The position numbers and the translations under genes were made by a program. A DNA stretch of 64,000 nt from Rhodospira trueperi (GTDB taxonomy: Bacteria > Pseudomonadota > Alphaproteobacteria > Rhodospirillales > Rhodospirillaceae): positions 372,001 through 436,000 of the forward strand of contig NZ_FNAP01000001.1 in the NCBI RefSeq assembly GCF_900101965.1, read 5' to 3'. The notes beneath the pieces are model-generated. The model was not told where the DNA came from. It saw only the letters and a list, made by a program, of their open reading frames with translations, and ran no database searches. Every line of letters begins with the position of its first letter. Within the stretch, counting starts at the first letter, position 1. Below, piece by piece: positions 1 to 64,000 of this stretch.

Positions 1-25
1 TGATATTTTTCAAAGCCCCGCACTT

Positions 26-48
26 AACCACCATTCAAACCACCACTC
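26..48 (+). repeat. Left pair of integrase arm-type repeats
   Basis: Two direct copies of an 11-mer lie 12 bp apart: AACCACCATTC at 26-36 and AACCACCACTC at 38-48. The same pair, with the same spacing and orientation, lies next to the integrase at 14745-14767. Tyrosine integrases of the P4/lambda type bind such arm sites flanking the crossover core. The repeats are seen; the binding role is inferred. Confidence 0.55.
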
Positions 49-91
49 GCGAATAGGAACTCTCGGGAAAAAACCCGATTCGATTCGCATG

Positions 92-124
92 AAAAAACCC
101 GCCCCCAGGTCTCCCAAGGGCGGG
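92..124 (-). terminator. Rho-independent terminator facing left
   Basis: Arms CCCGCCC (98-104) and GGGCGGG (118-124) form a GC stem. On the minus strand this is followed by six T (97-92). It would stop leftward transcripts leaving the packaging operon before the left attachment site. Confidence 0.5.
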
Positions 125-128
125 CGGG

Positions 129-151
129 ATACTGCGCACCGTGCGCAGTAT
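129..151. promoter_or_regulatory. Perfect 11-bp inverted repeat, possible operator
   Basis: Two 11-base arms beginning ATACTGCGCAC flank a single central base, making a 23-bp near-perfect palindrome. It lies just upstream of the ribbon-helix-helix remnant and may be its former operator. No T-run follows, so it is not an obvious terminator. Confidence 0.4.
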
Positions 152-213
152 GGTCAGGCGGCGGGCTTGGCGCGTTCGCGGAGCAACGCACCGGCCGCGT
201 CGTTCACGGTCGC

Positions 214-342
214 GCGGCGGCGGACGATGACCGCTCGGTGTCGTCTCTGGTTGAGCGCATCCTGAAAGCGTGGTTGACTGATAAGGGGTATCTGCCCGGC
301 CCCGGCGCGGATAGCGGAAAGGGCGGTCGGGTTTCCAGCTAA
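214..342 (+). pseudogene. C-terminal remnant of an Arc/ribbon-helix-helix DNA-binding protein
   Basis: The frame ending at the TAA (340-342) reads DDDRSVSSLVERILKAWL and then a Gly/Pro-rich tail. This resembles the second helix and end of Arc-like ribbon-helix-helix proteins, where RSVSSLVE is a common form. The frame is open back to 28 but holds no ATG, GTG or TTG upstream of 238, and no other frame supplies the expected N-terminal strand. I read it as a 5'-truncated gene. Apart from this remnant and the sites listed here, bases 1-368 show nothing codable. Confidence 0.4.
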
Positions 343-368
343 CCACCCCTGCTAAACGGGAGGAGAAA

Positions 369-650
369 ATGTGTGGGCCAACGATCCGGCTCTATTTTCG
401 ACGTTCGGATGGTGCGATAGAGGATGGCCAAATAGAATACGAAACCTCCGCCTTTGCTGGTTTCGTGCCTTCGGTCGGGGACGAGGTTGTTGATCCAGGT
501 GTCTTACAAGGACAAGACCGTAGAGACTATCGGAACCGTCAAATTCTGACCGTTGTCAGAAGGGTTTTCAGCCCTAAAGACAAAGAAGGCAGTATTGCCC
601 TTGTTGTAGAGCCTAGGCCGGCTTCCGATCAGGATCGTGACATCGTTTAA
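369..650 (+). CDS. Hypothetical small protein of the satellite (93 aa)
   Basis: I do not recognise this protein. The ATG has a strong ribosome-binding site (GGGAGGAG, about 4 bases upstream). The product is a mixed hydrophilic 93-aa protein with no signal peptide, membrane segment or cysteine cluster; it begins MCGPTIRLYF and ends in an acidic tail. With the next gene it is one of only two intact genes of the element on the plus strand, in the position between the packaging operon and the left end where satellites and prophages often carry accessory cargo. A defence or fitness role is possible but not shown. Confidence 0.6.
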   Translation: MCGPTIRLYFRRSDGAIEDGQIEYETSAFAGFVPSVGDEVVDPGVLQGQDRRDYRNRQILTVVRRVFSPKDKEGSIALVVEPRPASDQDRDIV

Positions 651-706
651 TTTGGTCGGCAGCGCGATGTGTCGGGCGCTTTGTAAAAAAAAGCGGGAGA
701 GTGCAT

Positions 707-919
707 ATGCCATACTATGTTTACGTGGACCCAAGCACTGGAAAGATAACAACTGGCAACAGCTTGCCTTTGGGGGCGCTGAATGCGAAGCAATTCAGCA
801 CTAGCGGGGAGGCACAAAAATACATGAACTTCGTCAATCAAAAACCGTATGGCAGCGTCCCCGATCTTATGCGCGCTATGGATGCGGCTGAAATGGCAAG
901 ATTAGCGGGGCTTTTCTAA
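707..919 (+). CDS. Hypothetical small protein of the satellite (70 aa)
   Basis: I chose the ATG at 707 because GGGAGA at 694-699 gives good spacing; a GTG at 701 would add two residues. The product begins MPYYVYVDPSTGKI and ends in a short amphipathic helix. No known domain is recognised. It follows the 93-aa gene by 56 bases on the same strand and is probably co-transcribed with it. It ends 43 bases from the end of the convergent zinc-finger gene. Confidence 0.5.
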   Translation: MPYYVYVDPSTGKITTGNSLPLGALNAKQFSTSGEAQKYMNFVNQKPYGSVPDLMRAMDAAEMARLAGLF

Positions 920-962
920 ATCAAACAAGCAGAAACCCTGATCCTCAGATCCGGGGAAAACC

Positions 963-1769
963 CTACGCGGCCTCTCGGGCGCGGCGCCGTCGAAGTTCCC
1001 AGGCACACTGGCGCGAACAGCACTCTTTCTTCGCGGCGGGAACGTGAAGGCGGAACACGGTGCCGCACACCGGGCATGTTCGCTCCGGTTGCTTCCGTTC
1101 CCGGTGCTTGTGATAGCAGGCGTTCGAGCAATATTCTCTGCCCTTCGCCGGGTGGATCGGCTCCCCGCACCCTTTGCAGGGCACATATTTCAGTTTGTTC
1201 GACCGCTTCATGCCAGCGTGGGCACACTCCCGCGAACAGAAGCGATGTTCGGCCCGCTCGGGTGTGAACAGCGTGCCGCAGTGCTTGCAGGGCTTGCGCC
1301 GCTCAATCCGCGTCTGTTCCTTGCGCGCCGCGCACGCGGCCAGATATTCGGCCATCGAGTGCACCTCGCCAGACCGGCGGGCCTTGTGGGCGTACGCCAG
1401 CCTCCCGCACAGGGCGGAACAGTATTTCCGGGGCACCCCGTTCCGGTGTGCCTCCGATGCCGGCGGCATCCCGTTCCCGCACCATGCGCAGCGTGTGCGC
1501 TCGGTCAGTTCGTCGATCCACTCGGGTTGCCCATCCGCCCATGTCGGTCTTGTGGCGCCGTTGGCGGCCAGGGCCTCGGAAACAACGTGGACGGCTTCCG
1601 CGTCGGCGCGCGGCCAGGGCCACCCGTCCAGACATAGGCCGGCCCGGATGCCATGGCGACAAGCGCCTTCATGCTCGAAGGGAGACGCGGACCAGTCCCG
1701 CAGGATGGCGGCCACCGTGGCGATGCGGCGGGCACGGTCGGACAGTCCGACATGTCCGCGCCGGCTCAT
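963..1769 (-). CDS. Multi-zinc-finger protein at end of the packaging operon (268 aa)
   Basis: The C-terminal two thirds contains four successive CxxC...CSxxC units: CAWC with CSALC, CKHC with CSREC, CKGC with CSNAC, and CPVC with CSRQC, each about 25-30 residues. Each looks like a treble-clef or zinc-ribbon knuckle. The N-terminal 90 residues have no recognised motif. Its ATG overlaps the terminase large-subunit stop (ATGA), so the two are translationally coupled and the protein belongs to the packaging operon. The role is unknown: a DNA-binding factor, or a nuclease accessory to HNH and terminase, are both possible. No HNH catalytic signature is visible here. Confidence 0.7.
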   Translation of the reverse strand: MSRRGHVGLSDRARRIATVAAILRDWSASPFEHEGACRHGIRAGLCLDGWPWPRADAEAVHVVSEALAANGATRPTWADGQPEWIDELTERTRCAWCGNGMPPASEAHRNGVPRKYCSALCGRLAYAHKARRSGEVHSMAEYLAACAARKEQTRIERRKPCKHCGTLFTPERAEHRFCSRECAHAGMKRSNKLKYVPCKGCGEPIHPAKGREYCSNACYHKHRERKQPERTCPVCGTVFRLHVPAAKKECCSRQCAWELRRRRAREAA

Positions 1770-3433
1770 AGGATCAACAGCCCTTCCGGCCGGGCGTCTT
1801 CGTCGTCATAAACGGAGCCGCCTTCACCGACCACGGCGCGGCCAACGGCCATAATCAGGGCGCCGGCCGCGTCGATTCGCTCTTTCGCCCTGGCCTTGCT
1901 CGGTTTGATGTTGCCGGCCGGGTCCTTGTCCGGGACCACGTTGGCGACACACCAGCGCAAGACAGGGTGCCCGCCGTGCCTGATCTTGCCGGACAGGATC
2001 AGCCGTTCCGTGTCCTTCATCGGTGGCGACATGGACACGAACCCTTGGCGGTGCGTCGTCACCGGAACGCCAGCGTCTTGCAGGCGGGTGATTGAGCCCG
2101 TTGCGTTCCACTGATCCATTGCGACTTCCTGGACGTTGAACCGCTCGCACAGGTCGATGATGCAGGCTTCAACGGCCGCATAGTCCACCACGTTGCCCGG
2201 TGTCGCGGTCAGCAGTCCCGAGTCCGCCCAGGCGGGATAGGGCACCCCGTCAACCTCTTGCCGGCGCCGGATGTTGTCGGCTGGCACGAAACAGAACGGC
2301 ACAACGTCCACCCCGCCGTCATCGTCGGGCACGGCCAGGACCACGGCCGTCAGGTCGGTTGTGCTGGACAGGTCAACGCCGATCCAGGCCGGCCGGCCTT
2401 CCATCGCGTCCAGGTCCACCGGATCGGCGCCCCGATCCCATGACGTCATCGCCACCCATCCGGCCACACTGCCGTCAATCCAGCGGTTCAGGTGCAGTTG
2501 TTGCCAGCCCTCCACCTCGTGGGGCAGCGGTGCGGCCTGACGCGCCAGCTTGCGCAGTTCGTCCAGATACAGGAACGCGCCCAAGGCCGGGTTCAGCGCG
2601 TGCCACAGGGCTTCATCCTGCCAGGGAAGGTCTTCGCCCTCGGGCGGGTCCGGGGCGGCGAAGATCACCGGCAGGAACGATTCGTCCTCCCGCTCGCCCT
2701 TCGCCACCGCGCGGGAATGCTGCCAGCGATCCCAGGCGAGCGTGTTCCGGCCCACGCCAGCGGTCGAAATGGTGATGGTCAGGGGGTCGGCCCGCTTGCC
2801 CATGCTGGTCCGCAGCACGCGCCAGAGTTCCCGGCCCGAATGCGCCGGCCATGCGTGGATTTCGTCCCCGATCAGCAGGGAGATGTTGAGCCCATGCTTG
2901 GTGTAGCTCTCGTGGGAAATGGCCTTCAGGACCGATCCCGATTTCGGGTGATGAAGCTCCTTCTGGGATTCCACCGCGCGGACGATCCGGGACAGGGTGC
3001 GGTCAGCCTCGACATACCGCTTGGCATGGCCGAACCCGATGGACGCTTGCCCCCGGTCGGCGGCGGCCACCACCACTTGCCCGGCGGCGTCGCGTTCCGG
3101 CCCCAGCAGGTGCAGCAACCCCAGCGCGGCAATGAGGGTGGTCTTGCCGTTGCCCCGGGGCAGCCACACGGCCACGTCGGAGAAGCGGCGTCGGCCATCC
3201 GGCAGGGTGTCCCCATAGACGCGCCGGATCAGGCGCCGTTGCCAACGTGCCAGCACTTTCCCCAGGCGTTGCCCGGCGCGCGGTCCCTCGGTGATGGTCA
3301 GGCGTTCCACGAACGCCACGGCCCGGGCACCCTTCCCATGAGGGTCGGGAATGTCGCTATCATCGAACAGCCAGGCGGGCCGGCAGGCGTCAACCGTCCA
3401 CCAGGTCGCCCCATCCGTCGCCGGTGTCGTCAT
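1766..3433 (-). CDS. terL: Terminase large subunit (packaging ATPase/nuclease)
   Basis: At 555 aa this is the full length of the Terminase_1 (HK97/phiC31-like) family. The Walker A motif LPRGNGKTT lies at residues 91-99 and the Walker B motif SLLIGDE ends at about residue 191. The RNase H-like nuclease domain begins with GVDLSSTTD near residue 352 and has a second acidic strand (VAMDQWN) later. It would power DNA translocation into the procapsid and cut concatemers. Its start overlaps terS by 44 bases. It sits at the end of a complete head module, which in this element has no tail genes beyond it. Confidence 0.95.
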   Translation of the reverse strand: MTTPATDGATWWTVDACRPAWLFDDSDIPDPHGKGARAVAFVERLTITEGPRAGQRLGKVLARWQRRLIRRVYGDTLPDGRRRFSDVAVWLPRGNGKTTLIAALGLLHLLGPERDAAGQVVVAAADRGQASIGFGHAKRYVEADRTLSRIVRAVESQKELHHPKSGSVLKAISHESYTKHGLNISLLIGDEIHAWPAHSGRELWRVLRTSMGKRADPLTITISTAGVGRNTLAWDRWQHSRAVAKGEREDESFLPVIFAAPDPPEGEDLPWQDEALWHALNPALGAFLYLDELRKLARQAAPLPHEVEGWQQLHLNRWIDGSVAGWVAMTSWDRGADPVDLDAMEGRPAWIGVDLSSTTDLTAVVLAVPDDDGGVDVVPFCFVPADNIRRRQEVDGVPYPAWADSGLLTATPGNVVDYAAVEACIIDLCERFNVQEVAMDQWNATGSITRLQDAGVPVTTHRQGFVSMSPPMKDTERLILSGKIRHGGHPVLRWCVANVVPDKDPAGNIKPSKARAKERIDAAGALIMAVGRAVVGEGGSVYDDEDARPEGLLIL

Positions 3434-3800
3434 CGGTCTTGCCTCTCAGGGCCTGGCGGTGTGGTGTCAGGCTCAATTCGGTGGCGAGCAAGCGGGCTTC
3501 CCGCATGGCGCCTTGCTGGATGCGGAAGGCCGGGTGGACAGTCGGGCCGCGCTCCGTCTCCACCGTCCGCCCTTCGGTGACCATCGTTTCTTCGCACTCG
3601 CGGACCATGCCCACCGCCACGCAATAGCTTTCCAGGGTGGCGCGGGCCTCGTCATTCAGCAGGCCACGGGCTTGCAGGCGCGGCGCAACCCGCTTCCACT
3701 CCGCCTTCGCGTGCGCGGGCAGCCATGAGGGCGGCGGAGGGGCACGGCGGACAGCGGCCCCACCCTCCACAACCTGCAATTTCGGCTTCCTGCCCTTCAT
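3390..3800 (-). CDS. terS: Terminase small subunit, P27 family
   Basis: This 136-aa protein starts MKGRKPKLQVVEGG and contains PSWLPAHAKAEWKRVAPRL, the hallmark of the P27-type (Terminase_4) small terminase. It would recognise the packaging site and recruit TerL, whose gene overlaps its 3' end. In satellites the TerS decides which genome is packaged, so this gene is central to whether the element packages itself or helper DNA. Confidence 0.85.
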   Translation of the reverse strand: MKGRKPKLQVVEGGAAVRRAPPPPSWLPAHAKAEWKRVAPRLQARGLLNDEARATLESYCVAVGMVRECEETMVTEGRTVETERGPTVHPAFRIQQGAMREARLLATELSLTPHRQALRGKTDDDTGDGWGDLVDG

Positions 3801-3891
3801 CGCTCAAAACCCCATTTTCGGCCGCGTCTCGCGCGGCACCCACCCGCCGGTCCCCAGGGCATCGAAGGAAATTCCCGACCCGCCCCCGGGG

Positions 3892-4206
3892 TTATTCGCT
3901 CGTGCAATGAAGCTCCAGGGCCTCGCGTCGGCCAACCTCCCGCACCTCTCTGATGTTCCACGTCGCGCCGTCCCATTCGACGGTCGCCGTCGTGTCCAGG
4001 CCATCAACCCAATGCACTGTGAAGACGGCCTTGCGCTCCGCCTGGACGGCCTCGGCGCCGATGAACTCCCGGCCGGACAACTGGCGGACGTTGGCCCAGA
4101 ATGTGCCCAGCGCGACCGTCCCACCGGGGATGGTCCCGCCGTAGCCGTCATCAATCATGGACGTGACCATGACCGTGATGCGTCGATCCATGCGCCCGAT
4201 GTTCAT
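3892..4206 (-). CDS. Head-tail adaptor / head closure protein
   Basis: A 104-aa protein starting MNIGRMDRRITV, with the beta-rich pattern of the SPP1 gp16-like head-tail joining family (Phage_H_T_join), including the typical VEWDGATWNI strand near the C terminus. I chose the ATG at 4206, which follows the TAG of the connector gene by 2 bases and has GGAG 9 bases upstream; an in-frame ATG at 4221 is possible. It would close the packaged head and present the docking surface for a tail, in this case presumably a helper tail. Confidence 0.75.
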   Translation of the reverse strand: MNIGRMDRRITVMVTSMIDDGYGGTIPGGTVALGTFWANVRQLSGREFIGAEAVQAERKAVFTVHWVDGLDTTATVEWDGATWNIREVREVGRREALELHCTSE

Positions 4207-4208
4207 GG

Positions 4209-4802
4209 CTAGAGGCTCCACACGCGATACGCGGCCAGGTCATCAACACCGGGCACGCGGTATGGGTGGGCGAACGTGACGTGTCCGCGCTGGCCGTACC
4301 GATCCGCAACGCGATCCTTGATCCACTGGCGTATTGGCATGGGAACGGCGGCCGGGTCATCGCCAAAGCCGGCGGTGAACGCGACCCGGACGCACTCGGG
4401 CGTCGTCGGGGTGCTTGGCCACCTCGTCACCGGAACGATGCGTCCGTCTCCACCGATGCCCGCCACGCGGTATGCGCTCGGGTCCAGAGTGACGGCGGAA
4501 CCGCTGGTGTCGTCATATTCGATGGCGTCCACCGCAATGAGCGGCGGGAGGGGCACCAGCAGGTCGGAGCGCGGGAAACCATCCAGGTACAACGTCCAGG
4601 ACTGTTCGATCAGGCAGCGGCCAAGGAAGCCGTCCCAGCCGTCCAGTTCGGCAACCGCCGCGTCGATCAAGGAGCGCACGTCCGCCGCGTCCACCGGCGC
4701 GGGGGGTGACAGGGTTTCGTCGAGGGTGAGGCGGAGGAAGGTCCACACGTCCGCCTCGTCAACCGGCAGGACCGTGGGTGCCATGTCCAGTTCAAGCCGC
4801 AT
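4209..4802 (-). CDS. Head-tail connector, gp6-like
   Basis: The 197-aa product starting MRLELDMAPTVLP resembles the HK97 gp6/phiE125 gp8 connectors: an N-terminal helical pair (LDETLSPPAPVDAADVRSL), a Trp-rich beta region and a C-terminal IRQWIKDRVADRYGQRG helix. An upstream in-frame ATG at 4934 exists but lies inside the HNH gene; the ATG at 4802 has GGGAG 7-8 bases upstream and overlaps the HNH stop by only 11 bases. It would form a ring under the portal. Confidence 0.75.
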   Translation of the reverse strand: MRLELDMAPTVLPVDEADVWTFLRLTLDETLSPPAPVDAADVRSLIDAAVAELDGWDGFLGRCLIEQSWTLYLDGFPRSDLLVPLPPLIAVDAIEYDDTSGSAVTLDPSAYRVAGIGGDGRIVPVTRWPSTPTTPECVRVAFTAGFGDDPAAVPMPIRQWIKDRVADRYGQRGHVTFAHPYRVPGVDDLAAYRVWSL

Positions 4803-5199
4803 TGTCGGGCTCCCGGTTCCAAGGATGATCGGGATCCTTCGGCGTGCCGTCCTCATTGCAGCCGTGCGGCACCGCGCCGCGCCGTTCCCGGGACTGAACG
4901 ACGGATCGGTGGTGGTGACGGCACAGCCCCTCAAGGTTTGACCAGTCGTTGGTTCCGCCGTCTCGCACGCGCTTCTTGTGGTTCACGTCCACAGCGTGTT
5001 CGATCCGGCCTTCACGCTGGCACATGACACAGAACGGGTGAGCCTTCAGGAATGCGGCCCGCAGCTTCTCCCATGCGGCATCGTATCCACGCGCACGCGG
5101 CGAAGGCCGGTTGTCGGTCTTCGGCCGGCAGTCGCACCGCTGCCCCGCTGGCACAGGCCGGCGGCACCGTGGGCAGATGCGGGGCGGTCGGGTCGGCAT
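4792..5199 (-). CDS. HNH endonuclease of the packaging module
   Basis: This 135-aa protein has an N-terminal zinc ribbon (CPRC...CDC) and the HNH core: CVMC, then DVNHKKRVRDGG, NLEGLC and RHHHRS. HNH proteins beside terminases in HK97-like phages assist cos cleavage and genome packaging. It is placed between structural genes and the connector, upstream of terS and terL, the same arrangement as in capsid-forming satellites. The presence of HNH suggests a cos-type packaging mechanism. Confidence 0.85.
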   Translation of the reverse strand: MPTRPPRICPRCRRPVPAGQRCDCRPKTDNRPSPRARGYDAAWEKLRAAFLKAHPFCVMCQREGRIEHAVDVNHKKRVRDGGTNDWSNLEGLCRHHHRSVVQSRERRGAVPHGCNEDGTPKDPDHPWNREPDNAA

Positions 5200-5201
5200 G
5201 G

Positions 5202-5474
5202 TCAGTTCACCCCCAGGATCAGCGACACGGCGCCGCTCGTGTGCGCGGTGACGTTGCCGCGCATGTATCGCAGCGCGGTCACCTCCGCAGCGTCGTTCCC
5301 AGTGAAGGTCGCAACGTCGGTCCAGTTCGTGCCGTCAAGGGACCCCTGCAATTTCACCGTCGCGGTCCCGCCGACGATGGACTGGACCACACCGGAACAG
5401 AACGGACGGCCCAGGTCCTGGGCATCGCCAACACCTGGGCCGGTTGCACCGCCAATCAACGTGATCTCGTTCAT
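5202..5474 (-). CDS. Small phage structural protein, unknown role
   Basis: A 90-aa Gly/Thr-rich, beta-strand-predicted protein (MNEITLIGGATGPGVGDAQD; LQGSLDGTNWTDVATF). Such proteins occur next to HK97-type capsid genes and may be decoration or capsid-stabilising factors. It lies two bases upstream of the HNH start and is in the same operon. No catalytic motif is visible. Confidence 0.6.
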   Translation of the reverse strand: MNEITLIGGATGPGVGDAQDLGRPFCSGVVQSIVGGTATVKLQGSLDGTNWTDVATFTGNDAAEVTALRYMRGNVTAHTSGAVSLILGVN

Positions 5475-5566
5475 TCGGTCTCTCCACCAAGGCGCCCGCC
5501 GGGATGCGAAGGGCTGGACACATCCCGGCGGGGCCGGTCCCGGCTCGTATCGGGTCCGCGCCGGTC

Positions 5567-5953
5567 CTAGGCGGCCACCGGCGCGACATTCGGATGACCG
5601 CGAACGATCACCGATGACGCGGCAACGCTGGTGCCGCTGTTCTTGGTGAGAACCACCTTGAGGTAGCGTTTCGCCCCGGTATAGCCGACGCGATAGACGC
5701 TGTTCTCGGCCAGGGTCGCCGGCCAGGTCCCCACCAGGTCGGTGTCGGTCACGGCCTCGAACCCGCTCCCGCTGGCATCGGAATGGTGCAGGGTCGGGGT
5801 GAAATCCCCGGAACCCGCAACGGCTCCCGTCTGCACAATGGCGGTGGCGGATTCGAAGCCCAGCAGGTCCACCGGCTCGCCCGTCGTCGTGGCGGTCAGT
5901 ACGGCCGGGCGGATGGTCTCCGCCGGGCCGATGTTGTGGGTCAGGTCACGCAT
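5567..5953 (-). CDS. Phage structural protein, possible head decoration
   Basis: A 128-aa protein starting MRDLTHNIGPAETIRPAVL, with TLHHSDASGSGFEAV and GAKRYLKVVLTKNSG. This pattern is frequent in small proteins immediately downstream of HK97-like capsid genes in alphaproteobacterial prophages. It is beta-rich with no membrane segment. It follows the capsid stop by 13 bases. Head decoration or fibre-like attachment is my inference. Confidence 0.6.
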   Translation of the reverse strand: MRDLTHNIGPAETIRPAVLTATTTGEPVDLLGFESATAIVQTGAVAGSGDFTPTLHHSDASGSGFEAVTDTDLVGTWPATLAENSVYRVGYTGAKRYLKVVLTKNSGTSVAASSVIVRGHPNVAPVAA

Positions 5954-5966
5954 GGTCGGGGCCTCC

Positions 5967-7634
5967 TTAGCTGGCGATCTTCTGAAGCTTCACGGCCTCG
6001 CTGTTCGCCAGCCCGCCACCGACGCGGCGATAGGCGTAGAACAGCACGTTCGGCTTGTCGGTCAGGTTGTCGCGGATGAAGCGCGTTCCCAGCTTGTCCA
6101 CGATCAGGTAGGCCCGCTTGAAGTTGCCGAAGGCGACGGGGACGGCGTTGCCCGCGATGTCCGGCATCGTTTCGTCAAACTCGACGGGGTAGCCCAGCAA
6201 GCTGTTCGGCGCCCCGGCCGTCATGCTCGAACGCCAGAGGTACCGGCCCTCGGTATCAACCAGGGTGTCCAGGGCGTTCGCGGTGTTGCTGTTCATGAGG
6301 AACACGGCGCCGTCGCGGTACGGGGCGCGCAAGGCCCAGACCAGATTTTTCAGCCCGTCCGCCGTGATCTTGGCGTTGTCGCCGGACTTCACGAACTGGA
6401 TGGTGCCCCACGGGCGGGTTGCGTCGGCGGTCGCGGCGGTCGCATAGGACAGCAGGCCGGCCGGGCGCTTCGGGGTGGTGGTCGCGGAAATGAACGCCGC
6501 ACCCTCGGAGCGGGTGAACTTGTCCGTGATCTTGCCTTCGATCCAGGCACCAAGGTTGATCCCGGAATCGTCCAGCAGGCGTTGCGTGATCGGCTGTTGC
6601 GCCTGGATTTCCCGGAGCGGCACCGTCAACAGACCGAGTTCGGCCGTGTCGGTGTCGGTGCGGGCCTCCCGCTCGCCAACCCAGGTGGCGCCGATGTCGT
6701 CGGCGTCGATGGGCTCCACCCAGGCGTCACCCTGAGTGATGGTCTCGACGCGGGCTAGCCGGCGCATGGGGGTGGCGTCGAACAGCTTCTTGGTCATGGT
6801 CTTGGACAGTTCCGGCATGACGACATAGCCGCCGTCCGGGTCGCTGCCCGACCACATGGAGCGCAGTTCAATCATGGGCTTGTCATCGCCCCGGGCAAGC
6901 GCGGCCAGGGCGCGGTGTTCGGCCTCGACACCGGAACGGGTCTCGGTGCCGTTGGCGGCGCCAGCACGGCCGGAACGGGCCTCCACCTTGTCCAGACGCT
7001 TTGTGGTCGCCTCGATGGTGGACCGCAGGTCGTTGACGGTACCGGTCAGGGTCTCGACGGCCCCCGACATGCGGGTCTCGAAATCATCGGTGTCGGTGCC
7101 GCGCGTTTCATCCGGCGCGGCGTCGGTCACGGTGTCCTTGTCCATGGCCTTGCCTTTCGGTTGCGCCGCACTCGCGGCATGGTCCGCCCGAACCTCGACG
7201 ATCCGGGCACTCTCGTTTGACGGTAGGGTTACGATTGAAACCTCTTTGGCGACGGCCTCGGTGATGCGGCGCCCGCCGGCCATCGCTTCGTCACGGCGCC
7301 GGACGAACCCGACCGACAGCCCGTTGACGGCGCCGGCCTTCAGAAGCTCGTAAGCCTCCCGCCCGCGTGTGGTCGCCAGCGCGAGACGCGCACGGACGAA
7401 CAACCCGCGTTCGTCTTCGCGGAGTTCGGTGATCGTGCCGACGGGCGCGGCCGGATCGTGCGACCACAGCAGCGCCACGGGCCGGCCGGTCCCGAGACTG
7501 GCGGCGAAGGCGCCCGGCGCGAACGCCGTGCGGTAGCTGTCCACCGTGCCCCAGGTCACGGCATAGCCCGAGAACTCGCCCTCGGTGGTCGGCGTCGGGT
7601 CGAACCGGATTTCAAGGCGTTCAAGCATCGTCAC
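5967..7634 (-). CDS. Prohead protease-major capsid protein fusion, HK97 fold
   Basis: A 555-aa polyprotein. Residues 1-150 are the U35-type prohead protease, with the catalytic His in LLWSHDPAAPVG (H59) and Ser in NGLSVGF (S107). Residues about 185-220 form a charged coiled-coil scaffold (delta domain). Residues about 260-555 are the HK97-fold capsid (GGYVVMPELSK; QPITQRLLDDSG). Separate genes are more usual, but fusions are known. It overlaps the portal gene by 14 bases. It shows that the element encodes its own capsid rather than remodelling a helper capsid. Confidence 0.9.
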   Translation of the reverse strand: MTMLERLEIRFDPTPTTEGEFSGYAVTWGTVDSYRTAFAPGAFAASLGTGRPVALLWSHDPAAPVGTITELREDERGLFVRARLALATTRGREAYELLKAGAVNGLSVGFVRRRDEAMAGGRRITEAVAKEVSIVTLPSNESARIVEVRADHAASAAQPKGKAMDKDTVTDAAPDETRGTDTDDFETRMSGAVETLTGTVNDLRSTIEATTKRLDKVEARSGRAGAANGTETRSGVEAEHRALAALARGDDKPMIELRSMWSGSDPDGGYVVMPELSKTMTKKLFDATPMRRLARVETITQGDAWVEPIDADDIGATWVGEREARTDTDTAELGLLTVPLREIQAQQPITQRLLDDSGINLGAWIEGKITDKFTRSEGAAFISATTTPKRPAGLLSYATAATADATRPWGTIQFVKSGDNAKITADGLKNLVWALRAPYRDGAVFLMNSNTANALDTLVDTEGRYLWRSSMTAGAPNSLLGYPVEFDETMPDIAGNAVPVAFGNFKRAYLIVDKLGTRFIRDNLTDKPNVLFYAYRRVGGGLANSEAVKLQKIAS

Positions 7635-8820
7635 CCCCTCCGGCCGGCGCGGTGTTCAGGGGCACGCGAAGCTGATCCCCACCGGCCAGCGGCGGGCGGT
7701 TCTCCATCGCCCGGGCCTCGTTGCCGGTCAGGATTCCGTTCGAAACGGCCTGGACATAGGCGGTCATCCGGGACGCCAGATCGGCGCGGGCCAGGTCATC
7801 GGTCAGGAACTCGAAAAACAGGGTCTCGCGTTCGTCCTCGGTCAGCAGGTCGCGGGCCAGGGCCTGTTGCCACAGGTGCAACCACGGAAGCACGGTCAGG
7901 GACAGGAACTGTTGCCCCATGTGTTCGGCGTTGTTGTGTGTGGTGCGCTCGAGTTCCTGCACCAGATGCAGCGGCACCCGGAAGACGCGGGCGATTTCCG
8001 CAATCTGGTGGCGCCGAAGCTCGAGGAACTGAAGATCAACCGAACTGAATTGCAGGGCCTCGAACTTCATGCCCTCTTCGAGAACGGCCGTTCCGCCGGA
8101 CTGGTCCCCCGAATGCAGCGCGGCCAGCGACCGCTTCAGGCGTTCGATGACGGGTTCGGTCAGCCGGCCCGGCGCGGTCAGGACCCCGGACGGCCGGGCG
8201 CCCTTGCGGAAGAGGCGGCCGGCGTAGCCTTCCATGGCCAGGGCCAGGGCAATCGCCTCGCGGGCCTGTTCCACCAGCGACAGGGGCCGGCGCGGATCGG
8301 GGCCGGGCAGGCGCAACCACAGAAGCTCGGATCGGTCCACCGGCCGTTGCGTGCCGTCGGCCAGGGGGGCGCGGAACAGCGGCTCGCCCGCGTCGGTCCA
8401 TTCGGTCGTGATCGTGCCCGGCGGCGCGTTCACTAGGTCGAAGACCTGATCGCGGGCGCGGCCGATCCAACTGAAGGATTCGCCCCGGGTGACAAGCTGC
8501 ATCATCGCCGTGGCGCGCCATTCGGCGGAAGACGTCCAGTCGTTAACGGCGGACCCGACCAGGCGGGCAAGGGGATGGTCGGACGCGGGCACCCGTTCCT
8601 TCCCGCCGTCAGGCGTGCGTCGGTAAAGATGAAGGGGAAGCTGGGCAACGGCCTCGGTCAGGACCCGGGCACACGCGGCAACCGGGGCGCAGCGCAACGC
8701 GGCGTCGGACGAAACGGCAATGCCGGCGGCGGTCTCGTGCGCCTCGCGCAACAACGCCTCGAGTTCGCCCAGCGAACCCGACCGAGTTTCCAAACCGAAG
8801 ATACGTCGAATGAAAGACAT
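7621..8820 (-). CDS. Portal protein, HK97 family
   Basis: A 399-aa protein beginning MSFIRRIFGLETRSG with the family core (CARVLTEAVAQLPLHLYRR; LLWLRLPGPDP; RVPLHLVQELERTTHNNAE). Length is normal. I chose the ATG at 8820 because GCAGGA precedes it by about 7 bases; an upstream ATG at 8847 overlaps the candidate -10 box and lacks a ribosome site. It is the first gene of the late head operon, preceded by an AT-rich regulatory region with phased GTTC repeats. Confidence 0.9.
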   Translation of the reverse strand: MSFIRRIFGLETRSGSLGELEALLREAHETAAGIAVSSDAALRCAPVAACARVLTEAVAQLPLHLYRRTPDGGKERVPASDHPLARLVGSAVNDWTSSAEWRATAMMQLVTRGESFSWIGRARDQVFDLVNAPPGTITTEWTDAGEPLFRAPLADGTQRPVDRSELLWLRLPGPDPRRPLSLVEQAREAIALALAMEGYAGRLFRKGARPSGVLTAPGRLTEPVIERLKRSLAALHSGDQSGGTAVLEEGMKFEALQFSSVDLQFLELRRHQIAEIARVFRVPLHLVQELERTTHNNAEHMGQQFLSLTVLPWLHLWQQALARDLLTEDERETLFFEFLTDDLARADLASRMTAYVQAVSNGILTGNEARAMENRPPLAGGDQLRVPLNTAPAGGGDDA

Positions 8821-8847
8821 CGCCTTGTCCTGCCCGGCCGCAAACAT

Positions 8848-8875
8848 GGTATGCGAAAAAATCGGCTAAAGTCAA
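8848..8875 (-). promoter_or_regulatory. Candidate promoter of the head operon
   Basis: On the minus strand TTGACT (8875-8870) is followed after 16 bases by CATACC (8853-8848). The -10 is weak. Transcription would start near 8840 and give a short leader containing the portal ribosome site. Confidence 0.35.
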
Positions 8876-8890
8876 GTAAAGCGTGCTTCT

Positions 8891-8935
8891 GTTCCTGAAT
8901 GTTCCTAGGTGTTCTCTGTTCTTATATTTCAGTTC
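8891..8935. promoter_or_regulatory. Cluster of five GTTC half-sites, decamer-phased
   Basis: GTTCC or GTTCT begins at 8891, 8901 and 8911, exactly 10 bp apart, with further GTTC at 8918 and 8932. Ten-bp phasing puts the sites on one face of the helix, as expected for cooperative regulator binding. The cluster is just upstream of the head-operon promoter and resembles the cluster upstream of the AlpA gene. Confidence 0.45.
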
Positions 8936-8975
8936 GTCTCATACTGTTTCAGGCCGTTTCTTTCCCGCCGTATTT

Positions 8976-9221
8976 TCACTGGCCCGACATGCCGCGCCGA
9001 AACGCTTCATCGAGAACGCGCGTGAACGCGGGGCGTGGATTCGGCTCCACCTCATCGGGATCCACGGCGGCCAGCAGGTCGCGGGCCAAGCGCAGGATCC
9101 GGTGCGGGTTGAGAGGGACGACAACGATGGGCTCGGGCTCATCGTCGGCATAGACGGCCAGAACGGCCGGTCCATTCGGCCCGTCGGGGCGTGTGACGAT
9201 GACGCGGGGATCGGTGGTCAT
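8976..9221 (-). CDS. Hypothetical small protein of the satellite (81 aa)
   Basis: I do not recognise this protein. It starts MTTDPRVIVTRPDGPNG, with a short beta-rich N-terminal half and an arginine-rich helix (PHRILRLARDLLAAVD). It has no signal peptide or membrane segment. It begins 13 bases after the preceding gene and ends the early operon before the AT-rich region that precedes the portal gene. Confidence 0.55.
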   Translation of the reverse strand: MTTDPRVIVTRPDGPNGPAVLAVYADDEPEPIVVVPLNPHRILRLARDLLAAVDPDEVEPNPRPAFTRVLDEAFRRGMSGQ

Positions 9222-9234
9222 GGCGTGGCCTCCT

Positions 9235-9555
9235 TCAGGCGGCGTCGAACGGCGCGGGGTCGGCCGGCGCGTCGAGCATCGCCAGCGTGGCGGGGGCCTC
9301 GGTGCGCACCAGGGCCAAGGCGCGGGCGCGGGTGCTGGCGTGCGGCGCGGTCAGGTGCGCGAACCCGATCCCGACCATGTGCAGGCGCATGACATCATCG
9401 ATCCGGCGCGGCCCCCGATCCGGTAACCGGGGCAACCCGCCCTCGGCGATCACCCGCCGGGCAAGCTCCCGACTGGAGGCACTGACAAACGGTGACGCGA
9501 GAACCGCATGGGCACCGTCCAAGAGCGGGTCGCAGGTCTCGGTTGGATCAATCAT
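9235..9555 (-). CDS. Hypothetical small protein of the satellite (106 aa)
   Basis: The likely start is the ATG at 9555 (MIDPTETCDPLLDG), with GAGG 7 bases upstream; the ATG also overlaps the stop of the Cys-rich ORF (ATGA). The product is mostly helical (SSRELARRVIAEGG; RARALALVRTEAP) and hydrophilic. No known family is recognised. Its coupling to its neighbours places it in the replication operon. Confidence 0.55.
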   Translation of the reverse strand: MIDPTETCDPLLDGAHAVLASPFVSASSRELARRVIAEGGLPRLPDRGPRRIDDVMRLHMVGIGFAHLTAPHASTRARALALVRTEAPATLAMLDAPADPAPFDAA

Positions 9556-9758
9556 CGCGTCACCTCGTGACCTGGGTTCGGCCCGGCCCCGATAGGGCCG
9601 GACCCTATTACGGAGTAATAGGGGACACACTTCCCGCAGACCCACCGCAGGAAAATCAATGACTTAGCGGGCAACTTCCCGCACTTCCCGCAACACACCT
9701 CCCGCAATGAAATCAACGGGTTAGCATTCCACTTCCCGCACTTCCCGCAAACGCTCAT
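9552..9758 (-). CDS. Cys-rich repeat peptide coupled to the replication ATPase (68 aa)
   Basis: The product contains two near-copies of an 18-19 residue unit, CGKCGK-x(4)-PLISLREVC and CGKCGK-x(3)-KSLIFLRWVC, followed by a third CGKC. The DNA repeat periods are 57 and 54 bp, both multiples of three. Its ATG overlaps the stop of the RepA-like gene, and its stop overlaps the next ATG, in both cases as ATGA. That double coupling argues for real translation. The CxxC pairs could bind zinc. The alternative is that the repeats (TGCGGGAAGTGCGGGAAG) are replication iterons that merely stay open in this frame. Confidence 0.5.
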   Translation of the reverse strand: MSVCGKCGKWNANPLISLREVCCGKCGKLPAKSLIFLRWVCGKCVPYYSVIGSGPIGAGPNPGHEVTR

Positions 9759-10903
9759 GGCGCACCTGGTGCGCTTTTGACGATAGCTTTCAGGGGCTTG
9801 CGGTCGGGTCCGGTGACCGATCCGACGCGGATCCGGCCATCCGAGAACAGGGCCTCCATGGCGCGTTCAAGGTCCTTCGCACGGGCGCCGTGGGCCTCGG
9901 GCATTCCCGCCATGATCCGGGGGGCAAATCGGGGGCTGTTGCGCGCGTCGGTGACGGCGCGGCCCTGGTCCGCCACCGCGTCGAGGCAGGCAAGGAACGC
10001 TTCTTCCGCCCGGTTCGCCTTGGCCTTCGCGTCCATGCGGCCCAAGAACCCCGTGTCTGGCGCATCCAGGACGAACACACCGTCCTGCCAGCGGATGCGC
10101 AGTTCGTCGCCCACGACCCCGTAGTTCGATTTCTTGGTGGACAGGGTGCGGGCGTCCCGGTCGTCTCCGTCGTCGTCGGTTTCGCGCGGGCGGGACAGGT
10201 AAAGGCGGGACCGCACCGCGTTGTTCCAGGCGGTAGACCCGCTGGTGCCCGTGCCGTCGGCCAGCCCGGCGCGGGAGGGATGGGCACACAGGACCACCGC
10301 GCCGTTGACGTCCAGGGCGATCCGCCGGAGCATGTTCACGAATTGGCGCGCCTCCGGGCGGGAGTTCTCGTTGCCGTCGAACAGGTCGTGCAACCCGTCC
10401 AGGATCACCAGCCGGGCGCCGAACCGCTTGGCGGTTTCCAGCGTGTCAAAGAACACCTGACTCGGCCCCTGCGGCTTGCCGAACTTGTCGCGTTTGACGA
10501 ACTCGTTGGCCTCCCCGACACGGGAGGCGAACCGGAACCCGGCCAGGGCCTCGAACCCCAGCCCCTCCGCCCGGGTGATGTCGGACAGCCGGCGGTGGAT
10601 TTCGTCCGCGTCGTCTTCGCAGTACAGCCCGAAAACGCGACAGTGTTCCGTTGTCTGACGAAGGAAATCCTGCCCCGTCGCGGCGGCCACGGCCAATTGA
10701 AGCGTCAGTAGAGATTTGCCCAACCCACCGTCGCCGGACAGCATGGTGACGGACCCGTGGGGCACCAAATCCGCCACCATCCAGCGGCGTTCCGGGATCG
10801 GCTTGCCGGCCCAAGTGGTGGGGTCGATGGTGCGTATGGGCAGGCGCGGCGTGAACGTTTCGACCGACCCGCGCGCGTTGAAATGACCCTCGGGCTGTTC
10901 CAT
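9755..10903 (-). CDS. RepA-like AAA_25 replication ATPase
   Basis: A 382-aa protein with the Walker A motif GDGGLGKSL at about residues 57-65 and Walker B RLVILDGL near 145-150, the layout of the AAA_25/RepA (RSF1010-type hexameric helicase) family found in phages and satellites. An arginine-finger region (GSTAWNNAVRSRLYL) is also present. The ATG at 10903 overlaps the primase stop (TAATG). A long upstream extension of the frame lies inside the primase gene and is not coding. Together with the primase it would replicate the excised element. Confidence 0.8.
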   Translation of the reverse strand: MEQPEGHFNARGSVETFTPRLPIRTIDPTTWAGKPIPERRWMVADLVPHGSVTMLSGDGGLGKSLLTLQLAVAAATGQDFLRQTTEHCRVFGLYCEDDADEIHRRLSDITRAEGLGFEALAGFRFASRVGEANEFVKRDKFGKPQGPSQVFFDTLETAKRFGARLVILDGLHDLFDGNENSRPEARQFVNMLRRIALDVNGAVVLCAHPSRAGLADGTGTSGSTAWNNAVRSRLYLSRPRETDDDGDDRDARTLSTKKSNYGVVGDELRIRWQDGVFVLDAPDTGFLGRMDAKAKANRAEEAFLACLDAVADQGRAVTDARNSPRFAPRIMAGMPEAHGARAKDLERAMEALFSDGRIRVGSVTGPDRKPLKAIVKSAPGAP

Positions 10904-11829
10904 TACGCGGCCCTCGGCGTTTCGTCGTTCCAGTCGTGCCCGACGTCGCGCGGGGCGCGCACGATGGCCTCCCGGTCGGCATCGGCCCACCGCTGGGCAC
11001 AGGAGCGGCCGGCGTCCAGGCCCGCGCCGCTGGCGTCGTGATCGGCAAAGATCGTCAGGGCCTCGATTCCGGCCAGCACGGGGAAGGTGCGGATCGTGCC
11101 GGCGGAGCCGGCGGCCCAGACCGGAGCCCACCCGGCGGCCAGGACGGACAGGCCGGTTTCGATGCCCTCGCTCAGGCCAAGCCCAAGGGTCACGTCGGCG
11201 TCATCGCACAGGCGGATGACGGCGCCCTTCGATGGCCCGAGCATCTTCTTCGGCCTGTTCCGATCCCGCTCCCCCGTTCCGGTGAGCGGGGTCCGATGGA
11301 TGGCGACGGGCCGGTTCCCCTCCGCCGTGGTCATGAGCGCGACCATGCAGGGCACGGCCCCGCCCTGGTACGGGCAGGCCGGATGAAACCGGGCGGCGTT
11401 GGCCCCGGCCGGCGGCAGGACGCACCCGCGCCCGATCAGGTACGCGGCGGCCGGGGTGTCGGGGATCGGCACGGCCGCGCGCCAGATGGCTTCGGCCCGC
11501 TGGATGCGCTGGCGGGTCTCGGTTTCGGCCTGGGGATCAGGGCGCGGTGCGTACGTCGCGGCGCGACGCGGGGTGTGGTCGGTGTCGTCCGGCGGGAGGC
11601 CGATCCAGTCCAGGGCGTCCCGGCCGGTCAGGCCGATGTGCGCCCGGATCAGGTCCAGGACACCACCGCCGTCCCCGGTCTCGTGGTCGCGCCAGACCCC
11701 CTTGCGCACGTCCACGCTCAAGGAGCCATGCCGGCCATAGCGCCAATCGGTGCGGGTTGAGTGCGCCCGGTTCGGATCACCCAAAAGGCGCGTGGCGACG
11801 TCGGCCATATGGGGGGCGAGGTCATGCAT
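10903..11829 (-). CDS. Toprim-domain primase
   Basis: A 308-aa protein. The N-terminal part (WRYGRHGSLSVDVRKGVWRDH; GGGVLDLI) resembles the DUF7146/CHC2-like module of phage primases. The C-terminal Toprim_3 domain carries the acidic motif LSEGIETGLSV and the DxD motif IFADHDASGAG. It would make primers for satellite replication and is coupled to the downstream ATPase gene. Primase plus RepA helicase modules are a feature of P4-like and PICI-type satellites. Confidence 0.8.
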   Translation of the reverse strand: MHDLAPHMADVATRLLGDPNRAHSTRTDWRYGRHGSLSVDVRKGVWRDHETGDGGGVLDLIRAHIGLTGRDALDWIGLPPDDTDHTPRRAATYAPRPDPQAETETRQRIQRAEAIWRAAVPIPDTPAAAYLIGRGCVLPPAGANAARFHPACPYQGGAVPCMVALMTTAEGNRPVAIHRTPLTGTGERDRNRPKKMLGPSKGAVIRLCDDADVTLGLGLSEGIETGLSVLAAGWAPVWAAGSAGTIRTFPVLAGIEALTIFADHDASGAGLDAGRSCAQRWADADREAIVRAPRDVGHDWNDETPRAA

Positions 11830-11935
11830 GGGTCAGCCCCAACACGCGGAGGATGACAGGACACCACCGACGCGGGATCAGCCCGCGCGCGGCGGCGGAG
11901 ACGATCCCGGTCTTGATGGTGCCGGCGGCGGTCAT
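11822..11935 (-). CDS. Tiny basic ORF coupled to the primase (37 aa)
   Basis: A 37-codon frame starting MTAAGTIKTGIVSAAARG and ending LRVLGLTHA. Its ATG lies two bases after the stop of the preceding gene and its stop overlaps the primase ATG by 8 bases, so it exactly fills the only gap in the early operon. The composition is basic and hydrophobic. No homologue comes to mind; it could be a leader peptide that couples translation. Upstream G-rich sequence is a poor ribosome site. Confidence 0.4.
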   Translation of the reverse strand: MTAAGTIKTGIVSAAARGLIPRRWCPVILRVLGLTHA

Positions 11936-11937
11936 GG

Positions 11938-12165
11938 CTATTCGCCCCCGGCGGTGTCCGCCCACCGCGTGCCGATGAACGCGGCGCCCTCGTCCGGCGG
12001 GCTCCCGGTGATGTCGATGGGCTCAACGGTCGTGGCGCCGTTGGGGTGCTGCATCAGCGCAAGGCACATGACGGGCACCGACCACGGCGTGTCGAACCGC
12101 CCGAAGTCCAGCAGCAGGCCGGGCGGAGCGGGGATGATTTGCAGAATGCGGGGATGCTCGGTCAT
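11938..12165 (-). CDS. Hypothetical small protein of the satellite (75 aa)
   Basis: I do not recognise this 75-aa protein (MTEHPRILQIIPAPPGLLLDFGRF). It has a beta-strand-like N-terminal half with several prolines and no cysteine pairs. Its ATG overlaps the AlpA stop codon (TAATG), so the two are co-translated. It lies between the regulator and the primase. Confidence 0.55.
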   Translation of the reverse strand: MTEHPRILQIIPAPPGLLLDFGRFDTPWSVPVMCLALMQHPNGATTVEPIDITGSPPDEGAAFIGTRWADTAGGE

Positions 12166-12374
12166 TACGCGGCCTCCCCCTGGCGGGAGGCGGCGACACG
12201 GGCCGCGATCCAGGCGTCCACCTCATCCTCGATCCAGGCAACCGACTTCGGCCCGAGGCGGATGGGCTTCGGGAACTCATCGCGCGCCATCTTGGCGTAG
12301 ATGCTGGATGTAGACAGGCCGGTCTTCGCCTTGACGGCGGGGCGGCGGAGCAATGCGCTAGACTTGCGTTCCAT
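12165..12374 (-). CDS. alpA: AlpA-family regulator/excisionase-like HTH
   Basis: The 69-aa product (MERKSSALLRRPAVKAKTG) has the MerR-like winged helix of AlpA proteins: RRPAVKAKTGLSTSSIY, then FPKPIRLGPKSVAWIEDEVDAWI. I chose the ATG at 12374, which has AAGGA 6 bases upstream, over one at 12413. AlpA regulators switch on satellite or prophage excision genes, and in PICI-type satellites AlpA drives the replication operon. Here it heads that operon, behind an intergenic region rich in GAAC/GTTC half-sites. Confidence 0.85.
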   Translation of the reverse strand: MERKSSALLRRPAVKAKTGLSTSSIYAKMARDEFPKPIRLGPKSVAWIEDEVDAWIAARVAASRQGEAA

Positions 12375-12441
12375 GGGGTATTCCTTGGTCGTGCGTGGAA
12401 CCAACACGGCCAAGGTACGGACGCGGGAGTCCGCCCTCTAG

Positions 12442-12534
12442 GAACTTATTTGAGATGGAATTTTGTTCACTTTCGGCAAGTCATCCAAGCAGGATGCTTT
12501 ACTATGAACAGAGTTCCGGAGGAATTTTGTTCAT
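12442..12534. promoter_or_regulatory. Early control region with repeats upstream of AlpA
   Basis: A direct repeat GGAATTTTGTTCA occurs at 12457-12469 and 12521-12533. An inverted repeat ATGAACA/TGTTCAT spans 12504-12510 and 12528-12534, and GAACAGAGTTC at 12506-12516 is itself a small palindrome. GAAC or GTTC occurs five times (12442, 12465, 12506, 12513, 12529). The sequence is AT-rich compared with its surroundings. It likely holds the AlpA operon promoter and its operators, although I see no clear -35/-10 pair. Confidence 0.5.
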
Positions 12535-13469
12535 ATGCCGCTGCCAGGGCCTCCCCGGCGGATATGGTGGAGCGGGTCAATGCCATTGAGGATGTCCAGA
12601 TCCTTCTCAAAACGCTCTCGCATCATCCGTTGGGCCGGCGATTCCACCTCTTTCGGAAGGTTGCATCCGGCTCGGCGAAGTGCTTCTTCAATGGCCTGCT
12701 GGTGCGGTGTGCTGACCAAGTCCTGCATGATGTTGTCAATGGCCCTCTGGTGCGGTATATCAGCCCACTTTTGAGTGATGGCATCAATGGCGCGTTGTTG
12801 TGGTGTGTCCTGCCATGCTTTTAAATTGTCCAGGCTTCTTTGAATGTGTGGTGGCATCCGATTTTCCCTGTCTATAATTTCTTGAATATGCGCCGGGATA
12901 CTCGCCATATGGTCGATTGTTGCCCCCGCTGCAATCAACTTCGTCCACGGAGAGTCCGGGCGTGAGTGGCCGGCGGCCTTCAAGCGTTCCCAGGGCGTTC
13001 CGATGCGCGGATCAGTCAACGGATCGTCACATGCTAGGTTCGCAATGTCGAAGCCACTCCACAGGGCGCTCTTGGGCACTTGAACGATTTTCGGCTTGGC
13101 CCGCTCACGCGCACGCGCCAGTAGTTCGCCCTTCTGGTCCCGGAAGTTCCGGACCAGTGGCGCCGTCGTGCTGCGCCACCTATCGGACTCCGCTATAGGC
13201 AGTGGGGATGGCATCCCCAGATACTTCACTGCGATAGCGCGCGCTGCGGCTTCCACGCCGTCCGTCCGTCCCTTCACGGCGCCCGTGACGATCAGGTCCG
13301 CCATTTCGTCCAAGTACTCTTGCGGCGGGCGGTTTCGTCGCTGCCCCGGCTTCGGCCCAGGCTTGCGGCGGGCAGGCGTCTTCCCGGCCGCGTCCATGAG
13401 GATCCCGGGACCATGAAGTTCCACCAGCCGTGCGATTTCGCGGCGGGCCTCTTCCTCGTTCATGCTCAT
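12531..13469 (-). CDS. Uncharacterised repeat protein between int and alpA (312 aa)
   Basis: I do not recognise the family. The N-terminal part has an AT-hook-like basic stretch (ARRKPGPKPGQRRNRPP) followed by a helical region. The C-terminal third carries three imperfect repeats of about 20 residues: DTPQQRAIDAITQKWA, DIPHQRAIDNIMQDLV and STPHQQAIEEALRRAG. The ATG overlaps the integrase stop (ATGA), so it is expressed with int. A DNA-binding or regulatory role in integration or superinfection control is possible; this is inference. Confidence 0.65.
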   Translation of the reverse strand: MSMNEEEARREIARLVELHGPGILMDAAGKTPARRKPGPKPGQRRNRPPQEYLDEMADLIVTGAVKGRTDGVEAAARAIAVKYLGMPSPLPIAESDRWRSTTAPLVRNFRDQKGELLARARERAKPKIVQVPKSALWSGFDIANLACDDPLTDPRIGTPWERLKAAGHSRPDSPWTKLIAAGATIDHMASIPAHIQEIIDRENRMPPHIQRSLDNLKAWQDTPQQRAIDAITQKWADIPHQRAIDNIMQDLVSTPHQQAIEEALRRAGCNLPKEVESPAQRMMRERFEKDLDILNGIDPLHHIRRGGPGSGI

Positions 13470-14713
13470 GCCCGCGCCTCCGCCAGCATCACCACGTCAC
13501 CGGTGCCGATCTCGCCGTCGCACCACCGCTGCCAATCCACCATCAGCCGGCGGCGGCGGTCGAACAGGTCGGCGCGGAGGTAGGCGCGCGCGACGCGATC
13601 ACCGACCGCATGGGCCAGCGCCATTTCGGCCATTTCGCTCGGATAGTTCGTCCGCTCGGCGGCCCAATCCCTGAAGCTGGACCGGAAGCCGTGAACGGTC
13701 AGTCCGTCGCGGCCCATGCGGCGCAAGAGAACGGACATTGCCATGTTCGACAGCCCGCGTCCGGCCTTGCCGCCGGGGAAGACAAAGCCCTCGGTGTCGT
13801 GCGTTGCAGCCATGTCTCGCAGGATTTCGACGGCACGGGGAGGCAGGGGAACACGGTGTTCCCGCTCCATCTTCATCCGCTCGCCGGGCACGATCCAGGT
13901 TTCGGCGTTCAGGTCGATTTCGGACCATTGGGCGCCGATGGTCTCGCCGGTCCTGGCAGCCGTCAAAATCGTGAACTCAAGGGCACGGGCGGCAACACCA
14001 CCCTGTTGCCGAAGGTCGGTCACGAACGCGGGCACGTCGGCGTAGGGCAGGGCGGGGCGATGCTTCACCTTCGCCACCTTCTCCGGTGACGCCAGCAGGT
14101 GTTGCAGGTGCCCCTTCCACCGGGCCGGGTTCTCGCCTGTCCGGTATCCCCGAGTCGTGGCCCAACCAAGGATGCGCTCTATCCGGCCCCGGACGCGGGA
14201 GGCGGTCTCGTGCTTCTCGGTCCAGACTGGTTCCAGAACTTTCAGCAGGTGCGGCGTGTCAACGTGCGCCACGTCCAGGGCGCCGATCAGCGGGAAGGCA
14301 TACAGGGCCAGCGTGTTTTCCCAGTGCTGCCGTTGCTTGTCCGTCTTCCAGCCCGGCGCGTGCGCGGTGATGTAGCGTTCGGCGGCGTCCTGGAAGGTGA
14401 CGCGGGATGCCTCTTGCGCCCGCTCCGTGGCCTCTGTGGCGCGCTTTTGGTCCAGGGGGTCTATGCCCTCATGGATCATCCGGCGGGCCTCCGTGGCCTT
14501 CTGGCGGGCTTCTTCCAGCGACACCAGCGCCACCGGCCCGAACCCCATGGCGCGATAGCGGCCCCGGAAGCGATACCGGAAGAGCCACGATTTGGTCATC
14601 CGCCCGCCGGCCCCTGCGGCGACCTGCAACCACAGTCCATTTCCGTCGCCATAACGGCCGGGCTCGTTCAGGGCGCGGACCTTCGCCGCGCTCAGTTTAT
14701 TTCCGATCCGCAT
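13466..14713 (-). CDS. int: P4-type tyrosine integrase
   Basis: A 415-aa site-specific recombinase. The N-terminal DUF4102 arm-binding domain is seen in KLSAAKVRALNEPGRYGDG and GLWLQV. The catalytic set is visible: Arg in TAARTGETIG, HxxR in VHGFRSSFRDW, His in ALAHAVGD, and Tyr in ARAYLRAD. I chose the ATG at 14713; a TTG at 14746 lies inside the arm repeats. It sits beside the tRNA fragment that it would use as attachment core. Confidence 0.95.
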   Translation of the reverse strand: MRIGNKLSAAKVRALNEPGRYGDGNGLWLQVAAGAGGRMTKSWLFRYRFRGRYRAMGFGPVALVSLEEARQKATEARRMIHEGIDPLDQKRATEATERAQEASRVTFQDAAERYITAHAPGWKTDKQRQHWENTLALYAFPLIGALDVAHVDTPHLLKVLEPVWTEKHETASRVRGRIERILGWATTRGYRTGENPARWKGHLQHLLASPEKVAKVKHRPALPYADVPAFVTDLRQQGGVAARALEFTILTAARTGETIGAQWSEIDLNAETWIVPGERMKMEREHRVPLPPRAVEILRDMAATHDTEGFVFPGGKAGRGLSNMAMSVLLRRMGRDGLTVHGFRSSFRDWAAERTNYPSEMAEMALAHAVGDRVARAYLRADLFDRRRRLMVDWQRWCDGEIGTGDVVMLAEARA

Positions 14714-14744
14714 GGCCTGACTGCCACTCCTGCCCACCCGCTTC

Positions 14745-14767
14745 AACCACCACTCTAACTACCACTC
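14745..14767 (+). repeat. Right pair of integrase arm-type repeats
   Basis: AACCACCACTC (14745-14755) and AACTACCACTC (14757-14767) are direct repeats 12 bp apart. They match the pair at 26-48. They lie between int and the attachment core, about 120 bases from the core, as expected for integrase arm sites. Confidence 0.55.
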
Positions 14768-14886
14768 TTGGGCGGGAACGTACAAGAACAATCGGAAACC
14801 CCTCGGAATGAAATCTGATAATACGCTGTTCTATATAAATGTTTTTTGGAACAATCTGGAACGTGTTGCAACAACCTTAGATGTTT

Positions 14887-14910
14887 GTTCGAATCCTACC
14901 GCCGGAGCCA
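14887..14910 (+). other. attR: 3' fragment of a tRNA gene, probably tRNA-Asn
   Basis: The sequence holds a T-loop (TTCGAAT), its 3' stem CCTAC, then CGCCGGA, a G discriminator and CCA. A U1-A72 acceptor with G73 best fits tRNA-Asn. The 5' T-stem strand that should read GTAGG is instead GTTTG, and the rest of the tRNA is absent, so only the 3' end remains. This is the copy left when an element integrates into a tRNA gene; the intact tRNA should be at the other end, left of the window. Confidence 0.7.
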
Positions 14911-14949
14911 TCCCTCCCCGGACATCACCGCGCCGACCCAGCCCGCGCC

Positions 14950-15816
14950 TTACCCCTCCAGGCGTTGGCCCAGGCGTCCGGCGAGGTCCTGGATATACTG
15001 CCAGGCGACGCGACCGGAGCGGCTGCCCCGGGTGGTGGCCCAGCGCACGGCTTCCTGCCTGACGGTTTCCTCGTCGATGGCCAGCCCGTGGTGGCGGACG
15101 TAGCTCAGCACGATGGAAACGAACGTCGGCTGATCGACGTTGTGGAACCCCAGCCACAGGCCGAAGCGGTCGGACAGCGAGACCTTTTCCTCCACCGCCT
15201 CGCCGGCGTGCAGGGCGGTGGACTGCTCGTTCTCCACCATCTCGCGCGCCAGCAGGTGGCGGCGGTTGGAGGTGGCGTAGAACAGCACGTTGGCCGGTCG
15301 ACCCTCGATGCCGCCCTCCAGCAGCGCCTTCAGCGACTTGTAGCTGGTGTCGTTGGCGTCGAACGACAGGTCGTCGCAGAACAACAGGCAGGGCCGATTG
15401 GCGCCGCGCAGGATCGCCAGCAGGCGGGGCAGGGTGGCGATGTCCTCGCGGTGGATCTCCACCAGGGCGAGGGGGGCGTCCGGCATGTCCTCGACCACCG
15501 CCGCGTGGATCGCCTTGACCAGGGAACTCTTGCCCGTGCCGCGCGCGCCCCACAGCAGGGCGTTGTTGGCCGGCAGGCCCCGGGCGAAACGGCGGGTGTT
15601 GTCGGCCAGGGTCTCGATCTGGCGGTCGATGCCTTGGAGCAGGGCGAGGGGAATCCGGTTGACCCGGGTGACCGGCTCCAGCCATTCGCGGTCGGCGTGC
15701 CAGACGAATGCGTCGGCACCCTCCAGCGCCGCATCCGGCGGCGGTGGCGGCGCCATGCGGTCCAGACTGTCGGCGATGCGCTCCAGGGTCTGGGCGAGGC
15801 GGTTGAGATCGGTCAT
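14950..15816 (-). CDS. DUF815 family AAA ATPase
   Basis: A 288-aa cytoplasmic P-loop ATPase with Walker A WGARGTGKSSL, Walker B LLFCDDLSFD, and FYATSNRRHLL in the sensor-1 position, the signature of the DUF815 family (YjeE-like neighbours in some genomes; function not established). The ATG at 15816 gives the standard N-terminus MTDLNRLAQTLERIADSLDRM in shortened form, and upstream frame is not conserved-looking. It is the first host gene right of the satellite and is divergent from yajC. Confidence 0.85.
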   Translation of the reverse strand: MTDLNRLAQTLERIADSLDRMAPPPPPDAALEGADAFVWHADREWLEPVTRVNRIPLALLQGIDRQIETLADNTRRFARGLPANNALLWGARGTGKSSLVKAIHAAVVEDMPDAPLALVEIHREDIATLPRLLAILRGANRPCLLFCDDLSFDANDTSYKSLKALLEGGIEGRPANVLFYATSNRRHLLAREMVENEQSTALHAGEAVEEKVSLSDRFGLWLGFHNVDQPTFVSIVLSYVRHHGLAIDEETVRQEAVRWATTRGSRSGRVAWQYIQDLAGRLGQRLEG

Positions 15817-15883
15817 CGGGTCGTGGAGCCTTCGTGTTCGTCGTGAAGCGATCAAGGGGGGCATGATTCCCGCGCGGCGGCGC

Positions 15884-15911
15884 ACCATAGCACGGGCCGT
15901 TCGGCCGGCAA
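15884..15911 (-). promoter_or_regulatory. Candidate promoter of the DUF815 gene
   Basis: On the minus strand TTGCCG (15911-15906) and TATGGT (15889-15884) are separated by 16 bases, upstream of the gene start at 15816. Confidence 0.4.
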
Positions 15912-15955
15912 GAAGGGCGGGCGGACCTTTCGCGTGCCTTTGTGTGCGCCCGCGT

Positions 15956-15983
15956 TTGCATCGGGGACGCGGATGGGTATAGT
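15956..15983 (+). promoter_or_regulatory. Promoter of yajC-secDF
   Basis: TTGCAT (15956-15961) and TATAGT (15978-15983) with a 16-base spacer form a good sigma-70-type promoter. AAGGAG at 16015-16020 is the ribosome site for yajC. Confidence 0.6.
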
Positions 15984-16027
15984 CCCGGCTCCCGAGTCCT
16001 GACACACCGCACATAAGGAGCGCGCGG

Positions 16028-16513
16028 ATGTTCATCAGCCCCGCCCTGGCCCAGACCGCCGCCCCCGCCCCGGGGGCGATGGATACCTTGGGGGCTTTCC
16101 TGCCCCTGATCCTGATCTTTGTGATCTTCTATTTCCTCATCATCCGCCCGCAGCAGAAGCGGATGAAGGACCATAAGGCCATGCTGGCCGCCGTCCGGCG
16201 GGGTGACCGCATCGTCACCAACGGCGGCATCATCGGATCGGTGGTCAAGGTGAGCAACGACACCGAGCTTCTGGTCGAGATCGCCGACAACGTCCGGGTC
16301 AAAGTGCTGCGGGAGATGGTGGCCGACGTGGCCTCCAAGACCGAGCCCGTCCCCGGCGGAGGCGACAAGGGTAAGGGCGGCAAGGCGCGTCCGGCGGGTG
16401 CCAACGACACCGAAGACGCCGCCGAGGCGGGTGAGGACCAGTCCGCGCCCTCGAATGGCGGGGGGGCCGCCGGCAAGCTGAAGGGCCTGCTGTCGGGCAA
16501 CAAGAAGACCTGA
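16028..16513 (+). CDS. yajC: Preprotein translocase subunit YajC
   Basis: A 161-aa inner-membrane protein with one transmembrane segment (AFLPLILIFVIFYFLIIRP) followed by QQKRMKDH and the YajC core GDRIVTNGGIIGSV. It has a longer Gly/Ala/Asp-rich tail than E. coli YajC. It associates with SecDF at the Sec translocon. It starts the yajC-secD-secF cluster and has a clear promoter and ribosome site. Confidence 0.95.
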   Translation: MFISPALAQTAAPAPGAMDTLGAFLPLILIFVIFYFLIIRPQQKRMKDHKAMLAAVRRGDRIVTNGGIIGSVVKVSNDTELLVEIADNVRVKVLREMVADVASKTEPVPGGGDKGKGGKARPAGANDTEDAAEAGEDQSAPSNGGGAAGKLKGLLSGNKKT

Positions 16514-16596
16514 ACCTCCGTGGGAGCAGCGGCCCGATGGGCGTCCGTCGCGGACGGATTCGCGCCGCTCGTTCCACGAACCGGGAATGCCCCGCG

Positions 16597-17475
16597 ATGC
16601 TGTGTTCTGGGAACGCAAGGAACTGGTTGATCCTGGCGATCTGCTTGGTCGGGAGCGTGCTGATTGTGCCCGGTGCCCTGCGGGCCCAGGCCGAGTCTCC
16701 GGGTGACGGGGAACGCGCGGCGGTTCAAGGCCTCGCTGAAAAGGAAGGCATCCACCTGGTGTTTGACATCCAGACGGATGACGTTTTGCGCGAGTCCCCT
16801 GAGGCGACGGCGGACTCCGAGTTGCGCGACGACGTGGTGCGGCGAACCATCGCGGTCCTGCGCAGACGCCTGGAGGCGATCAACACGCCGACGTTCTGGA
16901 TCGACAGGTCCGGGGAAAGCGGCGTCCGGGTGGTCTTCTCGCCCGGTGTGCGTGACCCGAACGGGATTAAAGACCTGCTCGGCGGCACGGGAGCGTTTAC
17001 CTTTCACCTGATTGACGAGCGTGTTGCCTCAGGGGATCTGGACTCGGGGCAGGTTCCGCCGGGAACGGTCGTCATGCCTGCGGCAAGAAGCGACGCCCAC
17101 ATGCCCGCCCGCTATGCCGTGCGCGCGAAGATCGAGATGTCGAGCGATGACATCCGAGAGGTGGAGGTTCGTGTTGTGGGAGGTCAACCGGTTGTCAGCT
17201 TCCGTTTCAGCCCCGACGGAGCATCCCGCTTTGCCACTCTGACCGCAGACAACATCGGCCGCGCGCTCGCCATGGTGCTGGACGGCGCCGTCATCAGCGC
17301 TCCGATCATTCGGGAGCCCATTCTCGGCGGCGCGGGCATCATTTCCGGCGGGTTCACGGAGCGGGAAGCGCGGGACCTTGCGGTGGTCCTGCGCTCCGGC
17401 TCCCTGCCGGCCCCCCTGGTTCTGCGGGAGGAACGATCCGTCGATCCATCCGGCGACGCCGCCGGTTCTCAGTAA
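16597..17475 (+). CDS. Truncated SecD paralogue (N-terminal and P1 domains only)
   Basis: The 292-aa product aligns by eye with the N-terminal half of the full SecD encoded 56 bases downstream: MLCSGNARNWLILAICLVG against its first membrane segment, then the P1 region with VVSFRFSPDGASRFATLTADN and DGAVISAPIIREPILGG. It stops just after that region (LPAPLVLREERSVDPSG), exactly before the five C-terminal membrane segments of SecD. The LDLQGG motif is degraded to VFDIQTD. I chose the ATG at 16597, which matches the SecD start; 16537 is also open. It may be a periplasmic partner of SecDF, or a decaying duplicate. Confidence 0.75.
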   Translation: MLCSGNARNWLILAICLVGSVLIVPGALRAQAESPGDGERAAVQGLAEKEGIHLVFDIQTDDVLRESPEATADSELRDDVVRRTIAVLRRRLEAINTPTFWIDRSGESGVRVVFSPGVRDPNGIKDLLGGTGAFTFHLIDERVASGDLDSGQVPPGTVVMPAARSDAHMPARYAVRAKIEMSSDDIREVEVRVVGGQPVVSFRFSPDGASRFATLTADNIGRALAMVLDGAVISAPIIREPILGGAGIISGGFTEREARDLAVVLRSGSLPAPLVLREERSVDPSGDAAGSQ

Positions 17476-17531
17476 CCATTCCGATCAATGGCCGGATATC
17501 GCCGCCGGCTGCCCACTGAGTAAGGCCCACC

Positions 17532-19094
17532 ATGCTCTATTTCGCCAAATGGAAGACCACCCTGATCGTCCTGATCTGTCTGGCAGGCGTGGTCTTCTCC
17601 GCGCCGAACGCGATTCGGGGGGCGGCCGACAGCCTGCCCGACTGGTGGCAGCCGGTCACGCTGGGCCTCGATCTTCAGGGCGGGTCCTACCTGCTGCTGG
17701 AGGTGGAGGCCGACGAAGTGGTGGCCGAGCACCTGGAGGCCCTGGTGGAAAGCGCCCGGGCCGAGTTGCGAACCGCGCGCATCCGCTACCTGGGTCTGGG
17801 GGTGGAGGGCACGACGGCCACGGTGACGATTCCCGACGCCGACCAGCGCGGGTCCGCCCAACGCCTGCTGGCCGGCCTCGACAATGCGGTCGAAGTGACC
17901 GCCGGCGACGACGGCCAGTTCCTCATGACCCTGAATGAACAGGCCATGGTGGAGCGTCGCAATCAGGCGGTCGAGCAGTCCATCGAGATTGTGCGCCGAC
18001 GCGTGGACGAGACCGGCACCCGCGAACCCACCATTCAACGCCAGGGCCAGACCCGCATCATCGTCGAGCTTCCCGGTGTGGACGATCCCCAGCGCATCAA
18101 GGATCTGATCGGACGCACCGCCAAACTGACCTTCCATCTGGTGGACGGCCGGGTCTCGCCCGAGGAACTGGTCGCCGGCCGGGTGCCGCCCGGCACGGAG
18201 ATCCTTCCGGCCGCCGAGAACAACGCGGACGGTCCTCCCACGTATCCCGTCCGCAAGCGGGTCGAGGTCTCCGGCGACCGGTTGGTGGACGCACAGCCGA
18301 GCTTTCAGGACAATCAGCCCGTCGTCAGTTTCCGTTTCGACACCCAGGGCGGCCGACAGTTCGGACGCGTGACGTCGGAAAACGTGGGCGTCAATCTGGC
18401 CATCGTTCTGGACGGCGCGGTCATCAGCGCCCCCGTCATCCGCGAGCCCATCCTGGGCGGTTCGGGGATCATCTCGGGCAGCTTCGCGGTTCAGGAGACA
18501 CAGGATCTGGCCCTGCTGCTGCGGGCCGGCGCGCTGCCGGCGCCGCTGATGGTGCTGGAGGAGCGCACGGTCGGTCCCGGTCTCGGCGCCGACTCGATCC
18601 GGGCCGGGGCGCTGGCCAGCCTGCTCGGCTTCGCGCTGGTGGTGGTGTTCATGCTCGCCAGTTACGGCCTGTTCGGCGGCATGGCCGTGGTTGCCCTGTT
18701 CGTCAATCTGTTCCTGCTGCTGGGGACGCTCAGTTTCCTAGGAGCGACGCTGACCCTGCCCGGCATCGCCGGCATCGTGCTGACCATGGGCATGGCGGTG
18801 GACGCCAACGTGCTGATCTTCGAGCGCATGCGCGAAGAAACCCGTAACGGCCGCACCTTGCGCAATAGCATCGAGACGGGATTCCGGCAGGCCTTCAAGG
18901 CCATCGTCGATGCCAACGTCACCACCCTGGTGGCGGCCGGCCTGCTGTTTTACTTCGGGTCGGGGCCGGTCAAGGGATTCGCCGTTACCCTCAGCATTGG
19001 CATCATCTCGTCGATGTTCACCGCCGTCATGGTTACCCGCCTGATGGTCGTCACCTGGCTGCGTCGCGGCCGTGCCCAAGCCCTGCCGATCTGA
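17532..19094 (+). CDS. secD: Protein translocase subunit SecD
   Basis: At 520 aa this is full length. It has an N-terminal membrane segment, LGLDLQGGSYLLLEV, a P1 domain (GTREPTIQRQGQTRIIVELPGV), and the C-terminal block of five membrane segments beginning AGALASLLGFALVVVFM, including GMAVDANVLIFERMREE. With SecF it uses the proton gradient to pull secreted proteins out of the SecYEG channel. It follows the truncated paralogue and precedes secF by 12 bases. Confidence 0.97.
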   Translation: MLYFAKWKTTLIVLICLAGVVFSAPNAIRGAADSLPDWWQPVTLGLDLQGGSYLLLEVEADEVVAEHLEALVESARAELRTARIRYLGLGVEGTTATVTIPDADQRGSAQRLLAGLDNAVEVTAGDDGQFLMTLNEQAMVERRNQAVEQSIEIVRRRVDETGTREPTIQRQGQTRIIVELPGVDDPQRIKDLIGRTAKLTFHLVDGRVSPEELVAGRVPPGTEILPAAENNADGPPTYPVRKRVEVSGDRLVDAQPSFQDNQPVVSFRFDTQGGRQFGRVTSENVGVNLAIVLDGAVISAPVIREPILGGSGIISGSFAVQETQDLALLLRAGALPAPLMVLEERTVGPGLGADSIRAGALASLLGFALVVVFMLASYGLFGGMAVVALFVNLFLLLGTLSFLGATLTLPGIAGIVLTMGMAVDANVLIFERMREETRNGRTLRNSIETGFRQAFKAIVDANVTTLVAAGLLFYFGSGPVKGFAVTLSIGIISSMFTAVMVTRLMVVTWLRRGRAQALPI

Positions 19095-19106
19095 GGACCC
19101 TACATC

Positions 19107-20213
19107 ATGCCCGCGCTGCTCAACATCGTTCCGGTCGATACCAGGATCGACTTCATGAAGGGCCGTATGGTGGCCCTGATCCTCTCCGGCGTGCTGATGC
19201 TGGCCTCCGTCGTGTCGCTGGGGGTGCAGAAGCTCAATTTCGGCATCGACTTCGCCGGCGGTGTGCTGGTCGAGGCGCGCATGCCGGACGCACCCGACAT
19301 TGCGGATTTGCGCACTCGGCTGAACGACCTGGGGCTTGGCGCCGTCTCGCTCACCCATATCGGTGACGACGACCGCGACATCATGATCCGGGTGCAACAA
19401 CCGGAGGACGCCACGGAGGAAGAGGAGAACGCCACCCTGGCCGCCGTGCAGGGCGTTCTGGGGGACGGCGTGGATTACCGCCGCGTCGAACTGGTCGGCC
19501 CCAAGGTGGGCGGCGAACTGATCGAGGCGGGGATCTGGGCGGTCTCGCTCTCCATCCTGGCCATCGTGCTGTACATCTGGTTCCGGTTCGAATGGCAGTT
19601 CGCCATCGGGGCCATGGTGGCCCTGGTGCATGACGTGGTCATCACGCTGGGGCTGTTCTCCGTCCTCAGGCTGGAGTTTGACCTGACCACCGTGGCGGCG
19701 CTGTTGACCCTGGCTGGCTATTCCATCAACGACACCGTGGTGGTGTACGACCGGGTGCGCGAGAAACTGCGCAAGTTCAAGAAGATGGGGCTGGTGGACC
19801 TGCTCAACCTTGCCCTCAACCGGACCCTGTCGCGCACCATTCTGACCTCCCTGACCACCCTGATCGCGGTGCTCTCTCTGCTGTTCCTGGGCGGTGACGT
19901 GCTGCGCAATTTCAGCGCCGCGCTGGCCTTCGGCATCGTCATCGGCACCTACTCGACCGTCTATGTGGCGGTGCCGATCCTGGTTTATTTCGACCTGCGC
20001 CGCGAGGCCATCGCCGGCGAGGAGACCGTCGGACCGGAGGAACAGGTCGCGGCGGCGGCAACGGATGCGGCAACGGAAGGCCCGCTGGCGGAACAAGAAG
20101 AGGCCCCGGCCCCGGCGTCGGAGACCACGTCCGAGACCGCGTCGGCTCCGCCTAGAAACGCAGGGCAGCGCAGCGGCAAGAAGCCCAAAAAGGGACGCGG
20201 TCGGAAGCGCTGA
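19107..20213 (+). CDS. secF: Protein translocase subunit SecF
   Basis: A 368-aa protein with FGIDFAGGVLVEARM, the SecF core TLAGYSINDTVVVYDRVREKL, and six membrane segments. The C-terminal 70 residues form an Ala/Glu/Lys-rich cytoplasmic tail ending KKPKKGRGRKR, longer than in E. coli. It forms the SecDF complex with the preceding gene product. Confidence 0.97.
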   Translation: MPALLNIVPVDTRIDFMKGRMVALILSGVLMLASVVSLGVQKLNFGIDFAGGVLVEARMPDAPDIADLRTRLNDLGLGAVSLTHIGDDDRDIMIRVQQPEDATEEEENATLAAVQGVLGDGVDYRRVELVGPKVGGELIEAGIWAVSLSILAIVLYIWFRFEWQFAIGAMVALVHDVVITLGLFSVLRLEFDLTTVAALLTLAGYSINDTVVVYDRVREKLRKFKKMGLVDLLNLALNRTLSRTILTSLTTLIAVLSLLFLGGDVLRNFSAALAFGIVIGTYSTVYVAVPILVYFDLRREAIAGEETVGPEEQVAAAATDAATEGPLAEQEEAPAPASETTSETASAPPRNAGQRSGKKPKKGRGRKR

Positions 20214-20290
20214 GGTCGGGCGCGGGCTTGACCGCGCCCTGGGTGTGACCACCTGAGGGTCCATCGCTTCTTCTGGACTGTGAGCCTTTT

Positions 20291-20653
20291 ATGGACATCA
20301 CCCCCCTTGTTCCCGCCGGGCGCCCGGTCATCCAGGCCTATGGCGACGGCGCCTTCCGCATCGCCGGACACCAGCACACGGGGTCCGTGATCGCCTTTCG
20401 CGAGCGGATCGTGCCCTGGTCGGGCGATATCAGCGCGGACGGGCTCGCCGCCGTTCTGGAGGCCGCCGACGAGGTCGAGGTGCTGATCGTCGGGTGCGGG
20501 TCGTCCATGATCCCGATCCCCTCGGCCGTGCGTACCGTGCTGCGGGACCAGGGCATCGTGGCCGAACCCATGGACACGGGCGCGGCCTGCCGCACCTGGA
20601 ACGTCCTGCTGGCGGAGGATCGCCGCGCGGCGGTCGCTCTGGTGGCGGTATAG
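20291..20653 (+). CDS. Mth938-like domain protein (DUF498)
   Basis: A 120-aa protein with the Mth938 fold pattern: IQAYGDGAFRIAG, then EVLIVGCGSSMIPIPSAVR, then GIVAEPMDTGAACRTWNVL and a C-terminal AVALVAV strand. Members of this family follow secF in many alphaproteobacteria; their role is not established in bacteria (a complex-I assembly role is known for the eukaryotic NDUFAF3 relatives). Confidence 0.85.
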   Translation: MDITPLVPAGRPVIQAYGDGAFRIAGHQHTGSVIAFRERIVPWSGDISADGLAAVLEAADEVEVLIVGCGSSMIPIPSAVRTVLRDQGIVAEPMDTGAACRTWNVLLAEDRRAAVALVAV

Positions 20654-20663
20654 CGTCAGGCGA

Positions 20664-21356
20664 TCAGAACAAGTGCCGCATGGCGGTGGCCGCCGCGTCC
20701 GGCGCCTGAGCGCTCGCGGTCGGAGACGGGGAAGGGGAAGGGGAAGGGGAAGGGGAAGGGGAAGGGGGCGGCATCGCATCGGCCACGCGGATGTGATGCG
20801 TGCTCTCGTCGTCGGGATAGATGAACCCCAAGGCCGGATAAACGCGTCCGTAACCGCCCACCGCCGGATGGCGGAAGCGGATCTGGCTCCAGTCGTTGCC
20901 CGGTGAAACATCAATGGCCGGCATGTGGGTGTAGACGCGCCCGCGCGTGCGGCGGTCCCAGCCCCAGTTGGCGTGACTGACGCGGATCTCGCGCGGTCCC
21001 ACGATGCCCGTGACCACGCCGACATGGCCGTCCGTCAGGCGGCTGTCCGGCTTCAGGGCCAGCACGGAATAGGGCGCCGGACGGTTGCCGCGCCGGTACC
21101 GCCCGGCGGCCTGATCCCACCATGTGTCGGCGTCGCCCCGGATCCGGACCCCCGAAATCTCCCGTGCGTAGGGCACGCACCAGACGAAGTCCTCCGTGCC
21201 GCTGTAGGCGGCGACGGGATACAGCCCCTCGCCCACATCCGCCGGGCCGGTACCGCAAGCCGACAGCAACAGCAACACCACTCCGACCCAAGCCGACCGA
21301 GTCGGGTGGGGGAGGGGGCTTCGCTTGCCTGAGGTCGTGCAAAGGCCTGACGCCAT
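20664..21356 (-). CDS. CHAP-domain lipoprotein (putative peptidoglycan amidase/endopeptidase)
   Basis: A 230-aa protein with a hydrophobic segment and lipobox (VVLLLLSACG), so probably outer-membrane or periplasmic. The CHAP core has the catalytic Cys in WCVPYAREISG and His in LTDGHVGVVTG, with ANWGWD downstream. The C-terminal region carries a Pro-Ser tandem repeat encoded by hexanucleotide copies at 20728-20763. It would hydrolyse peptidoglycan. The long polar stretch before the signal suggests the true start may be further in, although no better start codon is seen. Confidence 0.7.
   Translation of the reverse strand: MASGLCTTSGKRSPLPHPTRSAWVGVVLLLLSACGTGPADVGEGLYPVAAYSGTEDFVWCVPYAREISGVRIRGDADTWWDQAAGRYRRGNRPAPYSVLALKPDSRLTDGHVGVVTGIVGPREIRVSHANWGWDRRTRGRVYTHMPAIDVSPGNDWSQIRFRHPAVGGYGRVYPALGFIYPDDESTHHIRVADAMPPPSPSPSPSPSPSPSPTASAQAPDAAATAMRHLF
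20728..20763. repeat. Six tandem copies of GGGGAA
   Basis: Six perfect hexanucleotide copies encode the Pro-Ser repeat near the C terminus of the CHAP lipoprotein. Changes in copy number would lengthen or shorten the linker without shifting frame. Confidence 0.9.
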
Positions 21357-21577
21357 TCCAGCCTTCTATGGTAATTTTATAAGACCGGACATCATGATAA
21401 TGCTTTAATGCATTGATTTCAATAGAAAATATTCCCCGGAACTCCGGCCCTGAACCCCAACTCGTCCGGGCGTCTTCCGATGGTGAACCAAACGAACGCT
21501 CCCTCCGGTTCCGCCGGGGACAAGAAAAGCCGGGATGGCATATGGTATCGTAAGGCCAACCAGGATGGATGGCGGGC

Positions 21578-22096
21578 ATGAGCGACAACGGCAACGAAGG
21601 GAACGGAGGGATCGGGCTCGGCGGGACGCGAGCAGGCGTTGGGCGCGTCGACGGGAGGCGTGCGTCGTTTCGGATTCCGCCGACGGGACCCGATCGGCCC
21701 CCGCCGGGGCGCCGGGAAGATGGACGGTCCCCACCCGGTCCAACAGGGCGGCCGCCAGGGCCTGGGTGCTTGGCTTCGCTCGGTCGTTTCTGGCTGGAAC
21801 TGGGCGGCCTGCTGCTCCTCTACGCGTTCTTCAAGGACGCCTATGCCATCTTCGCCATCATTATCTTTGCCGCCCTTGGGATTGCCGTCGTCGGCTTGGT
21901 TGTCGGTCTGATCCGGCCGCACTGGGTGCTTCCGGCCCGCATGGCGCCGAGCCGAATGGCGGTGCTGGGAGTCTATTTCACGCTTCTGATGGTCGTGCTC
22001 GTGATCTTCGGGATCATCGGCACGGTGGTTGGCCCCGAGACGGAGTCTTCAGACCCCTCCGGGACCCGCATCGAGCGCGGGACCACTCGCGACTGA
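21578..22096 (+). CDS. Hypothetical membrane protein (172 aa)
   Basis: I do not recognise the family. The first 65 residues are Gly/Pro/Arg-rich and probably disordered. They are followed by three hydrophobic segments: FWLELGGLLLLYAFF, IFAIIIFAALGIAVVGLVVG and AVLGVYFTLLMVVLVIFGII, so it is an inner-membrane protein. The ATG at 21578 is preceded by GGCGGGC; an ATG at 21569 adds three residues. It stands alone between the divergent CHAP gene and a second unknown gene. Confidence 0.6.
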   Translation: MSDNGNEGNGGIGLGGTRAGVGRVDGRRASFRIPPTGPDRPPPGRREDGRSPPGPTGRPPGPGCLASLGRFWLELGGLLLLYAFFKDAYAIFAIIIFAALGIAVVGLVVGLIRPHWVLPARMAPSRMAVLGVYFTLLMVVLVIFGIIGTVVGPETESSDPSGTRIERGTTRD

Positions 22097-22227
22097 GCGC
22101 GCCGCTCCCATCGGCACTGTCGCTGGAGCCCGTCCCGCGACCGGTCGCGGCGACACGCCTGCCGTTTCTGACGCTCCTGTGAGACCTTACGGTCGCACGC
22201 TGGGCTGACCGTCGCGGGGAGGGGCGC

Positions 22228-22677
22228 ATGGGTCTTCAAGGTGGCGCATGGACGTTCAAGGCCGGCAGCCCGTCCCTGGAGGCCGTGGTCGACGCGCTGC
22301 GCGACCGCACCGCGCTCGACCTGGAATCGGAGTACGATGAAGACGACGATCTCATCTGTGTGGAGGCCCCTCAGGTGCGGACCATGCTTCTCCACTGGGA
22401 GCGCACCGAGCACCGCATCGCGGTCTGCACGCCGATTCCTTTGCATCCCTATGTGTGGGGCCATCTGGACAAGGCGATGGTCCATCTCGGCGGCGTGTTC
22501 GACACGTCGGACGCCGTTCACTCTCCGCCAGAGACCCTGCGCCCAGCGTTCGACCGCCCTTGGCCGGACCTGACCTGGCGCCAGCGCGCGCTTCTCCGGC
22601 GTCCGCTTCTGAAAGAGATCGGCCCGCTCCGCGATCGAATCGTCGAGCGGATCGTCGAGCGGCGTGGGCGTCGCTAA
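22228..22677 (+). CDS. Hypothetical protein (149 aa)
   Basis: I do not recognise this soluble 149-aa protein. The N-terminal half has an acidic patch (LESEYDEDDDLICVE) and the C-terminal quarter is Arg-rich (RPLLKEIGPLRDRIVERIVE). No signal peptide or membrane segment is seen. It is convergent with the enoyl-CoA hydratase gene, ending 5 bases from it. Confidence 0.55.
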   Translation: MGLQGGAWTFKAGSPSLEAVVDALRDRTALDLESEYDEDDDLICVEAPQVRTMLLHWERTEHRIAVCTPIPLHPYVWGHLDKAMVHLGGVFDTSDAVHSPPETLRPAFDRPWPDLTWRQRALLRRPLLKEIGPLRDRIVERIVERRGRR

Positions 22678-22682
22678 GACGC

Positions 22683-23492
22683 CTACTCCCCCGTCCACTT
22701 CGGCTCGCGTTTTTCCAGGAAGGCGTCGATGCCTTCCTCGGCGTCGTGGGCCAGCATGTTGGTGGTCATGACGTCGCTGGCGTAGGCGTAGGCGTCGGCC
22801 AGCGGCATGTCCAGTTGGCGATAGAATGCCTCCTTGCCGATGGCCAGCGTCAAGGGCGACTTGGCGGCGATGGTCCCCGCGAGCGCGGCGATGCGCCGGT
22901 CAAGCTCGGCCTCGTCGGGCACCACGGCGTTGACCAGTCCGGCGGCCATGGCCTCGTCGGCGGTGATGGGGCGGCCGGTCAACAGCATCTCCATGGCCTG
23001 CTTGCGGCCGACATTGCGGGTCAGCGCGACCATGGGCGTGGAGCAGAACAGGCCGATGTTCACGCCCGGCGTGGCGAAGCGCGCGCCCTCAACCGCTACG
23101 GCAAGATCGCAGGTGGCCACCAACTGGCACCCGGCCGCCGTCGCCATGCCATGCACGCGCGCGATCACCGGCTTGGGCAGACGTGTGATCGCGAGCATCA
23201 GGTTGGAGCACAGCTGGAACAGACCTTCATAAAAGGCCCGGCCCGGGTTGGCCCTGATCTCCTTCAGGTCGTGGCCGGCGCAGAAGGCCGGCCCGTTGGC
23301 GGCCAGGACCACGGCCTTGACCGAGTCGTCCTCGGCGATGGCGGTGATGGCCGCCTGCAACTCGGCCATCAGGGCCACGGACAGTGCATTGCGCGCCTTC
23401 GGGCGGTTCAGGGTCAGGGTGGCGATGCCCCCCTCGTCCTCGCGCAGCAGAATCGGCTCGGCGGAAGCAGTCTCGGCGATGGCGGCGGTCAT
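22683..23492 (-). CDS. Enoyl-CoA hydratase/isomerase family protein
   Basis: A 269-aa crotonase-fold enzyme. The oxyanion-hole segments are GPAFCAGHDLKEI and VHGMATAAGCQLVATCDLAVA. It retains the crotonase pattern but the usual second catalytic glutamate region reads VNIGLFCSTPMVALTRN, as in the YngF/ECHDC3 subgroup (FCSTPM), so the exact acyl-CoA substrate is unclear. It stands alone on the minus strand. Confidence 0.85.
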   Translation of the reverse strand: MTAAIAETASAEPILLREDEGGIATLTLNRPKARNALSVALMAELQAAITAIAEDDSVKAVVLAANGPAFCAGHDLKEIRANPGRAFYEGLFQLCSNLMLAITRLPKPVIARVHGMATAAGCQLVATCDLAVAVEGARFATPGVNIGLFCSTPMVALTRNVGRKQAMEMLLTGRPITADEAMAAGLVNAVVPDEAELDRRIAALAGTIAAKSPLTLAIGKEAFYRQLDMPLADAYAYASDVMTTNMLAHDAEEGIDAFLEKREPKWTGE

Positions 23493-23570
23493 GGTTTTGC
23501 CTCCCTGATCGTGTTTGCCGAACTCATGTCGCCCGGCGGAGGCGGGCGGTCAAGAGGTCACGAAGGGCGT

Positions 23571-24176
23571 TCACGGCGCCGCAACCGACAGGGGAACCTC
23601 CCTGGTCACGTCGGTGCCGGCCAGTGCATCCCGCACCGTGATTTGGAGCACGTAGTCGCCGGCCGGCAGACGCTCCGTTCCCAGGGTCATGGTCATGTAA
23701 ACGTCGGTGGACGGGGCGCGGAAGTCGAACGGAACGTCGGCGAAATCGCGTTGTCCGCCCAGGATCGTTCCCGAGGTATCAAGCAGCACGAAGTCCGCCT
23801 CCAGACCCATGGTGTAGACACCGTCTACGAACTCATAGGCCAACCCGATGGGCTCGATGTAAAGGTGGAACGGCTCGCCGACGGACAGCGGAGCATTGCC
23901 ACGCGGTTCGAAGGCGCGGAAGCCGGCCGGGATGTCGGAGCAGGCTTCCAACCGAACGATGTCGAACGGGGCCGCGCTCCAGACGGCGAGCGTGGCCTCG
24001 CGCAGGCTCTTCACGGCCTCCGCTGGCCGTCCGGCGGTCACGCTTTCGGCTGCCCTGGCGACGGCGGCGCGCGCCTCGGCGGCGGTGCCGGCGGTCTGGG
24101 CGAGTGCGCCGTTGTGCCCCGACAGGCCGCCGATCAGCACCATGGCCCCCGCGATGGCCGTTCGTGTGAGTCTCAT
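23571..24176 (-). CDS. Putative periplasmic protein (201 aa)
   Basis: The ATG at 24176 gives an N-terminal signal peptide (AIAGAMVLIGGLSGHNGALA followed by Q). The mature part has an Ala-rich helix and then a beta-rich domain (GEPFHLYIEPIGLAYEF; LPAGDYVLQITVRDALAG) that resembles immunoglobulin-like ligand-binding folds. No catalytic motif is recognised. The frame remains open far upstream, across the divergent thioesterase gene, but that part is not coding. Confidence 0.6.
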   Translation of the reverse strand: MRLTRTAIAGAMVLIGGLSGHNGALAQTAGTAAEARAAVARAAESVTAGRPAEAVKSLREATLAVWSAAPFDIVRLEACSDIPAGFRAFEPRGNAPLSVGEPFHLYIEPIGLAYEFVDGVYTMGLEADFVLLDTSGTILGGQRDFADVPFDFRAPSTDVYMTMTLGTERLPAGDYVLQITVRDALAGTDVTREVPLSVAAP

Positions 24177-24297
24177 CGTCCCGTCCCCTGAAGGTGTTTG
24201 TCGACGCCTCGGTTCTATACGGTTCCGTTTACATGCGGTGCCGTTGGGATGTAGTCTGACGACTCCCGCGTCCCCACACACGCAACCATATCCGCCC

Positions 24298-24786
24298 ATG
24301 TCCCGGATTTCACTGCCAGAATTCAACGCCATCCTGGACCGCGAGCTTCCCATGACGCGGATGCTCGGCATTTCGACCGAACATATCGAGCACGGTCGGG
24401 GGCGGCTGCGTATGGCGTTCAATCCCGATCTGGTCAGGCCCGGCGGCACGGTGGCCGGTCCGGCCATGATGGCGCTGGCCGACATCGCCATGTACGCGGT
24501 TGTCCTGAGCCTGCTGGGGCCGGTGGAACTGGCGGTGACCACCAACCTGTCGATCAACTTCCTGCGCAAGCCGGAGCCCGGCGATGTGATTGCGGAAGCC
24601 CACGCGCTGAAGGGCGGGCGCCGTCTGATCGTGGTCGAGGTGGAACTGTATTCGGAACGCCCCGGCCCGGATGGCGACCGTCTGCTGGTGGCGCACACGG
24701 TGGGCACCTATTCGGCGCCACCGTTGCCGGATGCCGGCGCGGTGGAACGGGCCATCGAGGCCGGTGGATGGGATAAGGTAATATAG
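24298..24786 (+). CDS. PaaI-family acyl-CoA thioesterase (hotdog fold)
   Basis: A 162-aa hotdog-fold protein with the PaaI pattern: LVRPGGTVAGPAMMALADIAMYA (the hot-dog helix), VTTNLSINFLRKPEPGDV, and a C-terminal VAHTVGTYS strand. It would hydrolyse a CoA thioester, probably phenylacetyl- or a medium-chain acyl-CoA. The ATG at 24298 lacks a strong ribosome site. It is divergent from the periplasmic-protein gene and followed by a terminator. Confidence 0.8.
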   Translation: MSRISLPEFNAILDRELPMTRMLGISTEHIEHGRGRLRMAFNPDLVRPGGTVAGPAMMALADIAMYAVVLSLLGPVELAVTTNLSINFLRKPEPGDVIAEAHALKGGRRLIVVEVELYSERPGPDGDRLLVAHTVGTYSAPPLPDAGAVERAIEAGGWDKVI

Positions 24787-24797
24787 TACCATCGGCG

Positions 24798-24825
24798 CAC
24801 GGGTCTGAAATCGCCGTGTTTTTTT
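24798..24825 (+). terminator. Rho-independent terminator after the thioesterase gene
   Basis: CACGG (24798-24802) pairs with CCGTG (24814-24818) and is followed directly by seven T (24819-24825). It separates the thioesterase gene from the rplM promoter. Confidence 0.5.
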
Positions 24826-24828
24826 GCG

Positions 24829-24856
24829 TTGACAGCGCGTGATCCGGTGGCATAGT
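24829..24856 (+). promoter_or_regulatory. Promoter of rplM-rpsI
   Basis: A consensus -35 TTGACA (24829-24834), a 16-base spacer and CATAGT (24851-24856) precede the rplM start by 89 bases. The match is one of the best in the window, as expected for a ribosomal operon. Confidence 0.65.
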
Positions 24857-24944
24857 GCGCGCTCCGGTGCCGCCGGGAGCCTCCCGCGCGACCCACCCGA
24901 TTTCAATCCGACAAGCCTGCGACCTCTCGCGGACGGAGAGCCGA

Positions 24945-25409
24945 ATGAAAACCTATTCCGCCAAGCCCAGCGAGGTGGAGCGCAAGTGGTACCTGATCGA
25001 CGCCGACGGTGTCGTGCTGGGCCGTCTTGCCGCCACCGTCGCCAATATCCTGCGCGGCAAGCACAAGACCATGTACACGCCGCACATCGACACGGGCGAC
25101 CACGTCATCATCATCAACGCCGACAAGGTGCGCCTGACCGGCCGCAAGCTGATCCAGAAGCGGTTCTACTGGCACACCGGGTATCCGGGCGGCATCAAGA
25201 GCAAGACCATGGAACAGATCCTGGGCGGCAAGCACCCGCAGCGCGTGGTCGAGAAGGCCGTCGAGCGCATGGTGCCGAAGGGACCGTTGGGCCGGGCGCA
25301 GCTCGGCAAGCTGCGCGTCTACGCCGGGGGCGAGCACCCGCACGCGGCACAGCAGCCGGAGGTCCTGGACCTCGCCGCCCGCAATTCCAAGAACAAGAGG
25401 AGTCACTAG
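24945..25409 (+). CDS. rplM: Ribosomal protein L13 (uL13)
   Basis: At 154 aa this is normal length. It starts [19 protein letters not shown] and contains [17 protein letters not shown] and the conserved [20 protein letters not shown]. It is a large-subunit assembly protein. The start at 24945 follows CGGAGAG. It is in operon with rpsI, three bases upstream of the S9 start. Confidence 0.97.
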
Positions 25410-25412
25410 GCC

Positions 25413-25937
25413 ATGGCTGAGGAACGCGTGGGCCTGGAAGGCCTCAAGGACGCCATGACCGGTCAGGCCGCCGCCACCACGGCCGCGCCGACCGGCTCCG
25501 CCACCACCGCCGAGGCGGAGACCGCCCAGCGCCAGCCGATCCGCGATGCCTTCGGCCGTGCCTACGCCACCGGCCGACGCAAGAACGCCGTCGCCCGGGT
25601 CTGGCTCAAGCCCGGCAGCGGACGCATCACCGTCAACGGCCGCGACATCGTGACCTACTTCCCGCGTCCGGTGCTGCGCATGGTCATCAACCAGCCGTTC
25701 GTGGTGACCCAGACCATGGGTCAGTTCGATGTCGTCTGCACCGTCAAGGGCGGCGGACTGTCGGGCCAGGCCGGCGCCGTGCGCCACGGCCTGTCGCACG
25801 CCATGGGCCGCTGGGACCCGTTGCTGCGCCCGCCGCTGAAGGCCCAGGGCTTCCTGACCCGCGATAGCCGTGTGGTCGAGCGTAAGAAGTACGGCAAGGC
25901 CAAGGCCCGCCGCAGCTTCCAGTTCTCGAAGCGTTAG
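25413..25937 (+). CDS. rpsI: Ribosomal protein S9 (uS9) with N-terminal extension
   Basis: The 174-aa product has the S9 core from residue about 48 ([20 protein letters not shown]) to the invariant C-terminal SFQFSKR that reaches the P-site tRNA. The first 45 residues are an Ala/Thr-rich extension not present in E. coli S9 but common in alphaproteobacteria. It is the second gene of the rplM operon. Confidence 0.97.
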
Positions 25938-25965
25938 GGCCACGTTCCCGCCGTTTTCCGTGGTA

Positions 25966-25991
25966 CCATCGGCGAGGGATAACGCCGATGG
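25966..25991. promoter_or_regulatory. Perfect 9-bp hairpin between rpsI and the entericidin gene
   Basis: CCATCGGCG (25966-25974) and CGCCGATGG (25983-25991) form a perfect stem with an 8-base loop. No T-run follows on either strand, so it may be a Rho-linked or mRNA-stabilising structure rather than a classical terminator. Confidence 0.45.
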
Positions 25992-26014
25992 ACCCGGAAC
26001 GGAGGCCAGGACTC

Positions 26015-26173
26015 ATGACGACCAAATGCTCTTCCATGCCCGTCGTGGCCGCCGTGCTGGCCGGGGCCCTCGCGCTGGCCGCGTGCAGCACGGTGGAGGG
26101 CATCGGCAAGGACATTTCGGCGGGCGGCCAAGTGCTGTCCAACACCGCCCGCGACGTGAAGGAAAAGATGTAA
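26015..26173 (+). CDS. Entericidin-like small lipoprotein
   Basis: A 52-aa lipoprotein: MTTKCSSMPVVAAVLAGALA, lipobox LAACST, then VEGIGKDISAGGQVLSNTAR, matching the entericidin A/B family. The ATG at 26015 has CCAGGA upstream. Entericidins are stress-induced lipid-anchored peptides with membrane-disturbing or antidote activity. It is a single gene between rpsI and the aminotransferase. Confidence 0.8.
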   Translation: MTTKCSSMPVVAAVLAGALALAACSTVEGIGKDISAGGQVLSNTARDVKEKM

Positions 26174-26295
26174 GGTCGGCCGGCGCGGATCCTCCCGCGT
26201 CCCGACCTTGACCCCAGCCCGCGCCTGCGCCACTGTCCCGAGCCCCCGGCCTGTGGTTCTTCCGCCGGGGCGTTCCACTCAGGGGCCCAGGTGCC

Positions 26296-27519
26296 ATGCT
26301 CCAGACCGAATTCTACCGCGTCAAGCGGCTGCCGCCGTACGTCTTCGCCGAAGTCAACGCCATGAAGGCGCGCGCCCGCGCCGCCGGCGAGGACATCATC
26401 GACCTGGGCATGGGCAACCCCGACCAGCCCACGCCGCAGCACATCGTCGACAAGCTGGCCGAGGCCGCCGCCAACCCGCGCGCCCACCGCTATTCCGCCT
26501 CGCGCGGCATTCCCGGGCTGCGCCGCGCGCTGGCGGCGTACTACGAACGGCGGTTCAACGTCTCGCTCGACCCGGAGACGGAAACCATCGTCACCCTGGG
26601 CTCGAAGGAGGGCCTCGCCAACCTCGCCCAGGCCATCACCAGCCCGGGCGACATCGTGCTGGCGCCCAACCCCAGCTATCCGATCCACGCCTTCGGCTTC
26701 ATCATCGCCGGCGGCTCGGTGCGCCATGTGCCGTGCGAGCCCGATCACACCTTCCTGGAGGCGCTGGAGCGCGGCGTGCGGCATTCGGTGCCGAAGCCCA
26801 TCGCGGTGCTGCTGAACTATCCGTCCAACCCGACGGCCTATGTGGCCGACCTGGATTTCTATGGGCAGGTAGTGGACTTCTGCCGCCATCACGGTATCTA
26901 CATCCTGTCTGATCTGGCCTATTCAGAAATCTATTTCAACGACCAGCCGCCGCCGTCGGTGCTTCAGGTGCCGGGCGCGCGCGAGGTGGCGGTCGAGTTC
27001 ACCTCGCTGTCCAAGAGCTACAACATGCCCGGCTGGCGCATCGGCTTCGCCGCCGGAAGCCGGCACCTGATCGGGGCGTTGACCCGCATCAAGTCCTACC
27101 TGGACTACGGCGCCTTCACGCCGGTGCAGGTTGCGGCGACGGCGGCGCTCAACGGCCCGCAAGAGTGCGTGGGCGAGATCCGGCAGATGTACAAGGAGCG
27201 CCGCGACGCCATGGTGGAGGCGTTCGACCAGGCCGGCTGGACGGTGCCGTCTCCGCCGGCGACCATGTTCGCCTGGGTGCCGGTGCCGCCGGCGTTCGCC
27301 CACATGGGCTCGCTGGAGTTCTCCAAGCTGCTGTTGCAGGAAGCCAAGGTGGCGGTCTCGCCCGGCATTGGCTTCGGCGAATACGGTGACCGGCATGTCC
27401 GCATCGCTCTGGTGGAAAACCGGCAGCGCATCCGGCAGGCGGCCCGCAATATCAAGGGCTTCCTGTCCAATTATGACAGTCTGCTTGAAGATTCTGAACG
27501 AAAGCGCACGGAGGTTTAG
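26296..27519 (+). CDS. alaC: PLP-dependent aminotransferase, AlaC-like
   Basis: A 407-aa fold-type I aminotransferase with the PLP lysine in SLSKSYNMPGWRIGF, plus LGMGNPDQPTP near the N terminus and VRIALVENRQRIRQA near the C terminus. The sequence is of the AlaC/YfdZ subgroup that makes alanine from pyruvate and glutamate; LL-diaminopimelate and aspartate enzymes are close relatives. It precedes homoserine dehydrogenase by 5 bases, so it is in the same operon. Confidence 0.85.
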   Translation: MLQTEFYRVKRLPPYVFAEVNAMKARARAAGEDIIDLGMGNPDQPTPQHIVDKLAEAAANPRAHRYSASRGIPGLRRALAAYYERRFNVSLDPETETIVTLGSKEGLANLAQAITSPGDIVLAPNPSYPIHAFGFIIAGGSVRHVPCEPDHTFLEALERGVRHSVPKPIAVLLNYPSNPTAYVADLDFYGQVVDFCRHHGIYILSDLAYSEIYFNDQPPPSVLQVPGAREVAVEFTSLSKSYNMPGWRIGFAAGSRHLIGALTRIKSYLDYGAFTPVQVAATAALNGPQECVGEIRQMYKERRDAMVEAFDQAGWTVPSPPATMFAWVPVPPAFAHMGSLEFSKLLLQEAKVAVSPGIGFGEYGDRHVRIALVENRQRIRQAARNIKGFLSNYDSLLEDSERKRTEV

Positions 27520-27524
27520 GAATT

Positions 27525-28817
27525 ATGGCGGCGCCGTTGAAGATTGCCATCGCCGGTCTGGGCACGGTCGGGGTCGGGACGGTGCAGCTTCTGCAGGAGC
27601 ATGCGCGCGTCGTCGCGGCCCGGTGCGGCCGTCCCATTGAGATCACGGCCGTCAGTGCCCGCGACCGGCTGCGCAATCGGGGCTGCGATGTCTCCATGGC
27701 GACGTGGTACGATGATCCGGTGGCCATGGCTCGCGAGGCCGACGCCGACGTGATCGTGGAACTGATCGGCGGCTCCGATGGCGTGGCGCGGGAAACCGTG
27801 CAGGCCGCTCTGGAGGCCGGGCGCGGCGTGGTGACGGCCAACAAGGCGCTGCTGGCCATGCACGGCACGGCGCTGGCGCGGGCTGCCGAGGCGACCGGGG
27901 TGCATCTGGCCTACGAGGCCGCCGTGGCTGGCGGTATTCCGATCATCAAGGCCCTGCGCGAGGGATTGGCCGGCAACCGGGCGCGTCGCGTCTACGGCAT
28001 CCTCAACGGCACCTGCAACTACATCCTGACCACGATGGAGGAGACAGGGCGCGACTTCGAGGACGTGCTGGAGGAGGCCCAGCACCTGGGCTACGCCGAG
28101 GCCGACCCCACCTTCGACGTCGACGGCATTGATGCCGCCCACAAACTCGCCCTTCTGACCAGCGTGGCGTTCGGCCGCCCGGTGGATTTCGCCTCCGTGT
28201 CCATGGAGGGTATCCGCCACGTCACCGCCATGGACATCGTCCATGCCGATGAACTCGGCTACCGGATCAAGCTGCTCGGGGTTGCGGAGGAGACCGAGCA
28301 CGGGATTCTGCAGCGCGTGCATCCGTGCATGGTGCCCAAGAACGGCCCCATTGCCTCCGTGGACGGCGTGTTCAATGCCGTCGTGGTGGAAGGCGACCAC
28401 GTCGGCCGCGCCAAGCTGGAGGGCCGGGGCGCCGGCGCGGGGCCGACCGCTTCCGCCGTTGTCGCAGACATCATGGACATGGCGGCCGGTCGCGGGGCGC
28501 CGACCTTCGGTGTTCCCGTGGATCGTTTGACCGAAAGCGCGGCGGCGTCCATCAATACCCACATTGGCGCCTACTACGTGCGGCTGATGGTGCTGGATCG
28601 GCCCGGCGTCTTCGCCGAGATCGCGACCGCCCTGCGGGATGCGCAGGTGTCGATGGAGTCCATCCTTCAGCGCGGTCATGCGCCCGGCGAGATCGTCCCG
28701 GTGGTGATGACCCTGCATCCCACGGTTGAGGCCGCCGCGATACGCGTGCTCGCTCACATCGCCGATATCGACGCCGTGGTCGAGCCGCCCTGCATGATCC
28801 GCATTGAAGACCTCTGA
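27525..28817 (+). CDS. hom: Homoserine dehydrogenase
   Basis: A 430-aa monofunctional enzyme. The NAD(P)-binding motif IAGLGTVGVGTV is at residues about 8-19, the catalytic region KALREGLAGNRARRVYGILNGT lies mid-protein in pieces (KALREGLAGN; GILNGTCNYIL), and a C-terminal ACT domain (VRLMVLDRPGVFAEIA) gives threonine feedback control. It reduces aspartate semialdehyde to homoserine for threonine and methionine. Its upstream partner is the aminotransferase; glpX and recJ follow. Confidence 0.95.
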   Translation: MAAPLKIAIAGLGTVGVGTVQLLQEHARVVAARCGRPIEITAVSARDRLRNRGCDVSMATWYDDPVAMAREADADVIVELIGGSDGVARETVQAALEAGRGVVTANKALLAMHGTALARAAEATGVHLAYEAAVAGGIPIIKALREGLAGNRARRVYGILNGTCNYILTTMEETGRDFEDVLEEAQHLGYAEADPTFDVDGIDAAHKLALLTSVAFGRPVDFASVSMEGIRHVTAMDIVHADELGYRIKLLGVAEETEHGILQRVHPCMVPKNGPIASVDGVFNAVVVEGDHVGRAKLEGRGAGAGPTASAVVADIMDMAAGRGAPTFGVPVDRLTESAAASINTHIGAYYVRLMVLDRPGVFAEIATALRDAQVSMESILQRGHAPGEIVPVVMTLHPTVEAAAIRVLAHIADIDAVVEPPCMIRIEDL

Positions 28818-28895
28818 GAAGGGCAGGGGCGGTGCGTCCCCGGCGCCGCGCCGATGTGGTATGGTGGCCGATGTTTCGGTTGGAGGCCCCGCGCC

Positions 28896-29951
28896 ATGAC
28901 ACCCCGAGAGTCGGACCACGAGCCCTATCACGTTCTGGAACGCAATCTTGCCCTGGAAATGGCGCGGGTGACGGAATCCGCGGCGCTGGCCGCCTCCCGC
29001 TTCATGGGGCGCGGTGATGAGCGGGCCGCTGTGCACGCCGCCAGCCGGGCCATGCGGATGGCCCTGAACGGGGTCGGGATCACCGGGCGGGTGATGATCG
29101 GCGATGACCACCCGGACGATGGCGGCGACGGGGACACCGAGTCCGGGGCCGGCGATACCCGGGGCCTGGGAGACGGCATGCCCGTGGGAACCCGCAGCGG
29201 CCCCAGCGTGGAGATCGCCGCGCAACCGGTCGAGGGCGCCACCACCTGCGCAACCGGCATGCCGAATTCCCTGTCGCTTCTGGCTTTGGGCGAGACCGGT
29301 AGCTTCCTCGCCATGCCCCCGGGTCTGTACATGGAAAAGATCGCCGTCGGCCCTGGCGTGCCGGCGGGTGTCCTGGACATCGAGGCGCCCCCCGGCGAAA
29401 ATGTGCGCGCCCTGGCCCGGATCAGGGGCAAGGAGCCCGGCGATCTGGTGGTCTGCATCCTCGATCGCCCCCGCAACGAGGCCATCATTTGGGCGGTGCG
29501 GGAGGCGGGCGCCCGCGTCCGCATCATCCAGGACGGCGACGTCTCCGGAATCATGGCGACCACCGAGCCCGACAGCGGCGTGGACATGCTGATGGGCAGC
29601 GGCGGCGCGCGGGAGGGCATCCTGTCGGCGGCGGCCATGGTCTGCCTGGGCGGTTGGATGCAGGGGCGCCCGCTGCCGCGTTCGGATGCCGACCGGGCCG
29701 CTTTCCGGAAGGTCGGTTTGGCCGATCCCACGCAAACGCTGGCCCTGGAAGACATGGTGAAAGGCGACCTGATGTTCGCCGCCACCGGAATCACAGACGG
29801 CCCGGTTCTGCGCGGGGTCCGCCAGTGGCCCGGCGGGGCCTCGACTCACTCTCTGGTAGCGCGCACCAAGTCGGGCACGGTAAGACGGATTGAGGCTCGG
29901 CACGATTTGCGGCGCAAGCTGGGCCTCCCGGGTGCGGACGAACCGGCGTGA
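28896..29951 (+). CDS. glpX: Class II fructose-1,6-bisphosphatase
   Basis: A 351-aa GlpX-type enzyme with QPVEGATTCATGMPNSLS, YMEKIAVGPGV, the metal-site region IIQDGDVSG, and GSGGAREGILSAAA. It hydrolyses fructose-1,6-bisphosphate in gluconeogenesis and, in photosynthetic alphaproteobacteria, the Calvin cycle. It contains a Gly/Asp-rich insert (DDGGDGDTESGAGD) after about residue 70 that is unusual in the family. recJ overlaps its stop codon. Confidence 0.92.
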   Translation: MTPRESDHEPYHVLERNLALEMARVTESAALAASRFMGRGDERAAVHAASRAMRMALNGVGITGRVMIGDDHPDDGGDGDTESGAGDTRGLGDGMPVGTRSGPSVEIAAQPVEGATTCATGMPNSLSLLALGETGSFLAMPPGLYMEKIAVGPGVPAGVLDIEAPPGENVRALARIRGKEPGDLVVCILDRPRNEAIIWAVREAGARVRIIQDGDVSGIMATTEPDSGVDMLMGSGGAREGILSAAAMVCLGGWMQGRPLPRSDADRAAFRKVGLADPTQTLALEDMVKGDLMFAATGITDGPVLRGVRQWPGGASTHSLVARTKSGTVRRIEARHDLRRKLGLPGADEPA

Positions 29952-31759
29952 CGGTATCCGGGGCCGTGACGGAGGCAACCGCTCTGTTGGGTGTGGAGCG
30001 TTCGGTCCTGGGCCGCCGCTGGCGCCTCCGGACGGTCGACGACCGGCTGGTGGAGGCCCTGTCGCAACGCTTCGACCTGCCTGACATCGCGGCCCGGGTG
30101 GTCGCGGGACGCGGCGTCACGTTGGAGGCGGCGTCGGGGTTCCTGACCCCCACCATGCGGGACCTGCTGCCTGACCCCAGTCATCTACAGGACTTGGATA
30201 GCGCCGTTGGTCGGCTGGCGAAAGCCGTCGAGCGCGGCGAGACCATCGCCGTGTTTGGCGACTACGATGTGGACGGCGCCACCTCATCGGCCCTGCTGCG
30301 GCGCTTTCTGCAAGCCGTCGGGGCCGATGTCGTCGTTTACATCCCCGACAGGATGGCGGAAGGCTACGGTCCGAACACGCCGGCCTTGCTGGCGCTCAGA
30401 GAGCGGGGGGCGGCGGTCTGCGTCTGCGTGGATTGCGGCACCACGGCGGTCGAACCGTTGACGGCGGCGCGCGACGCCGGGCTGAACGTGATGGTGGTGG
30501 ACCACCACGAACCGGGGGACGTCGCGCCGCCGACCGTGGCCCTCATCAATCCGAAGCGGCGCGATGAAAGTACGCCGCATGTTGATCTCGCCGCCGTGGG
30601 GGTCACGTTTCTTCTCGTGGTCGGCCTGAACCGGGCGCTGCGGGCGGCCGGCTGGTACGACGGGCCGGACGGGCCGCGGCCGGAGCCGGATCTCATGGGC
30701 CTGTTGGATCTCGTCGCCCTTGGAACCGTCTGCGATGTCGTGCCGCTGACGGGCCTGAACCGGGCATTCGTGTCCCAGGGGCTGCGCGTCGCGGCCCGGC
30801 GGGGCAATACGGGTCTGGCCGCACTGTGCGACGTGGCGAGGGTGACACCGCCGCTGACGGCGTTTCATCTCGGCTACGTCCTGGGTCCCCGGATCAACGC
30901 CGGGGGGCGGGTCGGGGACTCGTCCATGGGGACGCGACTGCTGAGCACGGACGATCCCGACGAGGCGCGCCGGCTGGCGGAAGCGCTCGACGCGGTCAAC
31001 GCCGACCGACAGGAGATCGAGGCCCAGGTCCTGCTGGAGGCCGTCGAACAAGTGGAGGGCACGCTTGCACCGGATGAGCCGCCTTTGGTCATGGCCGTGG
31101 GTGACGGGTGGCATCCGGGCGTCGTGGGCATCGTCGCCAGCCGCCTCCGGGAGCGCTATGACCTGCCGGCCTGTGTGCTGACCGTCGAGGGCAACCAAGC
31201 GAAAGGCTCGGGTCGCTCCGTCCCGGGGGTCGACCTGGGGCGGGCGGTGATCGCGGCGCGGGAGGCGGGTCTGCTGACCCTCGGGGGGGGGCACGCGATG
31301 GCTGCCGGCTTCAGCCTGCATCCGGGTCGGATTGAGGCCTTCCGCGCGTTTCTGGTCGCGCGGCTGCGGGACCAGGTGGGCGAGGGGGGGCTTCCCGACC
31401 CGAGCCTTGAGTTCGACGGAACCTTGGCCGTTGAGGGCGCCACGGAAGCGCTGATTGGCCACCTGGATCGCGTCGCTCCATTCGGATCCGGCAATCCAGA
31501 GCCGGTGTTCGTGATCGCGGATGCCCGCGTGCTGTTCGCGGACGTGGTCGGAATGGGGCACGTCCGGTGCCGGTTGGGCGGGCACGCGGGAGGGCGGCTC
31601 AAGGGTATTGCGTTCCGCGCGGCGGACAACGATCTGGGGCAAGGACTCCTGACGGCGACCGGATCCGTGGTCCATGTCGCCGGAACGTTGCGGCTGGATC
31701 GATGGCGCGGTCAGGCGGAGCCGCAAATCGTGATTACCGATCTGGCCACAGCGCGATAA
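29948..31759 (+). CDS. recJ: Single-stranded-DNA-specific exonuclease RecJ
   Basis: A 603-aa nuclease starting at a GTG that overlaps the glpX stop. DHH-family motifs are present: FGDYDVDGATSSALL, VVDHHEPGD, and DHHA1 GGGHAMAAGFSL, followed by an OB-like domain. RecJ degrades single-stranded DNA 5' to 3' in recombination and mismatch repair. The hom-glpX-recJ order is common in alphaproteobacteria. Confidence 0.95.
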   Translation: MTVSGAVTEATALLGVERSVLGRRWRLRTVDDRLVEALSQRFDLPDIAARVVAGRGVTLEAASGFLTPTMRDLLPDPSHLQDLDSAVGRLAKAVERGETIAVFGDYDVDGATSSALLRRFLQAVGADVVVYIPDRMAEGYGPNTPALLALRERGAAVCVCVDCGTTAVEPLTAARDAGLNVMVVDHHEPGDVAPPTVALINPKRRDESTPHVDLAAVGVTFLLVVGLNRALRAAGWYDGPDGPRPEPDLMGLLDLVALGTVCDVVPLTGLNRAFVSQGLRVAARRGNTGLAALCDVARVTPPLTAFHLGYVLGPRINAGGRVGDSSMGTRLLSTDDPDEARRLAEALDAVNADRQEIEAQVLLEAVEQVEGTLAPDEPPLVMAVGDGWHPGVVGIVASRLRERYDLPACVLTVEGNQAKGSGRSVPGVDLGRAVIAAREAGLLTLGGGHAMAAGFSLHPGRIEAFRAFLVARLRDQVGEGGLPDPSLEFDGTLAVEGATEALIGHLDRVAPFGSGNPEPVFVIADARVLFADVVGMGHVRCRLGGHAGGRLKGIAFRAADNDLGQGLLTATGSVVHVAGTLRLDRWRGQAEPQIVITDLATAR

Positions 31760-31858
31760 CGTTTCGGGGGCCGCGTCTTTCGGCCACGGCCAGGATCGGC
31801 TATCGTGTTGCGAGGTCGGCCGGAACGGCGATCCGACCACGGGCAGGCAGAGGGATTC

Positions 31859-33097
31859 ATGACCGAAATGCCCAACAGGCCCGCCGCCGCGCCACCAGAG
31901 GCGCGAGGTCCCTCGGATTCATCCGGCATGGATGATCAGGCCCGCCATCGAGCGGAGCAGGCACGCGTCATTCATACCATCAACGAGGCGCTGAGCGGAC
32001 CGGTGCTGGACGTCTACCGTTCGGTGCTCCCGAAGCTGAAACCGTATTCGTACCAGGATGTTCTGGCGTCGCCGGATCTGGTCGAGGGGTGCATGGTGTT
32101 CTTCGAGAAGCAGCCTGACCTGTTCCGCCATCTGCTCGTCGATGAGGCAGGGCACCCGGTTAGCGATGAGACGCAACCGTTATCCTGTGGCCGCTCCATC
32201 AAGGACATCCGGTTGCTTGTGATCCGGACCACGGCGAAGAAGTACTTTCGGACCCACGGCGACAAATTTGGTGACGTCAAGGAACACAGTGAACGGGACG
32301 ACAGCATCGTCAACGCCAAGATGCTGGACCGACTGTTCGATCTTGTCACGCGCCTGTGGCAGGGCAAGCCCCTCAAAAAACCACCGCAAAAAAAACGGAA
32401 GAAGCAAAAAAGCGGAGCCGACGCATTTTATGAAACAATCGCGCCGTTCCTGCGATTTCGTTGGCAGGTCAAGCTGATACCCTATTACGCGACCTTGCCC
32501 CGGTCCTTGGTCGAGGAACTTGGAGAGGGGCTGCTGCGGTTGCGGCGCCCGGAGGATCTGGAGTCCCTGTTGCGTATCGGCCGCGAGGATTTCAACGAAG
32601 CGCAGCGCATGACCGGCGATCTGTCCCGTGAGATGCTGGATACGGAACCACGGGCGGCCAAGGGCGTGGTCCATGCCGGCCAGCACGAATACGGCCGCCT
32701 TCTGTCCAGTCTGCACGAACACATGGGCGCCCGATTCTGGAAGGTGTTCGTCGAAACCTCTCGGATCGACAGCCTGCGTTCCAAGAACATCGCCGACATC
32801 GTTGAGATGGCCTCTCATCTCGACCGCATGAGCCCCGAAAGCGTTGAAGGCATGGTGAGCCATCTTGAACGGCGCCAGATCGCGCCCTTCCTGCGTGCGG
32901 CGGAATCCGTGCTGGACCCCAAGGATTTCGATGCTGTGTTCGGGATTCCGGGCAACCCTCGTTTGGCGCGCATCTTCATGCAAAAGGCCACGATGCTGAA
33001 AACGGATCCCAACGAGCCCGATGACTTTGAAAACCGTCTGCCCGTCATATTTAAGGCTTGGCGGTCTTCACCCGAGCACTTCGCCAAAAACCTGTAG
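31859..33097 (+). CDS. Uncharacterised conserved protein (412 aa)
   Basis: I do not recognise the family. It is a soluble, mostly helical protein starting MTEMPNRPAAAPPEARG after AGAGGG. It contains a Lys-rich linker (PQKKRKKQKSGAD) near residue 185 and repeated helical segments such as ADIVEMASHLDRMSPESV and EGMVSHLERRQIAPFLRAA, which resemble flagellar-motor or HEAT-like helical repeats. No signal, membrane or catalytic motif is seen. It stands between recJ and a lytic transglycosylase gene with its own promoter. Confidence 0.65.
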   Translation: MTEMPNRPAAAPPEARGPSDSSGMDDQARHRAEQARVIHTINEALSGPVLDVYRSVLPKLKPYSYQDVLASPDLVEGCMVFFEKQPDLFRHLLVDEAGHPVSDETQPLSCGRSIKDIRLLVIRTTAKKYFRTHGDKFGDVKEHSERDDSIVNAKMLDRLFDLVTRLWQGKPLKKPPQKKRKKQKSGADAFYETIAPFLRFRWQVKLIPYYATLPRSLVEELGEGLLRLRRPEDLESLLRIGREDFNEAQRMTGDLSREMLDTEPRAAKGVVHAGQHEYGRLLSSLHEHMGARFWKVFVETSRIDSLRSKNIADIVEMASHLDRMSPESVEGMVSHLERRQIAPFLRAAESVLDPKDFDAVFGIPGNPRLARIFMQKATMLKTDPNEPDDFENRLPVIFKAWRSSPEHFAKNL

Positions 33098-33133
33098 AGC
33101 CGCCGTGATCGAAACCGCAACCGCGTGGACCGG

Positions 33134-33162
33134 TGGACGGATATGGCGCCGTGCGGAATAAT
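33134..33162 (+). promoter_or_regulatory. Candidate promoter of the lytic transglycosylase gene
   Basis: TGGACG (33134-33139), a 17-base spacer and AATAAT (33157-33162) lie 36 bases upstream of the coding start. Confidence 0.5.
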
Positions 33163-33197
33163 CCTCATAGTGCAGGTGTCAGCTGCGGAGGGCCAAC

Positions 33198-34532
33198 ATG
33201 TCGCGTTCCATATCTCGCCACCGTTCCCACCTACGCGGTGGCGGTGGGATCGGCGTTCTTGCGGTGTGTCTGCTCACATTGACCCTGCCGGCCTGTGCAC
33301 AGGCCCCGGCCCCACCCTCGAAACCGGTCCCGCCCCCCATCGCGGCGCAGCCCGGGGCGGAACCGCAGCCCGCTGCGCAAGGAGGGGTGAACTTTTCAGT
33401 CTGGCTTCGGGGTCTGAAGGCGGAAGCCCGGTCCAGGGGAGTCTCCGAGGCGACCCTGGACCGGGCGTTCAGGGACGTGACGCCGAATCCCCGCGTGGTC
33501 GAACTTGACCGCCGCCAGCCGGAATTCACCAGCACCTTCTGGGGATATTTCAATCGCGCCGTCTCAGAGGACCGCATTCGAGACGGCCGGGCGATGCTCG
33601 CCCGCCACGGGGCGCTTCTGAACCGCATTTCGGCCCAGACCGGAGTGCCGGCCGCCGTTCTTGTGGCCTTCTGGGGCGTGGAAACCAACTATGGAGGCAA
33701 TCTCGGTGGCTTCAATGTGATCGAGGCGTTGGCGACCCTGGCCCACGATGGCCGGCGCGGGGCGTTCTTCCGGGAACAGCTTTTGACGGCCCTGGAGATC
33801 ATCGATCAGGGCCATATCAGTCCGGATGCGATGGCGGGCTCGTGGGCTGGAGCCATGGGACAGATGCAGTTCATGCCGACCACCTTCCGCGATCACGCCG
33901 TCGACGCGGACGGGGATGGGCGCAAGGATATCTGGGGGGATCTGACCGACGCGTTCGGCTCCGGCGCGAACTTTCTGGCCGACCTGGGCTGGCGATCAGA
34001 CCAGATTTGGGGCCGTCAGGTGCGGCTGGCGCCGGGATTCGACCTGACGCAGTCGGACCTGGACATCCGCAAACCGCTGGCGGAGTGGGCGGCCCTGGGC
34101 GTGCTCCGGGCCGATGGCGGCCCCTTGCCGGTGGTTCCCGGCATGACGGCGTCGCTGCTGCTGCCGGCCGGGCACGAGGGACCCGCGTTCCTGGTCTACG
34201 ACAACTTCCGGGTCATCATGCGGTGGAACAACTCAAGCTTCTATGCCCTGGCCGTGGGGCAGTTGTCCGACCGCATCGCGGGAGGCGGACCCCTTGTGGG
34301 AGCCTTTGACCGCGACCCGGCCCCGTTGCGGCACCTGGAAGTCAGGGAACTCCAGCAATTGCTCAATCTTCTCGGGCTTGAGGCCGGTCCCATCGACGGG
34401 CTCGTCGGCCCAGGGACCCGGGCGGCGATCCGTCGGTTCCAGGCCGCGCAGGGTGTGCCGGCTGATGGGCACGCGGACCCCGCATTGCTGAGCCATGTTC
34501 GGCGCGTGGCCGGCGGATCGGCGTCGAACTGA
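33198..34532 (+). CDS. mltB: Lytic murein transglycosylase B-like, with peptidoglycan-binding domain
   Basis: A 444-aa exported enzyme. The signal region ends LLTLTLPACAQA, compatible with a lipoprotein. The SLT_2/MltB domain (about residues 60-360) has the catalytic glutamate in FWGVETNYGGNLGGF and the motif MAGSWAGAMGQMQFMP. The C-terminal 70 residues are a PG_binding_1 domain (LGLEAGPIDGLVGPGTRAAI). It cleaves the glycan strands of peptidoglycan. A similar cell-wall theme continues in the next two genes. Confidence 0.92.
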   Translation: MSRSISRHRSHLRGGGGIGVLAVCLLTLTLPACAQAPAPPSKPVPPPIAAQPGAEPQPAAQGGVNFSVWLRGLKAEARSRGVSEATLDRAFRDVTPNPRVVELDRRQPEFTSTFWGYFNRAVSEDRIRDGRAMLARHGALLNRISAQTGVPAAVLVAFWGVETNYGGNLGGFNVIEALATLAHDGRRGAFFREQLLTALEIIDQGHISPDAMAGSWAGAMGQMQFMPTTFRDHAVDADGDGRKDIWGDLTDAFGSGANFLADLGWRSDQIWGRQVRLAPGFDLTQSDLDIRKPLAEWAALGVLRADGGPLPVVPGMTASLLLPAGHEGPAFLVYDNFRVIMRWNNSSFYALAVGQLSDRIAGGGPLVGAFDRDPAPLRHLEVRELQQLLNLLGLEAGPIDGLVGPGTRAAIRRFQAAQGVPADGHADPALLSHVRRVAGGSASN

Positions 34533-34561
34533 AGTCCGTCACTGTGATGGGCGCGTGCCTC

Positions 34562-34590
34562 TTGCGGGGTGGGGCGGTCAACGGTACAGT
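34562..34590 (+). promoter_or_regulatory. Candidate promoter of rlpA
   Basis: TTGCGG (34562-34567) and TACAGT (34585-34590) with a 17-base spacer lie in the 193-base gap before rlpA. Confidence 0.45.
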
Positions 34591-34725
34591 GCCCCCCAGA
34601 AGCAAGATGCTGCCCCCGTCCGGCCGTGGGCCTACTAGGTTTTGTCGCAGGTAGGCGAGTCGGGCTTGGCGAGACCTGCCTCTGTGGTCTCGCGGTGGGG
34701 GCCGGCCGAGGAGAGCGCACGACCG

Positions 34726-35592
34726 ATGACGGCACGTCCCCTGACCGCACCCCTGTTCGTTCTGGCCGCCATCCTGGGCATGGCGGGCTGCGCAGAAACC
34801 ACGCTGACCATCGATGCGGCGAAATCCCTCTCCAACGCCACGACGGACAGTTCGTCGCAGGCGGGGCATTTCAAGGTGGGTGACCCCTACACCATCAACG
34901 GTCAGCACTACGTGCCGCGTGACGATCTGGCCTACAATGAGACCGGTGTCGCCTCCTGGTACGGACCGGGCTTTCACGGAAAGAGCACCGCCAACGGTGA
35001 ACGCTTTGACGAGAACGCCCTGACGGCGGCCCACAGGACGTTGCCATTGCCGTCCATGGTACAGGTTACCAATCTGGATAACGGGCGAACCGTGGTTCTG
35101 CGGGTCAATGATCGTGGCCCGTTTGCCAAGGATCGGATCCTGGATGTCTCCAAGAGGGCGGCGGAGGTTCTGGGCTTCCGACGGCGGGGCAAAGCCCCGG
35201 TTCGGGTGACCATCCTGGCCGAGGAAAGCCTGGCGCTCAGGACCGGCGGCGGGCCCGTGGCGCCGTCGTCGGCCCCGCCGCCGGTCGCGGCGCCGACCTT
35301 CCAGATGGCAACCGTCTATCCCAATCCCGGTCCCGGCCGCGCTCCGACGGTCATGGCCAGCGCCGATGCGTGGTACATCCAGGCGGGTGCGTTTTCCGAC
35401 ACCATCAACGCCCGTCGGGTGGTCTCAAGCTTGTCCGCTTTGGGCCCGGCCCATCTCTCACAAACACTTCAGGATGGCCGCCCCTTGACCCGGGTGAGGA
35501 TCGGACCCCTTCCCAACACGCGCGATGCGGCGCGGCTGTTGCAGCAGGTTCAGGCTTCGGGGTATCCTGAGGCTCGTCTTGTCGCCGACTGA
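34726..35592 (+). CDS. rlpA: Septal ring lytic transglycosylase RlpA with SPOR domain
   Basis: A 288-aa lipoprotein (lipobox GMAGC). The double-psi beta-barrel domain reads GVASWYGPGFHGKSTANGE and TNLDNGRTVVLRVNDRGPF, and the C-terminal SPOR domain starts WYIQAGAFSDTINARRV. RlpA cleaves denuded glycan strands at the septum. The ATG at 34726 is preceded by GAGGAG at some distance. The gene sits between mltB and the D,D-carboxypeptidase gene. Confidence 0.92.
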   Translation: MTARPLTAPLFVLAAILGMAGCAETTLTIDAAKSLSNATTDSSSQAGHFKVGDPYTINGQHYVPRDDLAYNETGVASWYGPGFHGKSTANGERFDENALTAAHRTLPLPSMVQVTNLDNGRTVVLRVNDRGPFAKDRILDVSKRAAEVLGFRRRGKAPVRVTILAEESLALRTGGGPVAPSSAPPPVAAPTFQMATVYPNPGPGRAPTVMASADAWYIQAGAFSDTINARRVVSSLSALGPAHLSQTLQDGRPLTRVRIGPLPNTRDAARLLQQVQASGYPEARLVAD

Positions 35593-35650
35593 CCGGCACA
35601 TCGAAACGCTAGGGCCGGCCGCGAATTGTCTCTACCTCAATGGCTTGGCT

Positions 35651-36886
35651 ATGATTTTTAATGCAAAGAATGAAGTACTCCGGCGGCGGTGCACTGCTCG
35701 TGCCCGGGTTGCCGTGGTGGTGGCGCTGGTCGCAGTCCTGGGTGTGCTCGGGGTCAGTCCGGCACAGGCGATTGAGACCACGGCGCGAGAAGCCCTGTTG
35801 ATGGACTTCGACACTGGCACTGTGATGCTGGAGAAGAACGCCGACGACCCCATGCCGCCCTCGTCCATGAGCAAGCTGATGACCACCTTCATGGTGTTCG
35901 AGCAGCTCAAGGCGGGGCGGATGTCGCTCGACGATACCTTCACGGTCAGTGAGAACGCTTGGCAGAAGGGCGGCGCGGCCAGCGGTGGCTCCACCATGTT
36001 TCTGGACCCGAATTCGTCGGTTCGCCTGGAAGACCTGCTGCGTGGCATCATCGTCCAGTCCGGCAACGATGCCTGCATCGTCGTCGCGGAGCATCTGGCG
36101 GGGACCGAGGAGGCCTTTGCCGACTCCATGAACCGGCGGGCGCCGGAGATCGGCCTTGCGCACAGCGTTTTCCAGAACTCAACCGGTTTGCCCCACCCCG
36201 AACATTCGATGACGGCGCGCGATCTGGCCACTTTGGCCAAGCGCATCATCACAGACTTTCCAGAATACTACCCGTACTATTCCGAAAAGGAATTCAGTTA
36301 TAACGGGATAACACAGCATAACCGGAATCCCTTACTGTACAAGAATGTCGGCGCTGATGGCCTGAAGACTGGCCATACCAGTGTCGCCGGCTATGGTTTG
36401 ACTGCGTCGGCCCAGAACAACGGGCGGCGGCTGATCCTGGTTCTCAATGGCCTTGAAAGCACGCGCGCGCGTGCTGAGGAATCGGAACGTTTGATGTCTT
36501 GGGGGTTCAGAACATTCGAAAACGTGGAGATGTTCAAACCTGGCGCCACCGTCTCGGATGCGGAAGTCTGGCTCGGACAAACGGAAACGGTTCCCCTCGT
36601 GCTGCCGGACGGGCTGACCGTGACCCTGCCACGCAACGCGCGCCGGACCATGAAGGTCCTGGTCCGCTACGACGGCCCGATCCCGGCACCCATAGCGCGG
36701 GGTCAGGAAATCGCCACCCTGGTCATTGAGGCGCCGGATATCCAGCCGATCTCCTTTCCCCTGCAGGCGGGGACCAATGTCGAACGCATGGGAATCGTCA
36801 ACCGGATGTTCGCGGCCTTGCGGCACATTGTTCTCGGGCTGGTGATTCCCGAGCCCGAGGGTTCGACGGCCATCGGCGGAACTTGA
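35651..36886 (+). CDS. dacC: D-alanyl-D-alanine carboxypeptidase (PBP5/6 family)
   Basis: A 411-aa exported serine peptidase with a signal peptide ending SPAQA. The three active-site motifs are present: SMSK in PPSSMSKLMTTFM, SGN in IVQSGNDACIV, and KTG in DGLKTGHTSVAGYG. A C-terminal PBP5_C-like beta domain and a final amphipathic helix (MFAALRHIVLGLVI) would anchor it. It trims pentapeptides in the periplasm. The ATG at 35651 gives the best signal peptide; the frame is open further upstream. Confidence 0.93.
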   Translation: MIFNAKNEVLRRRCTARARVAVVVALVAVLGVLGVSPAQAIETTAREALLMDFDTGTVMLEKNADDPMPPSSMSKLMTTFMVFEQLKAGRMSLDDTFTVSENAWQKGGAASGGSTMFLDPNSSVRLEDLLRGIIVQSGNDACIVVAEHLAGTEEAFADSMNRRAPEIGLAHSVFQNSTGLPHPEHSMTARDLATLAKRIITDFPEYYPYYSEKEFSYNGITQHNRNPLLYKNVGADGLKTGHTSVAGYGLTASAQNNGRRLILVLNGLESTRARAEESERLMSWGFRTFENVEMFKPGATVSDAEVWLGQTETVPLVLPDGLTVTLPRNARRTMKVLVRYDGPIPAPIARGQEIATLVIEAPDIQPISFPLQAGTNVERMGIVNRMFAALRHIVLGLVIPEPEGSTAIGGT

Positions 36887-36904
36887 CATCTGACCGGGGG
36901 TGAA

Positions 36905-37654
36905 ATGGGCTGGGCCATGACGACACCGCGCGGGCGATTCATCACGTTTGAAGGCGGCGAAGGCATGGGAAAGTCCACCCAGGCCCGCCGTCTCGCAGAG
37001 GTCTTGCGTGAGCAGGGGCTTTCGGTGGTGGAAACGCGTGAACCCGGGGGCGCAGAGGGCGCGGAACGGTTGCGCAACGTCCTTCTGGAGGCGCCTGCGG
37101 AGTGCTGGGATTCGATCAGCGAGGCGTTGATCGTATCGGCGGCCCGGCGAAACCATCTGCGTCATACGATTCGGCCGGCCCTCGACAAGGGAGCCTGGGT
37201 TGTTTGCGACCGCTTCGTGGATTCGACGACCGCCTACCAGGGACACGGCCACGGGGTTGACCTGGAAAACCTGGAGTATCTCTATGATTTGGCAGCGGGA
37301 CCGTTCGGGCCCGACCTGACGCTGATTCTCAACATGGATCCGGACGAGGGGCTGGCGCGGGCCCGCTCTCGTGGGGTCGTGACCCGGTTCGAGATCCTGG
37401 ATCGGGATTTTCACCACCGGGTCAATCTCGGGTTCCTGGCCATTGCCAGGCGGGAACCGGAACGGTGCGTGCTTGTCGACGCCGACGGCGATGAGGACAC
37501 GGTGGCCGCCCGGGTGCTTTCGGTTGTCAGGGAGCGCATGCGGTCCTGGGCGCTGGATGCCGAGGTTGTCGAGGGACGGGCGAGCGAGGAGGACGCGGCC
37601 GATGGTGCGGGGCAGGGGAACGACGGCCGACAACCCGTCGAGGGGCTCGACTGA
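36905..37654 (+). CDS. tmk: Thymidylate kinase
   Basis: A 249-aa dTMP kinase. The P-loop is FEGGEGMGKST, the DR motif is VCDRFVDSTTAYQG and the LID arginine region is ARSRGVVTRFE. It makes dTDP for DNA synthesis. The C-terminal 35 residues (VVEGRASEEDAADGAG) extend beyond the usual length of about 210 aa and overlap holB by 53 bases. The start at 36905 follows GGGGGTGA; an ATG at 36917 is an alternative. Confidence 0.95.
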   Translation: MGWAMTTPRGRFITFEGGEGMGKSTQARRLAEVLREQGLSVVETREPGGAEGAERLRNVLLEAPAECWDSISEALIVSAARRNHLRHTIRPALDKGAWVVCDRFVDSTTAYQGHGHGVDLENLEYLYDLAAGPFGPDLTLILNMDPDEGLARARSRGVVTRFEILDRDFHHRVNLGFLAIARREPERCVLVDADGDEDTVAARVLSVVRERMRSWALDAEVVEGRASEEDAADGAGQGNDGRQPVEGLD

Positions 37655-38801
37655 GGACGAGCCGGCCCCGCGCGAGAATTCCATCCTTTTCGGACAGGAG
37701 GAGGCGGAAGGTGCCGTGCTGCGGGCCTGGACCGGTGGGCGCATGAGCCATGCCTGGTTGCTGACAGGACCGAGGGGCATCGGCAAGGCGACTCTGGCCT
37801 ACCGGATGGCCCGGTTTATCCTGGCCGACGGATCGACGGGAAGGAGCGCGGCGGCGGACGACGGCCCCGGGCTGTTCGGCGATCCGGAGCCCACACCCGC
37901 TCTAGCCCAGGGTCTCGCCTTGGACCCGAACCATCCCGTGTTCCACCGGGTGCGCGCGGGCAGCCACGCCGACCTGCGGGTGATCGAGCGCGGGTTCGCC
38001 AATGAAAAACAGGCCGAGAAGGATATCGAGGCCGGCCGCGAGCCGCGTCGCCGCGACGGGATCGTGGTCGGGGATGTCCGTGATCTGGGAGCTTTCCTGT
38101 CCCTGACGCCGGCCGAGGGCGGGTGGCGCGTGGTGGTGATCGATGCCGCCGACGAGATGAACCGCAATGCCGCCAACGCCGTGCTGAAGGTTCTGGAGGA
38201 ACCGCCGCGCCGATCCGTGCTGCTGCTGGTGGCGCACAACCCGGCGCGCCTGCCGGCGACAATTCCGTCGCGGTGCCGCCGTCTGGCGCTGCGCCCCCTG
38301 GCTGAGCCGGTGATGCGGGAGCTGCTCGCAAGATACCGGCCGGACTTGGACGAAACGGCGCGGGAGACCCTGGTGGGGCTGTCGCGGGGCAGCATCGGGC
38401 GAGCGCTTGGCTTGGCCCGCGCGGGGGGGCTGGATCTTCATGGCGAGGTCATGGCTCTGGTGGCGCAGGCCCCGCGCATGGATGTGACGCGATGCCATGC
38501 CTTGGGGGATCGGGTCGCCAAGGACGAGACGGCTTGGCATCTGTTCCGGGACCTCGTGCCCGGCTGGTTGGCGCGGTTGACGCGTACCGGAGCCGTCGGC
38601 ACCGCGCCCGACCCCGGGTCGGAGGACGGGGAGGGGGCCTTGATGCGCCGGCTGTGCGAGGCCGGCGCCCTTGATCGCTGGATCGCCGTGTGGGAAAAGA
38701 CGAACCATCTGCTGGACCGGGCCGACGCCGTCAACCTGGACCGCAAGCATGCCGCACTGGCTGTTCTCTCATTGATCGACCGCGCGGCGGCGCGGTCGTA
38801 A
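37602..38801 (+). CDS. holB: DNA polymerase III delta' subunit
   Basis: A 399-aa clamp-loader subunit with the modified P-loop LTGPRGIGKATLAYRMA, a Walker-B-like VVVIDAADEMNRNAANAVLK with EEPP, and the SRC motif PSRCRRLALR. It is longer than E. coli delta' because of an insert before residue 150. It begins inside the 3' end of tmk with GGAGGA 10 bases upstream, the usual tmk-holB coupling, and metG follows. Confidence 0.92.
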   Translation: MVRGRGTTADNPSRGSTEDEPAPRENSILFGQEEAEGAVLRAWTGGRMSHAWLLTGPRGIGKATLAYRMARFILADGSTGRSAAADDGPGLFGDPEPTPALAQGLALDPNHPVFHRVRAGSHADLRVIERGFANEKQAEKDIEAGREPRRRDGIVVGDVRDLGAFLSLTPAEGGWRVVVIDAADEMNRNAANAVLKVLEEPPRRSVLLLVAHNPARLPATIPSRCRRLALRPLAEPVMRELLARYRPDLDETARETLVGLSRGSIGRALGLARAGGLDLHGEVMALVAQAPRMDVTRCHALGDRVAKDETAWHLFRDLVPGWLARLTRTGAVGTAPDPGSEDGEGALMRRLCEAGALDRWIAVWEKTNHLLDRADAVNLDRKHAALAVLSLIDRAAARS

Positions 38802-38840
38802 CCGGACCAGTGCGGTCAGCCCCTCTTTGACTCGGAGCCA

Positions 38841-40403
38841 ATGTCCATGTCGGGCCGTCCCCCGTTCTACATCACGACGCCCATCTACTACGTGAACGAC
38901 AGTCCGCACATCGGGCATGCGTATACGACCCTGGCCTGCGATGTCATGGCGCGCTTCAAGCGGCTGGACGGCTATGACGTCAAGTTCCTGACGGGCACCG
39001 ATGAGCACGGGCAGAAGGTGGAGAAATCCGCCCAGGCCAAGGGGATGGACCCCCAGACCTTCACCGACATGGTGTCGCGGAACTTCTTCGATCTGGCGGC
39101 GGCCCTGAACTTCTCCAACGACGATTTCATCCGCACGACGGAGGATCGTCACACCCGTGCCTGTCAGGCGCTGTGGGACGAACTGATCAAGCGCGACGAA
39201 ATCTACCTGGGGAGTTACGCCGGGTGGTATGCCGTGCGGGACGAGGCATTCTACGGCGAGGACGAACTGACCACGGGGCCGGACGGCCGGAAACGGGCGC
39301 CCAGCGGTGCCGAGGTGGAGTGGGTCGAGGAGCCGAGCTACTTCTTCCGCCTGTCCAAGTGGGCCGAACCGCTGCTGGACCTGTACGAGCGCCGCCCCGA
39401 TTTCGTGGCGCCCGACAGCCGCCGCAACGAGGTCATGAGTTTCGTCAAGGGCGGCCTGAACGACCTGTCGGTGTCGCGGACGACGTTTTCCTGGGGCATT
39501 CCCGTGCCCGGCGACGACGACCACATCATGTACGTCTGGCTCGACGCCCTGACCAACTACATCACCGCCGTCGGCTATCCGGAGACGGAGACGGGCGAAT
39601 ATGCCACCCACTGGCCGGCCGATCTGCACATGGTCGGTAAGGACATCCTGCGTTTTCACGCTGTCTACTGGCCGGCCTTCCTGATGGCCGCCGGGCTGGA
39701 GCCACCGAAGCGCGTGTTCGCCCACGGCTGGTGGACCAACGAGGGGCAGAAGATCTCCAAGTCCCTGGGCAATGTCATCGACCCCTACGACCTAGTGAAG
39801 AGCTACGGCCTGGATCAGGTGCGCTATTTCCTGCTGCGCGAGGTGCCGTTCGGCAATGACGGTGATTTCTCGCATCGGGCGATGGTCAACCGGATGAACG
39901 GCGAGTTGGCCAACGACTTGGGCAATCTGGCCCAGCGTGTGCTGTCGATGATCGCCAAGAACTGCGGGGGCGCGGTGCCGGAGCCGGGGCCGCTGACCGA
40001 CGAGGACACCGCGTTGCTGGGACAGGCGCGGGGTCTTCTGCCGGCCGTGCGCGCCGCCATCGACCGGCAGGCCTTCCATGAGGCGCTGGAGGCGTTGTGG
40101 GTTGTGGTGCGCGCCGCCAATGCCTACGTGGACCGGCAGGCACCCTGGGCGCTGCGCAAGACCGATCCGGCGAGGATGGCCACGGTCCTTTGGGCGCTGG
40201 CCGAGACCATCCGTCACGTCGCGGTTCTCATCCAGCCGGTGGTGCCGGACTCGGCGGCGCGGATGCTCGACCAACTGGGCGTTCCCTCCGACGCGCGTGA
40301 CTTCACGGCCCTGGGTGAGGGTGGGGCACTGGTGCCGGGCGCGCCGTTGCCTAAGCCCCAGGGCATCTTCCCCCGGTATGTTGAGCCGGAAACAGAGGCC
40401 TGA
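38841..40403 (+). CDS. metG: Methionyl-tRNA synthetase
   Basis: A 520-aa class I synthetase with the HIGH motif in NDSPHIGHAYTTLACD and KMSKS-type motif as KISKS in NEGQKISKSLGNVIDP. The zinc-knuckle CxxC pairs and the C-terminal dimerisation domain of E. coli MetRS are absent, so it is the short type found in alphaproteobacteria. It lies between holB and tatD, the common order. Confidence 0.96.
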   Translation: MSMSGRPPFYITTPIYYVNDSPHIGHAYTTLACDVMARFKRLDGYDVKFLTGTDEHGQKVEKSAQAKGMDPQTFTDMVSRNFFDLAAALNFSNDDFIRTTEDRHTRACQALWDELIKRDEIYLGSYAGWYAVRDEAFYGEDELTTGPDGRKRAPSGAEVEWVEEPSYFFRLSKWAEPLLDLYERRPDFVAPDSRRNEVMSFVKGGLNDLSVSRTTFSWGIPVPGDDDHIMYVWLDALTNYITAVGYPETETGEYATHWPADLHMVGKDILRFHAVYWPAFLMAAGLEPPKRVFAHGWWTNEGQKISKSLGNVIDPYDLVKSYGLDQVRYFLLREVPFGNDGDFSHRAMVNRMNGELANDLGNLAQRVLSMIAKNCGGAVPEPGPLTDEDTALLGQARGLLPAVRAAIDRQAFHEALEALWVVVRAANAYVDRQAPWALRKTDPARMATVLWALAETIRHVAVLIQPVVPDSAARMLDQLGVPSDARDFTALGEGGALVPGAPLPKPQGIFPRYVEPETEA

Positions 40404-40406
40404 GCC

Positions 40407-41207
40407 ATGCTCGTTGACAGTCATTGCCATCTGGATTTCCCGGATCTCGCCGAGGATCTGGACGAGGTGGTGGCGCGGGCACGGCAGGCCGGCGTCGGCC
40501 ATATGCTGACCATTTGCACCCATGTCACGCGATTTGAGCGGGTGCTTGCGGTGGCGCGCCGGTTCGAGGGCGTGGACTGCACGGTCGGCATCCACCCGCA
40601 CGAGGCCGGCAAGGAGCCCGAAACCTCTGCCGAGACGCTGATGGCCCTGGCGGACGACCCGAAGGTGATCGGTTTCGGCGAAACCGGTCTGGACTTCTTC
40701 TACGAACACAGCCCGCGCGACGCCCAGGAACGCAGCTTCCGCCAGCACATCCGCGCGGCGCGGGAAAGCGGCCTGCCGGTGATCGTCCACACCCGCGACG
40801 CCGACACGGACACCGTGCGGATTCTGGGAGAAGAACAGGCCGAAGGGGCCTTTCCAGGGCTTATACACTGCTTTAGCTCAAGCGCGCAACTCGCTGAAAG
40901 AGCAGTAGAACTTGGCATGATGGTGTCGATCAGCGGGATCGTCACCTTCAAGAAGGCGGAAGCTCTTCGCGAAACCGTCCGGGCCCTCCCGCTCGACCAT
41001 CTACTAGTAGAGACTGACGCGCCGTATCTGGCGCCGGTTCCCAAGCGCGGCAAGCGCAACGAACCGGCGTTTACGGCCTACACGGCGGCAACGGTGGCCG
41101 AGGTCAAGGGCGTCTCCGAGGCCGAGTTGGCGCGCGCCACCACCGACAATTTCTTCCGTCTGTTCACCAAGGCCCGTCGCCCGGCGGCCGTGGCGGCGGC
41201 GGAATAA
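40407..41207 (+). CDS. tatD: TatD-family deoxyribonuclease
   Basis: A 266-aa TIM-barrel metal-dependent hydrolase with DSHCHLDFPD at the N terminus, IGFGETGLDFFYEHSP, VIVHTRDADTDT, IHCFSSSAQ, and LVETDAPYLAPVP, which together supply the metal ligands. It is a 3'-5' DNase implicated in oxidative damage repair. It starts three bases after metG and precedes the MBL-fold gene by eight bases. Confidence 0.93.
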   Translation: MLVDSHCHLDFPDLAEDLDEVVARARQAGVGHMLTICTHVTRFERVLAVARRFEGVDCTVGIHPHEAGKEPETSAETLMALADDPKVIGFGETGLDFFYEHSPRDAQERSFRQHIRAARESGLPVIVHTRDADTDTVRILGEEQAEGAFPGLIHCFSSSAQLAERAVELGMMVSISGIVTFKKAEALRETVRALPLDHLLVETDAPYLAPVPKRGKRNEPAFTAYTAATVAEVKGVSEAELARATTDNFFRLFTKARRPAAVAAAE

Positions 41208-41215
41208 CGCCGACG

Positions 41216-42037
41216 GTGGTCTCATTGCGCGCAACCATTCTCGGGTGCGGCGCCGCGCCCGGCGTTCCCAGCATTGCCAACGGCTGGGGCCGGTGCGATC
41301 CCACCAATCCACGCAACCGGCGGCGGCGGGCTTCCATTCTGGTTGAGTCCGAGGCAGGGCAGGGCGCGCCTCCGGTCCTGGTGGACACCACGCCGGACCT
41401 GAGGGAACAGCTTCTCGATGCTGGCGTCAGCGCCCTGGCGGCAGTGTTGTACACCCATGCCCACGCCGATCATCTGCACGGCCTCGACGATCTCCGCGAG
41501 GTCAACCGCGCGATGCGCGGACCCCTGGACATCCACGCCGACGCGGACACCCTAAGGGTCATCCAGGACCGGTTTCCCTACGTCCTGACACCACAGCCGG
41601 AGGGTGTCCGCTGGATTTTCAAGCCGCTCCTGGTGCCCCACGTCGTTGACGGCCCGTTCGAGGCCGGGGACATGCGGATCGTTCCGTTTCTGCAGGACCA
41701 TAAGGTCATGCAGACGCTCGGGTTCCGGTTCGGAACCGGACTGGCGTACAGCACCGACGTTGAGACCCTGGACGACGCCGCGTTCGGGGCACTGGAAGGC
41801 ATCGACACCTGGATCGTTGGATGCATCGGTTGGGATGAGCATCCGACCCATGCCCATGTGGGCCGCGTGCTCGAATGGGCCAAACGCGTAAAACCGCGTC
41901 GGGTGATTCTGACCCATCTCGGCCTGGGCCTGGATTACGAGGCCTTGAGGCGGGCGCTTCCGCCGTATGTCGAGCCGGCATTCGATGGAATGGTCGTTGA
42001 CGTGCCGGATGTTGCGGCTCTGCCTACGAGTAGATAG
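41216..42037 (+). CDS. Metallo-beta-lactamase-fold hydrolase, PhnP-like
   Basis: A 273-aa protein starting at GTG. It has the MBL signature LYTHAHADHLHGLDDLREV, further ligands in LQDHKVMQTLGFR, YSTDVETLDD, and LTHLGLGLDY, and begins LRATILGCGAAPGVPS as in PhnP and other phosphodiesterases of this group. Such genes follow tatD in many alphaproteobacteria. The substrate is probably a cyclic or linear phosphodiester; this is family inference. Confidence 0.85.
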   Translation: MVSLRATILGCGAAPGVPSIANGWGRCDPTNPRNRRRRASILVESEAGQGAPPVLVDTTPDLREQLLDAGVSALAAVLYTHAHADHLHGLDDLREVNRAMRGPLDIHADADTLRVIQDRFPYVLTPQPEGVRWIFKPLLVPHVVDGPFEAGDMRIVPFLQDHKVMQTLGFRFGTGLAYSTDVETLDDAAFGALEGIDTWIVGCIGWDEHPTHAHVGRVLEWAKRVKPRRVILTHLGLGLDYEALRRALPPYVEPAFDGMVVDVPDVAALPTSR

Positions 42038-42127
42038 ACGCCATCCGTTTCCGGGCCGGATTGCTATTCATAATATACATTATGCGACAATCGTATCGAG
42101 GCGGCAACCGCAACCTCGTTGAATGTT

Positions 42128-43030
42128 TTAGCTTTTTCGCCGCTGCGGGATCCTGTTCCCTGTGCTCATGCCCTCGGCCACGTCGATGAAATCCCGGATC
42201 TGGCCCAAGGACCGACGGCTGCGAAGCCAGACGATCGATTCCTCCGCCGTAACGTCCGAGTCAAAAAAGGGCACGACCTGAAATCTCGGGTCGGGCGGCA
42301 CGTCGTGTTCAAGAACGAGCGCGAGACCAAGGTGATTGGCCACGGCCTCGTATACGGCTTCACGGGTTTCAAGTCGCAGGATTGGCCGGGGGCGCAAGCC
42401 ATGCATGGCCAGAGCCCTGTCAGCCATCTTCTGGGTGGTGGACAGGCCGAGACGCATAATCAGGGGCTCGGCGGCGACCTCGCTCAACGACACGGCCTCG
42501 TGCTTCACTAGGGCGTGATCCGCTGGCACCAGCGCGGCCAATCGGTGGCGCAGGAAGACAATGTGATCAAGGCGTTCATCGGCCCGCAACAACGGGGTCA
42601 GGGCGATATCGGCCTCGCGGTCAATCAGGCGTCGGATGGCGTCTCCGGTGCTTCCGGCCGCGATGTCGAGTTCCACATCGGGATACCGCCTTGAGAAGGC
42701 GGCCGCGACCGGCATGAAGACCTGGGGCGAGGCGGTCGCGATCCGCAGGGATTGCGGAACCACATCGTCCCCTCCCCCCAACAGAATGGACGCGGCCTCT
42801 TCCAGGTCGTCAAGATTCTGGGTGATCCGGAACAGCCGTCGCCCCAAGGCCGTCAACTGCACGCCACCTGCGGTGCGTTCGAAAAGGACCACCTTGTGGT
42901 CAGACTCAAGGCGGCGGATTTGCGCCGTGATCGCGGGTTGACTGACGGCGAGGTTGCGGGCCGCTCGGGTGAAGCTGCCGGTCCGTGCCAGGGCGTTGAA
43001 TGCCTTGAGTTGTCCGAACGTGGCGACCAC
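42128..43030 (-). CDS. LysR-family transcriptional regulator
   Basis: A 300-aa regulator with the N-terminal winged HTH (FNALARTGSFTRAARNLAVSQPAITAQIRRLE) described here in parts: ARTGSFTRAARNL and SQPAITAQIRRLE, and a C-terminal periplasmic-binding-like effector domain. It is divergent from the sulfotransferase gene, the usual layout for a LysR regulator and its target. The effector is unknown. The C terminus is basic (IPQRRKS). Confidence 0.9.
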   Translation of the reverse strand: MVATFGQLKAFNALARTGSFTRAARNLAVSQPAITAQIRRLESDHKVVLFERTAGGVQLTALGRRLFRITQNLDDLEEAASILLGGGDDVVPQSLRIATASPQVFMPVAAAFSRRYPDVELDIAAGSTGDAIRRLIDREADIALTPLLRADERLDHIVFLRHRLAALVPADHALVKHEAVSLSEVAAEPLIMRLGLSTTQKMADRALAMHGLRPRPILRLETREAVYEAVANHLGLALVLEHDVPPDPRFQVVPFFDSDVTAEESIVWLRSRRSLGQIRDFIDVAEGMSTGNRIPQRRKS

Positions 43031-43092
43031 GGATACACCCTTTAGGGTCTGACGTGTTTCAGTCTGAAGCCACCCTGACTATTTTGATGGTA

Positions 43093-43132
43093 GGACCATA
43101 ACAAATTATTATTTTGTGACAGGGGACCATAA
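43093..43132. promoter_or_regulatory. AT-rich operator region between lysR and sulfotransferase
   Basis: GGACCATAA occurs at 43093-43101 and 43124-43132, 31 bp (three helical turns) apart. Between them ACAAA (43101-43105) and TTTGT (43113-43117) form an inverted repeat. This AT-rich island in a GC-rich genome is a good candidate for the LysR binding site. Confidence 0.45.
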
Positions 43133-43244
43133 TATTTTCCTCGCGCAATTTTGACAGAGGATGTTGCGCGGTGCGGTTGACACCCTCGCGTCTGCCTGCT
43201 CCCTTGACGTCCGGGCGACACGGGACAGCAATCAGGGGAGCGGG

Positions 43245-44465
43245 GTGGTCGTGATTGGGATCCTGGGCGACAGTTTGGCGCGGTACGTGAGCATCCTTGC
43301 CGCGGCGATACGCCCCTCCCCCGGTCAACGTGTGCCTTCGATCCGGCGGGTTGTGGTCATGGTGGCGTTCGTGCCGGTGTTCACGGCGGCGCAACTGATT
43401 CACTGGCTGGGCTTTCTGCTCGACGAGATTCTGTTTCCGGGCTACCGCCGTGTGCCCGTCAAGGAGCCGCTCTTCGTGTTGGGCATCCCCCGCAGCGGCA
43501 CGACATTGATGCACCGGGTTCTGGCCCGGGACCCGAACATGACGACCTTCAGCACCTGGGAGTGCTTCCTGGCGCCGTCGATCACCCAGCGACGCTTGGT
43601 GCTTGGGCTGGCGCGCGCGGATCGCGCCGTGGGGCGTCCGCTCGGGCGCCTGCTGGGTCTGGTCGAGCGGCGGGTGTTCGGGGGGCTCGATTCGGTCCAC
43701 CCCATGGACCTTTCGGCGCCCGAAGAGGATTACTTGGCCCTTCTGCCGGTGATGGCCTGTTTCGTCCTGGTCATCCCCTTCCCCATGGCCGAACCGCTGT
43801 GGACGATGGCCACGTTCGACCGGGACATGCCAGAGGCGCGTCGACGGCGTTTGATGACCTTCTACCGTCGCCTCCTGCAACGCCACCTGTATGTGCACGG
43901 TCCCGACAAGCGCCTGTTGTCGAAGAACGCCGCGTTCGCCGGCATGGCCGGCGCCCTGCGCGAGACGTTTCCCGACGCCCGGTTCGTGCGCTGTCACCGT
44001 GATCCCAGAGCCGTCGTGCCGTCCCAGCTGTCCTCCATCCGGGGCGGTGTGGCTGTATTCGACAGTGATCCGGGCGGTCGGGTATTCACGGCACGCATGA
44101 TCGAAGTCCTAAGGGTCTATCACACCAATTTGAACACCCACCTGCCCTTCCCCGCTGGCGACCGTCATGTCACCCTGGACATGGCGCACTTCAAGGAAGA
44201 CTTGGTGGGAACCGTGCGCGGCGTCTACGAAAGGCTCGGTCTGCCAATGACGGAGGCGTTCGCGGATCGGCTGGAGGACGAGGCGCGTGAGGCCCGCGCC
44301 TACAGGTCCGGGCACACCTACGCGGCCGCTGATTTCGGACTGGATGAATCGGCCATTGCGGCCATCTTCGGAACAGTCCAGGATCGAGAGGGGGACAGCA
44401 AGGATACGGCTCCGGCCATGCCCGTGGGAGCACCGTCCGTACCGGTCGGACAGAAGGGACCGTAA
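43245..44465 (+). CDS. Sulfotransferase (PAPS-dependent, Sulfotransfer_3 type)
   Basis: The protein has the PAPS 5'-phosphosulfate loop LGIPRSGTTLMHRV and the 3'-phosphate-binding segment FVRCHRDPRAVVPSQ. A hydrophobic stretch before the loop (VVVMVAFVPVFTAAQLI) suggests membrane association. I prefer the GTG at 43245 because AGGGGAG lies 4-5 bases upstream (406 aa); the ATG at 43161 would give 434 aa. It would transfer sulfate to a glycan or lipid hydroxyl. It leads a three-gene cassette with a glycosyltransferase and a deacetylase-like protein. Confidence 0.85.
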   Translation: MVVIGILGDSLARYVSILAAAIRPSPGQRVPSIRRVVVMVAFVPVFTAAQLIHWLGFLLDEILFPGYRRVPVKEPLFVLGIPRSGTTLMHRVLARDPNMTTFSTWECFLAPSITQRRLVLGLARADRAVGRPLGRLLGLVERRVFGGLDSVHPMDLSAPEEDYLALLPVMACFVLVIPFPMAEPLWTMATFDRDMPEARRRRLMTFYRRLLQRHLYVHGPDKRLLSKNAAFAGMAGALRETFPDARFVRCHRDPRAVVPSQLSSIRGGVAVFDSDPGGRVFTARMIEVLRVYHTNLNTHLPFPAGDRHVTLDMAHFKEDLVGTVRGVYERLGLPMTEAFADRLEDEAREARAYRSGHTYAAADFGLDESAIAAIFGTVQDREGDSKDTAPAMPVGAPSVPVGQKGP

Positions 44466-44467
44466 CA

Positions 44468-45616
44468 ATGTCCAATGTTTCCTCGTCCTCCAGCCCATCC
44501 GGTGAGGGGCGGGTCCAGCGACGCGGTCCTTGGCGTCTTGCCGTCGTGACCGACGCGGAGGCGGAGCGCAACGGGGTCGGTGCCTACTACACCGACTTGG
44601 TCGAGCATCTGCGCGACCATGTGGCGGAAGTCATGGTGTTGGGGCCGGGCGAGGACGACAGTCTTGGCAGCGTGGCCCTGCCCATGCCCGGGGACTCGAC
44701 GCAGAAGCTGTGGCTGCCCAATCTGATGAATGTGCGTCGACGGTTGCAGGACCTGCAGCCGCACGCGGTGATCGTGCCCACGCCGGGACCCTGGGGCCTT
44801 CTGGGTGCCCGCCTTGCCAGCGGGCTGAGGGCGACGCTCGTGGTTGGATTTCATACCCACTATGAACGCTTGGCCGATCTGTACTGGAGCAGCGCCCTGG
44901 GCGTGATCCCCCGCTCCTACATGCGCATGGCCAATCGGTTTCTGTTCGAACGGGGCGCCGTGGTTCTGGCCAACTCCCATGCCATGGCCGATGCCGCCCG
45001 CGATCTGGGCGCGGACTCGGTGGAATTGATGGGCACGCCGATTCCGCGCTCGTTCATTGATCCACCTCCCCAAGCCTTGCCGGACGCGGTGACCCGCGTG
45101 GTGTTCGCCGGCCGGCTGGCGCCCGAAAAGAACGTGCAAGCGGTGGTCGACGCGGCCCGAGAGTTGCCGGATATCGAATTCACCATCGTCGGTGACGGCC
45201 CCATGCGCCCCAGTCTTGAGGAACAAAGCCAGACGCTCTCGAATCTGCGGCTGCCCGGCTGGCTGCCCCGCGCCGAGTTGCCGGCTCTGCTGGATGGGTG
45301 CGACGTGCTGGTGCTGCCGTCGCATGTCGAAAGCCTCGGCACCATCGCGCTTGAGGCTCTCGCTCGGGGCCGCAATGTCCTGGTATCCGCCCACTGCGGC
45401 ATCACGGAATGGCCGATGCTGGACCGCGCCCTGTTCCGCATCGGCGACGGCGAAACGGTCGCCCATGCGCTGTCCCGGGTGGCCAGTCTTGATCCCACCA
45501 TCCGACGCCGCAAGGCGGAGATGGGCGCGGATGGCGCGCGGGAAATGAACGCCTGGGCCATCGACGGCTGGCTGAAAGTGCTGTCCGACCATGCCGGGTC
45601 CCGGGATGAAGCCTGA
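44468..45616 (+). CDS. Glycosyltransferase family 4 (GT-B)
   Basis: A 382-aa GT4-type enzyme. The C-terminal nucleotide-sugar domain shows VVFAGRLAPEKNVQAVVDA and the E-x7-E motif in SHVESLGTIALEAL. The N-terminal domain contains VGFHTHYERLADLY, similar in placement to glycolipid glycosyltransferases. It starts two bases after the sulfotransferase stop. Together they suggest synthesis of a sulfated glycolipid or glycan; the donor and acceptor cannot be read from the sequence. Confidence 0.88.
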   Translation: MSNVSSSSSPSGEGRVQRRGPWRLAVVTDAEAERNGVGAYYTDLVEHLRDHVAEVMVLGPGEDDSLGSVALPMPGDSTQKLWLPNLMNVRRRLQDLQPHAVIVPTPGPWGLLGARLASGLRATLVVGFHTHYERLADLYWSSALGVIPRSYMRMANRFLFERGAVVLANSHAMADAARDLGADSVELMGTPIPRSFIDPPPQALPDAVTRVVFAGRLAPEKNVQAVVDAARELPDIEFTIVGDGPMRPSLEEQSQTLSNLRLPGWLPRAELPALLDGCDVLVLPSHVESLGTIALEALARGRNVLVSAHCGITEWPMLDRALFRIGDGETVAHALSRVASLDPTIRRRKAEMGADGAREMNAWAIDGWLKVLSDHAGSRDEA

Positions 45617-46325
45617 ACGAGAGACCACACCGACGGGGGCCTCCCCCATCGTCTCCATCCATGACGTGATGCCGGACACGATGGACAGCGTCGCGGATCT
45701 GCTGTCCCTGCTGACCGGGCATGGCGTCGGTTCGGTGGATCTTCTGGTGGTTCCCGGCCTGGACTGGCGCACCGACCAGATTGAGCGCCTGCTCGACTGG
45801 TCCCGATCCGGGCACCGTCTGGCCGGGCACGGCTGGACCCACCGGATCAGCCGCATCCGGGGACCATGGCACCGTCTGCACAGCCTATTGATTTCGCGCG
45901 ATGTGGCGGAACATCTGGCCCTGGACGCCGACGGCATCGCCGACCTGGTGACCCGGTGCCATGCGTGGTTCGGAGACCACGGTCTGCCGGCTCCGACACT
46001 TTACGTCCCGCCGGCCTGGGCGCTTGGAGCGATCCCGCGCCATCGGCTGAGCGCCCTGCCCTTCGACCGTTACGAGGTCTTCACCGGGCTGATCGACGCG
46101 GCCTCGGGGCGCTGGCGGCCGGTGCCGATGCTCGGATACGAGGCGGACACGATCTGGCGGGTCGGCCCGGTGCGGGTGTGGAACGCCCTGAACCACGGGC
46201 ATGCACGCTTCTGGCGCACGCCGCTGCGGGTCGCCATTCATCCCCACGATCTGTCGTACCGGCTGGCCGGGGACCTGCGCCGCGTGATCGCCACCTTCGG
46301 CCGGGATGTGTCCGTCCAGGCGTGA
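45606..46325 (+). CDS. DUF2334 polysaccharide deacetylase-like protein
   Basis: A 239-aa protein with the NodB-like barrel pattern of DUF2334: VSIHDVMPDTM at the N terminus (metal Asp), SGHRLAGHGWTHRISR (HxxxH region), and AIHPHDLSY near the C terminus. It would remove acetyl groups from a sugar or be a related hydrolase. The ATG at 45606 overlaps the glycosyltransferase stop by 11 bases; an ATG at 45591 is also in frame. It completes the cassette. Confidence 0.8.
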   Translation: MKPERETTPTGASPIVSIHDVMPDTMDSVADLLSLLTGHGVGSVDLLVVPGLDWRTDQIERLLDWSRSGHRLAGHGWTHRISRIRGPWHRLHSLLISRDVAEHLALDADGIADLVTRCHAWFGDHGLPAPTLYVPPAWALGAIPRHRLSALPFDRYEVFTGLIDAASGRWRPVPMLGYEADTIWRVGPVRVWNALNHGHARFWRTPLRVAIHPHDLSYRLAGDLRRVIATFGRDVSVQA

Positions 46326-46329
46326 CCGC

Positions 46330-47118
46330 TTATCGCGGTTGAAGGTTCGCGGCGATCTCGTTCCATAGCGCTTCGGAAGGCGCCGTCAGGAGTTCCCCCT
46401 GGCGCAGTCCGGGCGTGTAGGGCGTGCCGTCGATCAGCCGGCTGACCGCCCCGGCCTCGGAACACATCAGGACGCCGGCGGCGTGATCCCACGGCATCAG
46501 CCGGGAATAGGCGGCGAAGTGAAAGCGCCCTTCCAGCAGACGCAGATAACTATGGGCCGCGCTGCCCAGGAAATGAAGACGCCGCACCCGCCCCTTCAAC
46601 GCCCTGCCCCGCCGACCATACGCGGTCCCATGGAGGTCGTTCAGGTCACCGGGATCCGGATCGATCCGCACCGGGATCGCGTCCAGCGTGGCGCCGCCGC
46701 CACGCTCGGCGACGGCCAGTCGCCCGGTCACCGGGTCGAGGATCCAACCGGCCACTGTCTCCCCCCGGTGGACCAGGGCCACGATCAGGGCAAAGGTGGC
46801 GTCCCCCCGGGCGAAGTTCCCAGTCCCGTCAACCGGATCGACCACCCAGACCGGCGCCTCACCGTTGATGCGGTCGAGAATACCGGGATCGGCGAAAACC
46901 CCCTCCTCGCCGACCATGACAGAGCCGGGCAACAGGTCCGGCAGTCGGCGTCCCAGGGCGCGCTCCGCCTCGAGATCGGCCAGGGTCACGAGGTCCTGGG
47001 AAGACGTCTTGGCGCGGATATCGGCGTCCGACAGGTTGCGGAACCGGGGCAGGACCTCGGCGGTGGCCACCTCCCGCATGATGTCCGCCACGGCGCTGAT
47101 GGAAACGGAGCAACTCAT
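46330..47118 (-). CDS. Inositol monophosphatase family protein
   Basis: A 262-aa Mg2+-dependent phosphatase of the FIG superfamily with VMVGEEGVFAD, the metal motif WVVDPVDGTGNFARGD and PWDHAAGVLMCSEAG. Substrates in the family include inositol-1-phosphate, PAP (CysQ) and histidinol phosphate. A PAP phosphatase role would fit the neighbouring sulfotransferase cassette, which releases PAP, but the gene is convergent to it and the sequence does not prove this. The start overlaps the upstream small gene's stop (ATGA). Confidence 0.88.
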   Translation of the reverse strand: MSCSVSISAVADIMREVATAEVLPRFRNLSDADIRAKTSSQDLVTLADLEAERALGRRLPDLLPGSVMVGEEGVFADPGILDRINGEAPVWVVDPVDGTGNFARGDATFALIVALVHRGETVAGWILDPVTGRLAVAERGGGATLDAIPVRIDPDPGDLNDLHGTAYGRRGRALKGRVRRLHFLGSAAHSYLRLLEGRFHFAAYSRLMPWDHAAGVLMCSEAGAVSRLIDGTPYTPGLRQGELLTAPSEALWNEIAANLQPR

Positions 47119-47384
47119 CCCTGATACAGATCCCGGTCGCGATGATAGGTCTCGCGCAGATTGGCGAGGCGTTGCGCCGCGTCCGGATCATACTCGGCCT
47201 GTTGCATCAACAGGCGGACGGCGAAGGCACTGAAGGTGACCGCCTCCCCCTTGCCCCGCAGGTCTCCGGTGGCGGCGATCTCGTCGAGATACTCGTGAAT
47301 CAGGCCGCGCGCCATCACATTAAGTTGGCGCTTGACCAGATGGTTCTTGCCGCGCCAGCGGCGTTGCGATTCGGTGGTGGCCAT
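47115..47384 (-). CDS. Small conserved hypothetical protein (89 aa)
   Basis: The product (MATTESQRRWRGKNHLVKRQ) is helical with an N-terminal basic region and a body LNVMARGLIHEYLDEIAATG, then GEAVTFSAFAVRLLMQQAEYD. The pattern is compatible with a small DNA-binding regulator, but I cannot assign a family. It is coupled to the phosphatase gene (ATGA overlap) and its start lies 28 bases downstream of a perfect 20-bp palindrome that overlaps a candidate promoter. Confidence 0.6.
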   Translation of the reverse strand: MATTESQRRWRGKNHLVKRQLNVMARGLIHEYLDEIAATGDLRGKGEAVTFSAFAVRLLMQQAEYDPDAAQRLANLRETYHRDRDLYQG

Positions 47385-47411
47385 GGATGTCCCCGCGCGA
47401 TCCTGGGTCCG

Positions 47412-47443
47412 CCAGTCTACTAGTAGACTGGTCCGCGCGACAA
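47412..47443 (-). promoter_or_regulatory. Perfect 20-bp palindrome overlapping a candidate promoter
   Basis: CCAGTCTACT and AGTAGACTGG (47412-47431) form a 20-bp palindrome with no spacer. On the minus strand TTGTCG (47443-47438) and TAGACT about 18 bases further make a promoter whose -10 lies inside the palindrome. This is the layout of a repressor operator controlling the 89-aa protein and phosphatase genes. Confidence 0.5.
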
Positions 47444-47446
47444 GGG

Positions 47447-48814
47447 TCACGGAACCCAGGCACCGGACGGCGCCGCATTGGTCTGCCCGGGCTCGACCGG
47501 ATCAAGACCAAGGCGGCGCCGCAGCCGATCCGCGTCCGGTGGATCCAGGCGGACCCGCAGATGGACCCGGGCGTCGTTGTCATGGCGCGACAGCACCTCG
47601 CCGCGATTGTGGACCCAGGCGAAGGTGGCGCCGTCGGCCACGTCCACGTCGATCTCCATTTCAACGCGGCCGGCCGCAAGAGCATGGTCGATAGCGCCCA
47701 GAAGATCGTCGACCCCCTCCCCCGTCACCGCCGAGATGGCAATCTGCCGCTGGTCGCTGCGGATTGAGGCGGCTAGGTCCGCCCTACCCTCCCCGTCCAG
47801 GAGGTCCGTCTTGTTCAGGGCTTCGACGAGCCCGGCATCCACCGCCGTTCCGACGCCCAACTCCCGCAGCACCGCCTCGACATCGGCCTTTTGGGCATCA
47901 TGGTCGGGCGACGAGACATCGCGCACATGCACGATGATATCCGCCTCCATCACCTCTTCCAGCGTGGCCCGGAACGCGGCCACAAGCTCATGCGGCAGAT
48001 CGGAGACGAAGCCCACCGTGTCGGACACGATCACCGGCCGCCCGGACGGCAGCGTCAGACCGCGCATGGTCGGGTCCAGCGTGGCGAACAGCATGTCCTG
48101 AGACAGTACGTCCGCCCGGGTCAGTCTATTGAAGAGGGTGGACTTGCCAGCGTTGGTGTACCCCACCAGGGCGACGATGGGATAGGGTACGCGCCGCCGC
48201 GCCGCGCGGTGCAACTCACGGGTCCGGGCCACCTCGTCGAGTTGCTTGCGCAGATGAACGATCCGCTCGCCGATCAGACGGCGGTCAATCTCGATCTGAG
48301 ACTCACCGGGGCCGCCGATGAATCCCAGCCCGCCGCGCTGCCGCTCCAAGTGGGTCCAGCTCCGCACCAGACGGCTGCGCTGGTAGGACAGGTGCGCCAA
48401 TTCGACCTGAAGCTGGCCCTCGCGCGTCCGTGCGCGTTCGCCGAAGATCTCCAGGATCAAGCCGGTTCGGTCGATCACCTTGCAGGACCAGGCACGCTCC
48501 AGGTTGCGTTGCTGGATCGGCGATAGGTGGTTGTCGATGATGACAACCTCCAGGTTTTCGTCCCGAATCAGGGCACCGAGCCGTTCCACCGCGCCGCCGC
48601 CCAGAAGCGTGCTCGGGCGCGGCTTGGTCACCGGCACGATTTCAGCCACGACAATGTCGAGATGAATCGCGGCCGCCAGCCCAACCGCTTCTTCCAACCG
48701 CGTGGACGGGTGGCGCGTCTGGCTTGGTGTCGCCGCGCCTCGCACATCGGGATGAACCACAAGGGTCCGGGTCGGTGCCGGCGGCCCTTCGTATTCGAAC
48801 GGTTTGTTGCCCAC
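47447..48814 (-). CDS. hflX: Ribosome-associated GTPase HflX
   Basis: A 455-aa GTPase. The HflX N-terminal domain (IIDNHLSPIQQRNLERAW; KVIDRTGLILEIFGERA) and the GGPGESQIEIDRR helix precede the G domain: G1 GYTNAGKST, G3 DTVGFVSDLPHELV, G4 NKTD. It splits stalled or heat-damaged ribosomes. It is directly downstream of hfq (3-base gap), the classical hfq-hflX pair. Confidence 0.95.
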   Translation of the reverse strand: MGNKPFEYEGPPAPTRTLVVHPDVRGAATPSQTRHPSTRLEEAVGLAAAIHLDIVVAEIVPVTKPRPSTLLGGGAVERLGALIRDENLEVVIIDNHLSPIQQRNLERAWSCKVIDRTGLILEIFGERARTREGQLQVELAHLSYQRSRLVRSWTHLERQRGGLGFIGGPGESQIEIDRRLIGERIVHLRKQLDEVARTRELHRAARRRVPYPIVALVGYTNAGKSTLFNRLTRADVLSQDMLFATLDPTMRGLTLPSGRPVIVSDTVGFVSDLPHELVAAFRATLEEVMEADIIVHVRDVSSPDHDAQKADVEAVLRELGVGTAVDAGLVEALNKTDLLDGEGRADLAASIRSDQRQIAISAVTGEGVDDLLGAIDHALAAGRVEMEIDVDVADGATFAWVHNRGEVLSRHDNDARVHLRVRLDPPDADRLRRRLGLDPVEPGQTNAAPSGAWVP

Positions 48815-48817
48815 GGA

Positions 48818-49072
48818 TCAGGCCTCGGTCCCATCCTCGGGCTTGGAGTCGAAGAGCTGGATCTGGGTGCTGGGCATGATGGTCGAAACTGCATGTTTAT
48901 AAACAAGCTGCGTATGACCATCCCTGCGCAAGAGCAGGGAGAAGTTGTCAAACCAAGTAACAATGCCCTGGAGCTTGACTCCATTGACCAGAAAGACCGT
49001 CACAGGCGTCTTGCTTTTCCGAATGTGATTCAGAAAAACGTCCTGAACGTTCTGGGGTTTTTCCTGCGGCAT
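48818..49072 (-). CDS. hfq: RNA chaperone Hfq
   Basis: An 84-aa Sm-like protein with Sm1 [20 protein letters not shown] and Sm2 [11 protein letters not shown], the normal length for alphaproteobacterial Hfq. It promotes sRNA-mRNA pairing; in related nitrogen fixers it controls nifA expression. A strong ribosome site (GAGGAGG, 6 bases upstream) and an AT-rich upstream region (49073-49186) suggest its own promoter in addition to readthrough from the ntr cluster. Confidence 0.97.
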
Positions 49073-49186
49073 GCCGAGCCTCCTCTTTATTGTGTTATTT
49101 GTCTTTGGGTTCTTGTTCTGAGGTTCTGCGTTGCGCGTTTACCATTTCACGGCGCCTCCAGATCCACCCGGTTCCGGACGGGCGAA

Positions 49187-49912
49187 TCAGGAAGCCATGG
49201 CTCGCAGATCGTCCACCACGTCCAACAGGTGGTCGCCCCTGGAAAGATGCACAAGGGGCTGATCGGGGCCGAACTCGTCCGCTGTCGGAGCCCAGGGCCG
49301 CAACAGGATCGGTGTCAGCCCGCAGGCATGGGCGCAGGCCATGTCCGTCGGCGAATCGCCGACCAGCCAGACGTCCGCACCGGGTCGGACAGCGCCGGGT
49401 GCCGAGCCGAGCGCAAGTTCGACCGCTTCGATGGCCGGCTTGTCGCGGGCGGCGTCCCCTGCCCCGACCTGCGCGAAAAACAGAGACTCCCACCCCAGGG
49501 CCTGAACCTCCCGGCGCAGCAGACTTCCGGTCTTGTTACTGACCAGCCCCATCGGAATGCCGCGCGTCGCCAGCCCCCGCAGCATCGGCTCAGCGCCGTC
49601 GAGAACCGTCAGCATGTCCAGGTGGACCGCCCGGAACGCCGCCAGGAAAACATCGCGAGCTTCCTCCCAGCGATCCCCAAACATCTCGGGAAAGGTATCG
49701 CGCATGGACCGGCCGATGCGGTGCTTGGTTTCCTCCAGGGTCCACAGCGGATGGCCCATATGCGCCATGCATTCGTTCACCACCCGGTGGATGCAGGGCC
49801 AGGAATCAATCAGCGTGTTGTCCCAGTCGAACAGGATGGCGCGCGGCGCAGGTAGGCGAGACACGGCCGAATCGTCCTGTGCGGGCGTGGGACTGGATGC
49901 GGTTCCGTTCAT
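49187..49912 (-). CDS. HAD-family hydrolase, phosphoglycolate-phosphatase-like
   Basis: A 241-aa HAD subfamily IA protein with motif I ILFDWDNTLIDSWP, motif II GLVSNKTGSLLRRE, and motif IV WLVGDSPTDMACAHA. The second Asp in motif I is Asn-shifted (DWDNT), which is still the catalytic DxD pattern. The ATG at 49912 overlaps the aminotransferase stop. Substrate unknown; phosphoglycolate is a guess from the subfamily. Confidence 0.85.
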   Translation of the reverse strand: MNGTASSPTPAQDDSAVSRLPAPRAILFDWDNTLIDSWPCIHRVVNECMAHMGHPLWTLEETKHRIGRSMRDTFPEMFGDRWEEARDVFLAAFRAVHLDMLTVLDGAEPMLRGLATRGIPMGLVSNKTGSLLRREVQALGWESLFFAQVGAGDAARDKPAIEAVELALGSAPGAVRPGADVWLVGDSPTDMACAHACGLTPILLRPWAPTADEFGPDQPLVHLSRGDHLLDVVDDLRAMAS

Positions 49913-50787
49913 GATCCGATCCAATCCTCGGCGCCGGCCCTCGCAATGTGGGCCTCGTACAGATCCCACAATTGGCGGGTGATGCTGCCCGGCGCGCCGT
50001 TGGCGATGGAGGCGTCGTCGATGCGCACCACCGGCAGCGCGGCCGCCGTCGTGCTGGAAATAAAGGCCTCGCGCGCCGCCTTGGCTTCCTCCACCGTAAA
50101 GGGCCGCTGCTCCACCGTCAGTCCGGCCTGTGCGGCCAACGTGAGAACGGAATCGCGCGTGATGCCCGCCAGAATGTCGTGATTGAGTGGGCGCGTGACC
50201 AGGGTCCCGTCCTTGGTGACGATCCACGCGTTGGTCGAGGTTCCCTCGGTCACGAAGCCGTCGCGGTCCACCTGCCAGGCCTCGTAGGCACCGGCGTCCT
50301 TGGCCTGCTGCTTGGCCATGACGTTCGGCAACAACGACACCGACTTGATGTCGCGCCGCGCCCAGCGCTGATCCGGCACGGTGACGACGCCGATGCCGTT
50401 TTCCACCATGGCCGACGTTGGCCGAACCCCGGACCGGGCGGTCATCACCAGCGTGGGTGCGACGGTTGCGGGCGGAAAGGGATGATCGCGGCGGTACGTC
50501 CCGCGCGTGACCTGAAGATAAAGGATGCCGATGCGCACGGCGTTGCGCCGCACCACCTCGCGCATAACCAACCGCATGGCGCGGGGCGGCATCGGCATGG
50601 TCATGCGCAGTTCCCGGAGAGACCGTTCAAGCCGGGTCATGTGTCCGCCGAGATCAATGGGGCGTCCCCCCTCAATGGCGATCACCTCGTAGACCCCGTC
50701 CGCGAACTGCAGACCGCGATCCTCGACATGTACCCCGGCCTCGGCGTGGGGCAGGTATCGGCCATTGACGTAAGCGACGCGGGACAT
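49909..50787 (-). CDS. dat: D-amino-acid/branched-chain aminotransferase (class IV PLP)
   Basis: A 292-aa fold-type IV aminotransferase. It starts MSRVAYVNGRYLPHAEAGVH with VEDRGLQFADGVYEV, the PLP lysine lies in RRDIKSVSLLPNVMAKQ, and GFVTEGTSTNAWIV binds the phosphate. These match D-alanine aminotransferase (D-AAT) better than BCAT. Genes of this type sit between trkA and hfq in many Rhodospirillales. D-amino acid supply for peptidoglycan is the family role. Confidence 0.85.
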   Translation of the reverse strand: MSRVAYVNGRYLPHAEAGVHVEDRGLQFADGVYEVIAIEGGRPIDLGGHMTRLERSLRELRMTMPMPPRAMRLVMREVVRRNAVRIGILYLQVTRGTYRRDHPFPPATVAPTLVMTARSGVRPTSAMVENGIGVVTVPDQRWARRDIKSVSLLPNVMAKQQAKDAGAYEAWQVDRDGFVTEGTSTNAWIVTKDGTLVTRPLNHDILAGITRDSVLTLAAQAGLTVEQRPFTVEEAKAAREAFISSTTAAALPVVRIDDASIANGAPGSITRQLWDLYEAHIARAGAEDWIGS

Positions 50788-50889
50788 GAAGCCTCCGGGG
50801 TTCCGATGGACGGGACGGATGATCGGGATCTAGACCAGATCGGGCCGCGATGAAATGCCGAGATGACAGGTCTGCCCTGCGGTCGGGGC

Positions 50890-50940
50890 CTAGGGCGCGT
50901 TGCGGGCGTTTGGAGTCATCCAACGCGCCCTAGCTTTTTT
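50890..50940 (+). terminator. Strong hairpin with T-run, oriented against the operon
   Basis: CTAGGGCGCGTTG (50890-50902) and CAACGCGCCCTAG (50921-50933) form a perfect 13-bp stem with an 18-base loop. Six T (50935-50940) follow on the plus strand, although both flanking genes are on the minus strand. It may block antisense transcription, or belong to a dispersed palindromic repeat family. Confidence 0.5.
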
Positions 50941-50949
50941 GATGTCTGA

Positions 50950-50992
50950 GCAAATCGTCGTCGCGATCCGTTCCGGATCGTTCGGGATTTGC
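50950..50992. repeat. Nested inverted repeat downstream of trkA
   Basis: Outer arms GCAAATC (50950-50956) and GATTTGC (50986-50992) enclose inner arms CGATCCG and CGGATCG. It directly follows the trkA stop and may stabilise or end its transcript. No T-run is present on the minus strand. Confidence 0.4.
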
Positions 50993-50993
50993 C

Positions 50994-52373
50994 CTAGAAA
51001 AACTCCAGCCGGACGGAGAACATCTTCTCGACCTTCTTGATGGCGCCGGACGCCGCGAACAGCACCACCCGGTCCCCCGCCTTCAGCACGGTCGAGCCCC
51101 GGGGGCTGATGACCTCCTTATCCCCCCGCACCACGGCGCCAAGGATGACGCCGGCCGGCAGGCGCACCTCGCGCAGCGGCCGACCGACCAGTCCGGACGT
51201 TTCCAGCGCGTCGGCCTCGATGAGTTCGCCGAACCCCTCGTGCAGCGAGTGAACACTGTGAATGCGGCCTCGCCGGACATGCTGAAGGATGGTCGAGACC
51301 GTCATGCTGCGCGGGTTGACCACCACATCGATGCCCAGGGTCGAGACCAGCGGATTGTAGGCCGTCTTGTTGATCAGCGTAATGGCGCGCTGGCAGCCGT
51401 GTCGCTTGGCCAGCAACGAGGCCAGAATGTTGTTTTCGTCGTCATTGGTGACCGCGACCACGGTTTCCGTCTGGCCGACGTTGGCCTCTTCCAGGATTTC
51501 CTGATCGAGCACATCCCCGTTGATGACGATGGAGCGGGACAGCGTCTTGGCCACGACCTCGGCGCGGGCGCGGTCTTGCTCGACGACCTTGACCGAAACA
51601 TGGGGGAACTCGCGTTCCAGGTACTGCGCCAGGAACAGCCCGATATTGCCGCCCCCCAACACCAGAATCCGGCGGGCTTCCGGTTCCTCGTGGCCGAACG
51701 CCGCCAGGGCCCGCGCCTGATGCTCGGTCGCGCAGACAAAATAGACATCGTCGCCGGGCATCATCTGGTCATCCGGGCTCGGCACCATCGGCCGGTCCTG
51801 ACGCACGATGCCGACGATGACGATGGACAGGTCCGGAAACAGCACGGACAACTGCCGCAACGGCGTGAAGACGACTGGCGTGTCCTCGTTGCAGCGCACC
51901 CCCAGCAGGCGAACGGTGTTGTTGGCCAGCGGGATCAACTCCGTCGCACCAGGCACCCTCAGGCGGCGGATCACGGCCTTCGCCACCTCGATTTCCGGCG
52001 AGATGGTGACGTCGATGGGCATGTTCTCGCGGCTGAACAGATTGGCCCATTCGTCCTGGAGGTAATCCTGCGCCCGCACTCGCGCGATCTTGGTCGGCAC
52101 GTGAAACAGCGAGTGCGCCACCTGACAGGCGATCATGTTGACTTCGTCGGCGTGGGTGACCGCGATCAGCATTTCGGCATCGGCCGCCCCGGCCGCATCC
52201 AGGACACTCGGGTAGGAGGCGTGGCCGACCACGGCCTTCACATCCAAACTGTCCGAGATCTTTCGGATCAGGTCCGGGCGCTGGTCAATGACGGTGACGT
52301 CGTTGCCTTCGGAAGCCAGGTAGCGGGCGATACTGAACCCGACCTGACCGGCGCCGCAGACGATGACCTTCAT
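50994..52373 (-). CDS. trkA: Trk potassium-uptake regulatory protein TrkA
   Basis: A 459-aa cytoplasmic protein with two RCK units: the first NAD-binding motif is VIVCGAGQVGFSIARYL, the second LVLGGGNIGLFLAQYL, each followed by an RCK_C domain (LRLLGVRC..., and LREVRLPAGVILGAVVRG). It gates the TrkH/G potassium channel. Its position after ntrX is conserved in alphaproteobacteria. Confidence 0.96.
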   Translation of the reverse strand: MKVIVCGAGQVGFSIARYLASEGNDVTVIDQRPDLIRKISDSLDVKAVVGHASYPSVLDAAGAADAEMLIAVTHADEVNMIACQVAHSLFHVPTKIARVRAQDYLQDEWANLFSRENMPIDVTISPEIEVAKAVIRRLRVPGATELIPLANNTVRLLGVRCNEDTPVVFTPLRQLSVLFPDLSIVIVGIVRQDRPMVPSPDDQMMPGDDVYFVCATEHQARALAAFGHEEPEARRILVLGGGNIGLFLAQYLEREFPHVSVKVVEQDRARAEVVAKTLSRSIVINGDVLDQEILEEANVGQTETVVAVTNDDENNILASLLAKRHGCQRAITLINKTAYNPLVSTLGIDVVVNPRSMTVSTILQHVRRGRIHSVHSLHEGFGELIEADALETSGLVGRPLREVRLPAGVILGAVVRGDKEVISPRGSTVLKAGDRVVLFAASGAIKKVEKMFSVRLEFF

Positions 52374-52434
52374 GGCGATCAGACCTTCGTGCCGGAAACA
52401 GGCGCGTGCGGGTCACACGGCATAACGGGCGGGC

Positions 52435-53913
52435 TCAGGAGGCCGAACCGCGCGCGGCGGCGACCGCCTCGGCATCGGCCGCCGGACCTCCCCCCGCCTG
52501 GTGCGCGTTGGCCGTTCCCGCGCCGCCACCGCCAGCCACGCCCAGACTCTTCAGCTTGCGATGCAAGGCCGAGCGTTCCATGCCGACGAACTCGGCGGTG
52601 CGCGAGACATTACCGCCAAACCGCGTCACCTGCGCCAGGAGATAGTCCCGCTCGAAGATCTCCCGCGCCTCCCGCAACGGCAGGGTCATGATCTCCGAGG
52701 ACTTCTCCAGCCGCAGGGTGTCCGGCGTCAACGCACTGATTTCGTTCGGTAGCATGTCGGCCCGGATCAGATCCCGGGCATCGCCGGGTGCCATGATCAA
52801 CAGCCAGTCGATGACGTTGCGCAACTGGCGGACGTTGCCCGGCCAATCATAGGACTGCAACGCGGCCACGGCGTCCTCGCCCAGGGGACGCGGCGGAATC
52901 CCGGCCGACCGCGCGGCGGTATCCATGAAGAACCGCGCCAACCCCGGAATGTCGCCGCGGCGCTCGACCAGAGCCGGTACCTTCAGGGGCACCACCGCCA
53001 GCCGATAGTACAGATCCTCGCGGAACAGTCCGCGCCGGATCTCCTCCTGGATGTCGCGATGGCTGGTGGCGATCACCCGCACGTCCACCGAAATCCGTCG
53101 GGTGCCGCCGACATGCTCGAACGTCTGCTCCTGCAACACGCGCACGAGCTTGCCCTGTGTCTCCAGCGGCATGTCCGCCACCTCGTCGAGCAGCAGGGTG
53201 CCGCCGTTGGCCTGTTCGAACATGCCCACCTTGCGGGGTCCGTCCGATCCGTCCGGACCGGTCTCGGTCCCGAACAGTTCCGGTTCCATACGATCCGGAT
53301 GCATGGCCGCGCAGTTGACCACGACGAACGGCTGATCGGCCCGTCGGCTGTGGGCATGAATCATGCGCGCCGCCACTTCCTTGCCGGTGCCGGGAGGCCC
53401 GCTGATCAGGACCCGCGACCCGGTCGGAGCCACTTTGGAAATGGCCGCGCGAAGCTGGACAATGGACGGGCTTTCACCGATCAATTCGGTCTGCGCGCCC
53501 GCGCGGATCCGCAGTTCCGCGTTTTCCTGACGCAGCCGGAATGCCTCAATGGCGCGCTCGACCATCAAGAGCAGGCGGTCGGTCTTGAAGGGCTTCTCAA
53601 TGAAGTCGTAAGCACCCTTCTTGATCGCGGCAACGGCGGTTTCGATGGTGCCATGACCGCTGATCATCAGGACAGGCATATGCGGATGATCGCGCAGGAT
53701 CTGTTCAAGCAACTCCAGCCCGTCGAGGCGGCTGCCCTCCAGCCAGATGTCCAGGATCATCAGGCTTGGCCGTCGTTCGGCGATGGCCCGCAGAGCGTTG
53801 TCACTGTCCGTGGCTCCACGGCACGCATAACCCTCGTCCTCCAGGATACCGGAGACGGCCATGCGGATGTCGCTTTCGTCGTCAACAATCAGAATATCGT
53901 GCGCCATGGTCAC
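52435..53913 (-). CDS. ntrX: Nitrogen response regulator NtrX
   Basis: A 492-aa NtrC-like regulator: receiver domain (HDILIVDDESDIRMAVSG, phospho-Asp in LMILDIWLEG), AAA+ domain (GPPGTGKEVAARMIHA; LLLDEVADMPL) and Fis-type HTH (NVSRTAEFVGMERSALHRKL). The sigma-54 contact loop GAFTGA is missing, replaced by GTETGPDGSDGPRKVG, as is usual in NtrX, so it probably does not act as a classical sigma-54 activator. The Ala/Gly-rich tail is longer than usual. Partner of NtrY. Confidence 0.95.
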   Translation of the reverse strand: MTMAHDILIVDDESDIRMAVSGILEDEGYACRGATDSDNALRAIAERRPSLMILDIWLEGSRLDGLELLEQILRDHPHMPVLMISGHGTIETAVAAIKKGAYDFIEKPFKTDRLLLMVERAIEAFRLRQENAELRIRAGAQTELIGESPSIVQLRAAISKVAPTGSRVLISGPPGTGKEVAARMIHAHSRRADQPFVVVNCAAMHPDRMEPELFGTETGPDGSDGPRKVGMFEQANGGTLLLDEVADMPLETQGKLVRVLQEQTFEHVGGTRRISVDVRVIATSHRDIQEEIRRGLFREDLYYRLAVVPLKVPALVERRGDIPGLARFFMDTAARSAGIPPRPLGEDAVAALQSYDWPGNVRQLRNVIDWLLIMAPGDARDLIRADMLPNEISALTPDTLRLEKSSEIMTLPLREAREIFERDYLLAQVTRFGGNVSRTAEFVGMERSALHRKLKSLGVAGGGGAGTANAHQAGGGPAADAEAVAAARGSAS

Positions 53914-54030
53914 CTTGACAGGGCGACAGCGCCCGGATCCCTGTTCTTGGTCATTGGATGAACGGTCATGGTCCTCGTCATGATTTCTGGGTGGCTCCTG
54001 GGATTGCCGCGCCCTGTTGCGCCCGTTCCA

Positions 54031-56358
54031 TCAACGGGCCTCCGATCCATCCGGTCGCACATCCGGGCGGTCTGTGTCCTGTTCCTCCCCGCCACCAGGA
54101 GGCGGCTGACGCGGAAACAACAGGTCCACCCTGGCACCACCGCCCGGCCTGTCCCCCAGTCTTACCTCGCCGCGATGATCCTCCAGGATCTTCCGGACGA
54201 TCGCTAACCCAAGACCGGTTCCCTTGCTCCGGGTGGTCACGTAAGGCTCGGTGAGGCGCGAACGGTCGCCGTCAGGCAGTCCTTTGCCATTGTCCTCAAT
54301 CACGATCACCACTGAGTCGGCGCGATCCTCCAGCCGGGCGATGATACTTCCAGGTTGAGAGTCCGCCTGATCCTTTTCTTTTTCCAACCGCCCGTCAATC
54401 CCCTCGACGGCGTTCTTGAGCAGGTTCGTCAGGGCCTGGGACACCTGTCGGGCATCGCAGGCCAGACGCACGGGATGATCCGGCACGTCGGTGGCAAACG
54501 TGATGTGCGGATAGGCGGTTCGCTGAAGGACGACCGCTTGGCCGACGATCTGGTTGAGGTTTTCCATCTTCATGGTGGGCGCGGGCATGCGCGCGAAGGC
54601 CGAGAATTCGTCCACCATCTGGCCGATATCCCCAACATGACGCACGATGGTGTCCGTGCATTGCACGAACGTCTCCCGGTCCTCTGTCAACTGGCGCAGG
54701 TAGCGGCGCTTGAGGCGCTCGGCAGACAGCTGGATCGGGGTCAGCGGATTCTTGATCTCGTGCGCGATCCGCCGCGCCACGTCGGCCCAGGCGGCCGTGC
54801 GCTGTGCCTGCTGCAATTCCGTAATGTCGTCAAACGTCAGGACATACCCGAGAACATGCCCTTCGGCGTCCCGTTCGGCGCCGAGACGGACCAGAAGCGT
54901 CAGTGACCGACCCGCCCGGTCATAATGAAGTTCGGTCTGCGCTGCTTTGTCGGGCCGCACCGCGATTTGCTCCATCAATCCCGTCAAACCGGGGAACAAA
55001 TGGGCGACCGGTCGGCCAACCCAGTCGTCCATGCCTTCTCCGAGAAGATCACTGGCGGAGCGGTTTCCCAACTCGATCAGCCCATCGCGGTCAAGCGCGA
55101 CCACACCGGCGGAAACGCCCGCCAGGACCGTTTCGGTGAACCGGCTGCGTTCGTCCAACTCCTGGTTGGCATCCATCAGGCTCTGCTGCTGTGTCTCGAT
55201 TTGCGCGGTCATGCGGTTGAAGGCACGTGACAGCACCGCCACTTCGTCGTTCGTCGCGACTTCCCGGACACGGACACGCAGATTGCCCTGCCGCACCCGA
55301 TCCGCGGCATCAATCAGGCTCATAATGGGCTGGGCAAGGCGCGTAGCCATGGTCAAACCCACGGCGATGGCCGCGAGCAGCAACAGCACCGAGACCATGA
55401 CGAAGATCATGGAAAGGGTCAGCTCGTACCCGCTGCGCCGTCCCTCTAGCTCCTTGTATTGATCCACCGCCTGTTCGGTGCTTTCCACCGCACCCAGAAC
55501 CCGGGGGTCGACGAACCGTCCGACGTAAAGGTAAAGTCGGGAGAGCGTTTCCAGACGCACCAGCCCACGCACGCGGTCGTCGTTTTCGCCTGTCAGAAGC
55601 GCCACGTTTCCGCTGTCCGCCCGTTCCATGGCCCAGAACGGCACCTGCTCGAACTGAAGGGAAAACGTGTAACCCGCCCGGGCAATGACCTTGCCGTCAC
55701 CGGCGAACACCACCGCCTCGGTCAGGTTGCGCACGGCGGACTGGGCGTTCAGAAACCGGTTGAGGTGCTCGGGGTCCCGACTGATTTCCAGCCAGTTCCG
55801 ATTCAGGTCGTTGGCCATCGCCATGACATCGCCGGCGATGGCCTGTTGATGTTCGTTGAGATAGGCCTGCGCGACCTGAAGCGATTCGTCAAGCGCGGTC
55901 GAGACCCGGCTGGAAAACCAGCCCTGCACGCCGACCTGAAACACCAGGATCGAAAACACGGAAGTGAGGATCGCGGGGGTGACCGCGACGCCCCCGAACA
56001 ACACGACCAGCCGGACATGCAGCCGCGAGCCCGCGCCACCGCTGCGCCGCGCCGACCAGACCTTGACGAGCCGTCGCGCCACCAACAGGCCCAGTGCCAG
56101 CATGATGACGAGATTGACGTTCAGGAGACCCAGCATGATCGCCGGGTCCTTGACCGTCGGACCTAGACCGGTCAGGACCGCCGTGGTCGCGCCGACCGAA
56201 ACGACTGCCGCGACGGCCAGCACCCAGGTGAGCGCGCGCATGATGCGCACCCGTCGTGCCCACACCGCCAGACGCAGGACGCGCCGCTTCGCCGAACCAC
56301 GACCGCCAGACCCCGTCCCTAACCCGTCGGGTTCATCCGGGATGCCGTCAGCCGTCAT
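54031..56358 (-). CDS. ntrY: Nitrogen sensor histidine kinase NtrY
   Basis: A 775-aa membrane kinase. Several N-terminal membrane segments ([53 protein letters not shown]) and one near residue 300 flank an extracytoplasmic domain. HAMP, PAS, HisKA ([20 protein letters not shown]) and HATPase ([18 protein letters not shown]) domains follow. It phosphorylates NtrX in response to nitrogen or redox state. It overlaps ntrC by 4 bases. Confidence 0.96.
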
Positions 56359-57860
56359 CCCACACCCCGGATCACCTGAATGTCCAGATCACGGATCTTC
56401 TTGCGCAGGGTGTTGCGATTAACTCCTAGAAGTTGAGAGGCCTTTATTTGATTTCCTTTGGTGGCCTCCAGGGACAGTTGGATCAACGGCCGCTCGACTT
56501 CCCGCAACACCCTGTCATGAAGACCGGCGGGCGGCAGCGTTTCGTCATGCGCCGCGAAATAGTCCCGAAGGTGTCGCTCCACGAGGCTGCCAAGCCCCTC
56601 GCCCGCACTGCCCGACGCCTCGGATTTCGGGGGCACCGCCGCGAGTTCCGCCTCGATGACCTCCAGACCGATGGATTCCTGAGAGTACAGCGCCGCCAGC
56701 CGGCGCACCAGATTCTCCAGTTCGCGGACATTGCCCGGCCAGCGATGCCGCTTCAATCGATCCATGGCCTGCGCGTCAACGATCTTGGCGGGAAGCCCCT
56801 CCTCCGCGACCTGGGCCTGGAAGTGCCGCACCAGTTCCGGGATGTCCTCCGACCGCTCGCGCAGGGACGGCAGGCGGATCGGCACCACGTTCAGGCGATA
56901 GAACAGATCCTCGCGGAACAGCCCCTGCCGGATCTGCTGGGTCAGGTCGCGGTGGGTGGCGGCGATGATGCGGACGTTGGCGCGAATGGCGAACCGCCCG
57001 CCCACCGTGGTGTATTCATTCTCCTGCAGGACCCGCAGCAGGCGGGTCTGGGCCTCCGGCGGCATGTCGCCGATCTCGTCGAGGAACAACGTACCACCGT
57101 CGGCCTGCTCGAAGCGGCCGACGCCACGCGCGGTGGCTCCCGTAAACGCGCCCTTCTCGTGGCCGAACAGTTCAGACTCGATTAGTTCGCGCGGAATGGC
57201 GGCCATGTTGACGGCCACGAACGGCCCAGTGCGCCGCTTGCCGTAGTCGTGCAGCGCCCGGGCGACCAGTTCCTTTCCGGTGCCGGACTCTCCCGTGATC
57301 ATCACCGTCAGGTCGGTGTTCATCAGGCGGGCGAGCGTCCGGTAGATCTCCTGCATCGCGGCCGAGCGGCCGATCAGCGGCAGGCCCTCTTCCTCGGGCT
57401 CTTCCCGCGCTGTCCCGGCGGCCGCGTGTTTCGGGGCCGACAGGGCGCGACGGACGACATTGACCAGTTCGGACAGGTCAAAGGGCTTCGGCAAATACTC
57501 GAACGCGCCCCGTTCCGTGGCCTTGACCGCCGTCAGAAGAGTGTTCTGGGCGCTCATGACGACAATGCGCAGATCGGGACGGATCTTCTTAATGCGCGGA
57601 ATCAGGTCGAGGCCGTTTTCATCCGGCATGACCACATCGGTGATCACCAGATCGCCGGCGCCGTCGGACACCCAGTTCCACAGCGTCGAGGCCGTTCCGG
57701 TCGTACGCACCTCGTATCCAGCGCGCCCAAGCGCCTGGCTGAGAACGGTTCGGATCGCCCTGTCATCATCAGCGATCAGAATGGTACGCCCGGTTCCGAT
57801 GGCCGAATCCATCACCGGCGCCATGGCCTCCCCTGCGGTATCGGTGGCTATTCCGGTCAT
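56355..57860 (-). CDS. ntrC: Nitrogen regulation protein NtrC (NRI)
   Basis: A 501-aa sigma-54-dependent activator. Receiver domain with phospho-Asp in [18 protein letters not shown]+ domain with [21 protein letters not shown] loop in [14 protein letters not shown], and [12 protein letters not shown], and a C-terminal Fis HTH ([19 protein letters not shown]). It activates nitrogen-assimilation genes when phosphorylated by NtrB. Start and stop overlap neighbours ntrB and ntrY. Confidence 0.97.
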
Positions 57861-59017
57861 GTTGTCTCCTCCGTGGCGCCCACGCGAGCGCGCGGGTACC
57901 GCGCGGTCGGGGCCATGGGCAGCACCACGCGGAACACCGTCCGGCGCGGTTGCGTGTCAAACTCCACGATGCCCCCGTGATCGGTCACGATCTTGGCCAC
58001 CAGGGGCAGGCCCAGGCCGCTGCCCGACGGCTTGTTGGTCACGAAGGGCTCGAACAGGTGGCCCCTGATGTCCTCGGGGATACCCGGGCCGTTGTCCCGC
58101 ACCGTGACGACGAGCGGCAGATCCATCCGATCAAGAGACCCCGGCGCGGCCAGACGCAGTCCGTGCTGATACGCCGTGGACAGCACGATCTCCCCGCCGT
58201 CCGCCGGAACCACCTCCGCCGCGTTCTTAACCAGATTCAGGAACACCTGAACCAATTGATCGCGGTTGCCGAGCACAGGCGGCAAGGACGGGTCGTAGCT
58301 TTCGACGAACCGGATCCCCTTTGCGAAGCCGTTCTCCGCCACCCGACGCACATGCTCCAGCACCTGATGGATGTTGACCGGCTCCCGGCTCAGCGCGCCG
58401 CCGTCGGAGAACACATCCATCCGATCCACCAGCGACACGATGCGGTCGGTCTCGTCACGGATCAACTGTGTCAGAACGCGATCGGACTCGGCCACGCTCT
58501 GGTCGAGCAGTTGGGCGGCACCGCGAATCCCGGACAGCGGGTTCTTGACCTCGTGCGCCAACAGGCGGGCCATGGCCGACACCGAGCGGGCGGCCCCCCG
58601 GCTGAGCATCTGCTGGCCGATCCGCAGCGCCTTGGAGTGCTCCTGGAACTGAACCACGACCCACCCCGGCAACTCCACATGGGGCGAGACCTGAATGGTC
58701 ATGACCCGGGCGCCGGTGCGCGGGGTATCAAGCTCCACCTCGTACTCCGACACCGCGCTGCTGTCGCGCCGCGCCTGATGGATCAGCGAGAACGTCTGAC
58801 TGTCCCGCGCGATCAGATCGTCGAGGGAGACGCCCTTCAGGTGCCCTATGCTGCTGTCGAAAAGCTGCTCGCCAGCGGCGTTGATAAAGACGATCCGGTC
58901 TTCCTGGTCCAGGACCAGCACCGCCGACGCGATGGCATTGAGAACCGACAGCGCATCCAGCGGCGCGGCCTGGGCATCCGGGCCACCGCCGTCAATGATC
59001 TTCAACGACCGGCTCAT
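57857..59017 (-). CDS. ntrB: Nitrogen sensor kinase NtrB (NRII)
   Basis: A 386-aa soluble kinase with an N-terminal PAS domain ([19 protein letters not shown]), HisKA H-box ([20 protein letters not shown]) and HATPase with [11 protein letters not shown] and [18 protein letters not shown]. It senses nitrogen status through PII and phosphorylates or dephosphorylates NtrC. It overlaps dusB upstream and ntrC downstream (4-base ATGA overlaps). Confidence 0.97.
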
Positions 59018-60027
59018 GCCGCCTCCCGGGTCGGGACCGGAGAGCGGGTGTCGGCCGATTGGGCCTCGGTCCAGAAGGTGTTCAGAAGGACACGCGCCCG
59101 CTCAGGGTCGTCCTCCCGGTTGAAGGCGCTCCGCAACGCGGCGGCGCCACACAGACCGTGGGCGGCCCAGGCCATGTGCTTGCGCGCCAGCCGAAGCCCC
59201 CGGTAGGCACCGTAATGCGAGACCAGGGCATCGAAGTGATCAAGCGCCAGATCGCGTCGCTCGGCAAGGCCGGGCTCGCGCACGGGCGCGCCGGTCTCCA
59301 GCGCCTGTCCGATCAGGCCTGGCAGCCACGGTCGGCCCTGGGCCGCGCGTCCGATCATCACGCCGTCGGCGCCCGACACGGACAGCAGCGCGCGGGCATC
59401 CTCGACGGACGCCACATCGCCGTTACCGATGACGGGAATGGAAACCGCCGCCTTGACCTCGCCGATGAACGGCCAGTCGGCCCGACCGCCATACATCTGG
59501 TCGCGCGTGCGCCCATGGACGGTAATCAGTTGCACGCCGAGATCCTCGGCGATGCGGGCCAGACGCGGCGCGTTGCGGTGAGACGCGTCCCAGCCCGCGC
59601 GCATCTTCAGCGTGAGCGGCACGCGCGCGGCCTTCACCACGGCCGCGATGATGGCCGCCGCGCGCCGCTCGTCACGCATCAGCGCCGACCCCGCCGGCCC
59701 CTTGACCACCTTTTTCACCGGGCAGCCCATGTTGATGTCGATGATGTCCGCGCCACGGTCCACGCAGATCCGCGCCGCCTCCGCCATGGTGGCCGGGTCG
59801 CCGCCCGCGAGTTGGACCGCCGTCGGCGCCCCGATGTCGTCGGGATCGCCCATGCGCAGGGTCTCGTCGTGCCGCGTGGCAACCCGGCCGCTGGCGATCA
59901 TTTCCGAGAACGCCAGAGCGCAGCCGAACCGGCGAGCAAGCCGTCGGAACGACGCGTCGGTGATTCCGGACATGGGCGCCAGGACCACACGCGAATCCAG
60001 GCGAACGGAGCCGATGAGCAGGGACAT
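59014..60027 (-). CDS. dusB: tRNA-dihydrouridine synthase DusB (NifR3)
   Basis: A 337-aa FMN enzyme starting [21 protein letters not shown]. The catalytic Cys lies in [17 protein letters not shown], and [15 protein letters not shown] and [16 protein letters not shown] bind the flavin. It reduces uridine in tRNA D-loops. It is the first gene of the nifR3-ntrBC-ntrYX cluster and is preceded by a candidate promoter and a leader hairpin. Confidence 0.95.
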
Positions 60028-60060
60028 GGGGCCGGGCGGTGGACGGGAACGGGACTGCCT

Positions 60061-60080
60061 CCTCGCGGATCATCGCGAGG
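60061..60080 (-). promoter_or_regulatory. Leader hairpin of the dusB-ntr operon
   Basis: CCTCGCG and CGCGAGG form a perfect 7-bp stem with a 6-base loop between the candidate promoter and the dusB start. It could affect translation or mRNA stability; no T-run follows. Confidence 0.35.
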
Positions 60081-60095
60081 GACCAAGGATTGCCC

Positions 60096-60124
60096 ATTAT
60101 GCACAGCATTTGGGCATTTGGCGA
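60096..60124 (-). promoter_or_regulatory. Candidate promoter of the dusB-ntr operon
   Basis: On the minus strand TCGCCA (60124-60119), a 17-base spacer and CATAAT (60101-60096) lie 70 bases upstream of the dusB start. Confidence 0.45.
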
Positions 60125-60177
60125 GGAATCATGCGGGGCAAGGCGAAAAAACCGTCACATCGGGGCCTGACCCGCGC

Positions 60178-60978
60178 TCAGGCCAGCACGAGACCGATGA
60201 ACTTGATCCCCGGGAAGGCCAGCGTCAGCAGCAGATAGGCCAACAGCAGGGTGCGCGCCGCCACCCGTCCGCGTATGCCGGCCCACCTATGCGCGGCCAG
60301 CAGCCCGCCGATGACGGCGAAGGCCAGGAAAGACAGCAGCGTCTTGTGGTCCAATGCCAGAAGCGCGCCGTGGCTCAGGTATTCCAGCGCCAAGCCGCTC
60401 ACCAGACCCAGCCCCAGGATCCCTTCCGTGACCGCCAGCAGGCCGACCGACACCCGCTCCGATTCGGCCACCGGCGGCAACAGCCGGGTCAGCCGGGTCG
60501 GCCGCTTGCGCTTCAGCGCGCGTTCCTGGAGGAACGCCGCCAAGGCCGCCACCGCCGCCACCGTCAGAAGACCGTAGGTGATCACCGACACGAGGATATG
60601 GAACACGAGCCAAGCCGGGGGCGCCTGCCCTTCCAACGGCAGCACGGGTCCTGGATCGGCGGCGAAGATCGTGGCCAGCACGCCCAGAATGGCCAGATAC
60701 GGCATGATGAGCGGCGCCAGCCGCCACGCATGCCGATTGATCATGGTCACCATGAAGAACAGCAAGGCACTGGTGGCGATGGCCACCCACAGAGTCGCCG
60801 AAAAGCCGGTATGCCAGCCGGAGGACATCTGCCATGTGACCCAGAATGTCGGCCCCATGGCCGCCAACACGGTCAACCCGGCCTGCCACGCCGGACGGGC
60901 CGTGCGCCACAGGGGCAGGATGGCCGCCGGAAGCATCGACAGGACAGCGGCGAGATGGAAGCCGAGTGTGTTTACCAT
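60178..60978 (-). CDS. Cytochrome c assembly membrane protein, HemX/CcsA-like
   Basis: A 266-aa integral membrane protein with about eight hydrophobic segments. The haem-handling pattern of the CcsA/CcmC/YpjD family is present: WLVFHILVSVITYGLLTVAA (first His) and a second His in LLALDHKTLLSFLAF and in AHRWAGIRGR. The WWD-like motif is not clear, so it is closer to the YpjD/HemX branch. The ATG at 60978 starts MVNTLGFHLAAVLSMLPA. It is a single gene between dusB and ispDF. Confidence 0.85.
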   Translation of the reverse strand: MVNTLGFHLAAVLSMLPAAILPLWRTARPAWQAGLTVLAAMGPTFWVTWQMSSGWHTGFSATLWVAIATSALLFFMVTMINRHAWRLAPLIMPYLAILGVLATIFAADPGPVLPLEGQAPPAWLVFHILVSVITYGLLTVAAVAALAAFLQERALKRKRPTRLTRLLPPVAESERVSVGLLAVTEGILGLGLVSGLALEYLSHGALLALDHKTLLSFLAFAVIGGLLAAHRWAGIRGRVAARTLLLAYLLLTLAFPGIKFIGLVLA

Positions 60979-61148
60979 GGCCGGGACTATAGCGCGCGCG
61001 CCGGGGCTCCACAACGCGGGGCATGACCATTCCGCCAGCGTTTGCGCGCGGCGAGGATTTTCCCGCCGCGCGGAATCCACTACCCTGCCCCGCTCCGTGT
61101 CGGGGTCACGGACCCCTCCAACAGAAAAAGCATGAGGATCGGACAACG

Positions 61149-62336
61149 ATGACAGCGGATTCCGAGGGTAAACGTCAGGGCGGCTTGAAGCGCGTCGCCC
61201 TGGTGGTGGCGGCCGGGCGCGGCTATCGGGTCGGCGGGCAGTTGCCCAAGCAGTACCTGACCCTGGGCGGACGGCCCATCCTGCGGCATTGCCTCGCCAC
61301 CTTCGCCGCCCATCCGGACATCTCCGCGGTGCGCGTCGTCATCCATCCCGACGACCGGCCGCTGTACGAGCAGGCGGCGCGCGGCCTGGACCTGCTGGAG
61401 CCCGTGCCGGGCGGTGCCGAGCGTCAGGACTCGGTGCGCCTGGGTCTGGAGAGCCTGGAGGGCCTAGCCCCCGATCAGGTTCTGATTCACGACGCCGCCC
61501 GTCCCTTCCTGACCATGGATGTGATTGACCGCGTCATCGCCGCCCTGGACACGCATGCTGGCGCCATCCCCGCCCTGCCCCAGGCCGACACCCTGAAGCG
61601 CGCCGACGACGACGGGGGCATCGCCGGCACCGTGGACCGGGCGGGACTATGGCGGGCGCAGACGCCCCAGGGGTTCCGCTTCGGCCCCATCATGCAGGCG
61701 CACCGCGCCGCCGCCGGCCAGACCCTGACCGATGACGCCGCCGTGTTGGAGGCCACCGGACAGACGGTGGTTCTGACGCCGGGCGCCGAGGACAACGCCA
61801 AGATCACCACGCTCGAAGACCTGCACCGCGCCGAGCGCCGCTTTCAGGGCCCGGGCGAGATCCGGGTCGGTCACGGCTTCGACGTTCACGCCTGCGGTCC
61901 CGGCGATCATGTCGTTCTGGGGGGGGTGCGCATTCCCCATACGCAAGGATTGGTGGGGCATTCCGACGCCGATGTCGCCTTGCACGCGCTGGCCGACGCG
62001 ATCTACGGCGCCATCGCCGCCGGCGACATCGGCCGCCACTTCCCGCCCACCGACGCGCGCTGGAAGGGCGCGCCGTCCGACGTCTTCCTGCGTCACGCTG
62101 GCGGTCTGGTGGAGGCCCTGGGCGGACGGATTGTCAATCTCGACCTGACGCTGATCTGCGAACGGCCCAAGATCGGTCCGCACCGTGCCGCCATCGTCGC
62201 CCGCGTGGCCGAGATCCTGGGCCTGTCCGGTGGACGCGTCAGCGTCAAGGCCACCACATCGGAACGCTTGGGCTTCACCGGACGCGGCGAGGGGCTGGCG
62301 GCCCAGGCGACGGCGACGGTCATGCTGCCGGGATAG
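61149..62336 (+). CDS. ispDF: Bifunctional IspD/IspF isoprenoid enzyme
   Basis: A 395-aa fusion. Residues about 15-235 are IspD ([43 protein letters not shown]), which makes CDP-methylerythritol. Residues about 240-395 are IspF ([48 protein letters not shown]), which forms the cyclic diphosphate. Fusion of the two steps of the MEP pathway is typical of alphaproteobacteria. The ATG at 61149 follows GGACAACG weakly. Confidence 0.96.
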
Positions 62337-62345
62337 GGTCCCCCA

Positions 62346-62780
62346 TTATCCTGGCAAAAGAACCGGGATGTGCTTGGCGTTCTGCGGATTGCAGCCCATT
62401 TCGCGGTCCAGATCGGGATCGTCGACCTCTGGCTTCAAATGATGCCGGAGATAGGCCACCACGCCGTCGCGCTTGTCATCCTTGATGAAGGCCCAGGTCA
62501 TGAACAGGCCGCCCCGCGCGTCCATTGCTGAAACCTCCGGGTGGTCCTTCATCCGCTCAACGGCATCGCCGAGATCGCGGGTGGCGCCGACGTAGACCCA
62601 ACCCGGACGCACGCCCTTATGATACAGGGCAAACACGCCGCCCCTGCCACCCAGTTTGAGGCGGTCGGGTTTGATGGCAAGGAGTCGGTAGAACTTCAGC
62701 GACGGGTCCCGCTGCCAGTACGGATCCTGCGGCTTATTGTTCGTGCCCCCCTCGCCGAACAGGAACGAAAGAAACCCCAT
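62346..62780 (-). CDS. Small protein of unknown function, possibly GIY-YIG-like
   Basis: A 144-aa protein starting MGFLSFLFGEGGTNNKPQ (ATG at 62780, GGGGA about 10 bases upstream; earlier ATGs at 62789 and 62867). The central part GVFALYHKGVRPGWVYVGAT followed by RDLGDAVERMKDH has the spacing of a GIY-YIG fold with YVG in place of YIG. The rest, including a possible metal-binding Glu, is not clearly conserved, so nuclease activity is doubtful. Confidence 0.5.
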   Translation of the reverse strand: MGFLSFLFGEGGTNNKPQDPYWQRDPSLKFYRLLAIKPDRLKLGGRGGVFALYHKGVRPGWVYVGATRDLGDAVERMKDHPEVSAMDARGGLFMTWAFIKDDKRDGVVAYLRHHLKPEVDDPDLDREMGCNPQNAKHIPVLLPG

Positions 62781-62952
62781 TGTCGGCATGTCCCCTGAAA
62801 CCGTTCGCGATGCGGCGCCACGCGGCTTGTGTTTCGGTTCACGGACCGAATGATAGACATAGACCACATGCCCAGGACCCGCAAATGGTTAAGGCTGGCG
62901 CGACCCGATTCCCGCCACGCTGTACGCCATGGCACACGCAAAAGGGAAACCC

Positions 62953-63483
62953 ATGTTCGGTTCACCATCCCGTGACACCATGACCGCCGCCGACGCCATC
63001 CGGTTGCTCGGATTGGAACCCCATCCGGCGGAGGGAGGGTTCTTCCGCGAAACCTACCGGGCCGACGAAGACGTGGACGGGAGCGCCCTGCCAGCGCGCT
63101 ATGAAGGGGCAACGCGCGCATTCTCGACCTCGATCTACTACCTGTTGACGCCGGAGACACTATCGGCGCTGCATCGGCTGGCCAGTGACGAGGTGTTCCA
63201 TCACTATGCGGGCGATCCGGTCGAGCAATTGCATCTCTATCCGGACGGCACGACGGGGCGGATGCTGATCGGGTCGGACCTGGAGGCGGGCCAGCGTCCC
63301 CAGGTCGTCGTCCCGCGAGGCGTCTGGCAAGGCGCGCGGCTGGTGGCGGGCGGACGGTGGGCGTTGATGGGCTGCACCGTGGCGCCGGGCTTCGACTTCG
63401 CCGATTATGAGCACGGCGAGCGCGCCGCGCTGATCGCCGGATGGCCCGGCGAGGCGGACATGATCGCCGCCCTGACTCCCTGA
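62953..63483 (+). CDS. Cupin-domain protein, DUF985 family
   Basis: A 176-aa protein with the DUF985/Cupin_5 pattern: AIRLLGLEPHPAEGGFFRETYR, in two parts here (AIRLLGLEPHPAEGG and FFRETYRADEDV), then STSIYYLLTPETLSALHRL, DEVFHHYAGDPVEQLHL, VVPRGVWQGARL and GCTVAPGFDFADYEHGER. These are sugar-epimerase-like cupins of unknown substrate. I chose the ATG at 62953 because AAAGGGAAACCC precedes it; the ATGs at 62929 and 62980 are alternatives. Confidence 0.85.
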   Translation: MFGSPSRDTMTAADAIRLLGLEPHPAEGGFFRETYRADEDVDGSALPARYEGATRAFSTSIYYLLTPETLSALHRLASDEVFHHYAGDPVEQLHLYPDGTTGRMLIGSDLEAGQRPQVVVPRGVWQGARLVAGGRWALMGCTVAPGFDFADYEHGERAALIAGWPGEADMIAALTP

Positions 63484-63509
63484 ACCGGCCCAGGATCAAG
63501 GGGATCCCG

Positions 63510-64000
63510 ATGCTGTACTACGATATGCCGCTCTACCGGCCGCCGTCGGAGGGCAACAACCTCATCATTCAGGCCACGCTAGGATGCAGCTTCAACCGCT
63601 GCGCCTTCTGTTCCATGTACCGCAGCAAGGTCTACCGGCCGCGCCCACTCGACGATGTCTTCGCCGACATCGACGCCGCCGCTCGCGTCTGGCCGGAGGC
63701 GCACCGGATCTTCCTGGCCGACGGTGATGCCATGGTGCTGCCGGCCGATCATCTGCACGCCATCCTCGACCGCCTGCGGGACCGCTTTCCGGCGCTGGCG
63801 CGGGTTTCGGCCTACGCCACGCCGGCCAACCTGCTGAAGAAGAGCCCGGAGGACCTGGAGGGGCTGCGCGCGGCAAAGCTCTCCCTGGTCTACCTGGGCG
63901 TCGAGTCGGGGTCCCCCGCCGTGCTGCGACGGATCACCAAGGGTGCGTCCGTGGACGGCATGGCCACGGCGCTGGACAAAGCGCGCGCCGCCGGCCTGAA
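63510..64000 (+). CDS. Radical SAM protein, 5' part (cut by window end)
   Basis: The visible 163 codons start MLYYDMPLYRPPSEGNN. A cluster motif TLGCSFNRCAFCSMY gives Cx4Cx2C, one residue longer than the standard Cx3Cx2C; this spacing occurs in a known group of COG1032-like radical SAM proteins. It is followed by DGDAMVLPADHLHAILDRL and VYLGVESGSPAVLRRITKG, which form the SAM-binding barrel. Function is unknown. The frame continues beyond 64000. Confidence 0.8.
   Translation, partial: MLYYDMPLYRPPSEGNNLIIQATLGCSFNRCAFCSMYRSKVYRPRPLDDVFADIDAAARVWPEAHRIFLADGDAMVLPADHLHAILDRLRDRFPALARVSAYATPANLLKKSPEDLEGLRAAKLSLVYLGVESGSPAVLRRITKGASVDGMATALDKARAAGL

Follow-up and report, generated by a model that had tools for sequence, protein, structure and literature searches.

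A probable capsid-forming phage satellite at the 3' end of a tRNA-Asn gene in an alphaproteobacterial genome

Our analysis of a 64,000-nucleotide stretch of contig NZ_FNAP01000001.1 (C14:372001-436000, hereafter the window, whose numbering is used unless the contig is given) indicates, with high confidence for a reading made from sequence, that its left part is occupied by a phage satellite that forms its own capsid, as cf-PICIs do, and that has inserted at the 3' end of a tRNA-Asn gene. An intact tRNA-Asn(gtt) lies at C14:371898-371972 and ends 28 bases left of window base 1; its last 24 nucleotides, which form an attL core (C14:371949-371972) outside the window, recur at the attR core [Table 1]. 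The limits of the element are therefore C14:371973-386910, that is 14,938 bp beginning 28 bases before the window, of which called genes occupy 13,612 bases (91%). These results bear out an earlier note on this DNA, which had proposed a single element of about 15 kb with both ends near, and an intact tRNA with an att core left of base 1. The paired end repeats that it described are also present, the arm-like repeat AACYACCAYTC occurring exactly four times in 64 kb (at 26, 38, 14745 and 14757; 0.08 expected), twice at either end of the element. Tail or lysis genes directly left of base 1, named in the same note as the result that would speak for an ordinary prophage, were looked for and did not turn up, the features found there being tRNA-Asn with the att core and then tRNA-Cys. 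A search for the empty site in the five other genomes of the genus yielded none, the two flanks falling on different contigs in all five.

The module comprising portal, protease-capsid fusion, connector/adaptor, HNH endonuclease, TerS and TerL was recovered by profile matches where it had been placed from the sequence, and every gene of this set, head closure included, has an open reading frame. The conserved protein encoded after the capsid is predicted to adopt a jelly-roll fold and is likely to be a capsid cement protein. The fusion of protease and capsid, initially regarded as unfamiliar, looks ordinary in this setting, being a single ORF in 35 of 47 related loci (some elements counted twice). 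The block preceding TerS resembles HK97-type cos ends, and HK97, phiKO2 and AS1 have a comparable layout at their ends; the pattern, which was picked after viewing the loci, precedes TerS in 22 of 29 loci, where 3.7 would be expected, and is absent from the other 7. Consistent with the earlier claim that tail and lysis genes are missing, profile searches recognised neither class within the att ends, where an autonomous tailed prophage would carry both, barring one weak match (6.9e-4) of 42 residues in orf90 to a family of major tail proteins. For the largest unassigned protein, of 312 aa (orf312), searches of Pfam, PHROGs, NCBIfam and PADLOC gave nothing within the limits applied. The zinc-finger/HNH-like gene, which was not among the matches listed for other loci, is probably cargo.

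Table 1. Features of the element, in window positions. Pfam matches are above the curated cut-offs; PHROGs has no curated cut-off.
Feature	Position	Strand	Evidence or remark
Left end of element	1-50	.	two integrase arm-like repeats (26-36, 38-48)
orf93, no assigned function	369-650	+	homologue adjoins TerL in Roseospira visakhapatnamensis element (8e-36)
orf72, no assigned function	701-919	+	
Zinc-finger/HNH-like protein	963-1769	-	phrog_1271, 1.1e-14
TerL, large terminase (ATPase + nuclease)	1766-3433	-	2.3e-53; final gene of head module
TerS, P27 family	3390-3800	-	7.7e-22
cos-like block	3801-3891	-	G-run, AATTT, GACCG, CGCGCGA; separates the genes for head closure and TerS
Head closure protein Hc1	3892-4221	-	PF05521, 1e-20
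Head-tail adaptor (phrog_442, TIGR02215)	4209-4934	-	phrog_442, 1.4e-18; start codon uncertain
HNH endonuclease	4792-5199	-	1.4e-7
orf90, no assigned function	5202-5474	-	looks like an insertion relative to R. visakhapatnamensis element
Conserved post-capsid protein	5567-5953	-	phrog_5707; predicted jelly-roll
S78 prohead protease + HK97-fold major capsid fusion	5967-7634	-	S78 7.3e-29, HK97 capsid 9.3e-70, one ORF
Portal protein, HK97 type	7621-8847	-	PF04860, 8.6e-88
orf81, no assigned function	8976-9221	-	homologue precedes portal in R. visakhapatnamensis (2.4e-8)
orf136, no assigned function	9235-9645	-	
Iteron array, five TGCGGGAAG with AT-rich spacers	9630-9749	-	motif count
RepA-like ATPase/helicase	9755-11131	-	AAA_25, 4.9e-32
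Toprim primase (phrog_510)	10903-11829	-	Toprim, 5e-14
orf75, no assigned function	11938-12165	-	
AlpA-type regulator/excisionase	12165-12413	-	phrog_66, 1.4e-9
orf312, no assigned function	12531-13469	-	
Tyrosine integrase with arm-binding domain	13466-14746	-	profile match
Two integrase arm-like repeats	14745-14767	+	motif count
attR core	14887-14910 (C14:386887-386910)	+	second copy of last 24 nt of tRNA-Asn

The integrase, AlpA regulator, primase and RepA-like ATPase named in the earlier note were likewise all found by profile, the AlpA-type protein through PHROGs only and with no NCBIfam match. Replication is assigned to a Toprim primase and a RepA-like helicase, whose genes overlap, together with iterons, rather than to a single Pri-Rep protein. 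The iteron motif TGCGGGAAG occurs seven times over the full window, where 0.82 would be expected, and four copies lie beside a homologous repA in another locus; its array is a likely replication origin. This DNA array is the better reading of what had been described as a Cys-rich repeat peptide (9552-9758), while a peptide may yet be encoded there because a stop-to-stop frame at that other repA locus gave a translated match (1.6e-5). The tRNA-Ser that ARAGORN reports at 10513-10585 is located within repA, in the orientation of that gene, and is probably a false call.

An integrase with att repeats and the absence of lysis genes are expected traits of cf-PICIs; the former is seen in this element, and no lysis gene was recognised in it. 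Its head module ends with TerL, as does that of the E. coli element NZ_CP008957 1680329-1694760, which we take, on gene content, to be the cf-PICI EcCIEDL933. Both carry an integrase, a small HTH regulator, a primase, capsid, protease, portal, head closure, connector, HNH, P27 TerS and TerL in last place, with a small gene after TerL and a cos-like block before TerS; in the presumed EcCIEDL933, the shared genes span 14.4 kb from first to last. The E. coli element differs in its capsid-protease-portal order, its unfused protease and capsid, and its DUF927 primase in place of Toprim primase and RepA. Its TerL is of a different lineage (single clade rejected, p-AU 0.00015), whereas for portal a single clade is not rejected (p-AU 0.163). 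The cf-PICI plan ascribed to the element holds in content and order against the presumed EcCIEDL933 and, for the gene lists given in the available portions of PMC10690885 and PMC10448857, against the published signature genes; its size is in line with the published cf-PICI average of 14 kb (PMC10803314). The cf-PISP satellite-plasmid of Vibrio crassostreae, as presented in the accessible part of PMC13230959, is also capsid-forming and without tail genes, carries a terminase and HNH and measures 15.8 kb, but is episomal, with parA and repA and without the usual kind of integrase; according to the same part of that source, its describers found capsid-forming satellite-plasmids in Vibrio only. 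HK97, phiKO2 and Marinobacter phage AS1 share homologous head and terminase genes and the cos layout, but place TerL before portal and tail genes after, in 37-52 kb.

The element belongs to a varied alphaproteobacterial family. Twenty-seven named alphaproteobacterial loci have its gene order, 24 of them in four orders, and among the 101 loci in which both portal and TerL were found, TerL follows portal in 41 and the tailed-phage order is seen in 60. Relatives occupy different tRNA genes and also plasmids. Of the 49 loci examined, 15 (representing 13 distinct elements) have a head block bounded by a tRNA-overlapping repeat, which was not seen in the other 34, many of them cut by contig ends; ten distinct terminase-last relatives with such a repeat measure 14.4-17.1 kb. 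Identity to the relatives' proteins reaches 61% for portal and 94% for TerL, compared with 38.5% and 40.0% for the best phage records among the matches listed (50,697 searched). Some relatives have no findable TerL and some carry a tape-measure gene. The element of Roseospira visakhapatnamensis (L036, identical with L065), from the same genus as the genome studied here, has the same gene order, a homologue of orf93, and TerL and TerS 94% and 79% identical to those of the window, but its portal and capsid are only 54% and 41% identical, it uses tRNA-Ala, its integrase and DUF927 primase have no match to the window's, and orf90 and the zinc-finger gene were not seen in it. TerL is under purifying selection, with a dN/dS of 0.10 against this element; the ratios for TerS and portal are 0.19 and 0.44, and the capsid pair gives 0.72, although the method performs poorly at the distance that separates it.

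Before the trees were built, 22 duplicate or closely related rows (3 satellites, 19 phage-order) had been removed by hand. The comparison of TerL, portal and capsid trees proposed in the earlier note favoured a satellite for two of the three proteins: the clades holding the window contain no phage-order row for portal (43 of 92 rows; support 99) or TerL (36 of 80 rows; 98). The capsid domain went the other way among the rows gathered here, grouping with tailed phages and apart from other satellites in domain trees (99) and, at a support of only 84, in the full-length tree; one domain tree also groups it with the E. coli cf-PICI. Forcing it together with the satellites gave a borderline result (p-AU 0.038; 0.068 without six rows). 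We tentatively propose, at a little short of even confidence, that capsid-forming satellites have undergone a large radiation of their own in Alphaproteobacteria, with a TerL apart from the E. coli type, in which steps between phage and satellite exist side by side and genes are swapped with tailed phages. The steps would be small plasmids with head and tape-measure genes, tail-less islands such as the one described here, a plasmid form in which no tail genes are annotated, and portal-capsid islands without terminase. The present element would be a chimera, its portal, protease and terminase being those of a satellite and working with a phage-related capsid domain and RepA-iteron module.

That the element is instead a decaying prophage, from which tail, lysis and other genes were deleted, we consider improbable. 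A tailed-looking prophage of the same order (L042) has a related capsid domain (42.7% over 314 aa) and a related RepA (40.6% over 355 aa), and one relative with a capsid and a tape-measure gene but no TerL found (L040) could be such a remnant. The genes of the element, however, are open, its att repeat and arm sites are present and its TerL is selectively maintained; its relatives, of about the same size, lie in different tRNA genes and share the TerL-last order, and simple deletion of TerL-first phages therefore does not fit. Less probable still is that these are domesticated head genes, belonging to a gene transfer agent or to a split phage with tail genes elsewhere in the chromosome. The RcGTA capsid is the best solved match of the capsid (6.1e-66), but RcGTA-type agents have their own tail genes and are not known to carry integrase or replication genes, whereas integrase, att repeats, primase, RepA and iterons are all found here, relatives sit in different tRNA genes and plasmids, and a search of the genome for PF13550, a tail family known from RcGTA, gave no match. 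There is a similarly slender chance that this is a real satellite whose dependence on its helper extends to head or packaging parts; relatives in which no TerL was found and relatives with a tape-measure gene show dependence to vary, but here the full set from portal to TerL is present and open.

As a cf-PICI-like satellite, the element would most likely borrow its tails from a passing virus, because head and packaging genes are present and no tail genes were recognised; tail theft, helper and induction are all inferred. The helper would most likely be a siphovirus. A tailed helper prophage in the rest of the genome, for which the earlier note advised a search, did not emerge: three Pfam tail families had no match in the host genome (a draft of 50 contigs, 98.5% complete), where only P2-like pieces were seen, the portal on contig C27 being P2-like in our reading. 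Growth of a tailed helper phage in the same cell would trigger excision by the integrase and AlpA, followed by replication from the iterons by the element's primase and RepA. The element would then build its own matured, cemented head, into which HNH, TerS and TerL would cut and pack its DNA at the cos-like site; the adaptor and Hc1 would close the head, and the tails and lysis of the helper would be taken for exit from the cell.

Such elements are already known in other bacteria, and this one is a further example. Since the relatives form a graded series, the origin of satellites, by reduction of phages or by assembly of parts as framed in the accessible part of PMC11389934, becomes testable. 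With a family spread over Rhodospirillales, Acetobacterales, Rhodobacterales and Hyphomicrobiales, transfer by borrowed tails would reach bacteria of soil, water and plants, such as Azospirillum, Bradyrhizobium and Methylobacterium.

The element at the left end of the window (G000:C14:372001-436000), complete and apparently intact, is very probably a capsid-forming satellite. Slightly left of base 1, where the earlier note had predicted an intact tRNA and an att core, stands an intact tRNA-Asn(gtt) preceded by a tRNA-Cys, and the 24-base 3' end of tRNA-Asn is duplicated at the element's right end (see table), so that the element measures 14,938 bp. Tail or lysis genes, which in that position would have pointed to an ordinary prophage cut by the window, are absent there. 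The motif AACYACCAYTC occurs exactly four times in the 64 kb against 0.08 expected, two copies by each element end at a spacing of 12 bases; the element's integrase carries the arm-binding domain PF13356, and the four copies look, as far as sequence goes, like its arm-type sites.

The plan of the element is that of an E. coli element which we take, from its gene content, to be the cf-PICI EcCIEDL933. The cf-PICI signature genes, as listed in PMC10690885 and PMC10448857, are present in the element, replication excepted: in place of a single Pri-Rep protein, its replication module consists of two proteins. The sole tailed-phage traces seen in the host genome are a P2-type tube and one portal, which looks P2-like and whose gene, on a 19-kb contig, adjoins one for a 1449-aa protein without assigned function. 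That no helper is evident is not unusual: according to PMC11389934, none of 17 prophages in the E. coli strain mobilised its satellite.

Directly downstream of repA lie five copies of TGCGGGAAG within 120 bases (seven in the whole window against 0.82 expected). The earlier note had read this stretch as a Cys-rich repeat peptide. In L042, a locus of the same order, four copies separated by AT-rich spacers come after a homologous repA (40.6% identical), and the motif-bearing strand has no ORF of 90 aa there; the motif is thus conserved as DNA, like that of an iteron origin. Counting against the iteron reading, a 66-codon stop-to-stop frame slightly further along L042 matches the peptide (1.6e-5). 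This related module of L042 belongs to a prophage, tailed by reading of its ORFs, whose capsid is close to the window's capsid domain.

A portal search of 297 genomes of the order gave 29 with a match, tailed phages in many cases; a second search, with eight aligned portals as the query, covered 84,980 species, and the best 80 of its 379 relatives were used. The 101 loci in which both genes were found (duplicates counted) split sharply by gene order, TerL following the portal in 41 (satellite order) and standing in the usual phage order in 60. All 27 of the former with a known class name are Alphaproteobacteria (Rhodospirillales 11, Hyphomicrobiales 6, Rhodobacterales 4, Acetobacterales 3, no order 3), a count biased towards such loci since the query was built from them. 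Among 49 loci examined, 15 (13 of them distinct) have a head block flanked by an exact repeat overlapping a tRNA gene; no such repeat was found in the other 34, many of which are truncated at contig ends. The ten distinct bounded elements with the terminase last span 14,390 to 17,065 bp, and the tRNA genes they occupy are those for Ala, Arg, Leu, Lys, Ser, Val and Thr. One of them, L087, has a tape-measure gene (6.1e-42), and the other bounded relatives may hold tail genes too, since the tail-family scan took in ten chosen ORFs only. The protease-capsid fusion, previously singled out as unfamiliar, proved common: 35 of 47 related loci (some elements counted twice) encode both in a single ORF of at least 497 aa.

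In trees that were all quick, with long branches, and whose groups were named once the trees had been seen, the window's portal (92 rows) falls in a clade of 43 rows, 36 in satellite order, 7 terminase-less and none in phage order (support 99), and its TerL (80 rows) in a 36-row clade with one locus of unknown order and no phage rows (98). Twenty-two rows (3 satellites, 19 phage-order) had been removed by hand beforehand as duplicates or near kin. The TerL of L074, a Defluviicoccus satellite, groups with phages; a neck or tail-completion gene (phrog_26, 3.9e-10) comes after it. A single clade with the E. coli cf-PICI was rejected for TerL (p-AU 0.00015) and not rejected for the portal (p-AU 0.163). 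Known cf-PICI capsids form three radiations, according to PMC11389934. Capsid-domain trees set the window beside five phage-order rows, apart from the 42 other satellites, with a support of 99 that drops to 84 when the full-length proteins are used, and one of the two domain trees also places the E. coli cf-PICI there; constraining the domain to the 42 satellites gave a p-AU of 0.038, or 0.068 without six long or far rows. Because the capsid domain groups with phages while the nearest relative of the protease domain is a satellite (51%), the fusion may be a chimera, a suggestion only.

The HK97, phiKO2 and AS1 records end with a G-run, an A/T patch and an ACCG or ACTG box preceding the last base, here taken for the cos cut. 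Between its Hc1 (head closure) and TerS genes the element has a G-run, AATTT, GACCG and CGCGCGA, and a similar block precedes TerS in the E. coli element. Of 29 satellite loci, 22 show a loose cos-like pattern upstream of TerS where random stretches would give 3.7, a descriptive figure since the pattern was picked after these loci had been viewed. Compared with the same-genus R. visakhapatnamensis element, dN/dS is 0.10 for TerL (94% identical), 0.19 for TerS, 0.32-0.49 for Hc1, HNH, portal and adaptor, and 0.72 for the capsid, which has diverged to a point where this method performs poorly. As the two elements share a terminase block (86% DNA identity) and their integrases and primases gave no match, modules appear to be exchanged between such elements. 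Relative to the R. visakhapatnamensis element, a small gene, orf90, whose product weakly resembles discoidin-like and tail proteins, appears inserted directly upstream of HNH.

Locations of the element, its features and related loci
Feature	Location	Remarks
Element	C14:371973-386910	
tRNA-Asn(gtt)	C14:371898-371972	intact
24-base repeat	window 14887-14910	
Cos-like block	window 3801-3891	
orf90	window 5202-5474	
E. coli element	NZ_CP008957 1680329-1694760	
RepA and iteron module	L042:3842-5600	
Neck or tail-completion gene	L074:15564-16235	
1449-aa protein gene	G000:C27:2894-7243	L057
Tape-measure gene	L087:15312-17726	otherwise tail-poor satellite-like element
Tape-measure gene	L040:13179-16001	otherwise tail-poor satellite-like element
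Tape-measure gene	L336:13635-16352	otherwise tail-poor satellite-like element
Plasmid L052	CP099479.1	no annotated tail gene (gene table incomplete)
Plasmid L053	NZ_CP157016.1	tape measure
Plasmid L334	NC_010721.1	tape measure, tail tube, chaperone
Plasmid L335	NZ_CP088250.1	weak tape-measure match (5.1e-9); capsid not identified

The relatives differ in the parts they are missing, and include small plasmids, elements with tape measures and Rhodobacteraceae islands in which TerL was not seen. Small plasmid relatives are Roseomonas mucosa pTT14-8, Paracoccus marcusii unnamed5, Methylorubrum pMPOP02 and pB146-3; the four small circular alphaproteobacterial plasmids of the table carry portal and terminase in satellite order. 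Capsid-forming satellite-plasmids were found by their describers in Vibrio only, as stated in PMC13230959, and tape measures are already published for PLEs and some cf-PICIs (PMC12987554). Five Rhodobacteraceae islands (L084, L085, L086, L089, L092) encode an integrase, a portal and a capsid along with two small conserved proteins, and a TerL was not seen in the stretches examined; end repeats lie 15.3-16.1 kb apart in three of the five, and L086 also has a tape-measure gene (1128 aa). The alphaproteobacterial family that holds the window's element merits its own study.
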